A stretch of DNA of 64,000 nt from Chlorobium sp. GTDB taxonomy: Bacteria > Bacteroidota > Chlorobiia > Chlorobiales > Chlorobiaceae. This document shows positions 1 to 64,000 of this stretch, piece after piece (position 1 is the first letter of the stretch; each line of letters opens with the position of its first letter). The translations under genes and the position numbers were made by a program. The stretch lies in NCBI GenBank assembly GCA_005862225.1, contig SZXV01000009.1, forward strand, positions 62,001 to 126,000. The letters run 5' to 3'. The notes beneath the pieces were generated by a model that saw only the letters and a list, made by a program, of their open reading frames with translations, searched no databases and was not told the origin of the DNA.

Positions 1-780
1 TCTGAAAAACATTTTTATCAGCGGCTCATACCTCAAGCGACTGTTTCGACTTTTTATCGCCCGTATTTTCGGCACCAGGATTGACGCAACCTTTACAGGC
101 TCTTCTGCTATGACCTTTAAAAACCTGCCAGCCTCTTCTGTGGCATCTCGAAGCAGCAACTCGGTCAGCACAAGACCAGGACTCAGCTCATGGACACCAA
201 TACTTTTTACTCCGGCTTCTTTCAACTCCCGGAAAAGGAAATGCGTCAATTCAGCCACACCTCTTTTTGAGGCCTTGTGTGGTACCGCTGAACGTGAAAA
301 AGATGCTCCAATCATCGAAAAGCCCATGTTGAAAATATGATAACATGTTTTTTCAGATGATGGTTGGCGCAGCATAACCCTGACAGCTTCGGAGCACATA
401 ATGATAGAGCCTGAAAGATTTGTCGTGCATGTTTCAAAAATATCACCGGGTTCAAGTTCCCATAACGGACGCTTCAACATGCCCGCTGTGCCAGCATTGT
501 TAATCCAGCGATCCACCCTTCCCAGAGAGGAAACAGCAAAATCTGCCAGCAATTTCGCGGCAAAATGATCGCCGACATCACACCTGACACCATAAATCTC
601 CCCATCCGGCACCGCCTGCCGAAGAGCATGCAATGCCTTCTCCAATCGCTCTGAATTTCTGCCACAGATAACCACGCGGTCACCTGCAGAAAGAAACTCC
701 AATGCAAGAGCATACCCTAATCCTTTGCTTCCTCCGGTGATAACAACACCGAGAGAGTGGCCTCCATTCTTTTTTTTCAC
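1..780 (-). CDS. Short-chain dehydrogenase/reductase, NYC1/NOL-like (3' end outside window)
   Basis: NAD(P)-dependent SDR with a Rossmann fold, read from the reverse strand; the gene runs off the left edge. Visible motifs are TGGSKGLGYALA near the N-terminus (cofactor binding), a D-V region near residue 65, NNAG near residue 95 and the late stretch GVHELSPGLVLTELLL. That last stretch resembles the plant chlorophyll b reductases NYC1/NOL, so a tetrapyrrole substrate is a reasonable guess but not shown. At the catalytic YxxxK position the sequence reads H-K-A-S-K, so the usual tyrosine is a histidine. I used the GTG at 780. A TTG at 825, three bases after AAGGAG, is an alternative start that adds 15 residues. 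The gene is divergent from tgt. Confidence 0.8.
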   Translation of the reverse strand, partial: MKKKNGGHSLGVVITGGSKGLGYALALEFLSAGDRVVICGRNSERLEKALHALRQAVPDGEIYGVRCDVGDHFAAKLLADFAVSSLGRVDRWINNAGTAGMLKRPLWELEPGDIFETCTTNLSGSIIMCSEAVRVMLRQPSSEKTCYHIFNMGFSMIGASFSRSAVPHKASKRGVAELTHFLFRELKEAGVKSIGVHELSPGLVLTELLLRDATEEAGRFLKVIAEEPVKVASILVPKIRAIKSRNSRLRYEPLIKMFFR

Positions 781-959
781 AATCTTATCGCAATTATAGA
801 GCCTGTTCGTTGGCGATACCGGCAAAATCTCCTTATAAAATCAATATTTCCAATTGATTGCACACTGTTTCAGCATAATACGGAAGTGATGAAAGCCTTA
901 TATCCTCCGAATTATTGCAGAATATATCGCCCGAAACGCTTACTTTCAACCTGCTGTAG

Positions 960-3396
<2,437 letters not shown>

Positions 3397-3405
3397 GAGA
3401 AGACC

Positions 3406-4416
3406 ATGAGCATCAGGTATCTGAAATCCCATCCTCACGTTTCAAGGGGGAGCTTCTCAGAAAAAATACTGACACAGATTCGGCGCGAATTCGGCGCGGA
3501 AGTTGAACCCTTTACCTTGCATCTGCCAGTTCCGGAACTGCTTGCAGGAGTATGGATGGCTTGCAGGGAAACGCTGCTTGCCGGAAACGGAGTCAGAGAT
3601 GCCAAAGAGATTATTGCCACTGCGGTTTCGATGCTCAACCAATGCCCCTATTGTGTTGATGCGCACAGCATGATGCTGCTTGGAGCCTCTGGAGATGACT
3701 TCTCCCGGGCTCTTCAAAAACCAGAACTTTCACCGTTTGCTGCGTGGGGCGCTGCTACCCGTACTCCATCCTCTCCAATTCTGGCAACTCCGCCATTTTC
3801 TGCTGATGAAGCACCGGCATTTATTGGTACCGCAGTTGTATTCCACTACATCAACAGGATGGTCACCATTCTGTTGGGAACGTCTCCACTCCCGTTTACT
3901 AAGGGGCTCCCAAAAATGGTTGCAATGCGAATGGCCGCATGGTTTTTTGGAAAAGCTGTCAATCGACCAAAGCAACCCGGAACATCGATTGACCTGCTGC
4001 CGGAAGCCCCACTGCCTGAAGACTTGTTATGGGCTAAGCCATCACCCTCGATAGCAGAAGCCTTTGCCCGTTTTGCACAGGTTGTTGAAAACGCTGGTAC
4101 TCTTGCCCTTCCGCAGGAGGTGAGAACAATTGTCAACCATGCGGTACAAGAGTGGCAAGGCAACGATCAAGAGCTGGATAACCGATGGTGTGAAGAGGCA
4201 ATAGCTTGCCTGGATGACGCAAATAAGTGTGCCGGACGCCTTGCACTTTTGACCGCACTCGCTCCCTGGCGTGTCAGTGAAACAATCGTTCGTGACTTTT
4301 CTTCATACTTCGCCGGAGATAACCTCCTTGTTTCCGCGCTTGCATGGAGCAGCTTCTCTGCCGCGAGAAAAATTGGCACCTGGCTGACATTGCCAGACCC
4401 TGCCACCCGACCCTGA
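3406..4416 (+). CDS. AhpD/carboxymuconolactone decarboxylase-like protein
   Basis: The N-terminal third carries the AhpD-type redox motif LNQCPYCVDAHS (C80, C83, H87). This motif serves peroxidase or disulfide chemistry in alkylhydroperoxidase D and relatives. At 336 residues it is about twice the length of a single AhpD domain; the C-terminal half (around residues 200-330) looks like a second helical AhpD-fold unit without the CxxC. It starts 9 bases after rimO and probably belongs to the same transcript. The substrate is unknown. No signal peptide is visible, so it is likely cytoplasmic. Confidence 0.7.
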   Translation: MSIRYLKSHPHVSRGSFSEKILTQIRREFGAEVEPFTLHLPVPELLAGVWMACRETLLAGNGVRDAKEIIATAVSMLNQCPYCVDAHSMMLLGASGDDFSRALQKPELSPFAAWGAATRTPSSPILATPPFSADEAPAFIGTAVVFHYINRMVTILLGTSPLPFTKGLPKMVAMRMAAWFFGKAVNRPKQPGTSIDLLPEAPLPEDLLWAKPSPSIAEAFARFAQVVENAGTLALPQEVRTIVNHAVQEWQGNDQELDNRWCEEAIACLDDANKCAGRLALLTALAPWRVSETIVRDFSSYFAGDNLLVSALAWSSFSAARKIGTWLTLPDPATRP

Positions 4417-4420
4417 GCAC

Positions 4421-4496
4421 ATACCATATTTGCGGTATTTTTATGGCATAAGCTTGGAATCATCACCATCATTGTGTTTTATTAACGATTGTTAAT
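4421..4496 (+). promoter_or_regulatory. Sulfur-regulon promoter block, copy A (sbp operon)
   Basis: Two elements lie upstream of the sulfate transporter operon. ATACCATATTTGCGGTAT (4421-4438) is an imperfect palindrome of form ATACC-N8-GGTAT. ATTAACGATTGTTAAT (4481-4496) is a 6-4-6 inverted repeat whose geometry resembles CRP/FNR-family sites. The same pair with 59-60 bp between starts occurs at 32013-32087 and 33770-33845. The connecting DNA also shares TTTTATGGnATA and GCTTGGA with copy C. The block begins 5 bp after the preceding gene ends. The regulator is not identified. Confidence 0.75.
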
Positions 4497-4550
4497 CAAA
4501 TAGTGACACAATGAGAGATAAAAAGTATACCCCAATCTTTTCCAAAAGCA

Positions 4551-4668
4551 TCTGCTGTTGCAGCAGAAAAACATGTCTTGACAGAACAATTTTCTGTTTG
4601 TGTCCGTAGAACCTTACAGCTCTTTTGCTGCGACCGGTTCCTGACATACAGTGAACCGGTTTTTTTTT
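4551..4668 (+). terminator. Leader hairpin plus intrinsic terminator ahead of sbp
   Basis: In the untranslated leader between promoter block A and sbp there is a perfect 7-bp hairpin with a 3-base loop (4551-4567, TCTGCTG/CAGCAGA). Further down is a classical intrinsic terminator: ACCGGTTC (4633-4640) pairs with GAACCGGT (4653-4660) and is followed by nine T (4660-4668). Termination here would stop transcription 40 bases before the sbp start, so it may be an attenuator. It could also end a small leader RNA or the read-through from the upstream gene. Confidence 0.7.
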
Positions 4669-4708
4669 GCCTTGATCAACTTACAACATTATTTAAAAAG
4701 GAGATATC

Positions 4709-5725
4709 ATGAATTTTGAATGGACTAAAAAAATTACACTTGCAGCAGCGCTTGTTCTGGCATCCGGCCTGCCGGGAAGTATTGCGGAGGCTGCTGGCGC
4801 TTCGACACTGCTCAATGTCTCTTATGACCCCACCAGGGAACTATATCAGAGTGAAAATGCTGCTTTTATTCAGTACTGGCAGAAAAAAACAGGACAAACA
4901 GTAAAAATCGACCAGTCTCACGGTGGTTCAGGAAAGCAGGCGCGGGCGGTCATTGATGGCCTTGAGGCCGATGTGGTAACACTGGCATTAGCATACGACA
5001 TTGACGCCATCGCCGACAGCAAGCTGTTGGCCCCCAACTGGCAGAGCAGGCTTCCCAACAACAGCACTCCATACACATCCACCATCGTCTTCGTTGTCAG
5101 AAAAGGAAACCCCAAACAGATCAGAAGCTGGGACGATTTAGCCAAAACCGGTGTTTCAGTCATTACTCCAAATCCTAAAACTTCAGGAGGGGCCCGATGG
5201 AACTACCTCGCCGCCTGGGGATACAAACAAAAGCAGACGGGATCGGCACAAAAGGCAAAAGAATTTGTCAAATTGATTTATAGAAATGTTCCTGTCCTTG
5301 ATACCGGCGCCCGTGGTTCTACATTGACTTTTGCACAGCGTGGCCTTGGTGATGTGCTCCTTGCATGGGAAAATGAGGCTCACCTTATTCTCAAAGAGTT
5401 CGGATCGGACAAATATGAAATTGTCTCTCCTGCAGTCAGTATACTTGCTGAGCCCCCGGTCGCTGTTGTCGATAAAAACGTGGCGAAACATGGCTCCCGT
5501 AAACTTGCCGAAGCTTATCTGAACTTCCTCTATACTCCACAAGCCCAGGATATCATTGCCCAGAATTCGTACCGCCCGAGAAATGCTGCTGCGCTGAAAA
5601 AATATGCGGCCAACTTCCCGAACATCAAACTTTTTACCCTGAACGAGGTATTCGGAAACTGGCGCACAGCCCAGAAGACCCACTTTAATGATGGTGGAGT
5701 GTTTGATCAGATCTACGTTCCTTGA
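4709..5725 (+). CDS. sbp: Sulfate ABC transporter, periplasmic sulfate-binding protein
   Basis: Substrate-binding component of the SulT sulfate/thiosulfate importer. It has 338 residues, with a Sec signal peptide (WTKK, hydrophobic core, cleavage near residue 28 in SIAEAAGA). Family motifs are [37 protein letters not shown] and [19 protein letters not shown], which form the sulfate pocket in Sbp/CysP. A strong Shine-Dalgarno sequence (AAGGAG) sits 6 bases before the ATG. It is first in the operon with cysT, cysW and cysA, behind promoter block A. A 10-bp hairpin after the stop probably lets the binding protein be made in excess of the membrane parts. Confidence 0.95.
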
Positions 5726-5748
5726 TCAAGAGAGATATTCACCACTGA

Positions 5749-5783
5749 AAGAGCAGAGACGAGCGATACTCTCTGCTCTTTTT
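5749..5783 (+). terminator. Intra-operon hairpin between sbp and cysT
   Basis: A perfect 10-bp inverted repeat, AAGAGCAGAG (5749-5758) and CTCTGCTCTT (5771-5780), runs into TTT. It lies 24 bases after the sbp stop and 20 bases before cysT. It probably acts as a leaky terminator or 3' stabiliser giving more binding protein than permease, as is common in ABC importer operons. Confidence 0.75.
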
Positions 5784-5802
5784 ATTAAGAGAAACAAAGA
5801 CA

Positions 5803-6636
5803 ATGGCACTATTTCAAACGAAAAGACGCAATATTCTTCCTGGTTTTGGATTGTCGATGGGATACACCGTCTTCTATCTCTCGGCAATCGTGATTGTGCC
5901 GCTGAGCATGATTTTTTTTAATACTGTTCCCATGGGCTGGGAACCATTTGTTCATGCTGTGACGGCACCCCGCGTCCTTGCATCGTACAGGCTGAGCTTT
6001 TCAACCGCTTTCTTTGCAGCGGTTTTTGATGCGGCTGCCGGACTGTTGACCGCATGGGTACTGGTCCGTTACCGATTTCCAGGCAAACAGTTTCTTGATG
6101 CGCTTGTTGATCTCCCGTTTGCACTGCCCACCGCTGTTGCGGGCATCTGTTTTGCAACACTCTATTCTCCAATGGGATGGCTTGGCGAGACGTTGATCAA
6201 ATGGAATATTGAGATCATCAACTCGGCGACAGGCATCGTCGTGGCACTTGTGTTTATAGGCTTCCCTTTTGTTGTGCGCACCATTCAACCGGTTCTGGAA
6301 GAGGTTGAGCAGGAGATCGAAGAGGCCGCGCACTGTTTAGGTGCAACTCGATGGCAGACCTTCAGAAAAATCCTCCTGCCCCATCTTTTTCCGGCCCTGC
6401 TCACAGGTTCAACCCTCGCATTTGCGCGTGGAATCGGAGAGTATGGCTCAGTCATCTTCATTGCAGGGAACCTGCCCATGAAAACCGAAATCGCTCCGCT
6501 GATGATCATGTCGAAACTTGACCAGTTTGATTATGCCGGAGCATCAGCCGTTGCCCTGGTTCTTTTACTTATCTCTTTTTCCATGCTTCTGGTGCTGAAC
6601 GCCGTGCAGGAGTGGCAACAGAAAGAATACCGTTAA
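5803..6636 (+). CDS. cysT: Sulfate ABC transporter permease CysT
   Basis: Inner-membrane permease of the sulfate importer, 277 residues with about six membrane segments. The binding-protein-dependent permease (EAA) loop is clear: EEAAHCLGATRWQTFRKILL, followed by ARGIGEYGSVIFIAGN, a CysT/CysW signature. PTAVAGICFATLYSPMGWLG also matches CysT. It is followed after 6 bases by cysW, with which it should form the transmembrane heterodimer. No other role is likely given its neighbours. Confidence 0.95.
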   Translation: MALFQTKRRNILPGFGLSMGYTVFYLSAIVIVPLSMIFFNTVPMGWEPFVHAVTAPRVLASYRLSFSTAFFAAVFDAAAGLLTAWVLVRYRFPGKQFLDALVDLPFALPTAVAGICFATLYSPMGWLGETLIKWNIEIINSATGIVVALVFIGFPFVVRTIQPVLEEVEQEIEEAAHCLGATRWQTFRKILLPHLFPALLTGSTLAFARGIGEYGSVIFIAGNLPMKTEIAPLMIMSKLDQFDYAGASAVALVLLLISFSMLLVLNAVQEWQQKEYR

Positions 6637-6642
6637 CCTGAT

Positions 6643-7509
6643 ATGCTGAAACCAACAACAACTGAAAGCGACCCCATTGTAAAAAAAAGAGTTTCGGATC
6701 CCTTGCCGATACAGATTTTGCTTATTGCTGCAATGCTGCTTTTTTTTACCGCATTTATCTTTCTGCCACTGGGCCTGGTCTTTGCGCAGGCATTTCAGAA
6801 AGGATGGGCCCTGTATCTGGAATCCATTACTGAACCTTATGCGCTTGAAGCTGTCAAACTGACACTGATCACAGTTGCCATCGTTGTGCCTCTGAACGCT
6901 TTTTTTGGTGTGACGGCAGCATGGGCCATCACAAAATTTAATTTCAGCGGAAAAGCGGCGTTAAAAACCCTTCTTGATCTTCCATTTGCGGTCTCTCCAG
7001 TTATCGCCGGCCTGATTTTTGTGTTGCTCGTCGGAAGCCGAACCCCTTTTGGAAGCTGGCTTGGTGAACATGGCATCAAAATTATTTTTTCAACACCGGG
7101 AATCGTTATTGCGACACTCTTTGTCACCTTTCCGTTTGTCGTACGAGAACTGATTCCCCTGATGGAAGCACAGGGAAGAGACGAAGAAGAAGCTGCACTG
7201 ACGCTGGGCGCAAAAGGATGGCAGATATTTGGAAAAATCACTCTGCCCAATATCAGTTGGGGGCTTCTGTATGGCATGATCCTCTGCGGTGCCCGCTCTA
7301 TCGGTGAATTCGGCGCAGTCTCGGTGGTCTCCGGCCATATTCGTGGCCAGACGAATACCATTCCGCTGCATGTCGAAATTCTCTACAGCGAATACAACTT
7401 CACTGCATCCTTCGCCGTGGCATCAATCCTTGTCTTTTTGGCCTTGCTCACCGTAGGAATCAAAGTGACAATGGAAAAACAATTTAAGAAAAACAGCATT
7501 CACCATTAA
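6643..7509 (+). CDS. cysW: Sulfate ABC transporter permease CysW
   Basis: Second inner-membrane permease of the sulfate importer, 288 residues with about six membrane helices. The EAA loop reads [20 protein letters not shown] and is followed by [17 protein letters not shown], typical of CysW. The N-terminal cytoplasmic tail is about 20 residues longer than in many homologues. It starts 6 bases after cysT and ends 8 bases before cysA, so the four genes look like one transcription unit. Confidence 0.95.
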
Positions 7510-7517
7510 GATTTGAC

Positions 7518-8591
7518 ATGGGTATAGAACTTCAGAACATTACCAAGAAATTTACTGGCTACACCGCGCTTGACAATATCAGCCTCAGCGTGGCTTCGGG
7601 AGAGCTTCTGGCATTGCTTGGGCCATCAGGGTGCGGGAAAACTACTCTATTGCGCATTATTGCCGGCCTGGAACTGCCTGATCATGGCAAAATCATTCTT
7701 GAAAACAAGGACACAACAAACCTGCCTCCCCGAAAGAAAAATGTTGGCTTTGTCTTTCAGCATTACGCACTGTTCAGACGACTGACGGTATTTGAAAACA
7801 TCGCGTTCGGGCTTAAGGTACTTCCGCGAAAAGAGCGTCCCTCGCGAGCTGAAATCCGTGACCGTGTTGAACATCTGCTCAAACTGGTGCAGATGGATTG
7901 GGCGGAAAAACGTTACCCTTCACAGCTTTCCGGTGGACAGCGGCAACGTGTCGCCCTTGCCCGGGCTCTTGCCGTCAATCCGAAGGTCTTGCTCCTTGAT
8001 GAGCCATTTTCTGCACTTGATGCGAAGGTTCGCCAGGAGCTGCGACGCTGGCTCAGAAAGCTGCATGATGAAATTCATGTGACCAGTATTTTTGTCACTC
8101 ATGATCAGGAAGAAGCCCTTGAGCTGGCAGACCGGATTGTTGTGATCAACAAAGGGAAAATTGAACAACAGGGCACTCCCCAGGAGGTCTACGACCATCC
8201 GGTAAACGCCTTCGTCTACAACTTTCTCGGGAATGTCAACGTCTTCCACGGTCGAGTCAACAATGGCAAGGTCTCGCTTGGGCCTCACCATGTCGATGCG
8301 CCGGATGAGCTGAAACACGCTGAAGAAAAACCGAGTCAGGCATTTGTAAGGCCCCATGAAATAGGAATCAGCAGAATCCGGAGCAGTGAAACCGATCTTA
8401 CTGGGACTATCAGGGAGGTGCGGCTCATGGGTGGACAGATTGGGCTGAACCTTTACTGTGAGGGATTTGAACACACGGTTGATGCTGAAATACCGAGAGA
8501 GCTTTATATCAATCTGGAGCTTGCCAAAGGTGATACGGTGTTTGTCTCACTGAATCGGGTGAAGGTGTTTACGGGGGATTATGTGATTTGA
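7518..8591 (+). CDS. cysA: Sulfate ABC transporter ATP-binding protein CysA
   Basis: ATPase of the sulfate importer, 357 residues. The Walker A motif GPSGCGKTT is at 35-43, the Q-loop FVFQHYALF at 78-86, the signature [14 protein letters not shown] at 137-150 and the Walker B motif VLLLDEP at 157-163. The switch histidine is in FVTHDQEEA. The C-terminal 120 residues are the usual CysA extension of TOBE/regulatory type. It is the last gene of the operon. A convergent giant gene begins its 3' end 58 bases downstream. Confidence 0.95.
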
Positions 8592-8600
8592 GGCATTAAC

Positions 8601-8622
8601 ACCTCCCGACGAATCGGGAGGT
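8601..8622. terminator. Convergent hairpin between cysA and the giant gene
   Basis: A perfect 9-bp stem, ACCTCCCGA (8601-8609) and TCGGGAGGT (8614-8622), has a 4-base loop. It reads TTCG on the minus strand, a very stable tetraloop. No long T-tract follows on either strand, so this is a strong transcript-end hairpin rather than a textbook terminator. Its position between two convergent genes suggests it serves both. Confidence 0.6.
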
Positions 8623-8649
8623 CAGGCAAAAAACATGTCTGTAAGTGTT

Positions 8650-11600
8650 CTAAAAAATTACCCATGCAAGAACTCCCAACGCACCAACCCCTGCCAGCAT
8701 GGCACCAGTACTGATACCGCCGCCATCACTATTTCCAGCATAAGGATCAGCCCCTGTTACCAAATCGTAATCATTTGCGCCAGCAAAGTTATCACCCAAA
8801 AGCCCTTTGATTGAACCGTCTTCAAAGGTGACATAGTAGTGCGTACTATGGGCCAGATTGCCTGTTGGGTTGATGACAAGTGTCTTGTCAGAAATAGACA
8901 GATTGGCACTGGTTTCAGCATGGTAACTTTCTACGACTGATCCGTTCACAGAATCACGATGAATTTCAATCAGGCCGTTTCCTCTTTGAATTGAATCAGA
9001 GAAGGTGAAGAGCAGGTCACTGTCCACCGCGACATTTGCAGCGCCATCAACAGGAGTTACTCCAGTGATGGTTGGCGCATGAGCAAGCGTTCCAACCTCC
9101 GGGGTTGCTGCTGATATCTCTGCATCAACCGTGCCACTGTTGATCGTAATCAGCGAACTGTTATTGCTGGCAACTGCCTGTAATGTCTGATGAGCAAGGG
9201 TATCCTGTGCAACAATCTGGGCAGCCGTCATACTGGTCATGCTGTCATGAAGATTAATTACACCACCGGAGTGAGCTGCTATTGAGACATCTGTCGAAAC
9301 CGCAGCAATTTCACTATTCAACAACGCAGTGGCTTCAGCAATTTCTGGCATATTACTGATGATATTTGCTAATGCAGCGGGATCAGTGACAGAACCATTC
9401 ACTGCCGAGAGAATAGCATTGGCAATAACAGTATTATCAGCAAGATTAACCGTTCCTGCACCGGCCGCAGCAAGCAATGAACTGGCAATAGCGTCTGCCA
9501 TAAAGGCTATGTTCGCATTGGCAACACCAGCGCCATGGACAACACTCACTGCGATACTGATAATATTGGCAATCTGGAGTGACATACTCTGAGCTTTGAC
9601 CGCCAATGCCTGGGCTGTGCTACTTGTACCTCCGGCAGAAAGAACAGCCAGAGGATCATAGGTGGTCAAATCCAATCCGGGCTCCAGACCAAGTGCCGAG
9701 TTAACCTGAGCCAAATTGCCTCCGGCAGCAACGAGAAGAGTCGTCAACGGATTCACAACCGTAGATCCTGCTGGAGCAGAAAAACTCCCTGTAAATTCTA
9801 TGCCTGTGGAAATATCGGTTGTTCCTCCGGCAGGATTAGCTGTAATACGAAGTGTTCCAGTAACCTGAAGAGCGCTGAAGTGACCAGCATTATCGGTAAG
9901 AGTCCACGCTTCACCCTCTCCGTCGTCCCAGGCGCTATCCCCATTACCGTCAGTCCAGTCTCGCAATCCATTGTTGTTGCCATCAACCCAGAGCAAGGCG
10001 TTGGCCAGATAACCGTCCTGTGCTACACCAGACTCCAGAATGGCGACAGCTTTGGTCGGCAAACTCTCCACACTTTCAGGTGTTCCAGCGTCATCAGTAT
10101 AACTGGCCACTACAGTAATAGTTTTGCCAATCTCTTCTTTACTCAACGCATAACTATTCTCTGTCGCCCCGTTAATATTTACATCGTCAGCCTGCCATTG
10201 ATAGCTGATCACGCCCAATCCATCGGCATCCGCAAGAGTATGTGAGGCCGTAAGCGTTTCGCCCAATAATGGCGTACCTGTGATGGTGACAGAACCTGTG
10301 GGCGAATTGTTGATCGGAATACTCACCGCAAGGCTGATATCGACCAGTGGATTGCCAGCAATGTCACGCAGGGTGGCACCGTTCAGCAGCATGGCACTTC
10401 CAAGCGCTGTGCCGTCACTATTGCTCTCTCCGTCGGCAATGATGTGGCGGAAAATCAGGGTGTCGGTGCCGCTGCCGGATTGATAGGCGGCTTCAATGGC
10501 ACAGCCCCCAATCGTCATGTTGATTACTGGTGGAAGAGCGGCGATATCAACGAATAACGATTCTGAGAAGCGAATGGTGAAGTCAAAGGAGTGACCTTCC
10601 GCATAGATGCCGTCAGTTGACAAGACCACTGCCTCAATTTGGGGCAGAAGAGTGTCGGTCAGCGTAGCGCCTGGGGATACCTGAATGGTCAAATCTTCCT
10701 GATCTGGTACAGCTTCCTTGTTGCCTGCGTTATCAGTAGCAACAGTGTAGAACGCGTATGTGTGGCCCGGTTGACCGGCATACGTGGCTTCGGTCAGTGT
10801 GGTGTTCTCCAGCCATGGGGTGTATGTTCCGCCGTTGTCGGAGAGATACACGGTATAACCGGCAATGGCTGAACCGACATCGCTGCCCGACCAGCGGACG
10901 AGAAATTGGGCTGACTCAACGGTAGCACTGGCCATGGCTTCGACTTTGCTTTCGGGTGCTTGGGTATCGAGTGTATTGGAGATGGCCGGGGTGTCGATAG
11001 GCTCCTGTGTGGTGAAGACGATGGTCGCTTTTGCGTCAATCACCGTGCCGGTTGGTGCATCAGCATTGGCACGAACCGTATAATTGACGAAACCCTCGCC
11101 CGTACCTTTTGTCACGTTAGTTGGCAGGAAGCCAATCGTTGGATCAACCGGAATTTCACCCGTCGTGGGGTCGATGGTGGTAAACATCCAATACGCCTCG
11201 TGTTTTGCAACATCTATACCAGCCATCACATCGACCATATAGCCTTTGGAGGAAGTCAGATTGATGCGATCAATATAAAATGACGTACCGTCAGGAACAT
11301 CAATATAGATATCGCTCCAGCCGAAGTCACCGAGGCGGAAACTGCTGGCATTCAGGTCGCTATCAAGGGTTTGCGTGATCGTAACCTCTTGGGCTGGCGC
11401 TGTGGCACTCGCCTGGTTCTCATAGTGAATGGTGTAAGGCAGGACGTTCTGGCTACTGCTCCAGTGTTCGTCGCCGAAGCTTTGTGGGCCGACGATGTCG
11501 TTGGGGTCGCTGGGGCGAATGATGGGAATAGCACCACTAGCTTCTCCTAGCCCTAAGTTAGATCCATCTCCTCTTGGGCGCAGTGCTTGTTCAATTTTAT

Positions 11601-14600
11601 CGCCCCAACTTTGCCCCCAATTTTGCCCAACTTTGCCTCCTAATTTTCCGCCAACTTCTCCGCCAATGTATCCACCCATGTATCCACCAATGTATGCCCC
11701 AACGTATCCGCCCGGTGGGCCTGCAAAGATTTCTCCAAGTGCTATTCCAAGTCCTATTCCAGCTTCTCTACCTATTGCTCTTCCGGCCGCTTCTCCAACG
11801 GCTGTCCCGGTTACTGCACCTGCAGCACCACCGATCGTTCCCCCAATTCCAGCACCAGAGTTAATCGAGGTATAAGCACCATCTCTAGCGGTTATAGCTG
11901 TTTGCAAAACGGCCATTGTGGATAAATTTCCAGATGGATCAATAAACGAATTGGGGTTATTAAAAGAATAAACATATAGATTAGTATCGCCACCATTAAC
12001 CCCTAACGGATCAGTCAGGATAAACCTTCCATCCGCACCGCTATAATACCTGGCCCGCATAAAATCAAGCCCATTCCCTGCATCCATCACGCCCCACTGC
12101 CCGACATACTCGAACGAATTGGCAACAGTTTCGGCGGTTGTAAGGTTTTCGCCGAACGGCAAATACGAGTACTGGTTCAGATAACTTCCTGCCGATCCAG
12201 TCAGCCCTGCAGTAGAGCCGATGGCGTTATAGTCATAGTAGTAGGAGCCACCAACTGTAGTTGTTTGGCTTTCAAGACCAAGCCCATAGGTGTAAGCGGC
12301 AATCAGATTGCCATTGCCGTCATACTCCCCGGCTACATTGACCAAACCGGTCGGATCAAGCTGGTATTCGGTACGAGCACCATTATGCGCACTGGCTATG
12401 CGGTTACCGAGAGCATCGTATTCATAATTCCAGGTATCGGAAGGAGTGGTGACTGACAGGAGATGGTTTTCTGCATCATAAGCGTAGAGGGTCGCAACGC
12501 CATTCTCGCTCTTGCCAGTAAGGTTACCGTTAGCGTCGTAGCTGTAGATCGCATTGCCAACGCCGGTGTACTCGTTGAGATTATTGGTGGCATAATTGGT
12601 TGCAACACCACCATCATCCACAACCGTACGATTGCCAGCCGCATCGTAGTGGTAGGCAATGTGGCGTCCTGTCGAAAGCATGACACCGGTTAACTGACCA
12701 ATGGCATCGTATTCGTAGCTCGTTTTGCCATCCAAAGTGGTTTCACTGGTACGATGACCGCCGACATCATAGGTGTAGTCGAAGCGGGAGTTGATGGTAC
12801 TGTCCGCCTTATAATTTAGCAGATGGGTCAACTGCCCGGCAGCATCATACTCATAGGTGGTGTAAGTGCCGTTACCGTTATCCCCCCGGTTCAAATGGCC
12901 CGCTGCATCGTAGCTGTATGCAGCAATCAAGTTACCCGTCCCGTCGGTCACACGAGAGAGATGACCAAGAGTATCATAACTGTAGTTGGTGATGTGACCT
13001 GCCTGATCGGCCATCTGGGTACGGTGGCCAACGGCATCGTATTGGTAACTCAACCAGCGTCCATCTCCATCAGTAACCTTGGTCAGCCGGTCAGCCGTAT
13101 CGTACTGAAAACTCGTTGAGCTGTCGGCGTCTACAGCGGTGACAAGGTTGCCGTGACCGTCGTACGTAAATTTCGCTGTTGTACCGTCAGCATAGTTCTT
13201 CTGAGTAATGTAGCCATTGGTGTCATAGGTGTAAGTAACACTTTGACCGTTACGGTTGACATCGGCAGTCAGATGACCTGTGGTATCGTAACTGTAACTC
13301 TCACTGTGGCCATCAGCGTAGGTGATCCTGTTCAGGTTACCTTGACTGTCGTAGCTATATTCGATTGGGTTACCACGCTGATCGGTAACTTGCGCAAGAT
13401 GTGCGAACTGTGCATCATAGGAGTAGGAGACAGTTTGACCCAGGGCATCCTGCACGGAGATCGGATGACCCGCCGTGTCGTACTGAATGCTGGTGGAGGT
13501 GCCATCGGCATTGACGATGCCTGTCATGTTGCCGTTTGCATCGTAGCGCAACTGGCTGACATTACCCAGGGCATCCTCCACTTGGGCGATCTGGCCGCTC
13601 TCGTTCAGCCAGAGATGAGTGCTTGCTCCGGTCGCATCGGTAGCAACAACCTCATTGACTCCGATATAACTGTAGGTGACCGCCTCGGCTCCTGAGTTGA
13701 CGCTCTCCTGAACCAGTCGCCCGCTCGAAGCATAATTGAAATGGTGTACCGTACCATCAGCAAGCGTCATGGTGCTGATTCGGTGCAGTGCCGCACCGGC
13801 ACCAGTAACATAGCTGTACTCTGTCGTCCCGTCAAGTGTTGTGACGCTGGTCAGGAGCTGGTTGCTGCCGTCGTAGGCGAAAGTAACCGTCCGTCCGGCC
13901 TGATCGGTCTGCTGAATCAGACGCCCGGCATCGTTATAGGTGAAACTCAGCATGTCGCCATTGTCCGAGACCACTTGCGTCAGATGACCAGCATCATAGA
14001 TGGCTTGAACAGTATAACCGTTACTGTCCCTGATTTCCGAAAAATTTCCGTCAAGGTTAAAGGAAATAGTTATACCATTCTGCTTATGGAGCACGAATGC
14101 ACCACCGGTTTCAGTCAGGGTAGAGGTGCCCTGACCGACCAGTTTATAGCTGCCATCATACTGTAGTTTGAAGTCCACATGTTCACCTACGCTGTTTATT
14201 ATCACACTGCCGTCCGACTGGCGGATAGCGGTGATATCCCATATAAAGGGGTGACTGTAACCGAGCACACCGAGAACGGAAGCGCTCTGCAGTGTACCAC
14301 CATCGCTGGCTTTCTGATAATCCAGGCTGAAGAGTTTTGCGATATTGGCTGTGCGGCTTTCCAGTTGGTCAAGATAGGTAGCATTCGCCGCAAGGTTGTT
14401 CTGGTAGTCTGTCGTCGTTGCACCCAGCTCTGTAATCAGACTCGCCTTAATCGTTGACCAGGACTCCTGAGTGATGTTTTCGGGCTTGCTGGCCTCCAGA
14501 ATGGTATTCCAGTCAATAACCTGATCACGTTTCAAACTGGACACACCTAGATTGACCGTGCCAACGCCAGCAAAGGCAGGCTTGAAGAACAACTGGAAGC

Positions 14601-15441
14601 TTCCATGTGCTCCGGGAGAGAGAATACCGGCCGGTCCATTATCATTGATGCCAAGCAGTTGCAGGCTGGTTCCGCCAAATCCGGCGTCGCCGGGCAGCTT
14701 CAAGAGGGCATTGCCGGAGATGGTCAACAAAGGCGCAACAGCGTCTGTTTCACCAAGATTCTGGTAGTAAACCCTGACCGATCCTACCTGTCCGGCACGC
14801 AGAGCTGAAGGGGTATCCATGCCGTACTCGACATGGCCGATTTCGCCACTATTTACCGTAAAGCTGTCGGCCATGAGCACCGTTTGGGTGCCGTCCTGCA
14901 GCTTGACATCATACTTGTTGGTGGTCAGTTCACGCAAATCAAAGGTTGCCCACACTTCCGTGTTGTCTTTCCAGTAGACCTTGCTCGCTTCGTGTTCAGC
15001 GCCGTCCGGTCCAACCAGCATAGCTGTGGTGTGGGTTGTCAACTCAGCCCCATTAATACAAACCGTAACATCTCCTTTGTTGCTGCCCGCCGTAGTTCCG
15101 ATCTCCGTAATTGAAAAATGCAGTGTATCGGCAGTGACAGAATAAGTGTCGGTTGCACCCGATGCGTTGTATGCCATGACGTAATAGGTACCGCCCCTGG
15201 TGTTGGCAATAACAATGCTCTGGTCGGGTGAATCGGCTTGATTGTAACGATAATCGAAGTCGGAACGGCTTGGCATTGTGCCATAACTGACAAAGAGCTC
15301 GGTACGTCCGTCAGTGGCTGCCCGGTCAAAATTTAACCGCAACGTCTCTCCCGCAGCAACATCTACACGGTAATAGACCGCTCCACCCTGAGCGAAGGAG
15401 TCTGCATCCGGTGTGCCCAGAGTCAACGCTTCGACATCCAT
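8650..15441 (-). CDS. Giant surface protein, downstream half: PPC, YD/RHS repeats, RHS core, Ig-like domains
   Basis: C-terminal 2,263 residues of a giant protein whose reading frame continues from the upstream half through one TAA at 15487-15489. Rough order: a pre-peptidase-type domain (1-110), beta-rich linker (110-400), about 20 YD repeats (430-1110) and an RHS core ending in D-P-L-G and D-P-S-G (about 1143-1171). A glycine-zipper tract of GG/YIGG type follows (about 1190-1285). After that come a DUF7619-like domain (1320-1480), Ig/Fn3-like modules, a D-rich calcium-type segment (about 1810-1850), an alanine-rich helical region (1890-2090) and a final Ig-like domain. It ends in a hydrophobic tail, GAMLAGVGALGVLAWVIF. 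No Shine-Dalgarno sequence precedes the ATG at 15441, so it probably does not start independently. A role as surface adhesin or secreted filament is inferred. Confidence 0.8.
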   Translation of the reverse strand: MDVEALTLGTPDADSFAQGGAVYYRVDVAAGETLRLNFDRAATDGRTELFVSYGTMPSRSDFDYRYNQADSPDQSIVIANTRGGTYYVMAYNASGATDTYSVTADTLHFSITEIGTTAGSNKGDVTVCINGAELTTHTTAMLVGPDGAEHEASKVYWKDNTEVWATFDLRELTTNKYDVKLQDGTQTVLMADSFTVNSGEIGHVEYGMDTPSALRAGQVGSVRVYYQNLGETDAVAPLLTISGNALLKLPGDAGFGGTSLQLLGINDNGPAGILSPGAHGSFQLFFKPAFAGVGTVNLGVSSLKRDQVIDWNTILEASKPENITQESWSTIKASLITELGATTTDYQNNLAANATYLDQLESRTANIAKLFSLDYQKASDGGTLQSASVLGVLGYSHPFIWDITAIRQSDGSVIINSVGEHVDFKLQYDGSYKLVGQGTSTLTETGGAFVLHKQNGITISFNLDGNFSEIRDSNGYTVQAIYDAGHLTQVVSDNGDMLSFTYNDAGRLIQQTDQAGRTVTFAYDGSNQLLTSVTTLDGTTEYSYVTGAGAALHRISTMTLADGTVHHFNYASSGRLVQESVNSGAEAVTYSYIGVNEVVATDATGASTHLWLNESGQIAQVEDALGNVSQLRYDANGNMTGIVNADGTSTSIQYDTAGHPISVQDALGQTVSYSYDAQFAHLAQVTDQRGNPIEYSYDSQGNLNRITYADGHSESYSYDTTGHLTADVNRNGQSVTYTYDTNGYITQKNYADGTTAKFTYDGHGNLVTAVDADSSTSFQYDTADRLTKVTDGDGRWLSYQYDAVGHRTQMADQAGHITNYSYDTLGHLSRVTDGTGNLIAAYSYDAAGHLNRGDNGNGTYTTYEYDAAGQLTHLLNYKADSTINSRFDYTYDVGGHRTSETTLDGKTSYEYDAIGQLTGVMLSTGRHIAYHYDAAGNRTVVDDGGVATNYATNNLNEYTGVGNAIYSYDANGNLTGKSENGVATLYAYDAENHLLSVTTPSDTWNYEYDALGNRIASAHNGARTEYQLDPTGLVNVAGEYDGNGNLIAAYTYGLGLESQTTTVGGSYYYDYNAIGSTAGLTGSAGSYLNQYSYLPFGENLTTAETVANSFEYVGQWGVMDAGNGLDFMRARYYSGADGRFILTDPLGVNGGDTNLYVYSFNNPNSFIDPSGNLSTMAVLQTAITARDGAYTSINSGAGIGGTIGGAAGAVTGTAVGEAAGRAIGREAGIGLGIALGEIFAGPPGGYVGAYIGGYMGGYIGGEVGGKLGGKVGQNWGQSWGDKIEQALRPRGDGSNLGLGEASGAIPIIRPSDPNDIVGPQSFGDEHWSSSQNVLPYTIHYENQASATAPAQEVTITQTLDSDLNASSFRLGDFGWSDIYIDVPDGTSFYIDRINLTSSKGYMVDVMAGIDVAKHEAYWMFTTIDPTTGEIPVDPTIGFLPTNVTKGTGEGFVNYTVRANADAPTGTVIDAKATIVFTTQEPIDTPAISNTLDTQAPESKVEAMASATVESAQFLVRWSGSDVGSAIAGYTVYLSDNGGTYTPWLENTTLTEATYAGQPGHTYAFYTVATDNAGNKEAVPDQEDLTIQVSPGATLTDTLLPQIEAVVLSTDGIYAEGHSFDFTIRFSESLFVDIAALPPVINMTIGGCAIEAAYQSGSGTDTLIFRHIIADGESNSDGTALGSAMLLNGATLRDIAGNPLVDISLAVSIPINNSPTGSVTITGTPLLGETLTASHTLADADGLGVISYQWQADDVNINGATENSYALSKEEIGKTITVVASYTDDAGTPESVESLPTKAVAILESGVAQDGYLANALLWVDGNNNGLRDWTDGNGDSAWDDGEGEAWTLTDNAGHFSALQVTGTLRITANPAGGTTDISTGIEFTGSFSAPAGSTVVNPLTTLLVAAGGNLAQVNSALGLEPGLDLTTYDPLAVLSAGGTSSTAQALAVKAQSMSLQIANIISIAVSVVHGAGVANANIAFMADAIASSLLAAAGAGTVNLADNTVIANAILSAVNGSVTDPAALANIISNMPEIAEATALLNSEIAAVSTDVSIAAHSGGVINLHDSMTSMTAAQIVAQDTLAHQTLQAVASNNSSLITINSGTVDAEISAATPEVGTLAHAPTITGVTPVDGAANVAVDSDLLFTFSDSIQRGNGLIEIHRDSVNGSVVESYHAETSANLSISDKTLVINPTGNLAHSTHYYVTFEDGSIKGLLGDNFAGANDYDLVTGADPYAGNSDGGGISTGAMLAGVGALGVLAWVIF

Positions 15442-15486
15442 CCGGGTAGTATCGATTGATGCATTGAGGTTGTTGGCCTCGTTGGT

Positions 15487-18400
15487 TTAATTAATTTGGT
15501 TGAAAATGTCGCTGCGCACAATCACGTAATAATCGCCACCGATAAGGCCCGGCATTGTTCCGACTGCTGTCTGAGTGTAACTTTCGTTTCCATCCAGCCC
15601 TCCGCTGATGCCCACTTTGGTAAACAGTGCGTCGCCCACGTCCCAGACTGCATCGCGGGAGAGGTAGATGCTGTCGCTCCACTGCCCGGTAACAGCCTGT
15701 TCGCTCTGGTTTGTAACGGTATAATCAATGCTTGCCAGTGCACCAGTAATAGCGTTGACCGGTACAGTGATAACTCCGGCTACCAGATCAACAGGGGTTA
15801 CAGGAGTTATCTGAATCGGTGTGGCATCCAGCGTACTATTGTTGCCTTCACCGCCACGCTCGTAAATCGCATTGTTACTATCAACAACAGCAAAGAGATA
15901 ATATTTTCCGCTGATCCCGTAAGGTATCTTGAACAACTGACTGTACGTAGCATCCCCCTCGGCCGCTAATGGCATCTGGCTGTCAGCATACCCGAGGTAG
16001 ATATCGGAGCCTCTGTCAAGAACTCCATCACGGGAGAGATAAAATACCTGTCGCCAACCGCCACTCGTCTCTGCACCGTTGTTATGAACCGTCCAGTCCA
16101 CCTCCAGTGACTGCCCGCTGACTCCCTGATCGCGAGCCTGTAACGTGCTGATAAGCAGATCCGGAGTTGGGCTGAGGTTGATGGTGGTAGTACCTGCGGC
16201 AATACTCTGATTGTTGTTTTCTCCTTCCTGCTCGGATACTTGTGCCTCTGCATCCGTGCGCACCAGGACATGGTAATCGCCCTGCAGATCAATGGGCAAC
16301 TTGAACGAACCCGACCCTTGGTAGCTCTCATTTGGAGCAAGCCGATTACTGTGATAAACACTTCCGAGATTCACATCATCAACATTACCAAGAGTCTCAT
16401 CCTTGCTCAGAATCACTTCATCCCGCCAGGAATCAACATTGGTACGACCAACTCCTGTATTGGCAACAGTATAGTCAACCGTAAACCAGTCACCAGAAGC
16501 GGCACTTGCTGGTGCGGTCAGCGAAGTGACACGCAAATCGGCAGGAATCTGCACTTGTATCTGAATAACAGGTGGTGGTTGACCCTCCACACTGACACCC
16601 ATCAAACGGGTGTTATTGTTTTCGTGATCAAATTCATAGACCTGATTAAAGGCATCTGTCTCCATAAAAAGCTGATAAGGCCCTGAGAACTCCTTCGGCA
16701 AGACAACCAACTCGTTACTCGAATAGGATTGGCCATTATTCAGCAACCCCGTATGGGTGAAATTGCCCAGCGTCAAATCATCGCTATTGCCAAATACTGC
16801 ATCTCTGGAAAGCACGACACGATCCGTCCACTGTGTAATACCGCTATCACCAATGCCTTGATTTTTCACCGTCCAGGAGAGGCGCAGGCTATTTCCTGCT
16901 TGCACCGCTGTTGGGGCGGTCACTTCCGTCACAACCAGATCGGCAGGTCGGGAATCTATGGTAATTGCTTCAGCGATTGCAGCAATATTGTTTGCGTTGT
17001 CAAGTTCAAAAACATCATTATTGGTATCGGTCGAAGCAAGCAGATACCAACTGCCCTGCAATCCATTAGCCAGTCGAACCGTGACAGAATTTGTATAGTA
17101 ACCTGATGCCAAACCTGAATTGTAGCGGAGAATTGCTTCACTCAATGGCAATTCATCTGTAGTGCTTGCAGGCTCCAGACTGCCTGAATGCCAGAGATTC
17201 GCCAATTTTATATCAGCAGAATCAAGGGCGGTGTCGCTGGAGAGATAGAGAGAGTCGTACCAGCCAGAATTTGGTGTTGTGGTTGACCCGCTGTTCGTAA
17301 CACGGTATGTTATCGTTAAATCATGACCTGCAACGGCTGGCGATGACGCTGAAATATCTGATACCTTCAGGTCGGGAGGTGGAGTCAAACGCACAAGAGT
17401 CGGAGTGGGATCAAAAGCTACGTCATTGAACGTGAATGCGTTGGAAACAGGCCCAACGGGATTCACCGTCACAAAGAAGTAGAAATTCCCCTCAACTCCC
17501 ACTGGCAAAATGACTTTTTCCGTAGCTGTAAAATGACTTTGACCATCAGGAAGCGGCAAGGCATCTGCGACAAAATCACGCCATTGAGTATCCAGCAACC
17601 GATCGCCACCATCCAGAATATTGTCGGATGACATGTAAATACGCTCTACCCAAACCGGAGAATTCTTCGCAATATCAGCTTGACCAGCATTGTCAATTGT
17701 ATAAGTCAATGCCATGCTTTGGCCAGATAAAGCCTGCGAAGGCGCAGCAACTGATACCACGGCAGGGTCAGAGAGTTCGCTCAGCGGGATTGGCTGAATA
17801 TCCAGCACCGTGCTTGCTGTCACATTATCGCCCTCACCCGCACCTTCCTGAATGTGCTGGTAAGCATCTGTCTTGACCAGAATATGGTAATTCCCTTCAA
17901 GTCCTGACGGCAGTGTAACCTTGGCCTTGTTGGTATAACCCTGACCGATATCAAGATAACTGGCGTTTTGTACTGCACCCAGCGCAATATCCTGACTGTC
18001 AAGTGTCGTATCAGATGAAAGGTAGAGCTGGTCATACCACCAGGGTACCGGTGTTGAAGCATTCCCCAGATTTTTGACCACCCACTGCACCTCAATCTCC
18101 CGTCCGGCAAAGCCCGATGCTGGAACAGTGACACTTTCAACCTGCAGGTTCGTGTTGAGAACATTGAAAAGTACCGAACCATAAGTCGTATTATTGGTTT
18201 CGCCCGTAGCACCTTCATTCACCGAATTACCAGCATCAGCCAGCACCACTACACGGAAAGTTCCCTGCATATCAAGAGGAACCTGAATTGTCTGGATGCG
18301 GTCAAGTCCATCAGACAGGGGCAGATGAGCACTGACCTGATAATCCCCAATCCATCGGTCAAGCCAGGGTGTATCAGGATTATCAAGATATATACGGTCA

Positions 18401-21400
18401 TACCAGGTAGCGTTGGAGGCTTCAGAACCTTGCGTGGCAAGTGTCCAGAAAACCTCGATTGAGCTTCCGGCATCGACATCAACAACACCCTGAGGAGTAT
18501 CTATTTCGCTTATGAACAGATCGGGACCGACATCCGTGAGGTTGATAGATATCTCCTTTTCGAAACTCAAGCCTCCCTGATCAGTCGAGCTGACACGAAT
18601 GGTGTGGGAGGTAGCGGTTTCGAAATCAAGAACTGCACCGTCAGCAACCTGAATCTGGTTTCCAACCAGCACAAACCGACCGCCGGCATTATCGAGCAGT
18701 TGGTACTCATGGCCCGACCAGCCTTCGTCATCGGCACTGTAGAGTGTCCCGATAATCGTACCTGCCAGACTGTTCTCGGCAATTCTTGCATTGTCGAGAT
18801 AAATATCGTTTGGTGCCCTGTTAACCGTCACGACTTTACTCCCCATGACGAAGACACCATCTTCATCGCTGGCGTTCACCGTGATCGTCCTTACCGTTTC
18901 AGCAGCACTGTTCGCAGTAAACGTGTGTGTGAACGTTTTTGCAATCACCTCCCAATCAGCAGGCGTGAACGCAATTGTTGTTCCATCGCCCCAATCGATA
19001 CTATAGCCCGTTCGGGTATCCGGGCCAGGATCGACGACGGATCCGACACTCAACGTATAACTTGAACCTGTGTTCAATCTGTCAGCACCTGTCACTACGG
19101 CCGTTGGAGCAACATTGTTTACCGTAGCAAGGAAGCTGTCAGTTTCGACGCTGTTTGCCTGACTCTGCTGGTCATCAGCAGTAACCGTTATGGTGTAGTA
19201 ACCGTTATCCGAAAAAGTATGACTGAGATTCAGTATATGCCGGGTGGTATCAATAATCTGAAGAGCGGTGCCATCACCCCAGTTCACCGTTACATGGTAC
19301 GTATCCGGGTCGGGATCGCCCAACGTAATGGTATAATTCCATGAGGTGCATTCCCACGCTGTATCATTGCTCCATGCGTCAATCGCTGGTGGATCGTTAA
19401 CCGGCACAACATCAATCGTGACCGATACAGGAACGATTGATTCTCCTCCGCTGTTATCTTCCGCAACAACGTCAAATGCATTTAAGGTACCATTAGCATT
19501 TGCTGCTGGTGTCCAGTATGCTTTGTGTGTTGCATCAATGGTGTTGTTGGTCGAAGCATTCCAGAGTGTGGCAGTTGCTGCATCGGCACCAATCCTGAGA
19601 GTACCATTTACCGACTTGACCACGAATGCTTCAACTGTGCCATCAGCATCCGATGCATCCCCACGGGTCTGGAGATCCGAAAAAGTAACTTCAACACCCC
19701 CCATATCTTCACTGATCGCTCCAAACACGCCACTAAATGTGGTCAGGGTGGGAATTATCGTAATCAGAGACGAGTATTCAATGATACCGTATTGCCTGTT
19801 AGTTCCAACCCAGTCATTCCACTTTCCCGTACTATCGCAATATATTTCGGAAGTATCTTCCGATCCATTATAATCGTTTGGCTCTCCAGAACTCCAATTG
19901 GTATAGGCAAGAGAACTTCTATCTGTCCATCTCCATACCCCTTCCTGTTGAATATCGTTAAGACCTATCCAAGCCTTATTACCTGCAAAAGAAGAGAGCA
20001 ACCACTGATTTTCTTCCGCACTATTGATGCTAACCAAATGGCCACCATGAGCAATTGCTTCCGATTCTGCCTGCTCCCAAGACATCACACCACTGGTGAG
20101 CTGATAAGTGTGTCCATTATAGTTGTAAAACGGTTGATCATTGCTAACAACACTATTTGAAGCCGTAACAAAATCGAGGCTTGCAGTATCACTAATTCCG
20201 ACATAAACATTGCCCGTTAAATCCTTGATCACCCCACTTGCGATGTGCACATTGTAGAGACTGTCTGCCCGCAAATCGTCTGTGGGGTTGATGGTGAGAG
20301 TACTCCCGCTGAAAATAACCTGACTACTATCGGTCACATCGATTGTACGAATGTCTCCACTGTCATCTGCAATAACAATGGCACCCTTTCCTGCCTGCAC
20401 GGGTTTGTTGAAGGTCAGAACGATATTGCTATCAATAGGTACAGCTAATGCGTTATCTGATGGAGTGCTACTGGAAAGCGTCGGCGAAATCACGATACTT
20501 TCAACCAGTGTCGCTGAGGCAAGAGTGTTATCGGTTACGGTAAAGGTAATGCTCCGATCAGCGGTGCCAGGTGTAGAGCTGCTGTTATTAAAGATCAGAG
20601 CACGCGCCACATCCTGCACCAGCGCATTCGTGGCATTGGCATTAAAGCTGAAGCTCCAGACATCGCCATTACTTGCTGAAGCCGCGCTTGCCATGCCAAT
20701 TTCAAGAGTGCCTGCCATCAATTTGTTACTTGCCGCAACATCCAGCCAGATACCGGTGCCGCCGGGATTGGCGGTCGCAAGGGAAAGACTGTCTGCGGCT
20801 TCTGCATTGGCTGTAATCTGCACGTTCAGTGCACCACCATTCCAGCTTGTGTCTCCATCTGGATCATTGATAATGATATCGCTGCTGATATGTACCGGAG
20901 TCAACTCGGTAAAAGCAGTCACCGCAGGGTGCGTGGTGTTGGTCAGCACTGAGACGCTACCGATGTTGTATTGTGAGTTGGCCACAATAAGATCAGCCTT
21001 GCCATCACTATTGACATCCGAGCTGCTTACAGAAAGTGGACTGTCTCCTGTCGCATAATCCACTTTAGTGGCAAAGGTACCATCACCATTGTTTTTCAAC
21101 ACTGATACACTATTACTGCTGGAGTTCGCAACGATCAGATCAGCCTTACCATCACCATTGACATCCACACTCGTCACTGAATAGGGATAGCTCCCTGTCG
21201 CATAATCCACTTTGGCTGCAAAGGTACCATCACCATTATTCGTCAACACTGATACGCTATTGCCTTCCCTGTTCGCAACAATCAGATCAGCCTTTTCATC
21301 GCCATTGACATCAGTACTTGTCACTGAATAGGGATAGCTCCCTGTTGCATAGTCAACTTTGGTGGTAAAGGTGCCATCACCTTTGTTCGTCAACACTGAA

Positions 21401-24400
21401 ACACTATAGCTGCCTGAGTTAGCAACAATAAGGTCAGTCTTACCATCACCATTGACATCAGCAGTCGTAACTGATTGAGGATAGCTTCCTGTTCCATAAT
21501 CTACCTTCCCTGCAAAGGTACCATCGCCATTGTTTTGAAACATAGAAACACTGTTGCCACCTACGTTCGCAACAATCAGATCGGCCTTGCCATCGCCATT
21601 GACTTCTGCTGTCGTAACAAATGAAGGAATATAACTTGTCGAGTAATCTACCTTGGTGGCAAAAGTGCCATCACCTTTGTTCGTCAGCACTGAAACACTC
21701 CTGCTGCTCCAATTCACAACAACCAGATCAGCCTTGCCATCGCCATTGACATCCGCGCTGGTTACAGAAAGTGGATAGCTTCCTGTTCCATAATCTACCT
21801 TCCCCGCAAAGGTGCCATCACCTTTATTCGTCAACACTGATACGCTATTGCTATCTGCGTTCGCTACAATTAGATCAGAGTTGCCATCACCATTGACATC
21901 CGCACTCGTCACTGAAAGGGAATGTGTGCCCGTAGCGTAATCAACTTTTTCAGAAAATGAGAGAGCACTTGGCTGGAAAATAACAGGAACATCCTTCACC
22001 GGTATGACCGATATGGCAGCTTGGACAGGTGTGAGCGATTCCTGACCGGTGTTATCCTTTGCTACGACAGCAAAAGCAGTTAAGGTACCGTTTGCATTGG
22101 CTGCCGGTGTCCAGTATGCTTTGTGCGTGGCATCAATGGTGTTGTTCTTCGAAGCATTCCAGGCAGTGGCAGTTGCGGCATCAGCTCCGATTCTGAGAGT
22201 ACCGTTTACCGACTTGACTACAAATGCTTGAATGCTACCATCAGCATCAGCTTGATTACCCTGCACCTTTATATCCGCAAAGGTTACTTCAACCGCTGTA
22301 TCTTCATCAGTAACACCAACCACGCCGCTGAACGCTGTCAGAGTCGGGATAAAACCATCGGCAAACCGGAAGTTCTCGACTGAAGTAACAACGTCCGTTC
22401 CATCGCGTCCCGCCACATGATCTGTAATGGTATATCTCGACAACGCTACTTCGCGAGCGATAGTGTACTCGGCATAATAACCACTGAACACAACCGTATC
22501 ATTACCATCGCCACCGTCAATGGTGTCATTGCCCGATCCTCCACTGATGGTGTCGTCGCCACCATTACCGTAGATAGTATCATTCCCCGATCCGGCATTG
22601 ATCAAGTCATTGCCACCATTACTGCTGATGTAATCGTTATAGCTGAAAACACCTTCTTTATCATAAGAAAATGAAATCCACCCTGTGGGAATAGTCGTTT
22701 GTGTTGCTGTACCAATCCAGTGCAGGGTATAGGCGCCACCAGTCTGGTTCATGATCTCAGAGGCGTTGACGGTAAAGCTGGTCAAAATTTTATCGGTACC
22801 ATGCCAAAGTTCAAGCCCAAGATTGGTCAGACTTGCAAGTTCTTGGTCAGTAAATGTTACCGTACCAATCATTGAAAACTCATTTGCTCCGAGGGTATAA
22901 ATTGGTTGGGATTGGAAATACACATAAGCCGATGAACTTCCCTTGTAGGGATTTGCCACAGCAAGTGCATCGGCATCAATCTGGTCATCAAATCCTGTAC
23001 CGTCTATCCTGTTGGTTGAATAAGAAGAGGAAGTCGGAGTAAATCGTATGGCCAAATCCAGCGACTCATCATTAAAGGAGAGGCGCTCAATTCCGGTAAG
23101 GGTGTCAGTACCATCGGGCGAACCAGCACGGGTATCGGCAACTGTCCATACACCATCGTTATTGGTTATCGTGTAATCAGCCCTGTTGCCATTATAACTC
23201 GCAGTGTCATTTCCTGCTCCACCACTGATGGTGTCGTTACCTCCATTGCCAGAGATATAATCATTGTAGCTGTAACCGTCTTTATCGTAGGTGAAGTAAA
23301 TCGTCCCTGTGGGAATGGTCGTCTGTGTTGCTGTACCAATCCAGTTCAGGGTATATGCGCCACCGGTCTGGTTAATGATATCATCAGCGTTGACGGTAAA
23401 AGTGGTTGTGACTTTATCGGGACCATGCCAGAGTTCAAGCCCCAGATTGGTCAGGTTTGCGAGTTCCTGTACGGTAAACGTTACCGTACCAATCATTGAA
23501 AACTCATTTGCTCCGAGGGTATAAATCGGTTGGGATCGGAAATACACATAAGCCGATGAACTTCCCTTGTAGGGATTTGCCACAGCAAGTGCATCAGCAT
23601 CAATCTGGTCATCAAATCCTGTACCGTTTATGCTGTTGCTTGACCCCGAAGAAGAGGACGAGGTCGGGTAAAATTGGACAGCCAAAGCCATCCCTGCGTC
23701 AGAAAATGAGAGGTATTCAACTCCAATAAGGGTGTCAGTACCATCGGGCGAACCAGCGCGGGTATCGGCAACTGTCCATACACCATCGTTATTGGTTATC
23801 GTGTAATCAGCCTTGTTGCCATTATACCCCACAGTGTCATTACCAGCCCCCCCATTAATAGTGTCGTTACCAATGCTCTCATAAATATAGTCATCAGCAG
23901 TAGAGGCATTACTGGCCAAGCCGAGTGCATCAGCATTAATCGTGTCATCTTTGGCTGTACCATAAATCGAATTTTGATATAAACCACTCCAGAAAGATAC
24001 TTCGGTAAACTTGGCTGGATCGATTTCATAGAGCGTCGTGCCAGAAACAAACTGGAAAACTTCGACGCTACCAATAGAGAATGTCTTGGCACTCTCCCCT
24101 GACCCTGTGGTCATATCTGCTTCGCCATGGGAAAAGAACTTGAGTGCTCCAAGCACGGTAACAGTGCCATCAACACCGACTGTCCCTTGTAGTACATAAA
24201 CCGACCCACTTTTCACAAGCTCCAGTTTGCCGTAACCCGGGACACCAAAATCCATCACAAGGGTATCCCTGCCATCACCAGCCCACACATCCAACGAGTT
24301 TGCCGCAGTCAGATATATTTCGTCATTCCATGGCGTACCATGTATATAATTATTACCAGCAACACTCTCATCAATGAAGGTGTAAGGCGTAAGGTTGATG

Positions 24401-25131
24401 GATACCCAGCGATCCGTCGTTAACTTCTCGGCATTGCTGAGAGTCATGGTTGAGTCAACTGTCTCGCCATCAGCCTGCATCTTGTCAATACGAAATGACA
24501 CATCCGTCAGTTTCGTGATCCGATAAGCATCAACCGTCGAAGATGATGAATACGAGTATGGCCAAAGATGCAGTACCTCCGCTGCATCCATTTGGTAAGA
24601 ATAATACATGCCGCCGTCAGTCGAGAGGTGCACCATATCATAGCCAGCACCGGCATCTACCAAATCGTTACCGCCTTTCCACTCGATAAAGTCGTCGCCT
24701 GCCCCGGCATTGATGCTGTCGTCACCAATGGTTCCGGTCATCCAGTCAGCACCACTCGTCCCGGATCCATCCGTCACAACAGTCATCGGCGTAAGCAAAT
24801 AGCTGGCATTACTGATATTTCCAACTTCCCATGCACGAGCCTGGGCATCCTGGCCAACAATAAAATTTTCCGGTATCTCAACAAACAGCTTACCACCAGA
24901 AAAGGGACTCAACTGATACGATTGTCCGCCTACATCCGTTCCAGACATCGGAATCATCAAATGCGAATCAATAACTGCAATCCGACTGACATCGAGAGTA
25001 ACCGTCGTCAGATAGCCGTATGAATCTGCGGCCATAACAGTAATCTGACCTAAGGCCGCAAGCACCGGTGACTGGACACCAAAATCAAAACTTAGCACAT
25101 CGTTTGAGAGGCTGTCAGAGTCAGTCGCCAT
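15487..25131 (-). CDS. Giant surface protein, upstream half: RTX, FG-GAP, C-type lectin, PKD, cadherin and CARDB domains
   Basis: N-terminal 3,214 residues of the same giant protein. RTX-type nonapeptides (GGNDTISGGAGND type) occur near residues 130-165, 400-650 and 830-880. Seven FG-GAP/VCBS repeats (DVNGDGKADLIVAN) span about 1055-1400. An Ig-like domain is at 1550-1655. A C-type lectin domain at about 1667-1790 has an EPN sugar motif and a WND calcium motif. Two PKD domains (VNWGDGT, IDWGDGT) cover about 1920-2100, and a cadherin-like domain about 2105-2195. Eight CARDB domains then run to the end. The frame stops at a TAA inside the eighth CARDB. No signal peptide is visible; an in-frame TAA lies four codons before the ATG. 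It is likely calcium-stabilised, exported and adhesive. Confidence 0.85.
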   Translation of the reverse strand: MATDSDSLSNDVLSFDFGVQSPVLAALGQITVMAADSYGYLTTVTLDVSRIAVIDSHLMIPMSGTDVGGQSYQLSPFSGGKLFVEIPENFIVGQDAQARAWEVGNISNASYLLTPMTVVTDGSGTSGADWMTGTIGDDSINAGAGDDFIEWKGGNDLVDAGAGYDMVHLSTDGGMYYSYQMDAAEVLHLWPYSYSSSSTVDAYRITKLTDVSFRIDKMQADGETVDSTMTLSNAEKLTTDRWVSINLTPYTFIDESVAGNNYIHGTPWNDEIYLTAANSLDVWAGDGRDTLVMDFGVPGYGKLELVKSGSVYVLQGTVGVDGTVTVLGALKFFSHGEADMTTGSGESAKTFSIGSVEVFQFVSGTTLYEIDPAKFTEVSFWSGLYQNSIYGTAKDDTINADALGLASNASTADDYIYESIGNDTINGGAGNDTVGYNGNKADYTITNNDGVWTVADTRAGSPDGTDTLIGVEYLSFSDAGMALAVQFYPTSSSSSGSSNSINGTGFDDQIDADALAVANPYKGSSSAYVYFRSQPIYTLGANEFSMIGTVTFTVQELANLTNLGLELWHGPDKVTTTFTVNADDIINQTGGAYTLNWIGTATQTTIPTGTIYFTYDKDGYSYNDYISGNGGNDTISGGAGNDTASYNGNRADYTITNNDGVWTVADTRAGSPDGTDTLTGIERLSFNDESLDLAIRFTPTSSSYSTNRIDGTGFDDQIDADALAVANPYKGSSSAYVYFQSQPIYTLGANEFSMIGTVTFTDQELASLTNLGLELWHGTDKILTSFTVNASEIMNQTGGAYTLHWIGTATQTTIPTGWISFSYDKEGVFSYNDYISSNGGNDLINAGSGNDTIYGNGGDDTISGGSGNDTIDGGDGNDTVVFSGYYAEYTIAREVALSRYTITDHVAGRDGTDVVTSVENFRFADGFIPTLTAFSGVVGVTDEDTAVEVTFADIKVQGNQADADGSIQAFVVKSVNGTLRIGADAATATAWNASKNNTIDATHKAYWTPAANANGTLTAFAVVAKDNTGQESLTPVQAAISVIPVKDVPVIFQPSALSFSEKVDYATGTHSLSVTSADVNGDGNSDLIVANADSNSVSVLTNKGDGTFAGKVDYGTGSYPLSVTSADVNGDGKADLVVVNWSSRSVSVLTNKGDGTFATKVDYSTSYIPSFVTTAEVNGDGKADLIVANVGGNSVSMFQNNGDGTFAGKVDYGTGSYPQSVTTADVNGDGKTDLIVANSGSYSVSVLTNKGDGTFTTKVDYATGSYPYSVTSTDVNGDEKADLIVANREGNSVSVLTNNGDGTFAAKVDYATGSYPYSVTSVDVNGDGKADLIVANSSSNSVSVLKNNGDGTFATKVDYATGDSPLSVSSSDVNSDGKADLIVANSQYNIGSVSVLTNTTHPAVTAFTELTPVHISSDIIINDPDGDTSWNGGALNVQITANAEAADSLSLATANPGGTGIWLDVAASNKLMAGTLEIGMASAASASNGDVWSFSFNANATNALVQDVARALIFNNSSSTPGTADRSITFTVTDNTLASATLVESIVISPTLSSSTPSDNALAVPIDSNIVLTFNKPVQAGKGAIVIADDSGDIRTIDVTDSSQVIFSGSTLTINPTDDLRADSLYNVHIASGVIKDLTGNVYVGISDTASLDFVTASNSVVSNDQPFYNYNGHTYQLTSGVMSWEQAESEAIAHGGHLVSINSAEENQWLLSSFAGNKAWIGLNDIQQEGVWRWTDRSSLAYTNWSSGEPNDYNGSEDTSEIYCDSTGKWNDWVGTNRQYGIIEYSSLITIIPTLTTFSGVFGAISEDMGGVEVTFSDLQTRGDASDADGTVEAFVVKSVNGTLRIGADAATATLWNASTNNTIDATHKAYWTPAANANGTLNAFDVVAEDNSGGESIVPVSVTIDVVPVNDPPAIDAWSNDTAWECTSWNYTITLGDPDPDTYHVTVNWGDGTALQIIDTTRHILNLSHTFSDNGYYTITVTADDQQSQANSVETDSFLATVNNVAPTAVVTGADRLNTGSSYTLSVGSVVDPGPDTRTGYSIDWGDGTTIAFTPADWEVIAKTFTHTFTANSAAETVRTITVNASDEDGVFVMGSKVVTVNRAPNDIYLDNARIAENSLAGTIIGTLYSADDEGWSGHEYQLLDNAGGRFVLVGNQIQVADGAVLDFETATSHTIRVSSTDQGGLSFEKEISINLTDVGPDLFISEIDTPQGVVDVDAGSSIEVFWTLATQGSEASNATWYDRIYLDNPDTPWLDRWIGDYQVSAHLPLSDGLDRIQTIQVPLDMQGTFRVVVLADAGNSVNEGATGETNNTTYGSVLFNVLNTNLQVESVTVPASGFAGREIEVQWVVKNLGNASTPVPWWYDQLYLSSDTTLDSQDIALGAVQNASYLDIGQGYTNKAKVTLPSGLEGNYHILVKTDAYQHIQEGAGEGDNVTASTVLDIQPIPLSELSDPAVVSVAAPSQALSGQSMALTYTIDNAGQADIAKNSPVWVERIYMSSDNILDGGDRLLDTQWRDFVADALPLPDGQSHFTATEKVILPVGVEGNFYFFVTVNPVGPVSNAFTFNDVAFDPTPTLVRLTPPPDLKVSDISASSPAVAGHDLTITYRVTNSGSTTTPNSGWYDSLYLSSDTALDSADIKLANLWHSGSLEPASTTDELPLSEAILRYNSGLASGYYTNSVTVRLANGLQGSWYLLASTDTNNDVFELDNANNIAAIAEAITIDSRPADLVVTEVTAPTAVQAGNSLRLSWTVKNQGIGDSGITQWTDRVVLSRDAVFGNSDDLTLGNFTHTGLLNNGQSYSSNELVVLPKEFSGPYQLFMETDAFNQVYEFDHENNNTRLMGVSVEGQPPPVIQIQVQIPADLRVTSLTAPASAASGDWFTVDYTVANTGVGRTNVDSWRDEVILSKDETLGNVDDVNLGSVYHSNRLAPNESYQGSGSFKLPIDLQGDYHVLVRTDAEAQVSEQEGENNNQSIAAGTTTINLSPTPDLLISTLQARDQGVSGQSLEVDWTVHNNGAETSGGWRQVFYLSRDGVLDRGSDIYLGYADSQMPLAAEGDATYSQLFKIPYGISGKYYLFAVVDSNNAIYERGGEGNNSTLDATPIQITPVTPVDLVAGVITVPVNAITGALASIDYTVTNQSEQAVTGQWSDSIYLSRDAVWDVGDALFTKVGISGGLDGNESYTQTAVGTMPGLIGGDYYVIVRSDIFNQIN
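20925..21960 (-). repeat. Seven tandem FG-GAP/VCBS repeats of about 147 bp
   Basis: Within the giant gene, seven consecutive copies of a 49-residue unit start with KVDYxTG and contain ADVNGDGKADLIVAN and NKGDGTF. Copies are close at nucleotide level, which implies recent unit duplication or homogenisation. In other proteins such units form the blades of an integrin-like calcium-binding propeller; seven is the full blade number. Confidence 0.85.
22660..23815 (-). repeat. Tandem duplication of a 0.6-kb module in the giant gene
   Basis: Two adjacent copies about 624-630 bp apart (near 22660-23185 and 23285-23815) are almost identical over long stretches, for example around 22870-22990 and 23495-23615. 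The encoded module contains DDQIDADALAVANPYKGSSS and a following RTX segment. It looks like a recent in-frame duplication. Confidence 0.8.
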
Positions 25132-25610
25132 AATTTCAATAAGTTAAACCAATACAGTTTTGGCCTGAGCACAACTGCGAGGCAAAAACCCTGCAGCAGC
25201 AAGCCAAGAGACCGAAATGATTGTGGAGAGAAAAAACGAATGGAAAAGCACTTGCTCCTGGAAGAAGCGAAACCATCGGGCGCCAGGGAAAAGGCGATCA
25301 TGGGGATATTGTCTGTCCAAGGCATACTGTAGAATGGTTATATCAGTAAAGAGAATAACCTGTAGAACTACCTCTTTACCCAACAACAACACCTGTGAAA
25401 TTACTACAAATACCCGAACATCCAGATTGGAATCATGTTTTTATACGGATAATTTTGCCAATACCGAGGGCATCCATCAGATTCGGGTTATGAAGACAAA
25501 TTTTATCGGGTTTGTTGAGTAAGCTAATTCCTCGCATTTCGGCATACAGCCGCAACAGTAAATCGGCCTTCGACAAAAGATAAAGATATTTGAGCAGTGT
25601 CTCGCGGTGC
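25132..25610. other. Gap upstream of the giant gene
   Basis: There are 479 bases without a convincing gene. Short open frames on both strands lack family-like sequence. It should hold the promoter of the giant gene. I see no signal-peptide coding sequence that could be joined in frame, because a TAA lies four codons upstream of the ATG at 25131. Confidence 0.5.
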
Positions 25611-26510
25611 TCAAGGGCTCAGCAACGATGGATCGATCCCGGCCACCGCTGTGGCCTCTCCAGCACTCATTCCTTTCTCCACCAATCGTTTGGCAACTTC
25701 AAGTTTTCCTATCTCAATCCCTTCCTCCTTGCCTTCAATGCGCCCCTCCTCCTTGCCCTCCATACGACCAAGACCATAGTTTGACTCTACCAGACTGGCC
25801 TCATACCGCAGGTTGTCCTGGTAACGGGCATAAGCCAACTGCTCTTCTTCAGGCAGACTCAGAAGGGAAAAGGACTGTTTTGCTTTCTGAATCCCTTTTG
25901 CCTTGAACTCATCCTTGATCTCTTCGTTTTTGAGGAAGTATATCCACTCGTCAAGCGATGTTGTTGCGAGACCGTTAAAGTTGTTGATCCTGATCAGGTA
26001 GTATTCAGGGAAAATATTGTGTATCTGAATCTTGCCGTACAGCTTCTGTTGCCGGGTATCGAGTTCCAGTTTGTCATGGTCATGAATTCCTGTGAAGGTT
26101 GTGGTGCCATGATAGATATAGTCGGTTCCGTGGCCAAGATCAAAGTAAAGGATATTGACTGAGATAACCTTCACCAGGGTTCCATACGCCTGGCTCTCTT
26201 TCTGATGCTCGGTGATGACTTGCGATGTGCCGTAAAGTATCCGTTGCAGGTAATCAAGCTCCCGATCAAACTGCACTTCGATAATGACAAGCTCACCCTT
26301 GCTGTTTTTCACCTTGAGATCAACACGATTGGATTTGTCGCGTTTACTCTCTTTGTTGCTTTCACTCTCCAGAATTTCAAGGATGAAAATGTCTTCGCCC
26401 AACAGTTCGCTTAAAAAACCTTCAAGTATCTCAAAGTTGGCTTTACTGCGCAATAACCGCTTCATTGCCCAGTCAAAGGTGATCAGTTTTCGGGGTGATC
26501 GGGTGCTCAT
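25611..26510 (-). CDS. Rpn family PD-(D/E)XK nuclease / putative transposase
   Basis: A 299-residue protein of the Rpn (recombination-promoting nuclease, PDDEXK_2) family. The N-terminus MSTRSPRKLITFDWAMKRLL is typical, as is the nuclease core with VDLKVKNSKGELVIIEVQF; its D and E-x-Q residues match the PD-(D/E)XK active site. The C-terminus has the short charged repeat GKEEGRIEGKEEG before a helical tail. I chose the ATG at 26510 over the one at 26558 because family members begin at this point. Rpn genes are numerous and mobile in Chlorobi and Bacteroidota. It sits beside a toxin-antitoxin pair. Confidence 0.85.
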   Translation of the reverse strand: MSTRSPRKLITFDWAMKRLLRSKANFEILEGFLSELLGEDIFILEILESESNKESKRDKSNRVDLKVKNSKGELVIIEVQFDRELDYLQRILYGTSQVITEHQKESQAYGTLVKVISVNILYFDLGHGTDYIYHGTTTFTGIHDHDKLELDTRQQKLYGKIQIHNIFPEYYLIRINNFNGLATTSLDEWIYFLKNEEIKDEFKAKGIQKAKQSFSLLSLPEEEQLAYARYQDNLRYEASLVESNYGLGRMEGKEEGRIEGKEEGIEIGKLEVAKRLVEKGMSAGEATAVAGIDPSLLSP

Positions 26511-26605
26511 AGCGTTATACTCAAGGTTACAGAGGAGAGAAGATGCCGCGTACAGCATAAGAATCCATACGTTTCAACAACATATCGGAAGATCATAACT
26601 TACTC

Positions 26606-26899
26606 CTACTCCCTTCTTTGCCAGTGTTTCGGGTCTCGTTTCGTATGAAATACAGCAACTATCATAATCTCTTCGGCTCCAACTGCGTAATAAATGATAT
26701 AGGGAAACTTTCTCACAAGGGTTTTCCGCGTCTTTTTTAACGACAAGGGAAAAAGAAAAGGGTTCTGCACTATTCTCGAAAGAGCTTCATCGATACAGTG
26801 CATGAATTCAGCATCAAGCCCTTCTTTTTTGTGAGCATACCATTGCAGTGCGTCTGTTAGTTCCAATTCCGCATCGGGATAAAACCGTACTCTCTTCAT
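26606..26899 (-). CDS. ParE/RelE-type toxin
   Basis: A 97-residue protein beginning MKRVRFYPDAELELTDALQWY, typical of the ParE/RelE toxin superfamily (type II toxin-antitoxin). The conserved FPYIIYYAV strand and C-terminal basic residues (HTKRDPKHW) are visible. It starts 3 bases after the antitoxin stop, the normal antitoxin-first order. Whether it acts on gyrase (ParE-like) or on mRNA at the ribosome (RelE-like) cannot be told from the sequence. Confidence 0.85.
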   Translation of the reverse strand: MKRVRFYPDAELELTDALQWYAHKKEGLDAEFMHCIDEALSRIVQNPFLFPLSLKKTRKTLVRKFPYIIYYAVGAEEIMIVAVFHTKRDPKHWQRRE

Positions 26900-26902
26900 C
26901 AG

Positions 26903-27133
26903 CTATTTGGTGCTCTTCCAATACTCACTCTTGATGTCACTCCACAGTCTTCCCTGAGATGGGTTTGCATGATATGAATTCATTCTTCTGTTCAGCTCTG
27001 CAGACTGCGGCTCTGTTAATTCAGGATATTCTCCATCTTTCACAATAGTATCCCAGATCTCTTCAACGAGTGAGATTTTTTCTGAGAGTGCCATTTTTGA
27101 TATTTCAGCAAGAGTCGATTGATAGATACTCAT
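26903..27133 (-). CDS. Addiction-module antitoxin
   Basis: A 76-residue antitoxin of the putative addiction-module component type (TIGR02574-like). It has an N-terminal helical part with LAEISKMALSEKISLVEEIWDTI and an acidic and proline segment EYPELTEPQSAELNRR. The start at 27133 has GGAGG six bases upstream; the in-frame ATG at 27139 touches that Shine-Dalgarno sequence and is less likely. It is co-transcribed with the toxin. Confidence 0.85.
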   Translation of the reverse strand: MSIYQSTLAEISKMALSEKISLVEEIWDTIVKDGEYPELTEPQSAELNRRMNSYHANPSQGRLWSDIKSEYWKSTK

Positions 27134-27502
27134 GTACATCCTCCTCTTCTATAACTCCTTTTCAAATCTCTTCCGATTTTCCTTCACCATCGATCCATCC
27201 GCGTAACCACGAGCTGCCTGTGCTCAACCCTTTGGGCAAATATGGTTTTCCCGCATCATGAAGCGTGATGGTGTGCATCTTCTGTATCATTATTGTCATT
27301 CCTGTTCAATTACTTGCCTCAATATACTCGAAGCCTGATGGTCGCACATTCAGTACATCAAGAATAAAATTCAATCAGTGCCCAGACCACACATTATTTT
27401 ACAAAATTTTTCTCATCTCACAAACAAAACCTTTTCACTCAAAAGCTATTGGAATACCCCTAACTTTGGTAGGGTTCTTGTATTTCGAGAAAGTGAGCCT
27501 TC
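27134..27502. other. Gap between toxin-antitoxin pair and cysN
   Basis: These 369 bases have no supported gene. The short plus-strand open frames here have no recognisable sequence. The stretch should contain the toxin-antitoxin promoter. I see no clear terminator for the cysN operon. Confidence 0.4.
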
Positions 27503-29305
27503 TCATATCTGGTAATCCTGAATAATTTCTCGCGATTTCAGCAGCTCAGCGACCTGATTCACAGCCTCAGCAACAACCCTACCATCAGGCACCTGCAAAT
27601 CAGGATGATATCGTGAAAAGGCGTTCTCGCCCATATTGACCACAAGAATATCATTCGGTTCATTGAGTACCTTCAGTGTCTCAATATCGTAGTCGTCAGC
27701 ATCATCAATGGTGGTGATAAAAATCAGCCCTGCATCGGTGAGAATACGGGCAAGCTCGCCGATCCTCCTCAACCGTTCGCCACTGCTGTCGGTATGCGAA
27801 CGAAGATCTGTATCAAGACCACGATCAATGTTTGCCACTCCGAGATAATAAACATTCATGCGATTGAGGAAAAGCCTTTGCTCAAGCGCTTTTGCCACCG
27901 CCCGTTTGCCAGTGCCAGGCGCTCCGGTAAAAACGATAAATTTGGCCCGGTGATGATTCACCTCTGCGCGCTCTTCCTCACGAACAAGACCGGTCTCCCA
28001 ATGATGTTCACGGTCTTTGATATGTTTCTGCAAAAGAGTCTCTCCGGCTGAAAGGTTCTCAACCACAACGCCGCCACCGGCAATTTCATAGTTATCGACT
28101 ATAACAAAGCGACCCGTGGTTTCACTTGCCGCAGTCGTATCGAATGCAATTGGACGAGAGGTTTCAAGAATGCACTCTCCGACGTCCCGGCAGTCAATCT
28201 GTTGTTTGCTCTTGCTGTACGTGAGATCAGAGGCATCCAGCGTATTGCATATCTCGGCAAGCTTGACTGTTGCCCTTGCAGAGCCGAGCTTGAGTTTGTA
28301 CTCCTTGTTTCGGAGCATAGGCGCCCGGCCAACCCAGAAAATATTGACCCTGAATCGGCTGCCAACTTCCGGCTGAGGTTCTTCTGGTTTCACCATAAGC
28401 TCCCCGGGACGTATGTAAATCTGGGTTGCAAGGGTAAACCCCGAAGCCTCCCCTGCTGATGCCTGCTTTTTGGATGCTGTGTTAAACGATTCGACCGACT
28501 TGATGGTCGATCGTTTCCCCGAAGGGAGAAAAAGCACTTCATCTCCGGCCAGCACCGTTCCGGCGGCAACGGTTCCCGCAATGATTCTCCGGTCATCATT
28601 GCTGCGGGTAAATTTGTAGATATCCTGCACCGGAAAACGAAAGGGCTTCTCCTGAAGCTCCTTGTCGCTGATGAACCGGTCAAGCTGTTCAAGCACAGAA
28701 AACCCCCTGTACCAGGGCATTCGTTCAGAAAGGGTTGCAATATTATCACCTTCACGTGCGCTGACAGGGATAAAACTGACCGGCGTCACATTGATCTGTG
28801 CAAGAAAGGCGGTGTAATCGGCCTTCAGTTTTTCAAAAACCTCCTCACTGAAGTCGACAAGATCCATTTTATTTGCCAGCACGGTCACCTGCTTGACGCC
28901 AAGCATTGAGACCATCTGACCATGCCTCTTTGAGTTCTCCCTGATACCCTCATCAGCATCAATAACCAGCAGAGCAGATTCTGCCCTTGATGCGCCGGTA
29001 ATCATGTTCTTAAGAAACTCAATGTGGCCAGGCGCATCAATGATAATGTAGTCCCGGGCTGCCGTTTTAAAAAAGCAGCGTGCCATATCAATGGTTATCC
29101 CCTGTGCCTGCTCATCTTTGAGCGCATCAAGCAGAAAAGCGTACTCAAACGGCTTTGAATTCTTTCGGCAATTTTCTTTGACCGCTTCAAGCTTGCCTTG
29201 CGGTAAAGATCCGGTATCGGCAAGCAGTCGGCCAATCACGGTGCTTTTCCCATGATCCACATGACCGACTATAACAATATTCATTTGCGCACGTCCACTA
29301 CTCAT
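27503..29305 (-). CDS. cysN: Sulfate adenylyltransferase large subunit CysN with a degenerate APS-kinase-like domain
   Basis: GTPase subunit of ATP sulfurylase, which with CysD makes APS from sulfate and ATP. The G1 motif GHVDHGKS is at 14-21, DAPGH at 90-94 and NKMD at 145-148, followed by EF-Tu-like beta-barrel domains to about residue 430. Residues 455-600 form a second P-loop domain (GAPGTGKR near 461-468) with [16 protein letters not shown], which recalls APS kinase (CysC). The kinase's usual LDGDNVR and ISP-Y-R motifs are missing ([10 protein letters not shown] and [10 protein letters not shown] instead). It may be catalytically dead or altered. I chose the ATG at 29305 ([14 protein letters not shown]) because the extra N-terminal residues from 29347 have no family match. 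Confidence 0.9.
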
Positions 29306-29369
29306 AGCATCCCGAAAAAATATTAATTCCCACGACCACTCCTCCATTATCCACTGTCACATTGCCCAC

Positions 29370-30269
29370 TCACATGTACCCGTCACGGCGAAGAGTCTCA
29401 AGCCCGCCGCCATCTTCACTGTCCTGGGCACGCCCTGAACGCTCGGCAATATTGGAAAACTTGCCACTTTTGAGTTCCTCAATAATCTCCAAAACCGTTC
29501 GCGCATCCGAATTGACCGGATTGGTACAGGGATAACAGCCAAGGGAGCGATAACGAATGCCACTGCCCTGATTAAAATAGAGCGAGACCACCGGAATCTT
29601 TTCCCGTTCGATATATTCCCAGATGTTCTGTTCAGTCCAGTCAAGCAGGGGATGAATACGGACATGGGTTCCAGGGGCAAAATCGGTCTTGAACTGGTTC
29701 CAGAACTCCGGTGGCTGATCGCCGACATCCCAGACGTTGTCCTTGTCCCGGGGTGAAAAATATCGTTCTTTTGACCGGCTACCCTCTTCGTCAGCCCTGA
29801 CACCAACAATCACGCCGGTGTAAGGCTCTCTCCCCTCATCAACCACATAGCGCCGTTGCTCATGGTCCATCCTGTACCGATTCCATTCTCCCGAAAGTGT
29901 ATGTTTCAGCGCTTCACTTTTCAGGTATTTACAGCAGGTAAGACGATCGGTATTGCCATCAGGAAAAGTGAGTTTCTGAGCAAGAGCGTCGCTGTTTTCT
30001 CCATAGATCATGTTCAGGTTCCACTCAAGGGCAAATCGGTCACGATACTCAATCATCTCAGGAATCTTGAAGTGGGTATCAATATGAACCAACGGAATTG
30101 GAACGTGTCCAAAAAAAGCTTTCCGGGCAAGCCAGAGCATGACAGTGCTGTCCTTGCCGATTGACCAGAGCATGCAAAGACTTTTAAATTCACGGTAGGC
30201 CTCCCGGAGAATGTAAACGCTCTGCGCCTCCAGTTTGTCGAGGTGATCCATACTTGTCTGTATCGTCAT
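29370..30269 (-). CDS. cysD: Sulfate adenylyltransferase small subunit CysD
   Basis: ATP-pyrophosphatase-fold subunit of ATP sulfurylase, 299 residues with the expected length. The PP-loop motif SIGKDS is at 36-41. [19 protein letters not shown] and the C-terminal GCYPCTNPV are family signatures. The start at 30269 ([16 protein letters not shown]) fits CysD proteins; the ORF extends 150 bases upstream into cysH without homology. It lies 4 bases after cysH and 64 bases before cysN in the assimilatory sulfate reduction operon. Confidence 0.95.
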
Positions 30270-30273
30270 AAGG

Positions 30274-30987
30274 TTACTGTTGTTTTCGGTGCAGACCGCA
30301 CTCCTTGTGTTCTGGAATTTCCCACCACCAGCGTCCAGCCCTAATATCTTCTCCAGGCTTGATCGCTCTGGTACACGGAGCGCATCCGATGCTGGGATAC
30401 CCCTTATCATGGAGGGCATTAACAGGGACGTTGTGTTTTAGGATATATTCCCAAAGCGTTGTCTCCGTCATCTCGGCAAGCGGATTGATTTTATAGAGTC
30501 CAAACGACTCATCCCACTCGACAGGGTCTATTGCTGTTCTTGTAACTGATTGCTCACGTCGCAACCCGCATATCCAGCCCTTCAGCGTAGAAAGCTTCCT
30601 GGAAAGCGGCTGCACCTTGCGTATGCGGCAGCACTCCCGGCGCAGTTCAATACTCTGGTAAAAAAGGTTGGCGCCATATCGGGTCTGCATGGTTTGAACC
30701 TCGGGCGCTTCAGGAAAAAGCACTTCAATCTGAATGCCGTATCGTTGTCGTGTTGCATCAAGCAGATCATAAGTCTCCTGAGGCAGCCTTCCGGTATCAA
30801 GGGTAAAGAGTGGTATCTGCAATTTTTCTTTTTCAAGCAGATCGGTAATCACCTGATCTTCGGCTCCAAAGCTTGTGGCAAAAGCACACGCTTCCGGTTC
30901 AAAAAAAGCCGCAGCCCAACGTAATATCTCTTCCGGCGCTTTACCGGAGAGTTCGCCACTTAATACCCTCGCTCGCTCTCTACTCAT
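30274..30987 (-). CDS. cysH: Adenylylsulfate (APS) reductase, iron-sulfur type CysH
   Basis: This 237-residue protein reduces activated sulfate to sulfite with thioredoxin or glutathione-like donors. The catalytic cysteine is C230 in ECGLH. It also carries C119-C120 ([10 protein letters not shown]) and C202/C205 (GCAPCTRA), the CC/CxxC set that binds a [4Fe-4S] cluster. In characterised homologues this set marks enzymes using APS rather than PAPS. The start MSRERARVL at 30987 was preferred to the ATG at 31017. It lies between the sulfite reductase gene (51-base gap) and cysD. Its type fits the degenerate kinase domain on CysN: no PAPS is needed. Confidence 0.92.
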
Positions 30988-31038
30988 GAATCTTATGATC
31001 TTGTGTTCAATAATCAAATGTTCCTAAACGGTCATATC

Positions 31039-31929
31039 TCAACAGGTCCCAAGAATCTCCTCCCTGACCTTTTCAATCCCGATACGGTCAATTGTATGAC
31101 CGAAACGCTCTTTTTTCCGCCCATGATTTCGGTGACACGTCAAGGCTTTCTGAATAAGTTCGTACAGTTCCTCCTCACTCCCAATCATTTTCTTCAGTAC
31201 TGTCGCAAAACGGGGTATTTTCCCCATAGTACCGCCAATAAAGAGCGTGTATCCCTGCCTGCCGATAACCCACGCTTCACCGGGGCAATGCTGAGTACAA
31301 ACAGTACAATTGATGCAGTTATCCCGGTCAATAGTGTAATGGTATGCCTTTCTGCCATTGCTGCCACTCTCGTGACGGACAATGGCTTTTGCCGGACATA
31401 ACTTAAGACACAGCCCACAATCGCAGCATGATGACGAAACCCAGTCTGGTTCAATAGCGCCACGAACGCCAATATCATTTTCGTTTGCCTTGGTACAGTT
31501 ATTGGCACAACCAGTGACCGCCATCTTGAATTTTGAAGGTGCCTCCTGATTGAAAAAACGGGTATCAAGCTCTTTTGCTATCTTCTTTGTATCAATGACT
31601 CCCCATTTACAGGTTGCTTCTCCGGGGCAGGCGGTAATCACCCGTACCCGGGTTCCTGAAGCACCCATCTGTACCCCGGCGACCTCCAGGACAAGTCGGG
31701 CATTTTCAAGATTGTCATGATGCACATGATGGATCTCAACCCCCTGACGAGTTGAAAGATGCACAACACCTCTGCCATATTTTTCAGCAACCAATGCAAT
31801 ACAAGCCAATTGTGTTGCCGTCAAATCACCAGCAATCGCTTTTAATCGAATAAAATAGTATTCATGCTGTTTCTGACGTATCATTCCCTCCCTTTTCAAG
31901 GGTAACACAACATGCTCAACTTCAGCCAT
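31039..31929 (-). CDS. Siroheme/ferredoxin-type sulfite reductase, single small subunit
   Basis: A 296-residue protein with the siroheme-[4Fe-4S] motif C101-x5-C107 and C141-x3-C145 (ACPGEATCKWG, GCANNC). Two ferredoxin-type clusters are inserted after it: C169/C171/C174/C178 and C205/C208/C211/C215. The layout matches AsrC of anaerobic sulfite reductase and the small methanogen/clostridial sulfite reductases, about half the size of CysI. No AsrA or AsrB partner is in the window. As first gene of the operon with cysH, cysD and cysN it most likely reduces sulfite to sulfide for cysteine, possibly with ferredoxin. The ATG at 31938 is an alternative start. Confidence 0.85.
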   Translation of the reverse strand: MAEVEHVVLPLKREGMIRQKQHEYYFIRLKAIAGDLTATQLACIALVAEKYGRGVVHLSTRQGVEIHHVHHDNLENARLVLEVAGVQMGASGTRVRVITACPGEATCKWGVIDTKKIAKELDTRFFNQEAPSKFKMAVTGCANNCTKANENDIGVRGAIEPDWVSSSCCDCGLCLKLCPAKAIVRHESGSNGRKAYHYTIDRDNCINCTVCTQHCPGEAWVIGRQGYTLFIGGTMGKIPRFATVLKKMIGSEEELYELIQKALTCHRNHGRKKERFGHTIDRIGIEKVREEILGTC

Positions 31930-32012
31930 GCTTTTCAAATATTTAGTATTATTTGCGGTAAATGAAGTCCCAACTCAGGTGATACCGACGGCAGGATTCA
32001 GGCAATCGCGAA

Positions 32013-32087
32013 ATTAACAATGGTTAATAAAAACCATCAATGACCACATCTCCAACCATATCGCAAAAAATACCGCAAATATGGTAT
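32013..32087 (-). promoter_or_regulatory. Sulfur-regulon promoter block, copy B (sulfite reductase-cysHDN operon)
   Basis: On the minus strand, ATACCATATTTGCGGTAT (32087 to 32070) is identical in all 18 bases to copy A. ATTAACCATTGTTAAT (32028 to 32013) follows at 59 bp, differing from A at one central base. TTGGA is kept between them. The block ends 84 bases before the sulfite reductase ATG. The leader that follows has no terminator hairpin, unlike those of copies A and C. Confidence 0.75.
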
Positions 32088-32101
32088 ACGGGCGGAGCGA
32101 C

Positions 32102-32170
32102 AAAAAAAACATCCGGAAAGAACTGAAGAAAAATGCACCCGACAACATTGTTCTTAAGTCTCCCGGATGT
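32102..32170 (-). terminator. Long-loop terminator after tRNA-Cys
   Basis: On the minus strand ACATCCGG (32170 to 32163) can pair with CCGGATGT (32116 to 32109), and eight T follow (32109 to 32102). The loop is about 46 bases, so this is a weak-form intrinsic terminator. It shares CCGGATG plus T-run sequence with the hairpin on the other side of the tRNA. Confidence 0.5.
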
Positions 32171-32194
32171 CCGGAGGAATTGATGGATAAACTG

Positions 32195-32268
32195 AGGCGA
32201 TGACAAGATTCGAACTTGTGATAAAGAGTTTTGCAGACCCTTGGTTTAGACCACTCACCCACATCGCC
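32195..32268 (-). tRNA. tRNA-Cys (anticodon GCA)
   Basis: A 74-nt cloverleaf on the minus strand. The acceptor stem GGCGATG/CATCGCC is a perfect 7 bp with discriminator U. The anticodon loop CTGCAAA gives GCA (32232-32234). The T arm is ACAAG-TTCGAAT-CTTGT. CCA is not encoded. It lies between the porin gene and the sulfite reductase operon, with an intrinsic terminator on each side. A cysteine tRNA inside the sulfate assimilation locus may be coincidence or functional clustering. Confidence 0.93.
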
Positions 32269-32270
32269 AG

Positions 32271-32351
32271 AAAAAAACATCCGGGCTTCTGAAAATAAGA
32301 TGCCACACACACCCTGAAGTCCGCACATAACTTCAACCATAGGCCCGGATG
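32271..32351 (-). terminator. Long-loop terminator after the porin gene
   Basis: On the minus strand CATCCGGGC (32351 to 32343) pairs over 9 bp with GCCCGGATG (32286 to 32278), followed by seven T (32277 to 32271). It begins 12 bases after the porin stop and ends 3 bases before the tRNA-Cys. The loop is about 56 bases. Confidence 0.55.
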
Positions 32352-32362
32352 CCGGAGAAACG

Positions 32363-33514
32363 TCAGAAGGTTAATGTTGCCCAAAGTTCTGAACGCAGGC
32401 GACTGGTATTCACATCGGCGGCGACACCTGAATGATCACTTGTCGTCAAGTAACGCACGGTTGGCTGAATGCTTAACTTTCCTGCCGGTATTTTATACTG
32501 GGCCCAGATAAAGTTATTGGTGTACTCGTGAGTCGTGCTGGTAGACTTGTCGGTCGTTTTGTTATAATCATACCATGCCACAAACGGACCGTACTCACCC
32601 TTGATTCTAAAGAGATATCCTGAATAATCGACATTTGCACTGGCAGTTGCATAGTTCGCACTGCTGGGAGTTGTGCCATGGCCACTGGTGCGGAATCCAC
32701 TGAACCCAAGCTTCGCGTTACCAACAGGGACACTTACATTTGTACCAAAAGTAAACGGCCGGATACCCTGATGAAATACATCGCCAGCCGAGTAAGTGGT
32801 CTGAGTTACCGTATCGTGCTGGTTCAGGGCAGTAAGCACCTGTGGCTCAATAGTAACATCTCCGATGGTGGTTTTATAGTTCAAAACAAGAACATAACCA
32901 TCGTTCAGAGTACCATCACCGGTTCCGGATGTATCGTTCCTGGAGAGATTGTCAAATACCCCAATCACTGCATTCAAGTCACCTGAACCAATTTTAGTCC
33001 CGTAATTAACTCCAAAAAGTCTGTCATTATTAAATGTGGTCGCTGGAATATCAAGAGGATTTTTTGGATAGAGGTGAATATCAAAAACCGGATTATTGGT
33101 AGAGTTAAGCGGAAGACGACCTAACAGATAATGACTATCTCCATAATTACGGCCAAAATAGAGCTGTGAAAAACCGATCGTATATAATTCAGTGTTTCCA
33201 TAGCCTACAGTCTGCCAACCTCCACCTCCACCAATTTTTGCGGTTGTTCCAGCACCACCGCTACCGGAAAAGCTGGGAGCTTCATTGCTGATCAAAGCCC
33301 TGAAAAGATAGCCCCCCTCAAAATCTCCCGCAACATTCAGCCGAGCACGGTACTGATAATATAAATTATCCGGTGCGGTGCTTTGATGCTTCGAGTCGAA
33401 AACTTCATCTCGCACTCGAACAGAGACATCTCCTCCAAACTTCAGCTCAGCCGAAGCCGGTGATGCGTATGAAAGTACTGCAAACATGGCAGCAAGCGAT
33501 AACATCCTTTTCAT
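32363..33514 (-). CDS. Outer-membrane porin, probably sulfur-regulated
   Basis: A 383-residue protein with a signal peptide (MKRMLSLAAMFAVLSYASPASA, cleavage near residue 22), then alternating beta-strand sequence rich in aromatic and polar residues. It ends in a C-terminal phenylalanine (LWATLTF), the hallmark of outer-membrane beta-barrels. I do not recognise a named family beyond alginate- or phosphate-porin-like barrels. Promoter block C and a leader terminator lie upstream, shared in kind with the sulfate transporter, so passage of sulfate or organosulfur compounds through the outer membrane is inferred. Confidence 0.75.
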   Translation of the reverse strand: MKRMLSLAAMFAVLSYASPASAELKFGGDVSVRVRDEVFDSKHQSTAPDNLYYQYRARLNVAGDFEGGYLFRALISNEAPSFSGSGGAGTTAKIGGGGGWQTVGYGNTELYTIGFSQLYFGRNYGDSHYLLGRLPLNSTNNPVFDIHLYPKNPLDIPATTFNNDRLFGVNYGTKIGSGDLNAVIGVFDNLSRNDTSGTGDGTLNDGYVLVLNYKTTIGDVTIEPQVLTALNQHDTVTQTTYSAGDVFHQGIRPFTFGTNVSVPVGNAKLGFSGFRTSGHGTTPSSANYATASANVDYSGYLFRIKGEYGPFVAWYDYNKTTDKSTSTTHEYTNNFIWAQYKIPAGKLSIQPTVRYLTTSDHSGVAADVNTSRLRSELWATLTF

Positions 33515-33581
33515 TATATTTTTCCTTTTATTAGTTGTTATGTTGAGTGTTATTGTTGAAAAAAATTCCTGTAAATAGAAA

Positions 33582-33645
33582 AAGCCAGCTTTTTATGACG
33601 AAAAAGCTGGCTTCGAAAACTATAATCCGCCCTGAACATCAGGGC
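33582..33645 (-). terminator. Leader hairpin and intrinsic terminator ahead of the porin gene
   Basis: On the minus strand a perfect 7-bp hairpin with a 3-base loop comes first (33645 to 33629, GCCCTGA/TCAGGGC). It is followed by a 13-bp terminator stem (33613-33601 with 33594-33582, AAGCCAGCTTTTT/AAAAAGCTGGCTT) running into TTT-CTATTT. It lies 68 bases before the porin ATG and downstream of promoter block C. The arrangement of a short hairpin, then a terminator, then the gene is the same as in the sbp leader, so attenuation is plausible. Confidence 0.7.
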
Positions 33646-33769
33646 TATTATGTCGATAATCGGCTCTTCCGTTTTTCAACGTCAATCCGGAGACAACAAC
33701 CACCTTTTGGCCTGTCGTTGATAATGTTGTTATGTCTCATTACTTGATAGTTCATTTGAGTAACGTTTG

Positions 33770-33845
33770 ATTTACAGGGGTCAATAAAGCTTTATATCAT
33801 GATAAAATCCAAGCATATACCATAAAAATACCGTTAATATGGGAT
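33770..33845 (-). promoter_or_regulatory. Sulfur-regulon promoter block, copy C (porin)
   Basis: On the minus strand ATCCCATATTAACGGTAT (33845 to 33828) matches copies A and B at 15 of 18 positions. It is followed by TTTTATGGTATATGCTTGGA, very close to copy A. The second dyad ATTGACCCCTGTAAAT (33785 to 33770) is 60 bp from the first element and continues with CAAA as in copy A. It lies about 255 bases upstream of the porin start. Confidence 0.7.
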
Positions 33846-34057
33846 GTTAAACCTCTCTTCAGAGCATATTTTGGATTGATGGTCCAAGAACAACTCGGCA
33901 ACACACTGCAATGAACGGTAGCTGCAACCTACCCGAATTTTTTTTATACTGTTGAATGAGATAGATGCATGCGGCTCTGGGTGCACCGAGGTGTTCAGAA
34001 ACTGGTGCACTCCAAATAATCCACTTCAGCAACGGCGGAATATCCGATTAACGGTTC
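33846..34057. other. Gap between porin promoter and MFS gene
   Basis: These 212 bases extend the gap of more than 500 bases between the porin and MFS genes (the rest is the porin leader). I see no gene or RNA in it. It should hold the promoter of the MFS gene. Confidence 0.4.
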
Positions 34058-35275
34058 ATGCAATTTTCATTTCACTCCAATCGCGCTTTTTTCAAGCTGT
34101 TATCTTTTCGGCTCTTTATTGTTCTTGCCTACCAGATGATGGCAATTGTGGTGGGCTGGCACATCTATGAACTGACACACGACACGCTTGCGCTTGGTTT
34201 GATTGGGCTGGCTGAGGTTATCCCCTACTTCTCCTGTGCGCTTTTTGCGGGCTATGCCGTCGATCACCACTCCCGGCGCCTGTTTGGTGTGCTCGCATCA
34301 CTGATGGTTTTTCTCAGCGCATTGACTCTGACCGCCGTTGCCGCAGGGTTTATAAACGGATATACTGTATGGTGGCTTTACGGTGCCATTGCCTTTAATG
34401 GAGTCGCACGCGCCTTTATCAGCCCATCTTACAGTTCAATGTTTGCCATCATTCTGCCTCGTGAAGAGTATGCCCGCGCATCAAGTCTTGGCAGCTCGGT
34501 TTTTCAGCTTGCGCTGGTCGTCGGGCCCGCATTGGGAGGAGTCCTGGTTGGATTCGCCGGTAAAACCGCCGGATACGGCGTTGCATCCCTGCTCAGCCTC
34601 GGCGCCGCAGCAGTTCTTCTGTCACTCCGTGTCAAGGAACCTCCACCAGCAGAAAGCGCACCAATTTTTACAAGCATTGCAAGCGGGTTCAGATTTGTCT
34701 TCAGCAATCAGGTTATTCTCGGAGCACAGTCACTTGATATGTTCGCTGTGCTGTTTGGTGGCGCCGTGTCCATGCTGCCAGCATTTATTCACGATGTATT
34801 TCACTACGGACCTGAAGGACTCGGCATTCTTCGCGCAGCTCCGGCAGCAGGCGCTGTGATGACAGGACTTTTTCTTGCACGTCATCCCATCAATCTTCAC
34901 GCCGGGCGCTGGTTGCTTGGCGCTGTTGCAGGGTTTGGCCTCTGCATTATATCTTTTGCCCTGTCCACAAATATCTGGATTGCTGGCATGCTGCTGGTTC
35001 TCTCTGGCATTTGCGATGGTGTTTCGGTAGTCATGCGCACAACCATCATGCAACTGGTGACACCAGATGCCATGCGTGGCCGCGTTTCGGCTATCAATGG
35101 CATTTTTATTGGCTCATCAAACGAACTTGGCGCTTTTGAATCGGGAATTGCGGCACGGTTGATGGGACTGATACCATCAGTAATTTTTGGGGGAGTGATG
35201 ACGCTTGCCGTTGTTGCCGCGACAACAAAACTGGCTCCAAAACTGAGGCGACTGGAACTTCATCAATTATACTGA
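34058..35275 (+). CDS. MFS transporter, EntS-like exporter family
   Basis: A 405-residue major facilitator protein with about 12 membrane helices and no signal peptide. The stretch VGWHIYELTHDTLALGLIGL followed by YFSCALFAGYAVDHHSRR is characteristic of the MFS_3 / enterobactin exporter (EntS)-like group, and DHHSRR is the cytoplasmic loop 2-3 motif. MRGRVSAINGIFIGSSNELG near the C-terminus is also conserved in that group. The transported compound is unknown. It is followed 28 bases downstream by a radical SAM gene and may be co-transcribed with it. Confidence 0.85.
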   Translation: MQFSFHSNRAFFKLLSFRLFIVLAYQMMAIVVGWHIYELTHDTLALGLIGLAEVIPYFSCALFAGYAVDHHSRRLFGVLASLMVFLSALTLTAVAAGFINGYTVWWLYGAIAFNGVARAFISPSYSSMFAIILPREEYARASSLGSSVFQLALVVGPALGGVLVGFAGKTAGYGVASLLSLGAAAVLLSLRVKEPPPAESAPIFTSIASGFRFVFSNQVILGAQSLDMFAVLFGGAVSMLPAFIHDVFHYGPEGLGILRAAPAAGAVMTGLFLARHPINLHAGRWLLGAVAGFGLCIISFALSTNIWIAGMLLVLSGICDGVSVVMRTTIMQLVTPDAMRGRVSAINGIFIGSSNELGAFESGIAARLMGLIPSVIFGGVMTLAVVAATTKLAPKLRRLELHQLY

Positions 35276-35303
35276 TTTTTTCAATTCCCTTATTGCATCA
35301 ACC

Positions 35304-35897
35304 ATGCCCACTCTTGCCTACAGCATCAGAAATACACTTTACCTGAACATTACAAACCGATGCTCAAACAACTGCTCGTTCTGTATCAAATTCAACAGCA
35401 GAACATTTCATGAAAACGACCTGTTTCTCGACACTGAGCCATCATTCGATGACATCATGGCTGCAATTGCAACATTCAGGGATTTTGATGAGGTTGTTTT
35501 TTGCGGTTATGGTGAATCATTGATCCGGCTGGAAATGGTCAAGCAGGTGGCTGAAGCAGTCAAACTGAATTATTGCACTCCCGTCAGGATCAATACGGAC
35601 GGACAGGCCAATCTGGTGCATGGCCGAAACATCATTCCTGAGTTGACTGGAAGAGTGGATTGCCTTTCCGTCAGCCTGAATGCGCCTGATGCAGAAACAT
35701 ACATGCGCCTGTGCCATAGCCCATTCGGCGCCGCCGGTTTTACCGCTGTCTGCGACTTTATCCGTCTGGCAGCGGCTGAAATACCGGAAGTTATTGCAAG
35801 CGCTGTTCTTGTCCCCGGACTCGATGTAGAGGCGTGTAAAGCTCTGGCCCTTTCTCTGGGTGCATCATTTCGGAAACGATCGTATTATGCCGGATAA
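35304..35897 (+). CDS. TatD-associated-type radical SAM protein
   Basis: A 197-residue small radical SAM protein with CxxxCxxC at C20, C24 and C27 (NRCSNNCSFC) and the glycine motif FCGYGESLIR. Length and sequence match the short family often found next to or fused with TatD (TIGR04038-like); no tatD is in this window. It lacks a C-terminal auxiliary cluster domain. The function of the family is not established. It lies downstream of the MFS gene on the same strand. Confidence 0.8.
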   Translation: MPTLAYSIRNTLYLNITNRCSNNCSFCIKFNSRTFHENDLFLDTEPSFDDIMAAIATFRDFDEVVFCGYGESLIRLEMVKQVAEAVKLNYCTPVRINTDGQANLVHGRNIIPELTGRVDCLSVSLNAPDAETYMRLCHSPFGAAGFTAVCDFIRLAAAEIPEVIASAVLVPGLDVEACKALALSLGASFRKRSYYAG

Positions 35898-36081
35898 GTG
35901 GACAGCTCCCTGCCATCCCAAAACTAATTGCAGCCCGCTGTTGTTAATGCTAAATAATAGAAGCAAAAGAAGGAACGATGGCAGGAAAATCAGTTTGTAG
36001 AACAAGGGTGGATGGGATTGATTACCCTGTTTGCCACACTTTACTTGTTACGACTTTATGAGAACCATAATTGGAGAAAAA

Positions 36082-36648
36082 ATGAAAAAAACACTTCTTC
36101 TGGCTATGCTTTTTGCAGGTCTTGGTTCAGCTCCTGCATTTGCTGCTCCTTATTGCAGCAGTTCTGTTGGTCTTGGAATGGCTGGCGATTTTAAAGAGCC
36201 CGCTCTTGGCAATGTGTACGGGGTGGATTCTGGTTTTGCCATTAACGGTGCGGTTGGCTACGATTTTTCCGGGCTCAGGGCTGAAGCTGCAGTTGGATAT
36301 CAGGAAAATGATTTTACTAATGAAGACAATCTTCACACGTCACTCTTGACTGTTATGGCTAACGGTTATTACGACCTCAAGACAAGTGTCGGAATTAAGC
36401 CCTATGTTATGGCAGGTCTGGGTATTGCTACTATTAAAGCTGATGATAGTCCTGGTGTCGCTTGGCTTGATGACACCTATTTCGCCTGGCAGCTCGGAGC
36501 AGGGGTAGGTTACAAAGTTTCTGGCAACGTTACCATTGATGTTGGCTACAGGTATGTCAAGCCTGAAGGTCTTGAATGTCCAAACCATTTAACGGACGTA
36601 ACCTGGGAAAGCCATAACATCCTGGCCGGAATAAGGTACAAGTTCTGA
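36082..36648 (+). CDS. Small outer-membrane beta-barrel protein
   Basis: A 188-residue OmpA/opacity-type 8-strand barrel. It has a signal peptide (KKTLLLAMLFAGLGSAPAFA, cleavage near residue 21) followed by repeated amphipathic strands such as AAVGYQENDF, YVMAGLGIATI, AWQLGAGVGYKV and DVGYRYVK. It ends in a terminal phenylalanine (HNILAGIRYKF). GGAG precedes the ATG at 36082; the longer frame starting at 36031 lacks that signal. It probably sits in the outer membrane; the ligand or role is unknown. Confidence 0.8.
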   Translation: MKKTLLLAMLFAGLGSAPAFAAPYCSSSVGLGMAGDFKEPALGNVYGVDSGFAINGAVGYDFSGLRAEAAVGYQENDFTNEDNLHTSLLTVMANGYYDLKTSVGIKPYVMAGLGIATIKADDSPGVAWLDDTYFAWQLGAGVGYKVSGNVTIDVGYRYVKPEGLECPNHLTDVTWESHNILAGIRYKF

Positions 36649-36658
36649 TATGCTCATA

Positions 36659-36719
36659 TTCCGGCGAACCTCGAACACTTTTTTGCCCTGAGCGGAAAAG
36701 GTGTTTGATTTCGCCGGAA
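36659..36719. terminator. Convergent terminator hairpin
   Basis: The outer stem TTCCGGCGAA (36659-36668) pairs with TTCGCCGGAA (36710-36719). An inner stem pairs the CGAACACTTTT and AAAAGGTGTTTG segments. The structure lies exactly between the convergent outer-membrane protein and acid phosphatase genes and can serve both strands. Confidence 0.7.
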
Positions 36720-36740
36720 CAAGAGTGTTTGGACGCATTG

Positions 36741-37559
36741 TCAGTATTTCAACATATACTGTGATTTGGGATCACGAAGAACGCTCATCCATGATCCGTA
36801 GGTCGGGTTTGGCAACATAAACCATGTGCGTCCCCAGTTATTTTTGTTTTCGTCGACCAGACGGTCACGATCCTGAGGAGTAATATTTGACTTCACATCA
36901 GGCAGAAAATCACCAAGGTCGTCCCCGAACAACATCACTATCCGGTATTTTTTTGAGACATATTCACGACGGCTCTTCTTCTCGGATGTCCAGCCATCCT
37001 GCTCGCCCAATAACAGAACGTTCTCAGGCTGAACATCTGGCACACCAACTTTCGCAAGGTTTTCTATGGTACCGGCCTCCTGTGAACATCCCGATCCCGG
37101 ATTAGCACCTCTCCTGCATTCCCTGTTGGAAATAAAAATAACCTTGACATTTTTGCTTTTCATTGCGTTGATGAACGCAACCGCTCCGGGAACCGCCGTT
37201 GCCTCTTTCATGGCGACCCACTCATCCCATGTTACGGGATTCCATTGGCCATTTTCAAGAACCACTTTTCCCATATACCTGGAGTTATCAAGAACAGTTT
37301 CATCGATGTCCATCACAATGGCAGGAGGTAATGAAGAACAATCACCAACCTGTTCTTTGGCCGCCGTCCATTTTCGGTCGCCAAGCGCGGCATCAATGTT
37401 TCTTAATGCCGTATTGTAAGCCTGTATCGTGTTGGCTTTGTATTCCGCCGACGCTTGCATCCACAGGAGACTGTTAAAATTATTGTTTTCGGCCAATGCT
37501 CTACCGGAAGAGAGCAGCAAGAACACACTGGCACAAATCAAACGGCAGAAATTGTTCAT
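36741..37559 (-). CDS. Class B-like acid phosphatase / 5'-nucleotidase e(P4) family (HAD)
   Basis: A 272-residue HAD-superfamily phosphatase with a signal peptide (cleavage near residue 23, GRALAENN). The nucleophile motif is VMDIDETVLDNS (D84, D86), motif II is VIFISNR, and the late acidic motif is FGDDLGDF. The set matches the lipoprotein e(P4)/acid phosphatase family, but no lipobox cysteine is seen at the mature N-terminus, so it is probably soluble in the periplasm. The start at 37559 is supported by GGAGG eight bases upstream; the longer frame is not. It would release phosphate from nucleotides or other phosphomonoesters. Confidence 0.85.
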   Translation of the reverse strand: MNNFCRLICASVFLLLSSGRALAENNNFNSLLWMQASAEYKANTIQAYNTALRNIDAALGDRKWTAAKEQVGDCSSLPPAIVMDIDETVLDNSRYMGKVVLENGQWNPVTWDEWVAMKEATAVPGAVAFINAMKSKNVKVIFISNRECRRGANPGSGCSQEAGTIENLAKVGVPDVQPENVLLLGEQDGWTSEKKSRREYVSKKYRIVMLFGDDLGDFLPDVKSNITPQDRDRLVDENKNNWGRTWFMLPNPTYGSWMSVLRDPKSQYMLKY

Positions 37560-37981
37560 GGGAAGTACCTCCAAAGTATGGTGTTGGTTCGGATACGAAA
37601 AAACTGGAAACGGCAACGACGAAAGTTATCCAAAAAACACTTGACACACCATACTGGCACTGTTCTTTTGCCTTGCACGAACATCGCATGCAAGTTGAAA
37701 AATTTCTAATTTGTCGAGCAATAAGTATTTAAATTGAAAACAAAGTATTCAATCTGCATACTTGCTAACATTGTGGGATCTTTTCAAAGGAATTCAGGAA
37801 AGCATCACCCATTGCTGAGTTCTGTATAGGCGTACCTTGATCTCAGCATCCACACGCGGACTTTACTGCTCAGCAGGCACAAGTGAATAAAAACAAAACC
37901 ATCCCGCAGTTTCCCATTGCATCTCTCTTCATTCTTGCTATACTGCAAAAAAAATATTCATTGAAACATAACCAGAACCTC
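37560..37981. other. Divergent intergenic region
   Basis: These 422 bases lie between two divergent genes, the acid phosphatase and the cyclophilin. Short open frames here have no family resemblance. No hairpin or RNA gene is evident; it should contain both promoters. Confidence 0.4.
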
Positions 37982-38548
37982 ATGCTGAACAAACCACTGA
38001 GAATTCTCATCATCTTTTTAGGGCTGTTGGCCGCATTACTTCCCTTAACGGTGTCTGCCGCACCAGCGCTCAATCCCGAAAACACGATTTATCTCGACCT
38101 TCCATCCGGACGAGTCGTCATCCAGATGCTTCCAAATATTGCACCCCATCATGTGGCGCGCATCAAAGAGTTGACCCGCAAAGGTTTTTATGACGGGCTT
38201 GCTTTCCACCGTGTCATACCAAGATTTATGGCACAGACCGGCGATCCGCTCGGCGACGGTTCCGGAGGTTCCGGCCAAGAACTTAACGCTGAATTTTCGA
38301 AGACGCATCATATTCGGGGCACCGTCTCCATGGCCCGCGCATCTGAGCCAAACAGTGCCGACAGTCAGTTTTTCATCTGCTTCGCACCAGCGCCATTCCT
38401 CGACGGGCAATACACCGTTTGGGGACAAGTTGTTTCAGGAATGGAATTTGTTGACAAGATCAAGGCTGGCTCGCAGTACAACAATGGCGCTGTTGCCAAC
38501 CCCACCAGAATAGTGCGTATGAAGGTCGCTGCGGATGTAAAACCGTGA
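37982..38548 (+). CDS. Periplasmic peptidyl-prolyl cis-trans isomerase, cyclophilin type
   Basis: A 188-residue cyclophilin with an N-terminal signal peptide (MLNKPLRILIIFLGLLAALL, cleavage after SAA). Catalytic motifs FHRVIPRFMAQTGDP, GTVSMARA and DSQFFICFAP are present. It would catalyse proline isomerisation during folding of exported proteins. I chose the ATG at 37982 because it puts the basic n-region directly before the hydrophobic core; the frame is open back to 37883. Confidence 0.88.
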   Translation: MLNKPLRILIIFLGLLAALLPLTVSAAPALNPENTIYLDLPSGRVVIQMLPNIAPHHVARIKELTRKGFYDGLAFHRVIPRFMAQTGDPLGDGSGGSGQELNAEFSKTHHIRGTVSMARASEPNSADSQFFICFAPAPFLDGQYTVWGQVVSGMEFVDKIKAGSQYNNGAVANPTRIVRMKVAADVKP

Positions 38549-38590
38549 ATTTGAGGGATCGGAGGAACACAAGAAGAAGCAAATGAAGCT

Positions 38591-38610
38591 CCCCGCTGCA
38601 AAAAGCGGGG
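38591..38610. terminator. GC-rich hairpin after the cyclophilin gene
   Basis: CCCCGCT (38591-38597) pairs with AGCGGGG (38604-38610), with a 6-base A-rich loop. It sits between the convergent cyclophilin and small hypothetical genes. There is no T-tract, so it may act as a transcript-end structure only. Confidence 0.45.
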
Positions 38611-38647
38611 TATTGGGGAGAGGGAACGGTGCGGTCTCTTTCTGACC

Positions 38648-38896
38648 CTAATCTACAGAGATATAATCCTTGTCTTTTGTTGCATCCTCAATAACCGGCA
38701 GTCCGAAAAAGAATTCCGAATCATCGACACTTTTCGGCGCAACGACTTTATTTTTAAACTCTTCCCGTATCCTCATCATAAGTTCAGGATGAACAGTGAT
38801 GGATACGGGATTTTTAACGGTACGAAATCCATAAAAAATTGCGGCCAGAACCTTTTCACGAAAAAAATCGCCGCCTACCTCATACTTTGTTTCCAT
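38648..38896 (-). CDS. Small hypothetical protein
   Basis: An 82-residue acidic protein beginning METKYEVGGDFF. It contains VSITVHPELMMRIREEFKNK and FFFGLPVIEDATK. I do not recognise the family; the 'FxGxPVxxD' element resembles pieces of phage-structural or conserved domain proteins but that is weak. There is no membrane segment. An AT-rich region precedes the ATG. Codon use looks coding and the frame is complete, so I keep it as a probable gene. Confidence 0.5.
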   Translation of the reverse strand: METKYEVGGDFFREKVLAAIFYGFRTVKNPVSITVHPELMMRIREEFKNKVVAPKSVDDSEFFFGLPVIEDATKDKDYISVD

Positions 38897-39013
38897 TTTG
38901 CGCCCTGTTTTAGTTTTGCAAATATAGCTGATTTACAACTAATTGTGCTCACTTTGTCGGTGGCAACTGCTGTTTCCCAATTGCCTCAGTTATACACAGA
39001 TTTAAACGCTTTT

Positions 39014-39532
39014 TCAATCCAAGTGGTCGCTTGACTCTGGCTCACGTCCTTTTTTGCTTACAATCGGCCCGTCATACTCCACATGAACAACCATTTTTTC
39101 TGCATTTTTAAATGGTGTTATTAAATCGAAAGGCTGGTCAGGATTTTTGAGCCGCTCATCGTCAAGGATAAAACCTTTGACAATAAACTATCGGAGGGTT
39201 TGGGTCGCCCAGATACGAAAACGAGTTGCGACAACGCTTTTGACACGGTAGCCAACGGAGATAATGATGTCGAGGTTGTAGCATTTTGTAAGATATTCCT
39301 TGCCATCTGAGGCAGTTGTAAAGAAGTTCTTTACAACTGAACTTTCAACCAATTCACCTTCGCTGAAAATGTTCTTCAAATGCTGGCCTATATTTTGCTT
39401 GCTGCTCTGAAACAAATCGGCCATCTGCTGCTGTGTCAGCCAGAGGGTTTCATTTTCCAGCCGAACATCAATCTTTAGATAGAGAAGAAACTCTCCGGTT
39501 GCTGGCATTGATGTTGTTTCTGGTTTGTCCAT
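39014..39532 (-). pseudogene. RhuM-family gene interrupted by an in-frame TAG
   Basis: The first 114 codons match the RhuM/virulence-protein family (LTQQQMADLFQSSKQNIGQHL, then LDIIISVGYRVKS and RIWATQTLR). A TAG at 39188-39190 then stops the frame. The same frame continues beyond it with FIVKGFILDDERLKNP, the expected family sequence, so one GAG-to-TAG change explains the stop. After KNPDQPFD the sequence departs from RhuM and ends at 39014, so the gene is also truncated. Full-length relatives have over 300 residues. It lies 4 bases after dinD. Confidence 0.75.
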
Positions 39533-39536
39533 TCCA

Positions 39537-40391
39537 TCACTCCTCTACTGTCTCGCTCAAGCCTTCAGGATTCTTCAACGACCTCTTTTCTTCAGAGGCC
39601 AGTCGGCGTTCGACCTTCTTCACGTCTTCGGCCGGTGGCAGCGATTCCGGGCGAATACCTCGTTCGAGCAGGGTTTTCCGCACTGCTTTGTTATTGGTGA
39701 TGTGTTCGTTGGAAATCTTCCATTCACTTTTCATACCATGTTCGCGCGCATTGAAGATAGTTATTTCGGTGGCGAAGTCTTTGGCTTTCAGGATGATTGA
39801 AGGTGCAAAGTCAGCCAGGGGGCGTTTATCCGGGACCTTCCACTCGTTCTTCATCGCCTGCGTACTTTTGCCAAAAAGTGCCTGATCGCCCTTGTTGCGA
39901 ATGACAGCAAAATTCTCGGTTCCGCCAGTCTGCTCGAAGATAACGCTGGAAAGCTCCTTTTCGGTTGCACTCAACTTGTGCCTGGCATGAAGACGCTCTG
40001 TCTCCAGCAGGCGTTGCTCAATCAGCTCAGCGCGGCGAGTCTGGATGGAAAAATAGGTCTGGGCAAACGCGATTTCCTGCTTACGTGGATCACCATTCTG
40101 TGCAATGAGATAGCAGGCATAACGCGTGAGCATGATATCCGGTACTTCTTTTTCGGCAGTTTTTGGCATTCTGATCGTTTTGTTGACGTCAACAAAATGA
40201 TCACTGGCAGCATGGTCGGAAACTTCACATGCCGTTTTGGCTTTGGAAATTACTGCGCTGAAGTTGCGCCATTCGCCATAACCGAGCAGATGCTGAAGAT
40301 CACGGGCGAGCCAATACTCAATGCCGTTTTCAGTCTGCTGGGCATGCGATTCAAAGTTGTTAGTCAAAGTGTGAACAAGCTCTGTTTTCAT
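39537..40391 (-). CDS. dinD: DNA damage-inducible protein D-like (DinD)
   Basis: A 284-residue DinD-family protein with an N-terminal BRO-N-like domain (GIEYWLARDLQHLLGYGEWRNF) followed by the conserved MLTRYACYLIAQNGDPRKQEIAFAQ region. The C-terminal half holds KGDQALFGKSTQAMK and EHITNN. In E. coli DinD is LexA-regulated and modulates RecA. I see no clear LexA box here. It is followed immediately by the broken rhuM, a common neighbour in mobile defence-like islands. Confidence 0.85.
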   Translation of the reverse strand: MKTELVHTLTNNFESHAQQTENGIEYWLARDLQHLLGYGEWRNFSAVISKAKTACEVSDHAASDHFVDVNKTIRMPKTAEKEVPDIMLTRYACYLIAQNGDPRKQEIAFAQTYFSIQTRRAELIEQRLLETERLHARHKLSATEKELSSVIFEQTGGTENFAVIRNKGDQALFGKSTQAMKNEWKVPDKRPLADFAPSIILKAKDFATEITIFNAREHGMKSEWKISNEHITNNKAVRKTLLERGIRPESLPPAEDVKKVERRLASEEKRSLKNPEGLSETVEE

Positions 40392-40712
40392 GCTTCGAGA
40401 ATGTCAGTAATGTTATGGGTGATGTTTATTCGAAGGTTTATCACCAGCATGTTCAAGATATGATTTTTAATATTTTACGCACTTATTTCACCAACAAAAT
40501 ACACTCAGTAGTAAAGAATTATTTTACTCCTGAGCTTTCGATCCAATATGCGTTGATCTACTCGGGAATTCAACATTCTTCGACATCCATTCTGCCATCT
40601 GTCGTTTCGATACGGGCTTTCGCCCTACTCAACGACCGGCGCCGTTTATTCTTCCAGTATCTCCGCAATATTCTTGGCAATAGTCCCCTCCAATCTCCCG
40701 TGCCTGCAAATC
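40392..40712. other. Gap with a palindromic element
   Basis: These 321 bases have no gene. A palindromic stretch near 40604-40643 has GTCGTT and AACGAC outer arms and GGGC/GCCC around a TTTC loop. It resembles the dispersed palindromic repeats that are common in Chlorobi and Bacteroidota genomes. Confidence 0.4.
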
Positions 40713-41891
40713 TCAACCATTCCTGAAATTTTTTGCCTGCGCACGTAACGTCAGCAGACGCTCCCCTGCCGCATTGAGAGTCTCTGGCTGTTTTGCAAAG
40801 TGAAACCTGATCAGGTTATTCACCGGTTCACGGAAAAAACTTGATCCCGGCACTGTGGCAACTCCAACCTGACGTGCAAGCCATTCGCAAAAGACGAGGT
40901 CATCGTTAACACCGAATTCACCAACATCAACCATCACATAATATGCTCCCTGTGGCCGCGTATAGGAGAGCCCGGCCTTGTCAAGCCAACCAAGAAAAAT
41001 ATCCCGTTTTTTGGTATAGCTCACCTGAAGCGCTTCATAATAGGAATCGGGAAATTCAAGTGCGGTTACTGCGGCTTCCTGCAATGGCGCTGCTGCTCCG
41101 ACTGTCAGAAAGTCATGCACCTTGCGGATTGCATCGATAACACCAGGTGCAGCCACCACTGTTCCAAGCCTCCAGCCAGTAATCGAATAGGTTTTAGAGA
41201 GCGAACTGCACGTGATGGTGCGTTCAAACATATCCGGTAAAGTGGCGATGCTTTTGTGAGTGTGCGGGGCATAAATGATGTGCTCATAAACCTCATCAGT
41301 AATGACAAAGGCATCAAATTCAATGGCAAGGCTTGCGATGATTTCAAGTTCACCCTGAGAGAAGACTTTTCCTGTTGGGTTGCCCGGATTACAGAGAATC
41401 AATGCTTTGGGTTTGTGCTGCAAAAAAGCTTGCCGGAGTTCATCAGGGTCAAAGGAAAAATCCGGCGGCCGCAATGGCACATACACAGGAATTGAGCCGG
41501 TGAGAATTGTGTCGGCGGTATAGTTTTCGTAGAACGGAGAAAAGATGATAACCTTGTCTCCAGGGTTGCAGGCGGTCATCATGGCAGCCATCATGGCTTC
41601 TGTACTACCGCATGTCACCACCACGTTTGCTTCCGGATCAACGGGAATTCCCATGAATCGTGACTGTTTGCGGGCAAAAGCCTGACGAAAATTTGCGGCT
41701 CCCCAGGTCACTGCATACTGGTGCGGCCCCTGCCGACCTGCGCGTTCAGCCGCAACCAGCAATGCTTCTGGCGGATCGAAGTCTGGAAACCCTTGCGACA
41801 GATTGATTGCGGCACAGTCGTTCGCCACTCGGGTCATTCTCCGTATAATTGATTCAGTAAAATGGCTTGTTCGCCTGCTTGTTTCTGGCAT
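40713..41891 (-). CDS. PLP-dependent aminotransferase class I/II
   Basis: A 392-residue fold-type I aminotransferase. The PLP lysine is K233 in SSLSKTYSITGWRLG. CNPGNPTGKVFS at 167-178, the VITDEVYEH aspartate and a C-terminal FHFAK (in place of the usual R-x-F/S arginine pattern, LIRFHFAK) are visible. The N-terminal INLSQGFPDFDPPE places it with the MetC/kynurenine/glutamine-phenylpyruvate-like branch (YbdL, Ccbl1). The exact substrate is uncertain; a methionine or aromatic amino donor is likely. It is monocistronic and divergent from aroK. Confidence 0.85.
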   Translation of the reverse strand: MPETSRRTSHFTESIIRRMTRVANDCAAINLSQGFPDFDPPEALLVAAERAGRQGPHQYAVTWGAANFRQAFARKQSRFMGIPVDPEANVVVTCGSTEAMMAAMMTACNPGDKVIIFSPFYENYTADTILTGSIPVYVPLRPPDFSFDPDELRQAFLQHKPKALILCNPGNPTGKVFSQGELEIIASLAIEFDAFVITDEVYEHIIYAPHTHKSIATLPDMFERTITCSSLSKTYSITGWRLGTVVAAPGVIDAIRKVHDFLTVGAAAPLQEAAVTALEFPDSYYEALQVSYTKKRDIFLGWLDKAGLSYTRPQGAYYVMVDVGEFGVNDDLVFCEWLARQVGVATVPGSSFFREPVNNLIRFHFAKQPETLNAAGERLLTLRAQAKNFRNG

Positions 41892-42178
41892 GGATACTGT
41901 GTTTTATGGACTAAAAACAGAGTTCATTATTTCCTGCTGATTTGAACAATAATATCGAACTTTTTTTATTGTAAATACCACCATGAGATCTTTGAGCGTT
42001 ACTGGAACAATGCCGCACGTTGAGATGCAAACGGAAAGCCTCGCGGCTTCAGCACAGGCATATCGGAGCAAAAAGATTTTTTTGAACGGGAGAGATGGCC
42101 GATTTTGTTTATTTTCTGATTCGTGGTAACGCGTCGCTGCTCTCTTGAGGTAACTGATGGCATTTGAATAAATAAACA

Positions 42179-42754
42179 GTGGATAAGCAACACTCGCTGA
42201 TTTTTTTGACTGGATTCAGTGGATCAGGCAAGTCAACCATAGGCCCTCTGTTGGCGAATTCGCTTGGCTATGAGTTCATTGACCTTGATCAGGCTATTGA
42301 AAAAGAGGCCGGAAAAACGATTACCAATATTTTTGCAGAAGATGGGGAACGCTACTTCAGAAATCTGGAGATGTTAACTCTTAAAAGTCTTGTGACAAAA
42401 AATGAGATGGTGATCTCGCTTGGCGGAGGAGTGCTGGAAAATGACCAATCGTATGCGCTTATCCAGCAGTCAGGCACTTTGGTTTATCTGAAATCACCCA
42501 TCAAAACCCTGGCAAGACGACTCTGCAACAAAACTGACCGACCGTTACTTATTGGCGAAAAGGGACAAAAACTTTCTCGTGAGGAAATTGAGGGGAAAAT
42601 CACAACGATTTTTTCAAAACGGGAACCTCGTTACAAAAGCGCGGACATCACTGTTGAAACCGATGTTAAACGCATTGGTTCAACAGTCGAAGAGCTGACC
42701 AGAAAAATAGAACGGTATGTACGAAATGCCGCCACCACTGCAAGTGATCAATAA
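42179..42754 (+). CDS. aroK: Shikimate kinase
   Basis: A 191-residue kinase that phosphorylates shikimate in aromatic amino acid and quinone synthesis. The P-loop GFSGSGKS is at 12-19, IDLDQAIEKEAGKTI carries the shikimate-binding aspartate, ISLGGGV is the GGG motif and RPLL is in the lid region. The start is a GTG at 42179. aroB follows after 12 bases, a common aroKB pair. Confidence 0.95.
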   Translation: MDKQHSLIFLTGFSGSGKSTIGPLLANSLGYEFIDLDQAIEKEAGKTITNIFAEDGERYFRNLEMLTLKSLVTKNEMVISLGGGVLENDQSYALIQQSGTLVYLKSPIKTLARRLCNKTDRPLLIGEKGQKLSREEIEGKITTIFSKREPRYKSADITVETDVKRIGSTVEELTRKIERYVRNAATTASDQ

Positions 42755-42766
42755 ATAAAAATATAC

Positions 42767-43864
42767 GTGAGTACGATTATAGTTGGAACGCCGGTTATTG
42801 CCGGATTGGGAGAGTTGTTCAAAGCGCATGGACTGTCAAAAAAAACTGTGGTTCTGTTTGATGAGCATACCCGAAAACTTTTTGGTGACAATCTTCTTCA
42901 GACACTTCATCATGAAGGATTTCAGTTGAAAGAGCTTGTTGTCCCCGCGCGGGAAGCATCAAAAAGTTTCAGCGTTGCATATCGCCTGTATGGAAGCATG
43001 ATTGAGGCAGATGTTGACCGAAGCTGGAACCTGCTTGTTGTCGGCGGTGGTGTTGTTGGAGACCTCGGAGGGTTTATTGCCGCGAGCTATTTTCGGGGCA
43101 TTCCTGTAATTCAGCTTCCCACAACTCTCCTTGCCATGACGGACAGCTCTATTGGCGGAAAAGTGGCCATCAACCACCCCCTCGGCAAGAATCTGATCGG
43201 TTTTTTCCACTCTCCTGAGCTTGTGCTGATTGATCCATCATACCTTGCATCCCTGCCAATAAGAGAGATCTATGCTGGAATGGCTGAGGTTGTTAAATAT
43301 GGATTTATTGCGGATGAGCCACTCTTCAACTTTCTTGACCTTCATTTCAGCGATATTACCTCCCTCAAGGAGCCGTACCTGACCGAGGCAGTCAAAAAAA
43401 GCGCCTTTATCAAGGATGATGTTGTTAAAAAGGATTTCAGGGAGACCAATGGCCTTCGGGCAACCCTGAATTTCGGACACACATTTGCCCATGGGCTTGA
43501 AAAGCTTGCTGAATACCGTTACCTGCGTCATGGAGAAGCGGTCACGATCGGCATGGTGTGCGCCCTCTTTTTGTCACACAATCTCGGCTATCTTGATCGT
43601 GAGTCACTGGAACGTGGTCTTTCACTGTTGCAGAAATTCCGTTTTCCCGGAGGCTTGGTGAAAAGGAGGTTCCTTTCCCTTGATTGCGATCTTCTTCTTG
43701 AAAGCATGTTCTCTGACAAGAAAAAGCTCAACAAAAAGCTTCGCTTTGTCCTTTTGAGAAAGATTGGTGAGGCTTTTCTGCTTGAGGCAGACATTGACGA
43801 CCAGAAGGTACTGCAAGCTATTCAAGATGCCATGGCACGATTCAGTCAGATAAATCAGCGTTGA
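42767..43864 (+). CDS. aroB: 3-dehydroquinate synthase
   Basis: A 365-residue NAD- and metal-dependent cyclase of the second shikimate pathway step. GGGVVGDLGGFIAASYFRGI (NAD site), QLPTTLLAMTDSSIGGKVAIN, GMAEVVKYG and the metal histidines in LNFGHTFAHGLE plus RHGEAVTIGM are all present. The start is a GTG (43-codon spacing from aroK is not possible, as the gap is 12 bases). Its last 23 bases overlap the convergent coaX gene. Confidence 0.95.
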   Translation: MSTIIVGTPVIAGLGELFKAHGLSKKTVVLFDEHTRKLFGDNLLQTLHHEGFQLKELVVPAREASKSFSVAYRLYGSMIEADVDRSWNLLVVGGGVVGDLGGFIAASYFRGIPVIQLPTTLLAMTDSSIGGKVAINHPLGKNLIGFFHSPELVLIDPSYLASLPIREIYAGMAEVVKYGFIADEPLFNFLDLHFSDITSLKEPYLTEAVKKSAFIKDDVVKKDFRETNGLRATLNFGHTFAHGLEKLAEYRYLRHGEAVTIGMVCALFLSHNLGYLDRESLERGLSLLQKFRFPGGLVKRRFLSLDCDLLLESMFSDKKKLNKKLRFVLLRKIGEAFLLEADIDDQKVLQAIQDAMARFSQINQR

Positions 43865-44660
43865 GACAGAACAGGTAGTGAGTCCCTTTGACCACGGCAA
43901 GTTGTTCGACCACCAGAGCGCAATCAAGCATTTCAGCCATAAAGGGGGCATTTCCACCGGTAAGCAGGACTCTTATATCACTTTCGCCATACGTCTCATG
44001 CAGCCAGCGGGTAATCTTCGCAATAAGGCCCTCCATGCTGGCGGCACAACTGTGAATGATCCCGTTTCTGATACCATCGGCTGTTGAAAAACCGAGAAGT
44101 GTTTCCGGGCGATCAAGCGGAACAAGTGGCAGCCGCGCAGTATGTTCATGCAAAGACTTTGCCATAAGATCAAGACCCGGCATGATAAGACCCCCGAGAT
44201 ATTGCTGACTCGAACCAAGAACATCAACCGTAATGGCCGTACCAATATCAATGGCAATCACCGCCTTTTCAGGGTAAAGATATTGACTCATGGCACAGAG
44301 AGCAAGACGGTCAGTCCCAAACGATGCAGGTGAAACGTAATGCAAGATAAAGGGCAGATGCAGTGATGCTGAAACAGTCAGCACCTCTCCCCTCAGATGG
44401 CGACCAAGAAATTCTCTGAAACGATTCTCCAGCAGAGGGACAACACTGCAAATCGCAGCATGACAAAGAGAGGGATGTTTTATGAGTATCTGTTGCAGTA
44501 TCTCTGAAAAAGCATTGCCACCGGAAAGCTCTTTTGAAGAGGCATTGAACACTTCAAGGAGATCATCGGCCTGAAAAACAGCAAGAGAGGTCGTGGTGTT
44601 CCCTGCTTCAACCACAAGAAGCAGGTCGTCAGGCGGCAATTGTTTTTTGTGAAGCAACAT
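43842..44660 (-). CDS. coaX: Type III pantothenate kinase
   Basis: A 272-residue ASKHA-fold kinase for the first step of coenzyme A synthesis. ASFGTDRLALC, IAIDIGTAITVDV and the LTGGNAPF motif are family hallmarks. The first phosphate motif reads VVEAGNTTTSLAVF, with glutamate (E18) where most CoaX proteins have aspartate (D-x-G-N-T). It overlaps aroB by 23 bases tail to tail and sits 20 bases after a membrane protein gene on the same strand. Confidence 0.9.
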   Translation of the reverse strand: MLLHKKQLPPDDLLLVVEAGNTTTSLAVFQADDLLEVFNASSKELSGGNAFSEILQQILIKHPSLCHAAICSVVPLLENRFREFLGRHLRGEVLTVSASLHLPFILHYVSPASFGTDRLALCAMSQYLYPEKAVIAIDIGTAITVDVLGSSQQYLGGLIMPGLDLMAKSLHEHTARLPLVPLDRPETLLGFSTADGIRNGIIHSCAASMEGLIAKITRWLHETYGESDIRVLLTGGNAPFMAEMLDCALVVEQLAVVKGTHYLFCLNADLSD

Positions 44661-44680
44661 GATGGCCTCTCAATAAATAC

Positions 44681-45187
44681 TCATCGGAGTTTTGCTTCGA
44701 CACCTGTCCTTTTTGAGAGATCGGAAAGAAAACGTTTGTAATCAGGCAGATTGGTCGTTATAAACAAAGAGTCCCGCTGGGATGATTTTGCTGTAACGAT
44801 ATATATTTTTGGGGGAGGATTATAGGTAATCAGCTCCTGGTAGATCGATTTAATATCTGCCAGAACAAATTGTTTAGCATTGCCTTTTCGGTCCATGTAG
44901 AGCAGCTTGTCACCTGAAATTTTGATGGAATCACCATCCTGGCCATGCTCACCGGCAAAACGGGTGTTGTAATACATTGGCGTGCCGAGCGATACGGTGG
45001 TAAACAAGACAAGGACTGCTGTTTTCCAGAAGCAGCCAAGATCAACACCATAGGTAAATTTCCCATACCGGAAAAAAATCGCCCATACCAGAGCCAGAAA
45101 GAGCATACTCAGACACCAGGTGGCAAGGTAATAGTAATCAAGCCACAACGAGGGGTAGGTCATGGTGTAGTGAAAAACCTCTGGCAT
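44681..45187 (-). CDS. Hypothetical membrane protein
   Basis: A 168-residue protein with two hydrophobic segments, about residues 18-40 (YYYLATWCLSMLFLALVWAI) and 50-70 (FWKTAVLVLFTTVSLGTPMY). A soluble C-terminal domain of about 95 residues (KISGDKLLYMDRKGNAKQF onwards) follows. I recognise no family. It is probably in the inner membrane with the C-terminal domain on one face, and may share a transcript with coaX. Confidence 0.65.
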   Translation of the reverse strand: MPEVFHYTMTYPSLWLDYYYLATWCLSMLFLALVWAIFFRYGKFTYGVDLGCFWKTAVLVLFTTVSLGTPMYYNTRFAGEHGQDGDSIKISGDKLLYMDRKGNAKQFVLADIKSIYQELITYNPPPKIYIVTAKSSQRDSLFITTNLPDYKRFLSDLSKRTGVEAKLR

Positions 45188-45278
45188 GTCAATACGGGTT
45201 ATATTTCAAAAAGAATCCGGCACAAGTGATATTAAAAATAAGGCATTACTTAATGATTGCAATAAAATAATTTTGTGC

Positions 45279-45313
45279 AAAAAAAAGGCCCGCACAAGCG
45301 AGCCTTTTTTTTT
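45279..45313. terminator. Bidirectional terminator after glnN
   Basis: GGCCCGC (45287-45293) pairs with GCGAGCC (45298-45304). Eight A lie on the left (T on the minus strand, 45279-45286) and nine T on the right (45305-45313). This is a textbook bidirectional intrinsic terminator, used by the minus-strand glnN. Confidence 0.9.
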
Positions 45314-45332
45314 AAACGCACATTGTCATGAT

Positions 45333-47477
45333 TTAGTGCTCAAACAACATTTCCGAATAGGTAGGAAGCTGCCAGCGACTACGATCAACAACCTGTTCGA
45401 GCTTGTCGGCAACGACGCGCACTTCAGACATAAACGGCAGCAACGTGTCTGCACAATAATCAGCTTTTTCGAACTCGGTTGCAAGCGTCTCAATTTTTTC
45501 AACCGCTTCATCAAGCTCAGCCGTCATGTCTATCAAGGTTGAAAGATTTTCGGCAAGCAATTTAAAATTATCAGCCTGACTCTTGAGTGCCTTTTCAGAA
45601 AGGCCAATAGAATCAGCCGCAGCAAGCAGATTGTTAAATGAGCTGCCAATGCCGCCCTGATATTCTGTAACATCAGGAATAACAAATGTCCTCAGCATAA
45701 GCTGCAGGGTACGCGCTTCGATATCAATACCCTTGACGTACCGCTCAAGACGGATGTGCAGACGTGCATCAATCTCCTGAACACTCAGAACGCCGTATTT
45801 GACAAACATATCCTGGATATCCTTGTTGAGCAGGACTCTGAGTGCCTGGGGAGTATTCTTCAGATTTGGCAGGCCTCTCTCTTTTGCTGCCTGTTGAAGG
45901 GCATCGGAATAGTTGTCACCCTGATAGCGAATTGGCTTGGTAGCGGTAATCTGCTCACGAAGCGTTTCAAGAACTGCTGAATCCCTCTCCTGTCCAGCGT
46001 TGATTTTGGCAAGAATAGCATCTGCTATTTCATCCACAGCCTCAGCCATAAGAGTATTCAGCACCATATTCGGCACTGAAGCTGCCTGCGAGGAGCCAAC
46101 CGCTCTGAATTCGAACTTGTTGCCGGTAAAGGCAAACGGTGAGGTACGGTTACGGTCGGTATAGTCTTTGTTAACAACAGGAACCTGTGAAAGACCGAGA
46201 TTAAGTACCTGTTTTTCTGTTTTCAGGTCAACTTTGCCGCTCTCAATAGCATCAAGCACCCTTTCGAGCAGCTCGCCAAGGAAGACTGTTACCACTGCCG
46301 GTGGTGCCTCGTTGGCGCCAAGACGGTGATCATTGCCCATGCTCGCTATCGACATCCTGAGAACATCAGCTCTCTTGTAAATACCTTTCAGTACCGCAAC
46401 AAGGAACACAAGGAAGTGAACATTTTTTTCAGGAGTATCGCCTGGATCAAGAAGATTGATACCGGTATTTGTTCCGATTGACCAGTTATTATGCTTGCCT
46501 GAACCGTTAATACCTGCAAAAGGTTTTTCAGCCAGCAACAAGGCAAAACCTTTTTTGTCGGCGATTTTTCTCATGACCTCCATCACCAGCAAGTTGTGAT
46601 CAACAGCAATATTTGCCTCTTCAAAAATAGGAGCAATTTCAAACTGGTGAGGAGCAACTTCGTTGTGGCGGGTCTTGGCAGGAATACCAAGCAGATAGAG
46701 CTCATGTTCGACATCCTGCATGAATTCAAGCACACGGTCAGGAATAGAACCAAAATAGTGGTCTTCAAGCTGCTGGCCTTTTGGTGGAAGAGCACCAAGA
46801 AGAGTGCGTCCACACATCACAAGATCCGGACGTTCGGAATAGAATTTCTTGTCGATAAGGAAATATTCCTGTTCACAACCAGCAAAAGTTTTGACTCGGG
46901 AGACACCGGTAACACCAAGCACTTCAAGCAGTCTTATGGCAGATTTGCTCACTGCATCCATAGAGCGCAGCAGCGGAGTTTTGGCATCAAGTGCTTCGCC
47001 ATGATACGAGATAAAAACGGTTGGAATACAAAGGGTAAGATCTTTTCCGCCCTTCATGAGAAAGGCCGGGCTGGAAGGATCCCATGCGGTGTAACCACGG
47101 GCTTCAAAGGTGGTACGCATACCGCCTGACGGGAAGCTTGATGCATCAGGCTCACCCTGAATAAGCTGTTCGCCGGAAAAACGCTCAATCGGCGTACCAT
47201 CACGGTCAATAGATAAAAATGCATCGTGTTTTTCTGCGGTGGAACCAGTCATTGGCTGGAACCAGTGGGTATAATGGGTAGCGCCATTCTCCATTGCCCA
47301 CTCTTTCATACCATGCGCCACAACTCCAGCGATCTCAGCAGTTATTTTTTTCCCCGCCTTGATCGTATCCTGCAATGCAGTAAACTCATCTTTTGGCAGT
47401 TTTGCCCGCATGGCCTTATGGTCAAAGGTCATCGAACCAAAATAGGTTGAAACCGGAATTTTACTATCGCTCTTCAA
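45333..47477 (-). CDS. glnN: Glutamine synthetase type III
   Basis: A 714-residue GSIII that makes glutamine from glutamate, ammonium and ATP. RHNEVAPHQFEIAPIFEEANIA, the glycine loop KPFAGINGSGKHNNWSIGTNTG, SMGNDHRLGANEAPPA and NRTSPFAFTGNKFEFRAVGSSQ are GSIII signatures. I place the start at a TTG (47477), because AAGGAGG lies five bases before it. The upstream ATG at 47543 would overlap the lrp gene and has no signal. The Lrp-family gene 40 bases upstream suggests co-transcription and leucine- or nitrogen-type regulation. Confidence 0.93.
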   Translation of the reverse strand: MKSDSKIPVSTYFGSMTFDHKAMRAKLPKDEFTALQDTIKAGKKITAEIAGVVAHGMKEWAMENGATHYTHWFQPMTGSTAEKHDAFLSIDRDGTPIERFSGEQLIQGEPDASSFPSGGMRTTFEARGYTAWDPSSPAFLMKGGKDLTLCIPTVFISYHGEALDAKTPLLRSMDAVSKSAIRLLEVLGVTGVSRVKTFAGCEQEYFLIDKKFYSERPDLVMCGRTLLGALPPKGQQLEDHYFGSIPDRVLEFMQDVEHELYLLGIPAKTRHNEVAPHQFEIAPIFEEANIAVDHNLLVMEVMRKIADKKGFALLLAEKPFAGINGSGKHNNWSIGTNTGINLLDPGDTPEKNVHFLVFLVAVLKGIYKRADVLRMSIASMGNDHRLGANEAPPAVVTVFLGELLERVLDAIESGKVDLKTEKQVLNLGLSQVPVVNKDYTDRNRTSPFAFTGNKFEFRAVGSSQAASVPNMVLNTLMAEAVDEIADAILAKINAGQERDSAVLETLREQITATKPIRYQGDNYSDALQQAAKERGLPNLKNTPQALRVLLNKDIQDMFVKYGVLSVQEIDARLHIRLERYVKGIDIEARTLQLMLRTFVIPDVTEYQGGIGSSFNNLLAAADSIGLSEKALKSQADNFKLLAENLSTLIDMTAELDEAVEKIETLATEFEKADYCADTLLPFMSEVRVVADKLEQVVDRSRWQLPTYSEMLFEH

Positions 47478-47517
47478 AAGAACCTCCTTGTTTGAAAATA
47501 ATGAAAACCCCCGCTTG

Positions 47518-48042
47518 TTATTTTTTTGATCTCTTTTCATCAAACGTCGTCAACACCTGTCGATCCTGAAGATTTTTGCGCACAATTTCCGCACAAATCT
47601 TTTTGTTTTTCTTCAACTGTGAAAGGACAAAACTGGTATTGGTTCCAAGAACACCTGGCCAGCTCTGTATTCTTGAAAGAAACTGCTCAAGTGATGCCGT
47701 ATTATGAGTCATCACCTTTAAAATATGCGATCCTTCACCAGTCACTGAAAAACACTCCATGATCTCTTCCTCTTTCATCACATGCTCCATAAATGACTTA
47801 TAGTGACGTGACGAATCAATTCTTACCCGCACAAAAGCATGAATATCAAAACCAAGCTGACGCTCATCAACCTCCATGGTAAAACCTTTGATAATCCCCC
47901 CCTTTTGCAGCTTGTCAAGCCGCTCGCTGACAGACGGAATTGAAAGACCTACCACTTCAGCAAGTTCACTCAACCGAACTCGGCCGTTTTCACCAAGAGA
48001 CTCAATAATTTTAAGGTCGATCAGATCAAGATGGCCAGACAT
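47518..48042 (-). CDS. Lrp/AsnC family transcriptional regulator
   Basis: A 174-residue Lrp-type regulator. The winged helix-turn-helix is at about residues 8-55 (LDLIDLKIIESLGENGRVRL and VGLSIPSVSERLDKLQ). The RAM ligand domain follows at 60-145 (VRVRIDSSRHY, CFSVTGEGSHILKV). It carries a charged C-terminal extension of about 25 residues. It probably controls the downstream glnN and perhaps itself. Confidence 0.92.
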   Translation of the reverse strand: MSGHLDLIDLKIIESLGENGRVRLSELAEVVGLSIPSVSERLDKLQKGGIIKGFTMEVDERQLGFDIHAFVRVRIDSSRHYKSFMEHVMKEEEIMECFSVTGEGSHILKVMTHNTASLEQFLSRIQSWPGVLGTNTSFVLSQLKKNKKICAEIVRKNLQDRQVLTTFDEKRSKK

Positions 48043-48404
48043 AACACAACCCTTTTTTCTTATTATACAATAATGACAGAAATTACATAATAGTAAGAAA
48101 AAAACAATCTTTTTCTTTAAAATCCGTAACTTTATCGAGAAAAATCTTAACTAATTTAGGATTTCATTCTGTTTTATCCTATTACTCATCATTCTGAGCG
48201 CAGTTGCATGAATACCCTGATGGTTACTCTTTTACGTATAACCTTCCAAAAAGAAAAAAATTCAATATCTTCCGTTCTGAATTGACAATAGCACCCAAAT
48301 ACACAAGAATCGTGCTTGCAGTTACGCTTGTTATTTTCTGCAACACATTGAGACAAAAGACTGATAAATAAATTATTTAAAGCGACCGACTTTTTATATA
48401 AACC
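48043..48404. other. Divergent intergenic region lrp/crtQ
   Basis: These 362 bases are AT-rich and without a supported gene. They should hold the divergent promoters of lrp-glnN and crtQ. A 16-base motif at 48189-48204 (TCATTCTGAGCGCAGT) recurs with one change at 52055-52070. Confidence 0.4.
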
Positions 48405-49766
48405 ATGAAAATAGCAATTTTCGGGGCTGGAGTTGCGGGCCTTAGCGCAGCATTGGAGCTTGTTGATAAAGGACACACCGTTGAAATCTATGAAAAGCGC
48501 AAGATCCTTGGCGGCAAGACTTCTGTGTGGAAAGACAGCGATGGAGACTCAATAGAATCTGGCTTGCATATCGTATTTGGGGGTTATGAACAGCTCCAGA
48601 AATATCTCAAAAGAGTCGGGGCTGAAAATAATTATCAGTGGAAAGATCATTCCCTTATCTATGCTGAATCAGACGGAAAACAATCTTGTTTCAGAAAAGC
48701 CAATCTTCCAAGCCCCTGGGCAGAAGTTGTTGGTGGAATGATGACTGATTTACTCACTTTTTGGGATAAAATATCGCTTGTAAAAGGGCTTTATCCTGCA
48801 ATTGTCGGCAATGAGGCTTATTTCCGCAGCCAGGACTCTATGACCTATTCTGAATGGCATCGAATGAAAGGCGCCTCAGAACACTCATTGCAGAAACTGT
48901 GGAGGGCAATTGCTCTGGCTATGAATTTTATTGAGCCAAACGTCATCAGCGCCCGCCCGATGATCACCATTTTCAACTATTTTGGCACCAATTACACTGC
49001 CACCAAGTTTGGTTTCTTCAGGAAAAATCCGGGAGATTCGATGATAGAACCGATGCGCCAGTATATCCAGAGCAAGGGTGGACGCATTTTTGTTGATGCA
49101 AAACTGAGCAGATTCGAACTGAATGGTGACGATACCATTAAGGAGGCTGTACTGCGGGATGGGCACAAGGTTGTCGCTGATGCCTATATTTCTGCACTGC
49201 CGGTTCACAATATCAAAAAGATATTGCCCGTCAAATGGCTTTCTCACAAGTATTTTCGGAATCTTCATGAATTTGTGGGAAGTCCGGTTGTCAACTGCCA
49301 GCTTTGGTTTGACCGGAAAATTACGGATACCGATAATTTGATGTTTTCCCAAAGCACTATTTTTGCAACCTTTGCTGATGTCTCCATCACCTGTCCGGAC
49401 GACTTTCAGAAAGGCATGGGCTCGGCAAATGGCGGAAGTGTCATGAGTCTGGTACTTGCGCCTGCACACCAACTGATGGATATGCCAAACGAGATTATCA
49501 CCGAACTTGTCTTAAAAGACATTCATGATCGTTTTCCGAAATCCCGGGACGCAAAACTTCTTAAATCAACTCTTGTCAAAATTCCCCAGTCAGTCTATAA
49601 AGCTGTACCGGATGTCGACCAATTCCGCCCTGACCAAATCAGCCCTGTCAAAAATTTTTTCCTTGCTGGAGATTATACCGATCAACACTATCTGGCATCG
49701 ATGGAAGGAGCGGCACTGAGCGGAAAACTGGTTGCGGAAAAACTGCTCAGCAGGTTTGGAAACTGA
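48405..49766 (+). CDS. crtQ: Zeta-carotene desaturase, plant/cyanobacterial type
   Basis: A 453-residue FAD amine-oxidase-fold desaturase. The dinucleotide motif GAGVAGLSAALELVDKGHTV begins at residue 7 and IYEKRKILGGKTSVW follows. LQKLWRAIALAMNFIEPNVI and the C-terminal FFLAGDYTDQHYLASMEGA align with the ZDS/CrtQ rather than the CrtP branch. It would convert zeta-carotene toward lycopene, on the way to chlorobactene or isorenieratene. This pathway type is typical of green sulfur bacteria and cyanobacteria. Confidence 0.88.
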   Translation: MKIAIFGAGVAGLSAALELVDKGHTVEIYEKRKILGGKTSVWKDSDGDSIESGLHIVFGGYEQLQKYLKRVGAENNYQWKDHSLIYAESDGKQSCFRKANLPSPWAEVVGGMMTDLLTFWDKISLVKGLYPAIVGNEAYFRSQDSMTYSEWHRMKGASEHSLQKLWRAIALAMNFIEPNVISARPMITIFNYFGTNYTATKFGFFRKNPGDSMIEPMRQYIQSKGGRIFVDAKLSRFELNGDDTIKEAVLRDGHKVVADAYISALPVHNIKKILPVKWLSHKYFRNLHEFVGSPVVNCQLWFDRKITDTDNLMFSQSTIFATFADVSITCPDDFQKGMGSANGGSVMSLVLAPAHQLMDMPNEIITELVLKDIHDRFPKSRDAKLLKSTLVKIPQSVYKAVPDVDQFRPDQISPVKNFFLAGDYTDQHYLASMEGAALSGKLVAEKLLSRFGN

Positions 49767-49874
49767 AGGTCACAGTATCAACATCATACCATTCCTGCCT
49801 TGATTCAATAAAGAATTATGGCCTTATCGGAGCTGAACGCAGGAGGCTCCGAACTATCAAGTGAAGCTCCTTGA

Positions 49875-50486
49875 ATGAACAGCAAAAACCGACTGCTTAT
49901 AATTTTAACCAAAAACCCTGAATCGGGATTGGTCAAAACCCGGCTGGCGCAAACCATCGGCGACAACCAAGCCCTTGAAGTTTACGAAACTCTTCGCCAC
50001 CACACCGCCCGGATTGCTGAAAAAGTTGATGCCAAAAGGATGGTGTTTTACTCCCGTTTTATTCCTGCTTCTGATCTTTTTCTCACTGATCATTTCAGCA
50101 TCAAGCTACAGGAAGGTGAAGATTTAGGTGAACGGATGCTTCATGCCATCAACACAGGATTTACATGCGGCTTTCACCATATCGTTCTTATTGGCACAGA
50201 CTGTTATGAACTGAATCCCGCAATCCTTGATGATGCGTTTGCAGCTCTTGAGCGTTCCGAAGCTGTGATAGGACCTGCCACAGATGGCGGATTTTACCTT
50301 ATTGGCATCACCAGAATCATACCGGAACTTTTTCTCAACCGACAATGGAGCACCTCTGACGTATTCAGGGAAACAACATTGATTTTACAACAACTCGGCA
50401 TCGCTTATGAACTGCTGGAGACACTGTCGGATATCGACACTTTTGACGACCTGAAAAAAAGCCCCTTATGGCAGAAAAAACCATAA
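49875..50486 (+). CDS. DUF2064 / TIGR04282-type glycosyltransferase-like protein
   Basis: A 203-residue nucleotidyl-transferase-like GT-A fold protein. ILTKNPESGLVKTRLAQTIG near the N-terminus, LQEGEDLGERM, IGTDCYEL and IGPATDGGFYLIG are hallmarks of this small family, which occurs with TIGR04283 glycosyltransferases and in arsenosugar clusters. Its last 19 bases overlap the next gene. No arsenic or lipid synthesis enzyme lies beside it, so the substrate is open. Confidence 0.8.
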   Translation: MNSKNRLLIILTKNPESGLVKTRLAQTIGDNQALEVYETLRHHTARIAEKVDAKRMVFYSRFIPASDLFLTDHFSIKLQEGEDLGERMLHAINTGFTCGFHHIVLIGTDCYELNPAILDDAFAALERSEAVIGPATDGGFYLIGITRIIPELFLNRQWSTSDVFRETTLILQQLGIAYELLETLSDIDTFDDLKKSPLWQKKP

Positions 50487-51160
50487 GCATCATTATTCCA
50501 ACCTGTAACGAGGAGAGCATCATCGCCTCTTCGATTCAGAGACTTCTTGCCCTGACCGAGCACTCTGAACAAGTTGAGATTATTGTCAGTGACGCAAGTA
50601 CCGACAATACGCCTGATATTCTTGCAGGCTTTCCTGTCATCACCTGCAAGAGTCCAAAAGGACGATCTATACAGATGAACAGTGGAGTTCATCATGCGGA
50701 AGGTGATATCCTCTATTTTCTGCACGCTGACACCGTACCTCCAGAAACATTTATTGCGGATATCCGTTCGGCAGTTGCCTCAGGCAAAAAGGCTGGATGC
50801 TTCAAAATGCACTTTGATGATGACCATCCTCTCATGAAGCTGTTTGGATGGTTCACACAGTTTCCCCTTTTGATTTGCCGGGGTGGAGATCAGTCACTTT
50901 TTATCACAAAAGAACTCTTTGCGAGGATTGGCGGATTCAACGAAACTCTGCTTATCATGGAGGATTATGATATTATTTCAAGAATAGAACAACTTGCTCC
51001 ATTTCATATTCTCGAAACTGAGGTTACAACGTCAGCCCGCAAGTACCACGCCAACGGAATAATCCCGCTCCAGTTTAACTTCGGAATAATTCATCTCATG
51101 TATACACTTGGGTTTAAGCAGGAGGCTCTTGTCCGCCATTACAGGGAAAATATATTTTGA
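50468..51160 (+). CDS. Glycosyltransferase family 2 (TIGR04283-type)
   Basis: A 230-residue GT2 enzyme. ISIIIPTCNEESIIASSIQR opens the GT-A fold; IIVSDASTDNT, the DXD-like HADT and MEDYDI follow. QFPLLICRGGDQSLFITKELF is the acceptor region of the TIGR04283 group, first noted with arsenosugar synthesis. It overlaps the preceding DUF2064-like gene, so the two very likely act together. The C-terminus has one hydrophobic helix that may attach it to the membrane. Confidence 0.85.
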   Translation: MAEKTISIIIPTCNEESIIASSIQRLLALTEHSEQVEIIVSDASTDNTPDILAGFPVITCKSPKGRSIQMNSGVHHAEGDILYFLHADTVPPETFIADIRSAVASGKKAGCFKMHFDDDHPLMKLFGWFTQFPLLICRGGDQSLFITKELFARIGGFNETLLIMEDYDIISRIEQLAPFHILETEVTTSARKYHANGIIPLQFNFGIIHLMYTLGFKQEALVRHYRENIF

Positions 51161-51255
51161 GTTGATAGATCATCAAGAGGTGAATGGCGTTAGTAAATAA
51201 GTTGTTATATTCAAAAAAATATATTCGATTATTTACCTTTAACCCAACTATAACT

Positions 51256-52035
51256 ATGGCAGCAGAAGAACTCAAAAAACCGGGGGCCGCACTTGTACCA
51301 GCCTCCCAGCAGAATAGTGACGCAGGCGTCGGCAATGGCGACATGGCCCACCTTATCGGAAGCATAGGCGCTCTGCTTGACTCAACTATAGAATCCGTGC
51401 AGGGAATAATCAGCTCGGTAAGCTCCGTAACCGGACAGCTTATTGACGGCGTTACGACAACAATCAATTCCGATTCGGTACAGGGAGTCATCAGTTCAGT
51501 GAGTTCCGCTACCGGGCAGCTTATTGACGGCGTAACCTCTACTATCAATTCAGAATCAGTAAAGGGAGTGATTGACTCAGTAAGTTCCGCTACCGGACAA
51601 CTGATTGATGGAGTTACCTCCACTATTAATTCAGAACCGGTCAAGGAGATCTTCAACAACGTCACCTCTGTTTCCGGGCAACTTATTGAGGGCGTTACCT
51701 CCTCCATTACTTCAGGGCAGGTACAGAACTCTTTTCAGGAACTTGGGAAATTATGGACAGGTCTGCTTGAAAACCTGAATGCCGCAGGCAGTACAAATCA
51801 GGTACAGAACCTCTTCAACAATGTCAGTGCGGGACTTGGACAGCTTATGAACAACTCCTTCATGCCGGGAATGCCCGGGATGCCAGGTATGCCGGGCAAT
51901 CGTGAAAACCGGATCAAAAAAGATGTCACTGAAATCCGCTTCACACCAAAAGAGATTATTGCTGCTCCTGCTGAAGTAATTGCTCCAAAGGAGATTGTTG
52001 TTACCCCTCCTCCTGTTCAAGACAATACCATTTGA
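51256..52035 (+). CDS. Repeat protein with four 27-residue units, unknown function
   Basis: A 259-residue protein of unusual composition rich in S, V, G, T and I, low in charge. Residues 47-154 are four tandem 27-residue repeats with core SVSSATGQLIDGVTSTI. A PGMPGMPGMPG stretch is near residue 195-205, followed by a charged tail with EVIAPKEIVVTPPP. The repeats should form amphipathic helices, as in phasin-like or chlorosome-envelope proteins, which fits the photosynthetic lineage and the nearby crtQ; this is a guess. The start at 51256 (MAAEELKKPG) was preferred to 51184. Confidence 0.6.
   Translation: MAAEELKKPGAALVPASQQNSDAGVGNGDMAHLIGSIGALLDSTIESVQGIISSVSSVTGQLIDGVTTTINSDSVQGVISSVSSATGQLIDGVTSTINSESVKGVIDSVSSATGQLIDGVTSTINSEPVKEIFNNVTSVSGQLIEGVTSSITSGQVQNSFQELGKLWTGLLENLNAAGSTNQVQNLFNNVSAGLGQLMNNSFMPGMPGMPGMPGNRENRIKKDVTEIRFTPKEIIAAPAEVIAPKEIVVTPPPVQDNTI
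51394..51717 (+). repeat. Four tandem 81-bp repeats (27 codons each)
   Basis: The in-frame repeat region begins with the codons for SVQGIISSVSS and continues in 81-bp steps. Units 1-3 are close at nucleotide level and unit 4 is more diverged. Repeat number could vary between strains. Confidence 0.8.
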
Positions 52036-52054
52036 GAGTTACACCTCGTTTCTG

Positions 52055-52070
52055 TCATTCTGAGCGAAGT
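52055..52070 (+). repeat. Short dispersed repeat (TCATTCTGAGCGAAGT)
   Basis: A 16-base motif with a near copy at 48189-48204. Sequences of this form are scattered between genes in many bacteria and are often part of longer palindromic repeats. Nothing functional is claimed. Confidence 0.4.
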
Positions 52071-52125
52071 CAAACATCCCTGAAAAAGAGATAACCGCTT
52101 CGCTCACGCTGACAACTCCCTCGCT

Positions 52126-52578
52126 TTACTCTTCCCGACGACCTGTTCCCGTATGACCAAATCCCCCTTCACCCCGAGCTGTTGAGGCAAGTTCCCCAAC
52201 CTCCTCAAAATGCACCTTCTCAACTCTGGCAACAACCATCTGAGCAATACGATCACCATGAGAAACGGTAAACGGTTCCTTGCCATAATTGACAAGAATC
52301 ACCTTGACCTCACCACGGTAATCAGCATCAATGGTTGCCGGTGAGTTCGGAAGAGAAATGAGTGAGCGCAAAGCGAGTCCACTGCGCGGACGAAGCTGTG
52401 CCTCATAGCCTTCAGGAAGCTCAAGAGCAAAACCGGACGGAATAAGCGCTGTTGAAAATGGCTCAAGCGTCACCGGAGCTTGAAGACAGGCAGAAATATC
52501 CATACCGGCAGCATGAGCTGTAGCATAAACCGGCAAAATTGCTTGTTTATCAAGACGAACTATCTTTACTTTGAGCAT
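52126..52578 (-). CDS. dut: Deoxyuridine 5'-triphosphate nucleotidohydrolase
   Basis: A 150-residue trimeric dUTPase that hydrolyses dUTP to dUMP. The motifs are AGMDISA (24-30), PRSGLAL (63-69), [16 protein letters not shown] with the catalytic aspartate, GDRIAQMVV and the C-terminal arm [10 protein letters not shown]. It is divergent from bshB1. Confidence 0.96.
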
Positions 52579-52638
52579 TGAATCAGAAATGGCTTGTTGT
52601 CGGGATATTTATCGAACCGGAATATACTCAGAGAAACA

Positions 52639-53373
52639 TTGAAACAATCACCAGAAACCGTCTACGCACTTGCGTTTGGCGCACACCCCGATGACGTTGA
52701 ACTTTCGTGCGGCGCCACACTGCTGAAAATCATCAATGAAGGAAAAAACGTGGCCGTATGCGACCTCACAAAAGGAGAAATGGGTACGCTTGGCACCCCT
52801 GAAACAAGAAAATCAGAAGCTGCTATCGCAACAAAACTGATGGGCTACCAGAGCCGAACCACCCTCAATCTTGGTGACTCAAAACTCTTCAATACCGAAG
52901 AGAATATTGCCGAAATCATCAAGGTCATCAGGCAGCTCAGACCAACAGTCGTGTTTGCCAACTCGCCCGAAGAACGCCACCCCGACCATGTGAAAGCCTC
53001 AAAGCTGGTGACTGACGCATGTTACTATGCTGGTCTCCAACAACTTAACACAACGATAAACGGAAAAGAGCAGGAACCACACCGACCAAAACACCTGCTC
53101 TACTACATCCAGTTCAAACACCTCGAACCCGATATCATTGTCGACATCTCCGAAACCTTCGAAGCCTCAAGAAAAGGGGTTCTCGCTTTTGGCTCCCAAT
53201 TCTACAAACAAGGCGCATCAGAAGAGCCAATAACCATGATTAACCGCCCCGAATTTCTCACCGGCCTCGAAGCCCGCGCCCGCTATTTCGGCGAACAAAT
53301 CGGAGCACTCTACGGCGAAGGATTCAAACTCTCTACAATTTTAGGCATCAAGTTGTTCACCAATACGTTTTAG
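52639..53373 (+). CDS. bshB1: Bacillithiol biosynthesis deacetylase BshB1
   Basis: A 244-residue LmbE/PIG-L zinc deacetylase. It removes the acetyl group from GlcNAc-malate in bacillithiol synthesis. The zinc motif AFGAHPDDVELSCGA and the late metal histidine region EERHPDHVKAS are present; the length matches BshB1. Green sulfur bacteria make N-methyl-bacillithiol, so the role fits. No ATG is available; I chose the TTG at 52639 (LKQSPETVYALAFGAHPDD), with a TTG at 52594 as alternative. Confidence 0.85.
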   Translation: MKQSPETVYALAFGAHPDDVELSCGATLLKIINEGKNVAVCDLTKGEMGTLGTPETRKSEAAIATKLMGYQSRTTLNLGDSKLFNTEENIAEIIKVIRQLRPTVVFANSPEERHPDHVKASKLVTDACYYAGLQQLNTTINGKEQEPHRPKHLLYYIQFKHLEPDIIVDISETFEASRKGVLAFGSQFYKQGASEEPITMINRPEFLTGLEARARYFGEQIGALYGEGFKLSTILGIKLFTNTF

Positions 53374-53479
53374 TCTCTTTTAGAAGTAGAAGTAAGGGAC
53401 GTAGGTGATATTGTGTATTTACGAGAGCAGCAAAACAAGCTTTCAAAAACTATCAATAACGTCACCTCGTGTAGAAATA

Positions 53480-53516
53480 ACTTCCTGCAGCTCACACTCC
53501 GCAATCTGCAGGAAGT
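53480..53516. terminator. Convergent terminator hairpin after bshB1
   Basis: A perfect 11-bp stem, ACTTCCTGCAG (53480-53490) and CTGCAGGAAGT (53506-53516), has a 15-base loop between the convergent bshB1 and cyclase genes. No long T-tract is present on either side. Confidence 0.65.
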
Positions 53517-53531
53517 AAAATTCTTTCGGAA

Positions 53532-54353
53532 TCAAGGCAACAACGCAAAAATACGGGCTGGTGAGCCAGTACCATCCTTTATCAGCATTGGCATAACATA
53601 AAGCATCGCACCCTTCTCTGGCAACTTGTCAAGATTGGCAATATTTTCAATCGCCAGCTTATTGGCAGCAAAACATATTCTATGCACCTGAAAATCTTTT
53701 GATTTTCCATGATCAATACTTGGCGTATCCAAACCTATCCCTTTGATATTTCTCTCTTTCACCAGAAATTCAGCCACCTCTGCCGAAAATCCGGGAAAAC
53801 TCAGTTCCGGCAAAGCCTCTTTTCCAGTTTTTGCCGTTCCCAACACTTTTTTCCTGTCGGGATAATATTTGGTATCTATACCGGTATACATTAGCACCCA
53901 AACATTATCAGGCAGCCTTCCATATTTTTTTTCCCATTCCTTGATATCATTGACCGTTAACTGATAATCTCTGTTTATCGAACATTTTGAAGCGACATCA
54001 ATTTTGACGGCTTCTCCAATCCATTCATTCAGCGGTATCTGATCAATGGTTCGTCCTTTTTCAGCAAAATGTACCGGAGCATCAACATGCGTCCCTCCAT
54101 GTTCTGAAGCGCCATAATTATTGGAAGCGTACCACCAGCCACCCTGAGAAACTTTCCAGTCTAATTTTGCAAGAACGAATGGCTCGGCTGTCGGCCAGTA
54201 AATGGTTTTTTCATCAAACGCATAGGTCATGTCAAGCAATTTCCCGGCATCAGGCGCTCTCTCCGGCACCATCGCTGATACCTTGCAAAACAGGAAAAGA
54301 GTTATGGCAAAAGAAAGCAAAGTACACTTTTTGAAAACACGGAAGTTGTTCAT
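53532..54353 (-). CDS. Exported cyclase family protein (kynurenine formamidase-like)
   Basis: A 273-residue protein of the cyclase/formamidase fold. The metal motif HGGTHVDAPVHF and the later IGLDTPSIDHG with its family histidine are clear. An N-terminal hydrophobic segment (LLSFAITLFLFCKVSA, cleavage near residue 25) suggests export. The start at 54353 has AGGGG nine bases upstream. Substrate unknown; tryptophan degradation is unlikely for an exported copy. Confidence 0.82.
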   Translation of the reverse strand: MNNFRVFKKCTLLSFAITLFLFCKVSAMVPERAPDAGKLLDMTYAFDEKTIYWPTAEPFVLAKLDWKVSQGGWWYASNNYGASEHGGTHVDAPVHFAEKGRTIDQIPLNEWIGEAVKIDVASKCSINRDYQLTVNDIKEWEKKYGRLPDNVWVLMYTGIDTKYYPDRKKVLGTAKTGKEALPELSFPGFSAEVAEFLVKERNIKGIGLDTPSIDHGKSKDFQVHRICFAANKLAIENIANLDKLPEKGAMLYVMPMLIKDGTGSPARIFALLP

Positions 54354-54614
54354 AGCTATCCCCTTATGTTTGTCATGAAACAAGTAAACCGAGACTCATA
54401 CACAATAAAATATCCTCCCCCATTTGCTTCAGAATATATTGATTTTTGTTCTCTCTGTCACTGATGACACCTCATGGCATGCGACACGCTTACTCATTAT
54501 CTTGTCTGGCTTAAGTGCCGCCATTTGTATTCAAGCTCTTCATCAGAATCCGCCACTGCACTTTGTAAAAAAGACTTTTTCTTGTATTGCTCTTCCTCCC
54601 TCAATCTTCATCCA

Positions 54615-56408
54615 TTATTCACTCTTTCCGTCAACAACTATCGGCATAACTCTCAAAAGAACACTGAACACCGAACCATGGTTAACTCGCGATCGAACCT
54701 CTATATCTCCTTTATGCGCGAGAATGATATGTTTCACAATTGACAGGCCAAGACCTGTACCCCCGTACTGGCGTGAACGCGCCTTGTCTACCCTGTAAAA
54801 ACGCTCAAAAATACGCCCAAGATCTTTTTTGGCAATTCCTATGCCGTTATCCTCCACCTCCAACCGCACATAATCATCAACTCTGAAGGCTGAAATCCTT
54901 ATCCGTCCATTGCGATCATCAACATATTTGATGGCGTTGTCGAGAAGATTGCGGAGCACAATATCAAGATACCGTGCATCGGCATAAACCATAGGGAGTT
55001 CGCGGGAAAGATTGATATCAAGCCTGATCTGTTTTTTATCCAGTGAGGGCTTCAGAAAGTCAACCGATTTATTCACCAGCTCGTTAAGATCAACTTCGGT
55101 AAACTGGTAGTCAATATAACCTGACTCAATTTTCGAGAGGTCAAGCACATCGTTGACGAGCGCCGTGAGCTGTTGACTTGCCTGCAGGATAATGTTCAGG
55201 AAAGGCGTCGCATGTTTTGGATCGTCAATCGCTCCTTCGAGCAGGGTTTCGGTATAACCGCTGATGACAGTAAGTGGCGTGCGCAGTTCATGTGATACGC
55301 TGGAAACAAAATCCCGCCGTATTTTTTCCAGATTGCGAAGCGTTGTGATGTCGTTCAGGACAAAAACGGTTCCTTCAAACTGGTTTTCTTTGAGCAGCGT
55401 CATGGAACTGATCTGTACAATACGCTCCCCTTTTGAGGTCATAAGCGACATCTCTTCCTTGTGTAACGTTATCCGGGTGCTGTGGACTCTGACAAACAGC
55501 TCCTGAAGTTTGTTGTCAGACAAATGCCTGACAGGGCGTGACTTGAACATTCCTCCATCCATACGGAACATTCTTGAGGCCGCCGGGTTTACTAAAATAA
55601 TATCACCGGAAGAATCGGTGACTATTATAGCTTCACGAATACCCGAAAAAACCGCCAGATACCACTCCTCACTGCGCCGCATTTTTATAATTTCATTCGT
55701 CATGACATTAAATGCCTCGGCCAACAAACCGAATTCGTCACGTTGTTGAGAAGGAATAATGCCAGAAAAATCGCCCCGAATCCTTTTTTTGGCTGTTAGC
55801 GCAAGAGTGTGAAGTTGACGAGTAAAAGCGAAAGCTGTCAAAACACAGGCAACAAGAGAGACCACGAGAATGACAATGAGAGTACCCATCATCTTTTTGC
55901 GAAACCCAAGTTCATAGACTTCGATATCGTAAAGTGGCTTACAAAACCTGAGAACCGCCCAGGGTGTTGGAGAACCGACGGGAACCGCCATGTACAACAT
56001 ATACTCCTTTACGGTTTGGCTGAAGCGCGTATTTTCACCATAACCCTTTTCAAGGCATTCCTTTACTTCTGGCCGGAAACGGTGACTCTCTGTGCTGGCA
56101 AGCTTGTCCTGAGAGATGGAGGTATCAGCCAGAAGTCTTCCGTCAAGATCAATCAGTGTTACCCTGATACCCAGCGCACGACCGACCTGTGCTATCCACA
56201 GGCGTATATTTTCACTTGATCGCCATTCCTTTGGCTGCTGTTCAAGCATCTGTTTGTTGAGCAGAATATCTCGTCTCAGCTCAGTTCTGGTTGCCGAAGT
56301 GAGTATCTCTGTCAACTGATGCCCAACTGAGAGATAGCTCATGACAACAGCAAAAAAAACAATCGCTCCAAAAACAATACCAAGCCGCAAAGAGAACTTA
56401 AATTTCAT
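54615..56408 (-). CDS. phoR: Phosphate-regulon sensor histidine kinase PhoR
   Basis: A 597-residue membrane histidine kinase. One membrane segment near 7-30, an extracytoplasmic sensor of about 150 residues, a second membrane segment near 170-195, HAMP, a PAS domain (about 255-340), then HisKA with the phospho-accepting histidine in VSSVSHELRTPLTVISGY. The HATPase N, G1 and G2 boxes are NLLDNAIKYV, EDNGIGIAKKDL and GGTGLGLSIVKH. It overlaps phoB by 11 bases. I chose the ATG at 56408 because GAGG lies at proper distance inside the phoB end. Confidence 0.92.
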   Translation of the reverse strand: MKFKFSLRLGIVFGAIVFFAVVMSYLSVGHQLTEILTSATRTELRRDILLNKQMLEQQPKEWRSSENIRLWIAQVGRALGIRVTLIDLDGRLLADTSISQDKLASTESHRFRPEVKECLEKGYGENTRFSQTVKEYMLYMAVPVGSPTPWAVLRFCKPLYDIEVYELGFRKKMMGTLIVILVVSLVACVLTAFAFTRQLHTLALTAKKRIRGDFSGIIPSQQRDEFGLLAEAFNVMTNEIIKMRRSEEWYLAVFSGIREAIIVTDSSGDIILVNPAASRMFRMDGGMFKSRPVRHLSDNKLQELFVRVHSTRITLHKEEMSLMTSKGERIVQISSMTLLKENQFEGTVFVLNDITTLRNLEKIRRDFVSSVSHELRTPLTVISGYTETLLEGAIDDPKHATPFLNIILQASQQLTALVNDVLDLSKIESGYIDYQFTEVDLNELVNKSVDFLKPSLDKKQIRLDINLSRELPMVYADARYLDIVLRNLLDNAIKYVDDRNGRIRISAFRVDDYVRLEVEDNGIGIAKKDLGRIFERFYRVDKARSRQYGGTGLGLSIVKHIILAHKGDIEVRSRVNHGSVFSVLLRVMPIVVDGKSE

Positions 56409-57108
56409 GGACTTCATCCTCTTTCTCCTCAAGCTTGTAACCAAATCCCCTTACTGTTTTGATAATGCTGCCGGTCTCGCCAAGTTTTTCACGAATTCTC
56501 GTTATATGAGTGTCGATTGTTCTTGTGCTGATGTTCTTGTCGATATCCCAGACATCACTGAGGAGCGTCTCACGTGACTGGGCCTCTCCTTTTCTTTTGA
56601 GAAGCGCAACAAGAAGCTTGAACTCCATCAGGGTAAGAACAAGCTCTCTGCCCTCCAGCATAACAATGTGACGGGCAAGATCAACTTCAAGCCCTCCGGT
56701 TTTGAGAATATCCTGGATTTTGCCACCCTGACGTCGCTCCCGCTTGAGAATTGCACGGATCCTGAGATTCAGTTCACGAGGGCTGAATGGTTTGATAACA
56801 TAGTCATCAATACCAAGCTCAAAGCCGAGAATTCTGTCGATCTCCTCCCCTTTTGCTGTCACCATAATAATCGGGATATCCTTGTACAGTTGATGCTGCC
56901 TGATTATACGGCACAACTCAAATCCGTCCATCCCCGGTAACATGATATCAAGCAAGACGAGGTCAAAGCTTTTTCGGGAAATTACTGCAAGAGCATCTTC
57001 GGCGCTTCCAGAAAGATAACATTTGTAGCCTGCACGATTGAGATTATACTCAAGCAGGTTCGCAAGGTTCTGATCATCCTCGACAACCAGCAGCATTGGA
57101 TCCGACAT
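56398..57108 (-). CDS. phoB: Phosphate-regulon response regulator PhoB
   Basis: A 236-residue OmpR/PhoB-family regulator. The receiver has the acidic pocket in VVEDDQ, the phosphorylated aspartate in LVLLDIMLPGMDG, the switch threonine in IIMVTAKG and the lysine in DYVIKPFSPREL. A winged-helix DNA-binding domain follows (about 135-230, with STRTIDTHITRIREKLG). The start at 57108 (MSDPMLLVVEDD) is the family start. A direct-repeat Pho-type box lies about 135-160 bases upstream, so autoregulation is likely. Confidence 0.93.
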   Translation of the reverse strand: MSDPMLLVVEDDQNLANLLEYNLNRAGYKCYLSGSAEDALAVISRKSFDLVLLDIMLPGMDGFELCRIIRQHQLYKDIPIIMVTAKGEEIDRILGFELGIDDYVIKPFSPRELNLRIRAILKRERRQGGKIQDILKTGGLEVDLARHIVMLEGRELVLTLMEFKLLVALLKRKGEAQSRETLLSDVWDIDKNISTRTIDTHITRIREKLGETGSIIKTVRGFGYKLEEKEDEVHEI

Positions 57109-57769
57109 GACATGATGTTTAAACGTTAAGCAACTCTGCGTACCCCTTAACAAGGCTATATCTGAATGTACAGTAAAATTTATAACCGCTTCGTCAAATA
57201 GCTCGCATCAAGTCTTTGTCTAATAATTTGTTACTGTTTCTTAACACACATTTAACAGTCTCTCAACAATTATTGGGGTAAGTTTATTTAAATAAAACAA
57301 AAGTTCCTGCGTCAGGATCCGCATTTTTAATCTCATGGTTCGTTACTGAAAATGAAACCTACAAGAAGTACCCAATAACAAATCAACTTCGTGGATAGCC
57401 TAAATTCCACGTTAGAGTAAAAAAAATAATACTTTAAAGCATCACCATGTGGCAAAATTTATTTTATCATGGACTTTGGTCTCTTATTGGTAAAGGTTAA
57501 GCTATACTATGGTAGTACCCGTCACTCAACATGAGTCAATCCCCGTATGCCTTAATCACAGGAACCTTCTTTTCTACAGTATGGTGTACTTAGCTCCTGG
57601 GGGGGACGGTGCTCATTATCTTGTTCGTTTTTACCTTCAACAATGCATTATGAGCGGCAAAATAAAGGCGGCTAAAACGAATTATCGCACCACTGCCGAC
57701 CCTTGAAAATTTCTGAAAGTTAAATAATCGATAAATCACGATTTATTGATTGAGTAACCTAACACTAAA
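57109..57769. other. AT-rich intergenic region upstream of phoB
   Basis: These 661 bases lie between divergent phoB and a hypothetical gene. They contain the Pho-type box at 57241-57268. A 65-codon open frame at 57509-57706 has no recognisable sequence. No RNA gene is evident. Confidence 0.45.
57241..57268 (-). promoter_or_regulatory. Pho-box-like direct repeats upstream of phoB
   Basis: Three direct repeats on an exact 11-bp period: TTAACA at 57241, TTAACA at 57252 and TCAACA at 57263 (minus-strand TGTTGA, TGTTAA, TGTTAA). Eleven-bp direct repeats of TGTnA type are how PhoB dimers bind DNA in known systems. A similar pair lies upstream of phoU. Confidence 0.6.
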
Positions 57770-58558
57770 ATGGAATCGTTATTCAGTAAATGGCTATCAG
57801 ACAATTATTTTCTTATGTCCGAATATTTCTTTTCTTTCCAGGAATTTCTTAAAATAGTTCCCGGCCTACTCATTTTCCCCATTTCATTATATCTCGGATT
57901 ACAGAAAATTGGAACAAAAGTCAGTGCTGGAATATCATTTGGCAATAATCCAATATCACCTCTCTGCATAAGATATGTCGATCTCAGAAACATGAAAGAT
58001 CGCACTATTGTCATATATGCAATATATGTATCCATAACCGATAATGAATTATTATTAGAATTAAAAAAGTGTAATCCGCCATTAATTTTAAAAGGATATC
58101 AATCCATTATTGCCGAGATCCCGCCATATTCTTTTTTACTTCTGGATGGCAATAAATTTGAGCTTGACAAGTCAATGATAGAAAATACAACTATATATCT
58201 CGAGCTGGCACATAGTACTGTTAAATGCAATACATTAAATTATCAAAATCAAAATCAGAAACCTATCAACAAAAAACTCAGCAAATATCGTATACTGGAA
58301 AATGTAACAAACAACTTTAATGGTATTATATATGACGAGCACGCTGTTTATGCAATAACCTATGCCTTGCAATCTCGAGTCAAGACGGCAATTATTCATG
58401 ACTCAGGAGCATTTCATGGAGAATGGGACTTCGAAATATTCCAGCTTCCCATGAAATCAATGAGCAGCAAAGAAGCTATTGAGGATGAATTGCGGGCAAT
58501 GCAATTTGGAGATATTGTTGAGTGGTTTAAAGTCTATCGCCTGCGCAAGTATTCGTAA
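57770..58558 (+). CDS. Hypothetical protein with N-terminal membrane segment
   Basis: A 262-residue protein, AT-rich compared with its neighbours and lysine/asparagine/isoleucine-rich. One likely membrane segment lies at about 25-45 (LKIVPGLLIFPISLYLGL). The remainder (from residue 50) is a soluble beta-rich region containing SAGISFGNNPISPLCIRYVD. I recognise no family. The AT-rich composition suggests acquisition by transfer. Its sequence does not tie it to the phosphate genes on either side. Confidence 0.6.
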   Translation: MESLFSKWLSDNYFLMSEYFFSFQEFLKIVPGLLIFPISLYLGLQKIGTKVSAGISFGNNPISPLCIRYVDLRNMKDRTIVIYAIYVSITDNELLLELKKCNPPLILKGYQSIIAEIPPYSFLLLDGNKFELDKSMIENTTIYLELAHSTVKCNTLNYQNQNQKPINKKLSKYRILENVTNNFNGIIYDEHAVYAITYALQSRVKTAIIHDSGAFHGEWDFEIFQLPMKSMSSKEAIEDELRAMQFGDIVEWFKVYRLRKYS

Positions 58559-58728
58559 GCAATAATATTACAATGATTTACTGATATCCAATACGCATAA
58601 TACTCATCCATGAGAGAAGTTTTCATGATTGTAACCGAATATACCTTTTCAGGTCTCATAAAATCATTACACTGTAAAGGTTCTATAGAAGAATTTCCCT
58701 GAATGGCTGACCTTAATCTATAAAAACA

Positions 58729-60255
58729 ATGCCAATGAAAAAACAATTTACCCGGGTAATGTGGCAATTACCGATAATGATTGCCATCTCCTTGCTTTCA
58801 GCATGGAATTATTCAAGTGCAGCAACAGAAACAGAAAACGCTTCTTTTCGAAAAATTGAGACCATTGTGGTGATTTATGCAGAGAACAGAAGTTTTGATA
58901 ATTTATACGGGCTGTTTCCGGGAGCAAACGGCATTTTAAAAAATGCTGATGGCAAACCAAATGACTTAAAACAGTTCAAACAAGTTGACCGGGATGGTGC
59001 GACCCCCCTGCTCCATCTTCCTCCGGTCTGGAATGACTCAGGCAATACGTTGAGCTTTGTCAAGGAATTGCCTGCCGAGCCATTCCGTATTGATGCTCAA
59101 AACGGGACTTTATCGGGAGGATTAAGACCAGATAAAGCCACGCCCGATTTAGTCCACAGGTTTTACAACAATCAGATGCAGATTAATGATGGCAAAAACA
59201 ACATGTTTGCCGCATGGTCTGATGCCGGTGGCTTGACCATGGGGTATTATGACGGCTCTGTCATGAAGATGTGGAAGTTAGCTAAAAAGTACACCCTTGC
59301 AGATAATTTTTTCATGGGTGCTTTTGGCGGTTCATTTCTTAACCACTTCTGGCTGATTTCCGCCTCAACTCCCACCTTCCCTGATGCACCTGCTAACCTC
59401 AGAAGTCGTGTTGACACAACAGGCGTCAAACTTACGCTTGCTGAAAACTCTCCTGTCAGCTCTATAGCAGGCAAGGCTGTTTATGTTGCTGATCAAGCGC
59501 TGACTCCAGATGGCTTTGCGGTAAATACGATGCAACCATCCTATCAACCCAGTGGCATACCGCCAGCCCCAGGTGGAAACAATCAACTTGCTGATGTAAC
59601 AAAAAATCCTCTCCCCCCACAGGATTTCAGAACCATCGGCGATGCCTTGAGTGAAAAACATGTGAGTTGGGTATGGTATGCGGGAGCATGGAATGAGGCA
59701 TTAACTAACCGTAACATTATTAATAATAATAAAACATCAAATTTTCAGACGCACCACCAACCATTCAATTACTTTAAAAGATTTGACCCGACAACGGTTG
59801 CTGGTTCTCTCGAACGAACAACTCATCTGAAAGACTTTTCGGATTTAAAAAAAGATATTATCGCAGGCACCTTGCCATCAGTTGTCTTTTACAAGCCACA
59901 AGGGAATCTGAACCAGCATCCGGGATATGCTGATGTAATGTCAGGAGATGCGCATATCTCACAACTTATCAATGAGTTAAAGAAAAGTCCGCAATGGAAA
60001 AAAATGGCAATCATTGTAACTTATGATGAAAACGGGGGGCTTTGGGATCATGTTGCTCCACCGAAAGGTGACCGATGGGGGCCTGGAATACGTATTCCTG
60101 CAATTATTATATCCCCATTCGCAAAACATCATTTTGTCGATCATACCTGGTACGACACAACCTCTATCCTGAAGTTTATAACAAAGCGGTTTGAGCTTGA
60201 GCCATTACCCGGGGTAAGGCCTCAGGCAGGTGATTTAACGAACGCATTTCATTAA
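58729..60255 (+). CDS. Exported phosphoesterase (phospholipase C / AcpA-like)
   Basis: A 508-residue phosphoesterase-family protein. It has a signal peptide (about residues 1-31, ending YSSAA). The catalytic metal motif is VVIYAENRSFDNLYG, then the C-terminal VTYDENGGLWDHVAPP and IPAIIISPF. The family includes phospholipase C and acid phosphatase AcpA and acts on phosphate esters outside the cytoplasm. Its position between phoBR and phoU supports phosphate scavenging. A strong hairpin follows the stop. Confidence 0.88.
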   Translation: MPMKKQFTRVMWQLPIMIAISLLSAWNYSSAATETENASFRKIETIVVIYAENRSFDNLYGLFPGANGILKNADGKPNDLKQFKQVDRDGATPLLHLPPVWNDSGNTLSFVKELPAEPFRIDAQNGTLSGGLRPDKATPDLVHRFYNNQMQINDGKNNMFAAWSDAGGLTMGYYDGSVMKMWKLAKKYTLADNFFMGAFGGSFLNHFWLISASTPTFPDAPANLRSRVDTTGVKLTLAENSPVSSIAGKAVYVADQALTPDGFAVNTMQPSYQPSGIPPAPGGNNQLADVTKNPLPPQDFRTIGDALSEKHVSWVWYAGAWNEALTNRNIINNNKTSNFQTHHQPFNYFKRFDPTTVAGSLERTTHLKDFSDLKKDIIAGTLPSVVFYKPQGNLNQHPGYADVMSGDAHISQLINELKKSPQWKKMAIIVTYDENGGLWDHVAPPKGDRWGPGIRIPAIIISPFAKHHFVDHTWYDTTSILKFITKRFELEPLPGVRPQAGDLTNAFH

Positions 60256-60263
60256 GTTTGTTC

Positions 60264-60293
60264 CCCGGCAACAGCTCCAGAGTTGTTGCCGGG
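60264..60293 (+). terminator. Hairpin after the phosphoesterase gene
   Basis: CCCGGCAACA (60264-60273) and TGTTGCCGGG (60284-60293) form a perfect 10-bp stem with a 10-base loop, 9 bases after the phosphoesterase stop. Only a short TT follows, so termination efficiency is uncertain. Confidence 0.65.
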
Positions 60294-60341
60294 TTCAATG
60301 TGAAACGAGTCCACAGTTCACAGAAATGACAAAAACGGAAT

Positions 60342-61394
60342 TTAGAATATGCAGTTACCTTTGACGTTGCAAACAAGTCGAACTTGTTCTTCGTCAAAAA
60401 CCTTGGTATTATTTTCGCAAATAAAATCGCCTCCAACTTTTTTTACCGTTCCATCAAGCTCTGACAATTGGTTCCCGGAACAGTTAAAATTTCCTTTAAC
60501 CTTTTTAGGGGCCCCCTCCAGTGAAATCAACTGATTGCCTGAGCAATCAAAATCCCCTCTGACTTTTTCTGGAGCCCATTTGAGGGAGCTTAGTTGATTT
60601 TTTGAACAGATAAACGCATTAACTTCTTCAGGCGCTCCTTTGAGTGTGGTCAACTGATTAGCAGAACAATTAAAAAACCCATTAATTTTTTTATTCGCAC
60701 CCTTGAGGGTTGTCAGTTTATTATCTGAACAATTAAAGTTACCGCCAACTTCTCGAGTTCCACCCTTGAGCGAAGTTAACAGATTTCCATTGCACACAAA
60801 GTCGCCCATAATGCAATGGGGACTACCTCCCAGAGAGGTCAATTGATTGTTTGAACAATCAAAATCCCCATGAATTTTTTTTGGCGCACCATCAAGTTTA
60901 GCAAGCTGATTGCCTGAACAATCAAAATCACCACCAAGCATTACTGGAGCACCATCAAGTGTTGTCAGCTTGTTCCCGGAACAATTGAAATCTCCCTCAA
61001 CGATCTCAGGGCAGCCTGCAAGATGTGCATCATTTGTCTCGCCTTTGAGTGATGTCAACTGGTTGCCAGCACAAGAAAAATCTCCCATAACAAATACCGG
61101 ACTGCCAGCCAGAGAAACCAATCGATTGTTTGAACAATCAAAATGCCCTCTTACTTCCTCTGGGGCGCCTTCAAGTAAGGTCAAAAGATTTCCTGAGCAA
61201 TTGAAATCTCCTTTAACTTTTTTTGGCGCACCCTCAAGTGTTGTCAGTTGGTTTCCAGAACAATTGAAATTCCCAACTTTTTCCGGACAGCCTGAGAGTG
61301 ATGTTAAACCCTTGTTTGAACAATCGATATCTTCTTTTCCTTCGCAAGTACCCATAATATCTGCAAAGGTAACTTGTACTGTGTTTTTCCCCAT
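60342..61394 (-). CDS. Cysteine-ladder leucine-rich solenoid repeat protein
   Basis: A 350-residue protein made almost wholly of about 15 repeats of 20-22 residues, consensus F-x-C-S-G-N-Q-L-T-x-L-x-G-A-P-x-x-V-x-G-D. The asparagine ladder and leucines are as in leucine-rich repeats, and each unit has one cysteine at the same place, so the cysteines should stack in a line along the solenoid. There is no signal peptide, so a cytoplasmic location is likely. Function unknown. Start at 61394 (MGKNTVQVTFADIMGTC) is supported by GGAGGAG seven bases upstream. Confidence 0.8.
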   Translation of the reverse strand: MGKNTVQVTFADIMGTCEGKEDIDCSNKGLTSLSGCPEKVGNFNCSGNQLTTLEGAPKKVKGDFNCSGNLLTLLEGAPEEVRGHFDCSNNRLVSLAGSPVFVMGDFSCAGNQLTSLKGETNDAHLAGCPEIVEGDFNCSGNKLTTLDGAPVMLGGDFDCSGNQLAKLDGAPKKIHGDFDCSNNQLTSLGGSPHCIMGDFVCNGNLLTSLKGGTREVGGNFNCSDNKLTTLKGANKKINGFFNCSANQLTTLKGAPEEVNAFICSKNQLSSLKWAPEKVRGDFDCSGNQLISLEGAPKKVKGNFNCSGNQLSELDGTVKKVGGDFICENNTKVFDEEQVRLVCNVKGNCIF

Positions 61395-61827
61395 GATGAC
61401 TCTCCTCCATGATAAACGATTAGTAATCACGCACTTTATTTTCTTAATTTTTCAGTAGTTATTTTCAGAAAAAAGAGCTTTTGAAATTCAAGATAGAAAA
61501 GCCTAAGACAAAGAAATTGTTACGAATATGTTAAATCCTTGCGAAATCCGGGAGAAAAATGAAGAACTAACAGATCTATGCGCATTTGCTCAACATTCAA
61601 AAAAAGTGGACACTTGAACGACTGACTCGAAAATCCGTTTCCGGAAAATTGTACACATAAGTTTCATACTTGTAACAGAAACACCATTGATTGGCAACGT
61701 TTAAGCCTATAGATTAAGAACTTTAAATTTTGATCAATAAAAATTTTCTCCTCCATCCGGGTGAACCCGAGCTGAAGACAAATTATATATCTCTCTACGA
61801 TTCAGCCAACGAAACCATTGTTACTTT
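61395..61827. other. Intergenic region upstream of phoU
   Basis: These 433 bases have no supported gene. They contain the Pho-box-like repeats at 61518-61545 and presumably the phoU-ppk1 promoter, as well as the promoter of the divergent solenoid-repeat gene. Confidence 0.4.
61518..61545 (+). promoter_or_regulatory. Pho-box-like direct repeats upstream of phoU
   Basis: TGTTAC at 61518 and TGTTAA at 61529 are 11 bp apart, with a weak third unit TGCGAA at 61540. The same unit and period occur upstream of phoB. It lies 283 bases upstream of the phoU start, so either the leader is long or it serves the divergent gene. Confidence 0.45.
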
Positions 61828-62505
61828 ATGTCAGAACGCCAGGTTCATATCCTATTAAAAGAGCTCTCTCAGGTTCTTGTCCAACTCTCCGATAAAGTTG
61901 TCGATAATTTTCTTGATGCCCTTCATGCCGTTAAACAGCAGGATGAACAGAGCGTACGCCAGATACGAATTATCGAAGATGAAATTGACATGGCTGAAAT
62001 CAACCTTGAGGAGCGTTGTCTGGCATTTCTCGCCACACAGCAGCCGGTAGCAAAAGATCTGCGAGCAATTGTCACCATCATAAAGATCAATGACGATTTG
62101 AAACATATCGGTGCCTTAACCTTTCATATTATTGACCGTATCCCCGAAATCAGTCCTGAGATGCTCGAATCATTTGAATTCGAGAACATTGGAATACATG
62201 CTGGCGAGATGGTGAAAAAATCGATTCAGGCATTTGTCTCAAAAGACAGCATTCTTGCCAGACATGTCAGCGCTATGGATGATGAAATTGATTCCATTCA
62301 CCGAAAGGTATTCAAGCGGGTTACCGCCCTTATGAAAAGCCCTGATTCTGATTTGGACCAGCTCATAGCAACCCTGAGTATTTCAAGGTATATCGAACGT
62401 ATGGCTGATCATGCTGCACGAATTGCCAATGAAGTTGTTTTTCTTGTAACGGGAAAGATTGTGCGACACACCGAGTGGGCTTATGAAAAGCTTATAACCC
62501 TATAG
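61828..62505 (+). CDS. phoU: Phosphate signalling protein PhoU
   Basis: A 225-residue PhoU-family protein with two three-helix repeats. VAKDLRAIVTIIKINDDLKHIG and its second copy ISRYIERMADHAARIANEVVFL contain the E/D-x-x-x-D metal-binding helices. It links PstSCAB and PhoR to restrain phosphate-starvation signalling. No pst genes lie in the window. ppk1 follows after 78 bases. Confidence 0.93.
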   Translation: MSERQVHILLKELSQVLVQLSDKVVDNFLDALHAVKQQDEQSVRQIRIIEDEIDMAEINLEERCLAFLATQQPVAKDLRAIVTIIKINDDLKHIGALTFHIIDRIPEISPEMLESFEFENIGIHAGEMVKKSIQAFVSKDSILARHVSAMDDEIDSIHRKVFKRVTALMKSPDSDLDQLIATLSISRYIERMADHAARIANEVVFLVTGKIVRHTEWAYEKLITL

Positions 62506-62583
62506 ATTTATTTGCGCTAAACAGGGAGGTACTCTTTTGCAAATTATATATAAAAAGCGACTTGAATTTATTGATTTGATTGT

Positions 62584-64000
62584 ATGCACAAAGGAACTGC
62601 AGATAACGGGGATGGAAACACTTTTCCAAATTTTTTTGACACCTCCTTTTATGTCAACAGGGAGCTGAGCTGGCTCTATTTCAATCAACGGGTACTGGAA
62701 GAGGCTCTTCATCCTGAGGCTCACCCACTTCTGGAAAGGGTAAAATTTATCTCGATTTTCAGTTCAAACCTTGATGAATATTTCATGATCCGTGTTGCCG
62801 GAATTGAGGAGCAATATGAGGCCGGTATTCAGGATCGCACAATCGACGGCTTTACTCCTGCTGAACAGCTCGAAAAGATTCGTGCGATGGTTCAACAGCA
62901 ACTCTCTCAACGAAACAACTGTTTTTATAACGATTTGGTACTATCACTGCAACAGAAGGGGATAGAATTCCTTCAAGTATCAGAATTATCGGCAATACAA
63001 CAGCGGGCCTTGAGTCACTACTTCCGAAAGGAGATCTATCCGGTACTGACACCGCTCGCTTTTGACACTGGTCACCCTTTTCCCTTTATGTCGAATCTTT
63101 CTCTGAACCTTGCCGTTGAACTGGAGGATGAGGAAGACAATGTGCTGAAATTTGCCCGAGTAAAGGTGCCAGACATTCTGCCCCGACTTCTCCAACTCAA
63201 TACGATCAAGGGCTTTCAGAATAATGACGGTGTCATCCGGTATATCTGGATAGAAGATCTCATAGAGAGCAATCTGGCACACCTGTTTCCGAAAATGAGA
63301 ATTATACAATCACATCTTTTCAGATTAATTCGCGACGCTGATATTGAAATTGAGGAAGATGAAGCAGGAGATCTGCTCAAAACCATTGAGCAGGGAATCC
63401 GGTCGCGCCGCTATGGGAAGGTTGTCCGGCTTGACATAACACCATCAATGCCGCCATCGATGAGAAATCTGCTCATGAAAAATCTTAATGTTCCCTCACG
63501 AAATGTTTATGAAATAGACGGGGCGCTTGGACTCGGATGCCTGATCGATCTCCTGAAAATAGAACAACCTGATTTGAAAGATGAACCTTTTGTACCCCAT
63601 AACCGGATCAAGGAAAAATTCGGCGGAGATATTTTCAGTGCAATACGGGCAAAAGACAGACTGCTTTATCATCCCTATGATTCATTTCAGCCAGTGGTAG
63701 ATTTTATCAACCAGGCTGCGCTTGACCCCTCTGTTCTCTCAATAAAACAAACACTGTACAGGGTAGGAAGCAACTCGCCGATTGTCAAGGCCCTGATAAA
63801 CGCTGCCGAAGCTGGTAAACAGGTTGCTGTTCTCGTTGAACTCAAGGCAAGATTTGATGAAGGCAACAATATTGTCTGGGCACGGGCACTTGAGGATGTC
63901 GGAGTACATGTCGCTTACGGTCTTCCGGGCCTCAAAACCCACACAAAGCTTACCCTTGTTGTACGCCGTGAGCAACAGAAGCTGAAACGATATCTCCATC
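62584..64000 (+). CDS. ppk1: Polyphosphate kinase (3' end outside window)
   Basis: First 472 codons of Ppk1, which makes polyphosphate from [54 protein letters not shown] and the ATP region with [19 protein letters not shown] are present, and [17 protein letters not shown] contains the catalytic histidine region (about residue 459). The start [11 protein letters not shown] at 62584 follows phoU in the same direction. The frame is open to the window edge. Confidence 0.93.

Follow-up and report, generated by a model that had tools for sequence, protein, structure and literature searches.

Sulfate uptake and reduction genes of Chlorobiaceae appear to share a promoter box, and cysteine leader peptides suggest a second layer of control

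Introduction

Classical attenuators of the trp and his type combine a leader peptide, a run of regulatory codons and a terminator. Poly-cysteine leader ORFs were reportedly described in mycobacterial cys operons by Canestrari in 2020. In enteric bacteria, the genes for sulfate transport, sulfate reduction and cysteine synthesis make up the CysB regulon, which is governed by a LysR-type regulator. As recounted in the consulted sections of one study, small poly-cysteine ORFs lie upstream of sulfur genes in the cys operons of mycobacteria and other actinobacteria (PMC1262725). The uORFC-8-2 motif, which precedes cysS in Rhodobacterales, combines tandem Cys codons with an intrinsic terminator and, in the excerpted account, is proposed to sense charged tRNA-Cys (PMC8632094). 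In the nitrate control of E. coli, NarL acts at 7-2-7 sites, according to the portions of two reports used here (PMC2718512, PMC7419079).

Some green sulfur bacteria, Fe(II) oxidisers included, grow on sulfate as their only sulfur source, according to part of a further study (PMC5498476). A search of mostly open-access literature yielded no published account of how these organisms turn on sulfate assimilation. Here we analyse a window of 64,000 nucleotides from Chlorobium sp., together with upstream regions and genomes of its relatives.

Results

The window holds three copies (A, B and C) of one block, which a direct check of the sequence found in the places and orientations given by the original prediction (Table 1). 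Its further particulars also proved accurate: element 1 is identical at 18/18 positions between A and B and at 15/18 in C, the element starts lie 60 (A), 59 (B) and 60 (C) apart, and A and B have a perfect dyad where C reads ATTGAC-N4-GTAAAT. The block contains more fixed sequence than had been listed, namely TTGGA and T(T)TAT at constant spacing. Element 1 lies near -60 and is an inverted repeat of two heptamers in 7-2-7 layout (TACCATA-TT-TACGGTA); it is followed by TTGGAA-N17-TTTTAT, which we read as putative -35 and -10 boxes, and then by the dyad (element 2) at the predicted start. The elements are separable, as predicted, but are not free-standing sites: the block looks like a complete promoter with a further site upstream of it.

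Table 1 Positions of block copies, genes and leader features in the window
Feature	Position	Strand	Remarks
Copy A element 1	4421..4438	+	heptamers 4422-4428 and 4431-4437, inverted around TT; hand-counted
Copy A third heptamer-like stretch	4442-4448	+	hand-counted
Copy A predicted promoter	4454..4482	+	TTGGAA 4454-4459, 17 nt, TTTTAT 4477-4482; spacing fixed, invariant in relatives; putative function
Copy A element 2, dyad ATTAAC-N4-GTTAAT	4481..4496	+	at predicted start site
sbp leader peptide MRDKKYTPIFSKSICCCSRKTCLDRTIFCLCP	4511..4609	+	all six Cys kept in closest relative (L346)
sbp leader intrinsic terminator	4632..4668	+	T tract, -16.6 kcal/mol
sbp, cysT, cysW, cysA	4709..8591	+	downstream of copy A
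Sulfite reductase subunit, cysH, cysD, cysN/C operon	27503..31938	-	leader short, without Cys peptide
Copy B element 2, dyad	32013..32028	-	motif match
Copy B predicted promoter	32027..32055	-	TTGGAG 32055-32050, 17 nt, TTTTAT 32032-32027; hand-counted, putative
Copy B element 1	32070..32087	-	motif match
Porin-like outer-membrane protein	32363..33514	-	no family in Pfam and NCBIfam
Porin leader intrinsic terminator	33576..33612	-	T-rich tract, -16.2 kcal/mol
Porin leader peptide MNYQVMRHNNIINDRPKGGCCLRIDVEKRKSRLST	33648..33755	-	CC only; most relatives CCC-CCCCC
Copy C element 2	33770..33785	-	two mismatches
Copy C predicted promoter	33784..33812	-	TTGGAT 33812-33807, 17 nt, CTTTAT 33789-33784; hand-counted, putative
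Copy C element 1	33828..33845	-	15/18

Within the window, ATACC-N8-GGTAT with at most one mismatch matched five times against 0.83 expected (1 of 100 shuffles reached five), and the dyad alone, at up to two mismatches, was not significant (4 matches vs 2.65 expected; 26 of 100 shuffles reached 4). Exact TTAAC-N4-GTTAA occurs at six places in the 2.5 Mb genome and its reversed control at none. We then scored 150 of 1051 first-look candidates in the same genome with a model (R1) trained on 36 copies from relatives only, the window's copies being left out. Copies A, B and C scored 72.1, 57.9 and 52.8 bits; a fourth, weak match stands before cysK (15.3 bits, E 0.04), and those beyond it have E values of 0.9 and 1.35. 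Instead of many matches at random places, the candidates scored yielded only the three copies and the weak cysK match.

The block recurs, at 13/18 or better in element 1, in 86 of 92 distinct Chlorobiaceae regions upstream of orthologous sulfate-transport and sulfite-reductase operons, a count that includes the window's own two regions and, like all counts here, is inflated by kinship among genomes. The original prediction had staked itself on such conservation. Two repeats of the window's sequences, two regions under 150 nt (L011, L021) and four duplicates had been excluded from the 92; the six misses are L078 (at a contig edge), L084, L087, L088, L095 and L096. At 14/18 or better, element 1 is present in 81 regions vs none of 490 shuffled regions, and the five blocks that score just 13/18 are at a level attained by 13 of the 490. 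By genome, the block is found in 44/46 Chlorobiaceae with the sulfate-binding protein Sbp vs 5/23 without it. Model matches in relatives, inspected at 64 places among the matches listed (54 candidates scored per genome), also precede further sulfur genes, for instance those of an alkylsulfatase and a sulfonate-permease-like protein, and several weak ones stand before genes with no link to sulfur. Some weak matches, before HU-like and lipA-like genes (named by eye), lack element 1; they were taken as shared promoter core and set aside.

All three copies lie inside 30 kb, as might be expected of recent duplicates or of a mobile repeat without function, yet the sequence between the elements is unlike among A, B and C, and each is conserved in front of the orthologs of its own genes, which refutes this explanation and leaves it a negligible probability. 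The sulfate uptake and reduction genes of these green sulfur bacteria appear to share one promoter box. Conservation at orthologs, near-absence elsewhere in the genome and the further sulfur genes in relatives give good support to the prediction that sulfur assimilation is under shared control through two separable elements. The original prediction needed amending in the specificity of element 2, and it had overlooked the Cys leader peptides with their terminators and the candidate regulator. Element 2 also marks metZ and metB promoters, including those of genomes without sulfate assimilation; judged by these promoters, it is a separate, family-wide putative sulfur element, not confined to the sulfate regulon. 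In appearance, the dyad resembles a CRP/FNR site. No CCC leader lies near the metZ dyads of three genomes with Sbp (G043, G015 and G029).

Downstream of the block, an intrinsic terminator separates leader ORF and gene in 37/37 long sbp leaders, and 34 of the 37 have a run of at least two Cys (the set comprised 44 upstream regions, seven of which, 43-66 nt long, have no leader). A Cys-run peptide followed by an intrinsic terminator was likewise found in 15/16 parsed porin leaders and in 21/21 leaders of metZ, the regulator's own operon. The parsed porin leaders are 16 of 23; the start search expression missed the other seven, all of which contain a small ORF with at least three adjacent Cys. 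The sulfite-reductase operon and the sbp paralogs with short leaders have no Cys peptide. CC occurs in 49/52 leaders vs 2.9% of shuffles and CCC in 35/52 vs 0.1%; CCC is present in 24/49 Chlorobiaceae vs 0/28 other bacteria (the short L349 and L386, and also L360, left out). Since CC-containing ORFs are common by chance in the window, where four CCC ORFs are present, the porin leader of the window counts for little when taken alone. The terminator stem has two-sided changes at 3/11 pairs among 16 sequences. A porin hairpin, CCCTG..CAGGG, was considered as terminator and displaced by a stronger hairpin with a T tract. In the window, Rfam found only the tRNA; the leaders matched neither a riboswitch nor any other known RNA family. 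As compared here, the sbp, porin and metZ leaders have the anatomy of putative ribosome-mediated attenuation by cysteinyl-tRNA.

Control might instead reside in the promoter only, with leader ORFs encoding small proteins that bind, for example, thiols or metals, and with terminators that only give constant readthrough. Folding at equilibrium with the whole hairpin present is compatible with this: on average, the terminator prevails with or without a stalled ribosome and no switch is seen. We therefore folded unfinished transcripts of 46 leaders, taken from the 52 that have both ORF and terminator. Among 32 sbp leaders, the terminator 5' arm was bound at 0.73 with the ribosome stalled and 0.22 with it at the stop codon, and 43/46 leaders exceeded half of their shuffles. 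Shuffled upstream RNA also binds the arm (0.56). These values modestly suggest that stalling may favour a putative antiterminator. Such sequestration argues against control by the promoter only, as does the peptides' lack of much in common between sbp, porin and metZ except the Cys run, while the order of ORF, stop, terminator and gene is fixed and the spacing similar; we regard promoter-only control as improbable. For the attenuation reading, we infer the cysteinyl-tRNA signal, the antiterminator and the direction of action from this arrangement.

A LuxR/NarL-type response regulator is probably the reader of element 1, and we consider it the best candidate because its ortholog occurs in 46/46 genomes with Sbp vs 7/23 without. 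The gene lies outside the window in a DUF4395-metZ-regulator-cysK-cysE cluster, and the protein has receiver (PF00072, 34.9 bits) and GerE (PF00196, 54.2 bits) domains, both above cut-off. In two genomes (G065, G058) the gene stands directly upstream of the sbp block, and in two more (G029, G044) it has cysK and sbp nearby. In the 86 blocks, which were picked by likeness to element 1, the TACC core of both heptamers is kept at 97-100% and the spacer is TT. Two marginal blocks (G069, G080) occur in genomes without the regulator.

A less probable arrangement, which we still take seriously, keeps the regulon and the Cys leaders and has another factor read element 1, the regulator following merely through its location among sulfur genes. 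At E 0.01 the block is missing from six genomes that have the regulator, of which G038 and G079 possess Sbp, the families profiled were LysR, CRP, Rrf2 and HTH_1, and Rrf2 proteins, present in all 81 genomes whether or not the regulon is, fit any distribution. The distribution of the regulator across genomes with and without Sbp, its gene neighbourhood in several of them and the 7-2-7 layout, which is that of its own protein family, all tell against another reader.

LysR and CRP proteins were dropped as readers of element 1 after profile searches, and Rrf2 proteins were set aside as less likely readers. Control by a CysB-like LysR protein or a CRP-like protein of the cyanobacterial CysR type would have precedent, as both types regulate sulfate genes in other bacteria, and would suit the look of the dyad, yet it is highly unlikely: at E 0.001 the window's own genome (G000) gave no match to PF03466 (LysR_substrate) or PF13545 (HTH_Crp_2; PF00325 was left out), and LysR presence is unrelated to Sbp (7/46 genomes with it, 4/23 without). 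That genome encodes two Rrf2 proteins, and the neighbours of the Rrf2 genes, read by eye, point to no link with sulfur. Its sole PF00126 match is ModE, which is not supported as reader of element 1 since most Chlorobiaceae, whether they have the regulon or not, encode an HTH_1 protein some 270-340 codons long (Pfam check on the own protein only). An HTH_1/ModE-type gene lies near the dyad in part of the Chlorobiaceae, and a role in reading the dyad is conceivable.

Discussion

Block conservation, leader ORFs, predicted terminators and the distribution and linkage of the regulator gene were established by comparing sequences. Taken together, our data suggest, with a probability of roughly two-thirds, that the block serves as promoter for a regulon of sulfate acquisition under two layers of control, NarL-type initiation and attenuation at Cys leaders. 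In the first layer, a response regulator dimer would bind the 7-2-7 element 1 near -60 (with, at sbp promoters, often a third heptamer near -44) and activate the promoter that has the TTGGAA and TTTTAT boxes, while a second factor, serving metZ and metB promoters too, would act at the start-site dyad. The second layer would operate during elongation at sbp-cysTWA, the porin and the regulator's own operon, where the transcript would begin with the coding sequence of a peptide of about 30 residues that contains a Cys run. When cysteinyl-tRNA suffices, the ribosome would reach the stop codon and the terminator would form ahead of the structural genes. Under a shortage of this tRNA, the ribosome would stall on the Cys run, and upstream RNA would capture the 5' arm of the terminator, so that transcription continues into the genes.

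More tentatively, at a little under even odds, these parts may form one cysteine circuit with no described equivalent, in which a NarL-type regulator on 7-2-7 sites replaces CysB, a family-wide Cys/Met operator sits at start sites, and poly-cysteine attenuators act on the transporter, the porin and the regulator's operon. Since attenuators would then precede both targets and regulator operon, tRNA-Cys charging would gate the targets and their activator alike. The analysis names a candidate regulator and site for sulfate assimilation in Chlorobiaceae and would extend poly-cysteine transcription attenuators to another phylum and to new targets. Such an attenuator would sense cysteinyl-tRNA, an internal gauge of sulfur sufficiency, and the promoter box may sense another signal; both layers yield direct predictions.

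Among described systems, the Chlorobiaceae leaders resemble uORFC-8-2 in that an intrinsic terminator comes after a short ORF with tandem Cys codons; as the excerpted account presents it, that alphaproteobacterial motif has two Cys codons and a single tRNA synthetase target, whereas the runs here are longer and the targets are transporter, porin and cysteine-synthesis genes. They share with the actinobacterial cys leaders a small ORF with a run of Cys codons upstream of sulfur genes, but the portions of that study consulted describe no conserved terminator and translation attenuation in M. smegmatis, whereas an intrinsic terminator follows here. Peptide, codon run and terminator recall trp- and his-type attenuators; the amino acid and phylum differ, and a dedicated regulon promoter box is added. 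Element 1 resembles NarL sites, as partially recounted, in its inverted heptamers, 2-bp spacer, position upstream of the -35 box and a candidate protein with receiver and GerE domains, but its heptamer is TACCRTA-like and tied to sulfate and cysteine genes. In gene coverage the regulon is like that of CysB, although a LysR-type regulator was undetected in the own genome (PF03466, E 0.001), and a NarL-type protein probably reads the box instead.

Conservation of the promoter block

Re-reading the window sequence confirmed the places, identities and spacings that the original prediction had given for the blocks before the sbp-cysTWA operon (copy A), the sulfite reductase-cysHDN operon (copy B) and a porin gene (copy C). 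The window has five instances of ATACC-N8-GGTAT with at most one mismatch, a count that chance would put at 0.83 and that 1 shuffle in 100 attains. The dyad of element 2 with at most two mismatches shows no notable excess there; exact TTAAC-N4-GTTAA occupies only six places in the 2.5-Mb genome (reversed control, 0). A block model (R1) trained on relatives' sequences only, without the window's copies, ranked A, B and C highest in the window's own genome (72.1, 57.9 and 52.8 bits), followed by a weak match 36 nt before cysK (15.3 bits, E 0.04).

Our survey covered 81 genomes of the order, 69 of them in the window's family (here Chlorobiaceae). Sbp was matched in 46 of the 81, all within Chlorobiaceae, and a sulfite-reductase subunit at ≥48% identity in 45, three matches being partial. 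The expected conservation before orthologous operons was found: element 1, the 18-nt upstream part of the block, was present at ≥13/18 positions in 86 of 92 distinct upstream regions (45 sbp, 41 sulfite reductase), and at ≥14/18 in 81 of 92 versus 0 of 490 shuffled regions. TACC, TTGGA and other positions were invariant among 36 aligned copies from relatives. TTGGAA-N17-TTTTAT is plausibly the -35/-10 pair, a reading under which the start site would fall in the dyad and element 1 would lie around -60. A promoter core that resembles TTGGAA..GAAAATATTG..TTTTAT stands without element 1 before HU- and lipA-like genes (named by eye) in relatives (stretches L200, L205, L209 and others). In the family's second genus, the majority of regions before sbp and sulfite reductase have element 1 but no recognisable dyad, so the two elements are separable. 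In some relatives, G065 for example, the sbp and sulfite-reductase operons face each other at ~10 kb or less.

R1 matched 49 of 81 genomes at E 0.01; in the family, 44 of the 46 Sbp-bearing genomes and 5 of the 23 others were among them. Among 64 inspected matches, 21 had proteins resembling the window's porin downstream; others preceded a sulfonate-permease-like gene, alkylsulfatases, MFS transporters, radical-SAM proteins, outer-membrane efflux proteins and a corrinoid protein. The anticipated hits before further sulfur genes appeared, together with some weak ones whose downstream genes lack a sulfur link, and the picture given by these predicted targets is of a sulfur-scavenging regulon. 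The window's MFS gene is ~80% identical to seven MFS proteins from relatives, where these have their own element-1 match; no such match was found on the gene's own strand here.

Coordinates of features in the window and elsewhere in its genome
Feature	Location	Strand	Observation
Giant ORF pair (2263 and 3214 codons) followed by Rpn-type nuclease gene	window 8650-25131	-	between cysA and cysN
tRNA-Cys (gca)	window 32194-32268	-	between porin and copy B, inside the putatively cysteine-controlled cluster
MFS gene	window 34058-35275	+	divergent from copy C
Lrp/AsnC-type regulator	window 47518-48042	-	adjoins type III glutamine synthetase
Dyad, SAM riboswitch, metB-like gene	contig C4, L002 1501-1660	+	dyad directly before riboswitch
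SrpI-like encapsulin shell protein	contig C2, L181 38-1495	-	cNMP-binding domain; after cysE

A candidate reader of element 1

Domain profile searches found neither a LysR substrate domain nor HTH_Crp_2 in the window's genome. Its single HTH_1 protein is ModE, and Rrf2 proteins are present in 81 of 81 genomes, whether or not these carry the regulon. Comparing sulfur-cluster neighbourhoods among divergent relatives revealed a LuxR/NarL-type response regulator (214 residues, receiver and GerE domains), encoded outside the window in the order DUF4395 - metZ-like - regulator - cysK - cysE - SrpI-like encapsulin. Every Sbp-bearing genome has an ortholog (46 of 46), as do 7 of the 23 that lack Sbp, although kinship among genomes inflates such distribution statistics; LysR presence is unrelated to Sbp (7 of 46 with, 4 of 23 without). 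In G065 and G058 the regulator gene is immediately 5' of the sbp block; in G029 and G044 it is close to sbp and cysK.

Element 1 can be read as inverted heptamers, TACCATA and TACCGTA, with a TT spacer, the same 7-2-7 layout that is described for NarL sites (PMC2718512, PMC7419079). TACC cores stand at 97–100% in the 86 blocks, which were picked by likeness to element 1. In sbp promoters they are succeeded by a third heptamer (76–91% per base), which is not clear in sulfite-reductase promoters. These features make the receiver-GerE protein a candidate reader of element 1. Against this, six regulator-positive genomes, including Sbp-bearing G038 and G079, have no block, and two genomes without the regulator have marginal ones.

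Cysteine leaders and predicted attenuation

The sbp leader, the predicted transcript stretch between promoter and gene, spans ~200–235 nt and carries a small ORF at near-fixed distance and a Cys run, followed by a predicted intrinsic terminator. We parsed 44 distinct sbp upstreams: the 37 long ones all have the terminator, with runs of ≥2 Cys in 34 and scattered Cys in three, and the seven short ones (43–66 nt) have neither leader ORF nor terminator. Porin leaders combine a terminator with two to five consecutive Cys in 15 of 16 parsed. Since our ORF picker is biased to Cys runs, a similar search was repeated on shuffles: CC occurred in 49 of 52 leaders versus 2.9% of shuffles, and CCC in 35 of 52 versus 0.1%. 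Among sbp upstreams of named genome records, CC was found in 37 of 49 Chlorobiaceae versus 2 of 28 other bacteria (CCC, 24 of 49 versus 0 of 28). The peptides are highly variable except for Cys, whose codons are mixed (TGC 104, TGT 127).

A third leader, MKMSEKNFSMCCCCCRWQHDTDTGISGRRS, belongs to the metZ-regulator operon. Across the window's own genome plus 20 Sbp-bearing relatives, picked from 53 regulator-bearing genomes, it has a run of ≥3 Cys plus terminator in 21 of 21 and an exact dyad in 20 of 21. Among the 20 further stretches used below for element 2, such a run near the dyad was seen in G051 only (no Sbp, but regulator and blocks), and was absent in those of G043, G015 and G029, genomes with Sbp.

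The sbp terminator stem has 11 pairs, three changed on both sides (16 sequences chosen from 37). We folded transcripts ending before the terminator 3' arm (32 sbp and 14 porin leaders). With a ribosome stalled at the Cys run, upstream RNA bound the 5' arm with mean probability 0.73 (sbp) and 0.71 (porin), versus 0.22 and 0.32 with the ribosome at the stop codon. Shuffled upstream RNA also bound it (0.56 and 0.54), so the effect is partly due to more free upstream RNA; 43 of 46 leaders exceeded half of their own shuffles. Once the complete hairpin was folded, the terminator was favoured on average in every ribosome state. Transcription attenuation by Cys leaders is a prediction supported by their anatomy and, moderately, by folding.

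Element 2 as a general Cys/Met element

The dyad TTAACRATYGTTAA gave 160 matches (control 7) over the family's 69 genomes, being present in 64 of them and in 0 of 12 genomes outside the family. We hand-chose 20 stretches, many near the regulator or HTH_1 gene and 17 from genomes without Sbp; 19 contain the dyad, 16 of these with a metZ, metB or DUF4395 match. Because the dyad accompanies these genes also without Sbp, and in the window's genome directly precedes a SAM riboswitch, element 2 is, by its genomic positions, a general Cys/Met element. A sulfur link is not evident at two of the six exact dyad places in that genome, both on contig C10.

Relation to known systems

In the literature searched, mostly outside subscription journals, we found no account of Cys attenuators in Chlorobi, nor any of this regulon or the protein that may control it. 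An RNA-motif survey gives six regulogs for Chlorobiales, and lists His, Leu, Thr and Trp as the amino-acid attenuators then in Rfam (PMC3766115). Actinobacteria have Cys-run leaders, described as being without conserved terminators (PMC1262725), whereas those of Chlorobiaceae have a terminator. For cysS of Rhodobacterales, a Cys-codon leader followed by a terminator has been described (PMC8632094), as in the Chlorobiaceae leaders.

Follow-up and report, generated by a model that had tools for sequence, protein, structure and literature searches.

A degenerate APS-kinase domain fused to CysN beside an APS-type reductase in Chlorobium and other bacteria

In the window, by which we mean the whole analysed stretch of 64,000 nucleotides of Chlorobium sp. 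DNA, the C-terminal domain of the GTPase CysN is, judged by its residues, almost certainly a dead APS kinase, and phosphorylation of APS by this domain can be ruled out with the same near certainty. Degenerate domains of this kind form an old family found across many phyla. On balance it is probably retained as a non-catalytic part of CysDN, for complex assembly or partner docking, in a pathway that does not have PAPS as an intermediate. In the open-access literature searched we came across no previous account of such a dead CysC domain fused to CysN.

Results

The locus

The gene order in the window is sir-cysH-cysD-cysN and the same order was observed in most Chlorobium loci (Table 1). The cysN product passed the CysN family model TIGR02034 with 357.2 bits (cut-off 336.1), and besides this score it shows the G1, G3 and G4 motifs and the adjoining cysD by which we recognised a CysN. 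The model of the full-length protein matched the CysN of P. syringae (1zun_B) with a Z score of 42.4. The start codon of cysN is likely residue 15 or 22 of the open reading frame; alignments with homologues begin at about residue 9-22. For cysD the probable start is the ATG at 30269, and the reading frame itself is open to 30419.

Table 1. Features of the sulfate assimilation locus in the window; motif positions in brackets are CysN residues.
Feature	Positions	Strand	Remarks
cysN	27503..29347	-	ORF of 614 aa; EF-1alpha-like CysN GTPase with C-terminal pseudo-APS-kinase
CysN GTPase and beta-barrel domains	28024..29284	-	G motifs intact
CysN G motifs			GHVDHGKST (28-36), DAPGH (104-108), NKMD (159-162), SAREG (196-200)
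Pseudo-APS-kinase domain (443-614)	27506..28021	-	Pfam match, motifs, model, structure matches
Degenerate P-loop GAPGTGKR (475-482)	27902..27925	-	Arg in place of Ser/Thr after the lysine
YYLGVAN (500-506)	27830..27850	-	Occupies the catalytic LDGDN stretch
Conserved helix [16 protein letters not shown] (528-543)	27719..27766	-	
Acidic motif IDDADDYD (547-554)	27686..27709	-	At the ISPYR site; followed by the lid deletion
C-terminal tail DYQI	27506..27517	-	Family x-x-[DE]-Y-x-[IL]; conserved; low pLDDT in the isolated-domain model
cysD, ATP sulfurylase catalytic subunit	29370..30269	-	PRK05253, 353 bits (cut-off 195)
cysH, [4Fe-4S]-type APS reductase	30274..30987	-	Cys119/120/202/205 and catalytic Cys230
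Siroheme sulfite reductase-like protein with ferredoxin-type clusters	31039..31938	-	First gene of the operon

Fold and catalytic residues of the fused domain

The Pfam family APS_kinase (PF01583) matched the C-terminal domain of CysN with an E-value of 2.5e-12, though only over profile positions 3-80 of 152, that is the N-terminal half. Residues 443-614 were modelled from 42 homologues with a pLDDT of 87.4 and a pTM of 0.85. The top structure matches of this model were APS kinases: 6b8v with a Z score of 20.6 (rmsd 2.3 over 156 residues), 1m7h with 20.1 and human PAPSS with 19.8; the regulatory domain of the Penicillium ATP sulfurylase (1m8p) followed with 16.3. A profile search of PDB sequences with the fused domain agreed and also returned APS kinases. 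According to the model CysN residues ~443-614 have the APS-kinase fold, as a reading of this DNA from the sequence only had expected when it called the domain kinase-like and proposed a structure prediction against CysC. The domain stayed below the cut-off of the stand-alone kinase family TIGR00455 (53 bits, cut-off 138.7), as did the whole CysN for the bifunctional CysNC/NodQ enzyme PRK05506 (462.5 bits, cut-off 715).

To compare the residues we aligned 43 members of the family with 34 canonical APS kinases and used E. coli CysC numbering. The roles of the catalytic residues were taken from M. tuberculosis CysC structures: D63 is the Mg site, D65 the catalytic base, R68 binds the APS phosphate and the lid lysine is catalytic (PMC4373884). 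In the window protein LGVANID stands at the LDGDNVR site and DDADD at the ISPYR site, so that both motifs are absent, just as the sequence-only reading had noticed. Within LDGDxxR, G stands in place of the Mg-site Asp, A in place of the catalytic base and D in place of the APS-binding Arg. Across the family D63 is a Gly in 42 of the 43 members, D65 is gone in all of them, R68 and N85 (the Asn of ENIRR) are gone as well, ISPYR has become DD[AL]DD, and no substitute acid occurs at the LDGD positions. The lid K145-N157 including the catalytic lysine is deleted in 43/43. The canonical APS kinases retain these residues with hardly an exception. Chance or a sequencing artefact can be dismissed, as the same losses were observed in 43 homologues.

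The P-loop and the helix that the sequence-only reading had likened to CysC are both present. The P-loop of the window domain contains GxxGxGK but not the Ser or Thr of GxxGxGK[ST], and this residue (Ser/Thr42) is gone in 42 of the 43 members. The P-loop lysine is gone in 13 of the 43, including most Clostridia; the window protein retains it together with both R87 and R88. A third of the members thus no longer have an intact P-loop, which argues against kinase activity as the conserved function. The deletion of the whole lid and the loss of the P-loop Ser/Thr go beyond what had been seen before in the window sequence. The window domain lacks LDGDxxR, ISPYR and the lid lysine that mark an APS kinase, and the window CysN does not carry the catalytically complete fused APS kinase of a CysNC/NodQ protein.

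Spread and selection

Members of the family come from Chlorobia, Clostridia, Lentisphaerota, Kiritimatiellota, Omnitrophota, Elusimicrobia, Desantisbacteria, Auribacterota, Lambdaproteobacteria and Bacteroidetes. Several motifs are newly conserved among them: YYLG, GLDxD, RR[IL][16 protein letters not shown], DDYDxExLKxLN, PNEILVVN and a terminal [DE]Y-x-[IL]. The fused domain is under purifying selection, with a median dN/dS in Chlorobium of 0.093 compared to 0.052 for the GTPase part. A recent pseudogenization within Chlorobium is excluded by the spread over phyla and by the dN/dS. We also calculated the ratio between the rates of the domain and the GTPase part. For type A, the type of the window, it was 1.95 in Chlorobia and 2.44 in Clostridia; intact fused kinases showed 1.17, type B 1.24 and type C 4.6.

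The adjoining reductase

Numbered from the ATG at 30987, CysH has C119, C120, C202, C205 and C230, and the [4Fe-4S] set C119-C120 and C202/C205 is exactly the one given in the sequence-only reading. CysH scored 260.1 against TIGR02055 APS_reductase (cut-off 235.3). It thus combines the CC...CxxC cluster cysteines, the ECGLH catalytic cysteine and the family score of an APS reductase. An adjoining CysH with all five cysteines was found in 87 of 90 type A loci, a set that includes some duplicate loci from the same genomes, and in the remaining three the CysH is cut off, masked or probably frameshifted. The CysH of Bacillus subtilis has a [4Fe-4S] cluster yet accepts both APS and PAPS, so the cluster cysteines alone do not prove APS specificity. 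From the cysteines and the genome content taken together we infer that CysH reduces APS rather than PAPS in vivo.

APS kinases elsewhere in the genomes

We then counted APS kinases, where absence means no PF01583 match and several of the genomes are MAGs of unknown completeness. Among 65 Chlorobium genomes 42 have this CysN, 24 have a canonical APS kinase and 20 have both. In 22 of the 42 genomes with this CysN the dead domain is the only one, and 19 of these 22 are at least 90% complete. They include a closed genome (the single contig of G062), which we take to be C. luteolum DSM 273, and C. ferrooxidans (G006); G394, which holds the locus L016 of C. ferrooxidans, gave the same matches. A weak APS_kinase match in C. 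ferrooxidans (G006:C40) reads as an ABC-transporter ATPase and was rejected. A shortened copy was seen in G077 and would add one genome with the domain to the Chlorobium tally. Sulfate alone meets the sulfur demand of growing C. ferrooxidans (PMC5498476), and an APS kinase is missing from half of the Chlorobium genomes that carry this CysN. Both observations bear out the suggestion, made from the window alone, that sulfate reduction can do without PAPS.

The genome of the window itself has a separate canonical CysC (G000:C4:810233, 227 bits). This gene adjoins two Sulfotransfer_2 genes, and PAPS in this genome is therefore probably made for sulfation. A candidate second APS kinase (G000:C9, L003) was discarded, as it reads as a gluconate-kinase-like P-loop protein without LDGDxxR. 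Neither the separate CysC nor the ancient multi-phylum spread of the degenerate domain had been noticed in the sequence-only reading.

Outside Chlorobium 14 of 16 type A genomes have no APS kinase by the same measure, and five of the 14 are isolate genomes, from Ruminiclostridium, Acetivibrio, Alkalibaculum and Pseudobacteroides. Types B and C occur mostly in Firmicutes. The first (Firmicutes) set contains 12 genomes with these types; each of the 12 encodes an intact CysC apart from CysN, and none gave a match to CysH. G641, G049 and G057 likewise have a separate CysC; in G621, G526, G049 and G057 it lies within a few kb of the type B/C locus. In G339 neither CysC nor CysH was detected. A strict rule by which the pseudo domain implies an APS reductase was rejected, as it holds for type A only and fails for the 12 type B/C genomes with CysC and no CysH match. 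Nor do we claim that types B and C go with a PAPS-type reductase, since the distant CysH of G049 and G057 also has CC and CxxC. In both contexts of the domain, type A on the one hand and types B and C on the other, the fused kinase is not needed.

Origin and mobility

In a tree of the GTPase parts (86 rows) canonical CysN and the window protein fell into separate clades, and this split was fully supported. One Firmicutes member of the window clade (L209/L227) has an intact fused kinase with 223 bits to APS_kinase; the other members are of type A, B or C, have a different C-terminus or no C-terminal domain at all. The tree itself does not prove the direction; most simply, the fused kinase was active at first and lost its activity later.

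Five loci from Lentisphaerota and Kiritimatiellota combine the domain with another CysN. Their GTPase parts have 55-57% identity to canonical CysN and 35% to the window type, and a single clade of these five with the window type was rejected (p-AU 5e-30). Their kinase-like domains have 42-45% identity to type A and 23-29% to real APS kinases. The domain tree puts these domains inside type A but does not force them there, as another attachment keeps a p-AU of 0.45 in the AU test on the short domain; their assignment to type A rests on identity and shared deletions. In the two loci with a visible cysH (L076 and L080) the reductase is of the APS type. Type A thus seems to be a portable module that was passed on, along with its reductase context, to a second CysN clade. 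A canonical-clade CysN in G041 carries a fused domain in which LDGD has become IDGS and ISPYR has become ISPDD, next to an intact CysC; this is an independent degeneration.

Discussion

In the reading that we favour on balance CysD would make APS, with GTP hydrolysis by CysN driving the reaction, and the adjoining [4Fe-4S] CysH would turn APS directly into sulfite with no PAPS intermediate. The product of the operon's first gene would then reduce the sulfite further. The domain would serve the assembly of CysDN or dock a partner, for which CysH is the natural candidate in type A. Its conserved C-terminal tail has no defined structure when the domain is modelled by itself, and this would suit a docking peptide. 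The ancestor would have been an active fused kinase drawing off APS, and after direct APS reduction arose the domain would have kept its place in the complex and lost its chemistry. Some observations speak against this reading. The CysN clade of the window protein also includes relatives that lost the domain or carry a different C-terminus, which means that it is dispensable in some settings. In type C, moreover, the rate of the domain is 4.6 times that of the GTPase part.

A more specific version, which we put forward only tentatively and regard as possible rather than likely, is that the former kinase became a portable docking or hand-over module that couples the GTP-driven CysDN to the APS reductase. 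The equilibrium of ATP sulfurylase lies far towards ATP and sulfate. As the enzyme is also inhibited by its own product APS (PMC3734648), the removal of APS matters. The acidic DDxDD motif, the conserved C-terminal [DE]Y-x-[IL] tail or both could recruit CysH. The scarce, product-inhibiting APS would then pass straight to the reductase, and this function might be the reason for the transfer between two distant CysN clades.

The sequence-only reading had suggested that the domain became regulatory or structural or phosphorylates something else. Its first suggestion stands insofar as the domain is constrained; PAPS cannot be the ligand where none is made, and a structural or docking role is the more likely half of it. 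A regulatory role would make the domain an allosteric sensor which binds a nucleotide (APS, ATP/ADP or another one, not PAPS) and tunes the activity of CysDN. We consider this rather unlikely. The fold is shared with the fungal regulatory domain 1m8p, a PAPS-binding domain that shows no kinase activity (PMC3734648; PMC3779200), and the P-loop lysine, R87 and R88 persist in the window protein. However, the lysine is lost in 13 of the 43 members and D65, R68, N85 and the lid are gone, which makes a conserved nucleotide site doubtful. PAPS itself is impossible as ligand in genomes without any APS kinase, and feedback by PAPS is excluded wherever this is the case. Improbable, too, is a harmless leftover of an active CysN-CysC fusion that has no function. 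The clade does show every stage, from the intact fused kinase of L209/L227 through types A, B and C to a replaced or missing C-terminus, and type C decays fast. Against such decay stand the dN/dS of 0.09 in Chlorobium, the motifs kept across about ten phyla and the presence of the type A domain on a different CysN clade.

The two readings that leave the domain catalytic fare worse. For a kinase with another substrate, the second suggestion made from the window alone, speak the P-loop fold and the GxxGxGK of the window protein. The losses described above tell heavily against it: the Ser/Thr is missing in 42 of 43 members and the lysine in 13, the Mg-site aspartate and the lid have disappeared in all or nearly all, and the LDGD positions hold no replacement acid. 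We therefore regard it as very improbable. Least credible of all is an APS kinase that works despite these changes, as the literature on photoferrotrophic Chlorobi assumes (PMC5498476). All 42 members scanned match Pfam APS_kinase, so automatic annotation says kinase; yet the catalytic base, the Mg-site aspartate and the lid lysine are missing, and genomes with types B and C still encode an intact CysC elsewhere.

These results bear on published work. The 'CysN/C' of photoferrotrophic Chlorobi was taken to indicate synthesis of PAPS and possibly of sulfolipids (PMC5498476). Judged by the missing residues, this claim is contradicted for the fused domain, and PF01583 finds no further APS kinase in either C. 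ferrooxidans or the closed C. luteolum genome. Since Pfam calls every scanned member an APS kinase, misannotation is probably widespread, and pathway reconstructions in Chlorobia, Clostridia, Lentisphaerota and Omnitrophota are probably affected. The carriers in which the genome content rules out PAPS feedback make the role of a retained dead kinase in sulfate activation testable.

Comparison with known systems

Fusions of the CysNC/NodQ type are well known (PMC1780047). The window CysN resembles them, for example M. tuberculosis CysNC, in the order of the CysN GTPase and the CysC-like domain, in the partner CysD and in the kinase fold. It differs in that the catalytic residues and the lid are lost, in its separate CysN clade, and in that no PAPS is expected from it. 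With stand-alone CysC (PF01583, TIGR00455) the fused domain shares the fold and the N-terminal half of the profile, but not LDGDxxR, the ENIRR Asn, ISPYR or the lid. The window CysH is an ordinary member of the [4Fe-4S] APS reductases (TIGR02055) with all signature cysteines and with APS as predicted substrate. The closest parallel to the fused domain is fungal. The ATP sulfurylase of Penicillium chrysogenum (1i2d, 1m8p) also carries a dead APS-kinase-like domain at the C-terminus of a sulfate-activating enzyme, in this case an unrelated ATP sulfurylase of the Sat type and not CysN, and the CysN family can be seen as the bacterial counterpart. The fungal domain binds PAPS, whereas many organisms with the CysN pseudo-kinase cannot make it; given so many carrier genomes without an APS kinase, the CysN domain is probably not a PAPS effector site of the fungal kind. 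Unlike the fungal domain, the CysN family has its lid deleted and an acidic motif in place of ISPYR.

Apparent exchange, decay and replacement of the CysN C-terminal domain

The coordinates of the individual features are collected in the table. In five Lentisphaerota/Kiritimatiellota loci (L076, L080, L081, L082 and L083) we found a pseudo-APS-kinase domain of the window's kind (type A) attached to a CysN GTPase part of the canonical clade; the domain appears to have been swapped between CysN clades that are far apart. The fused APS kinase of genome G041, also on a canonical-clade CysN, degenerated independently; a stand-alone CysC that is intact lies next to it, as do a transporter and a CysQ-like gene. 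In the clostridial loci L212-L219 and L222, which belong to the window's CysN clade, an unrelated C-terminus of ~150 aa (CFDEYYY...ETYSYPE...) stands where the kinase-like domain was. The one member that was scanned (L216) gave no Pfam match for this segment, and in the subset of carrier genomes that was searched no APS kinase was found.

The long CysH frame of a Lentisphaerae MAG gave no Pfam match across its first 860 residues; it is possibly a fusion, or possibly open by chance.

Features in the window and at other loci
Feature	Location	Strand	Remarks
RHS-repeat protein, 2263 residues	window 8650-15441	-	Ig-like domains
3214-residue protein	window 15487-25131	-	FG-GAP, CARDB, RTX, C-type lectin, Ig-like and PKD repeats
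PDDEXK_2 family transposase/nuclease gene and small ORF	window 25611-26899	-	just past 3' end of cys operon
1071-residue open frame	L063:193-3405		Lentisphaerae MAG; CysH domain at its end (868-1043)
Type-B CysN	L178:6620-10021 (G049)		another Bacteroidota family
CysN with degenerate fused APS kinase	L180:3977-5905 (G041)		canonical clade; motifs read IDGS, ISPDD
Canonical stand-alone CysC	L181 (G000:C4:806000-816000)		window's own genome

Genomic surroundings

The 3214-residue protein of the window is a giant surface or secreted protein, and the RHS-repeat protein gene lies immediately downstream of its gene. The small ORF beside the transposase/nuclease gene looks like a RelE/ParE-type toxin.

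Near the stand-alone CysC of the window's genome are two Sulfotransfer_2 genes, an asparagine-synthase-like gene and a polysaccharide pyruvyl transferase gene, possibly forming a sulfation cluster. In G049 CysC and a CysQ-like gene cluster with the type-B CysN, together with sulfotransferase-like ORFs and the genes for an ABC exporter ATPase and an NKWYS capsular-polysaccharide protein, which suggests that PAPS serves polysaccharide sulfation there.
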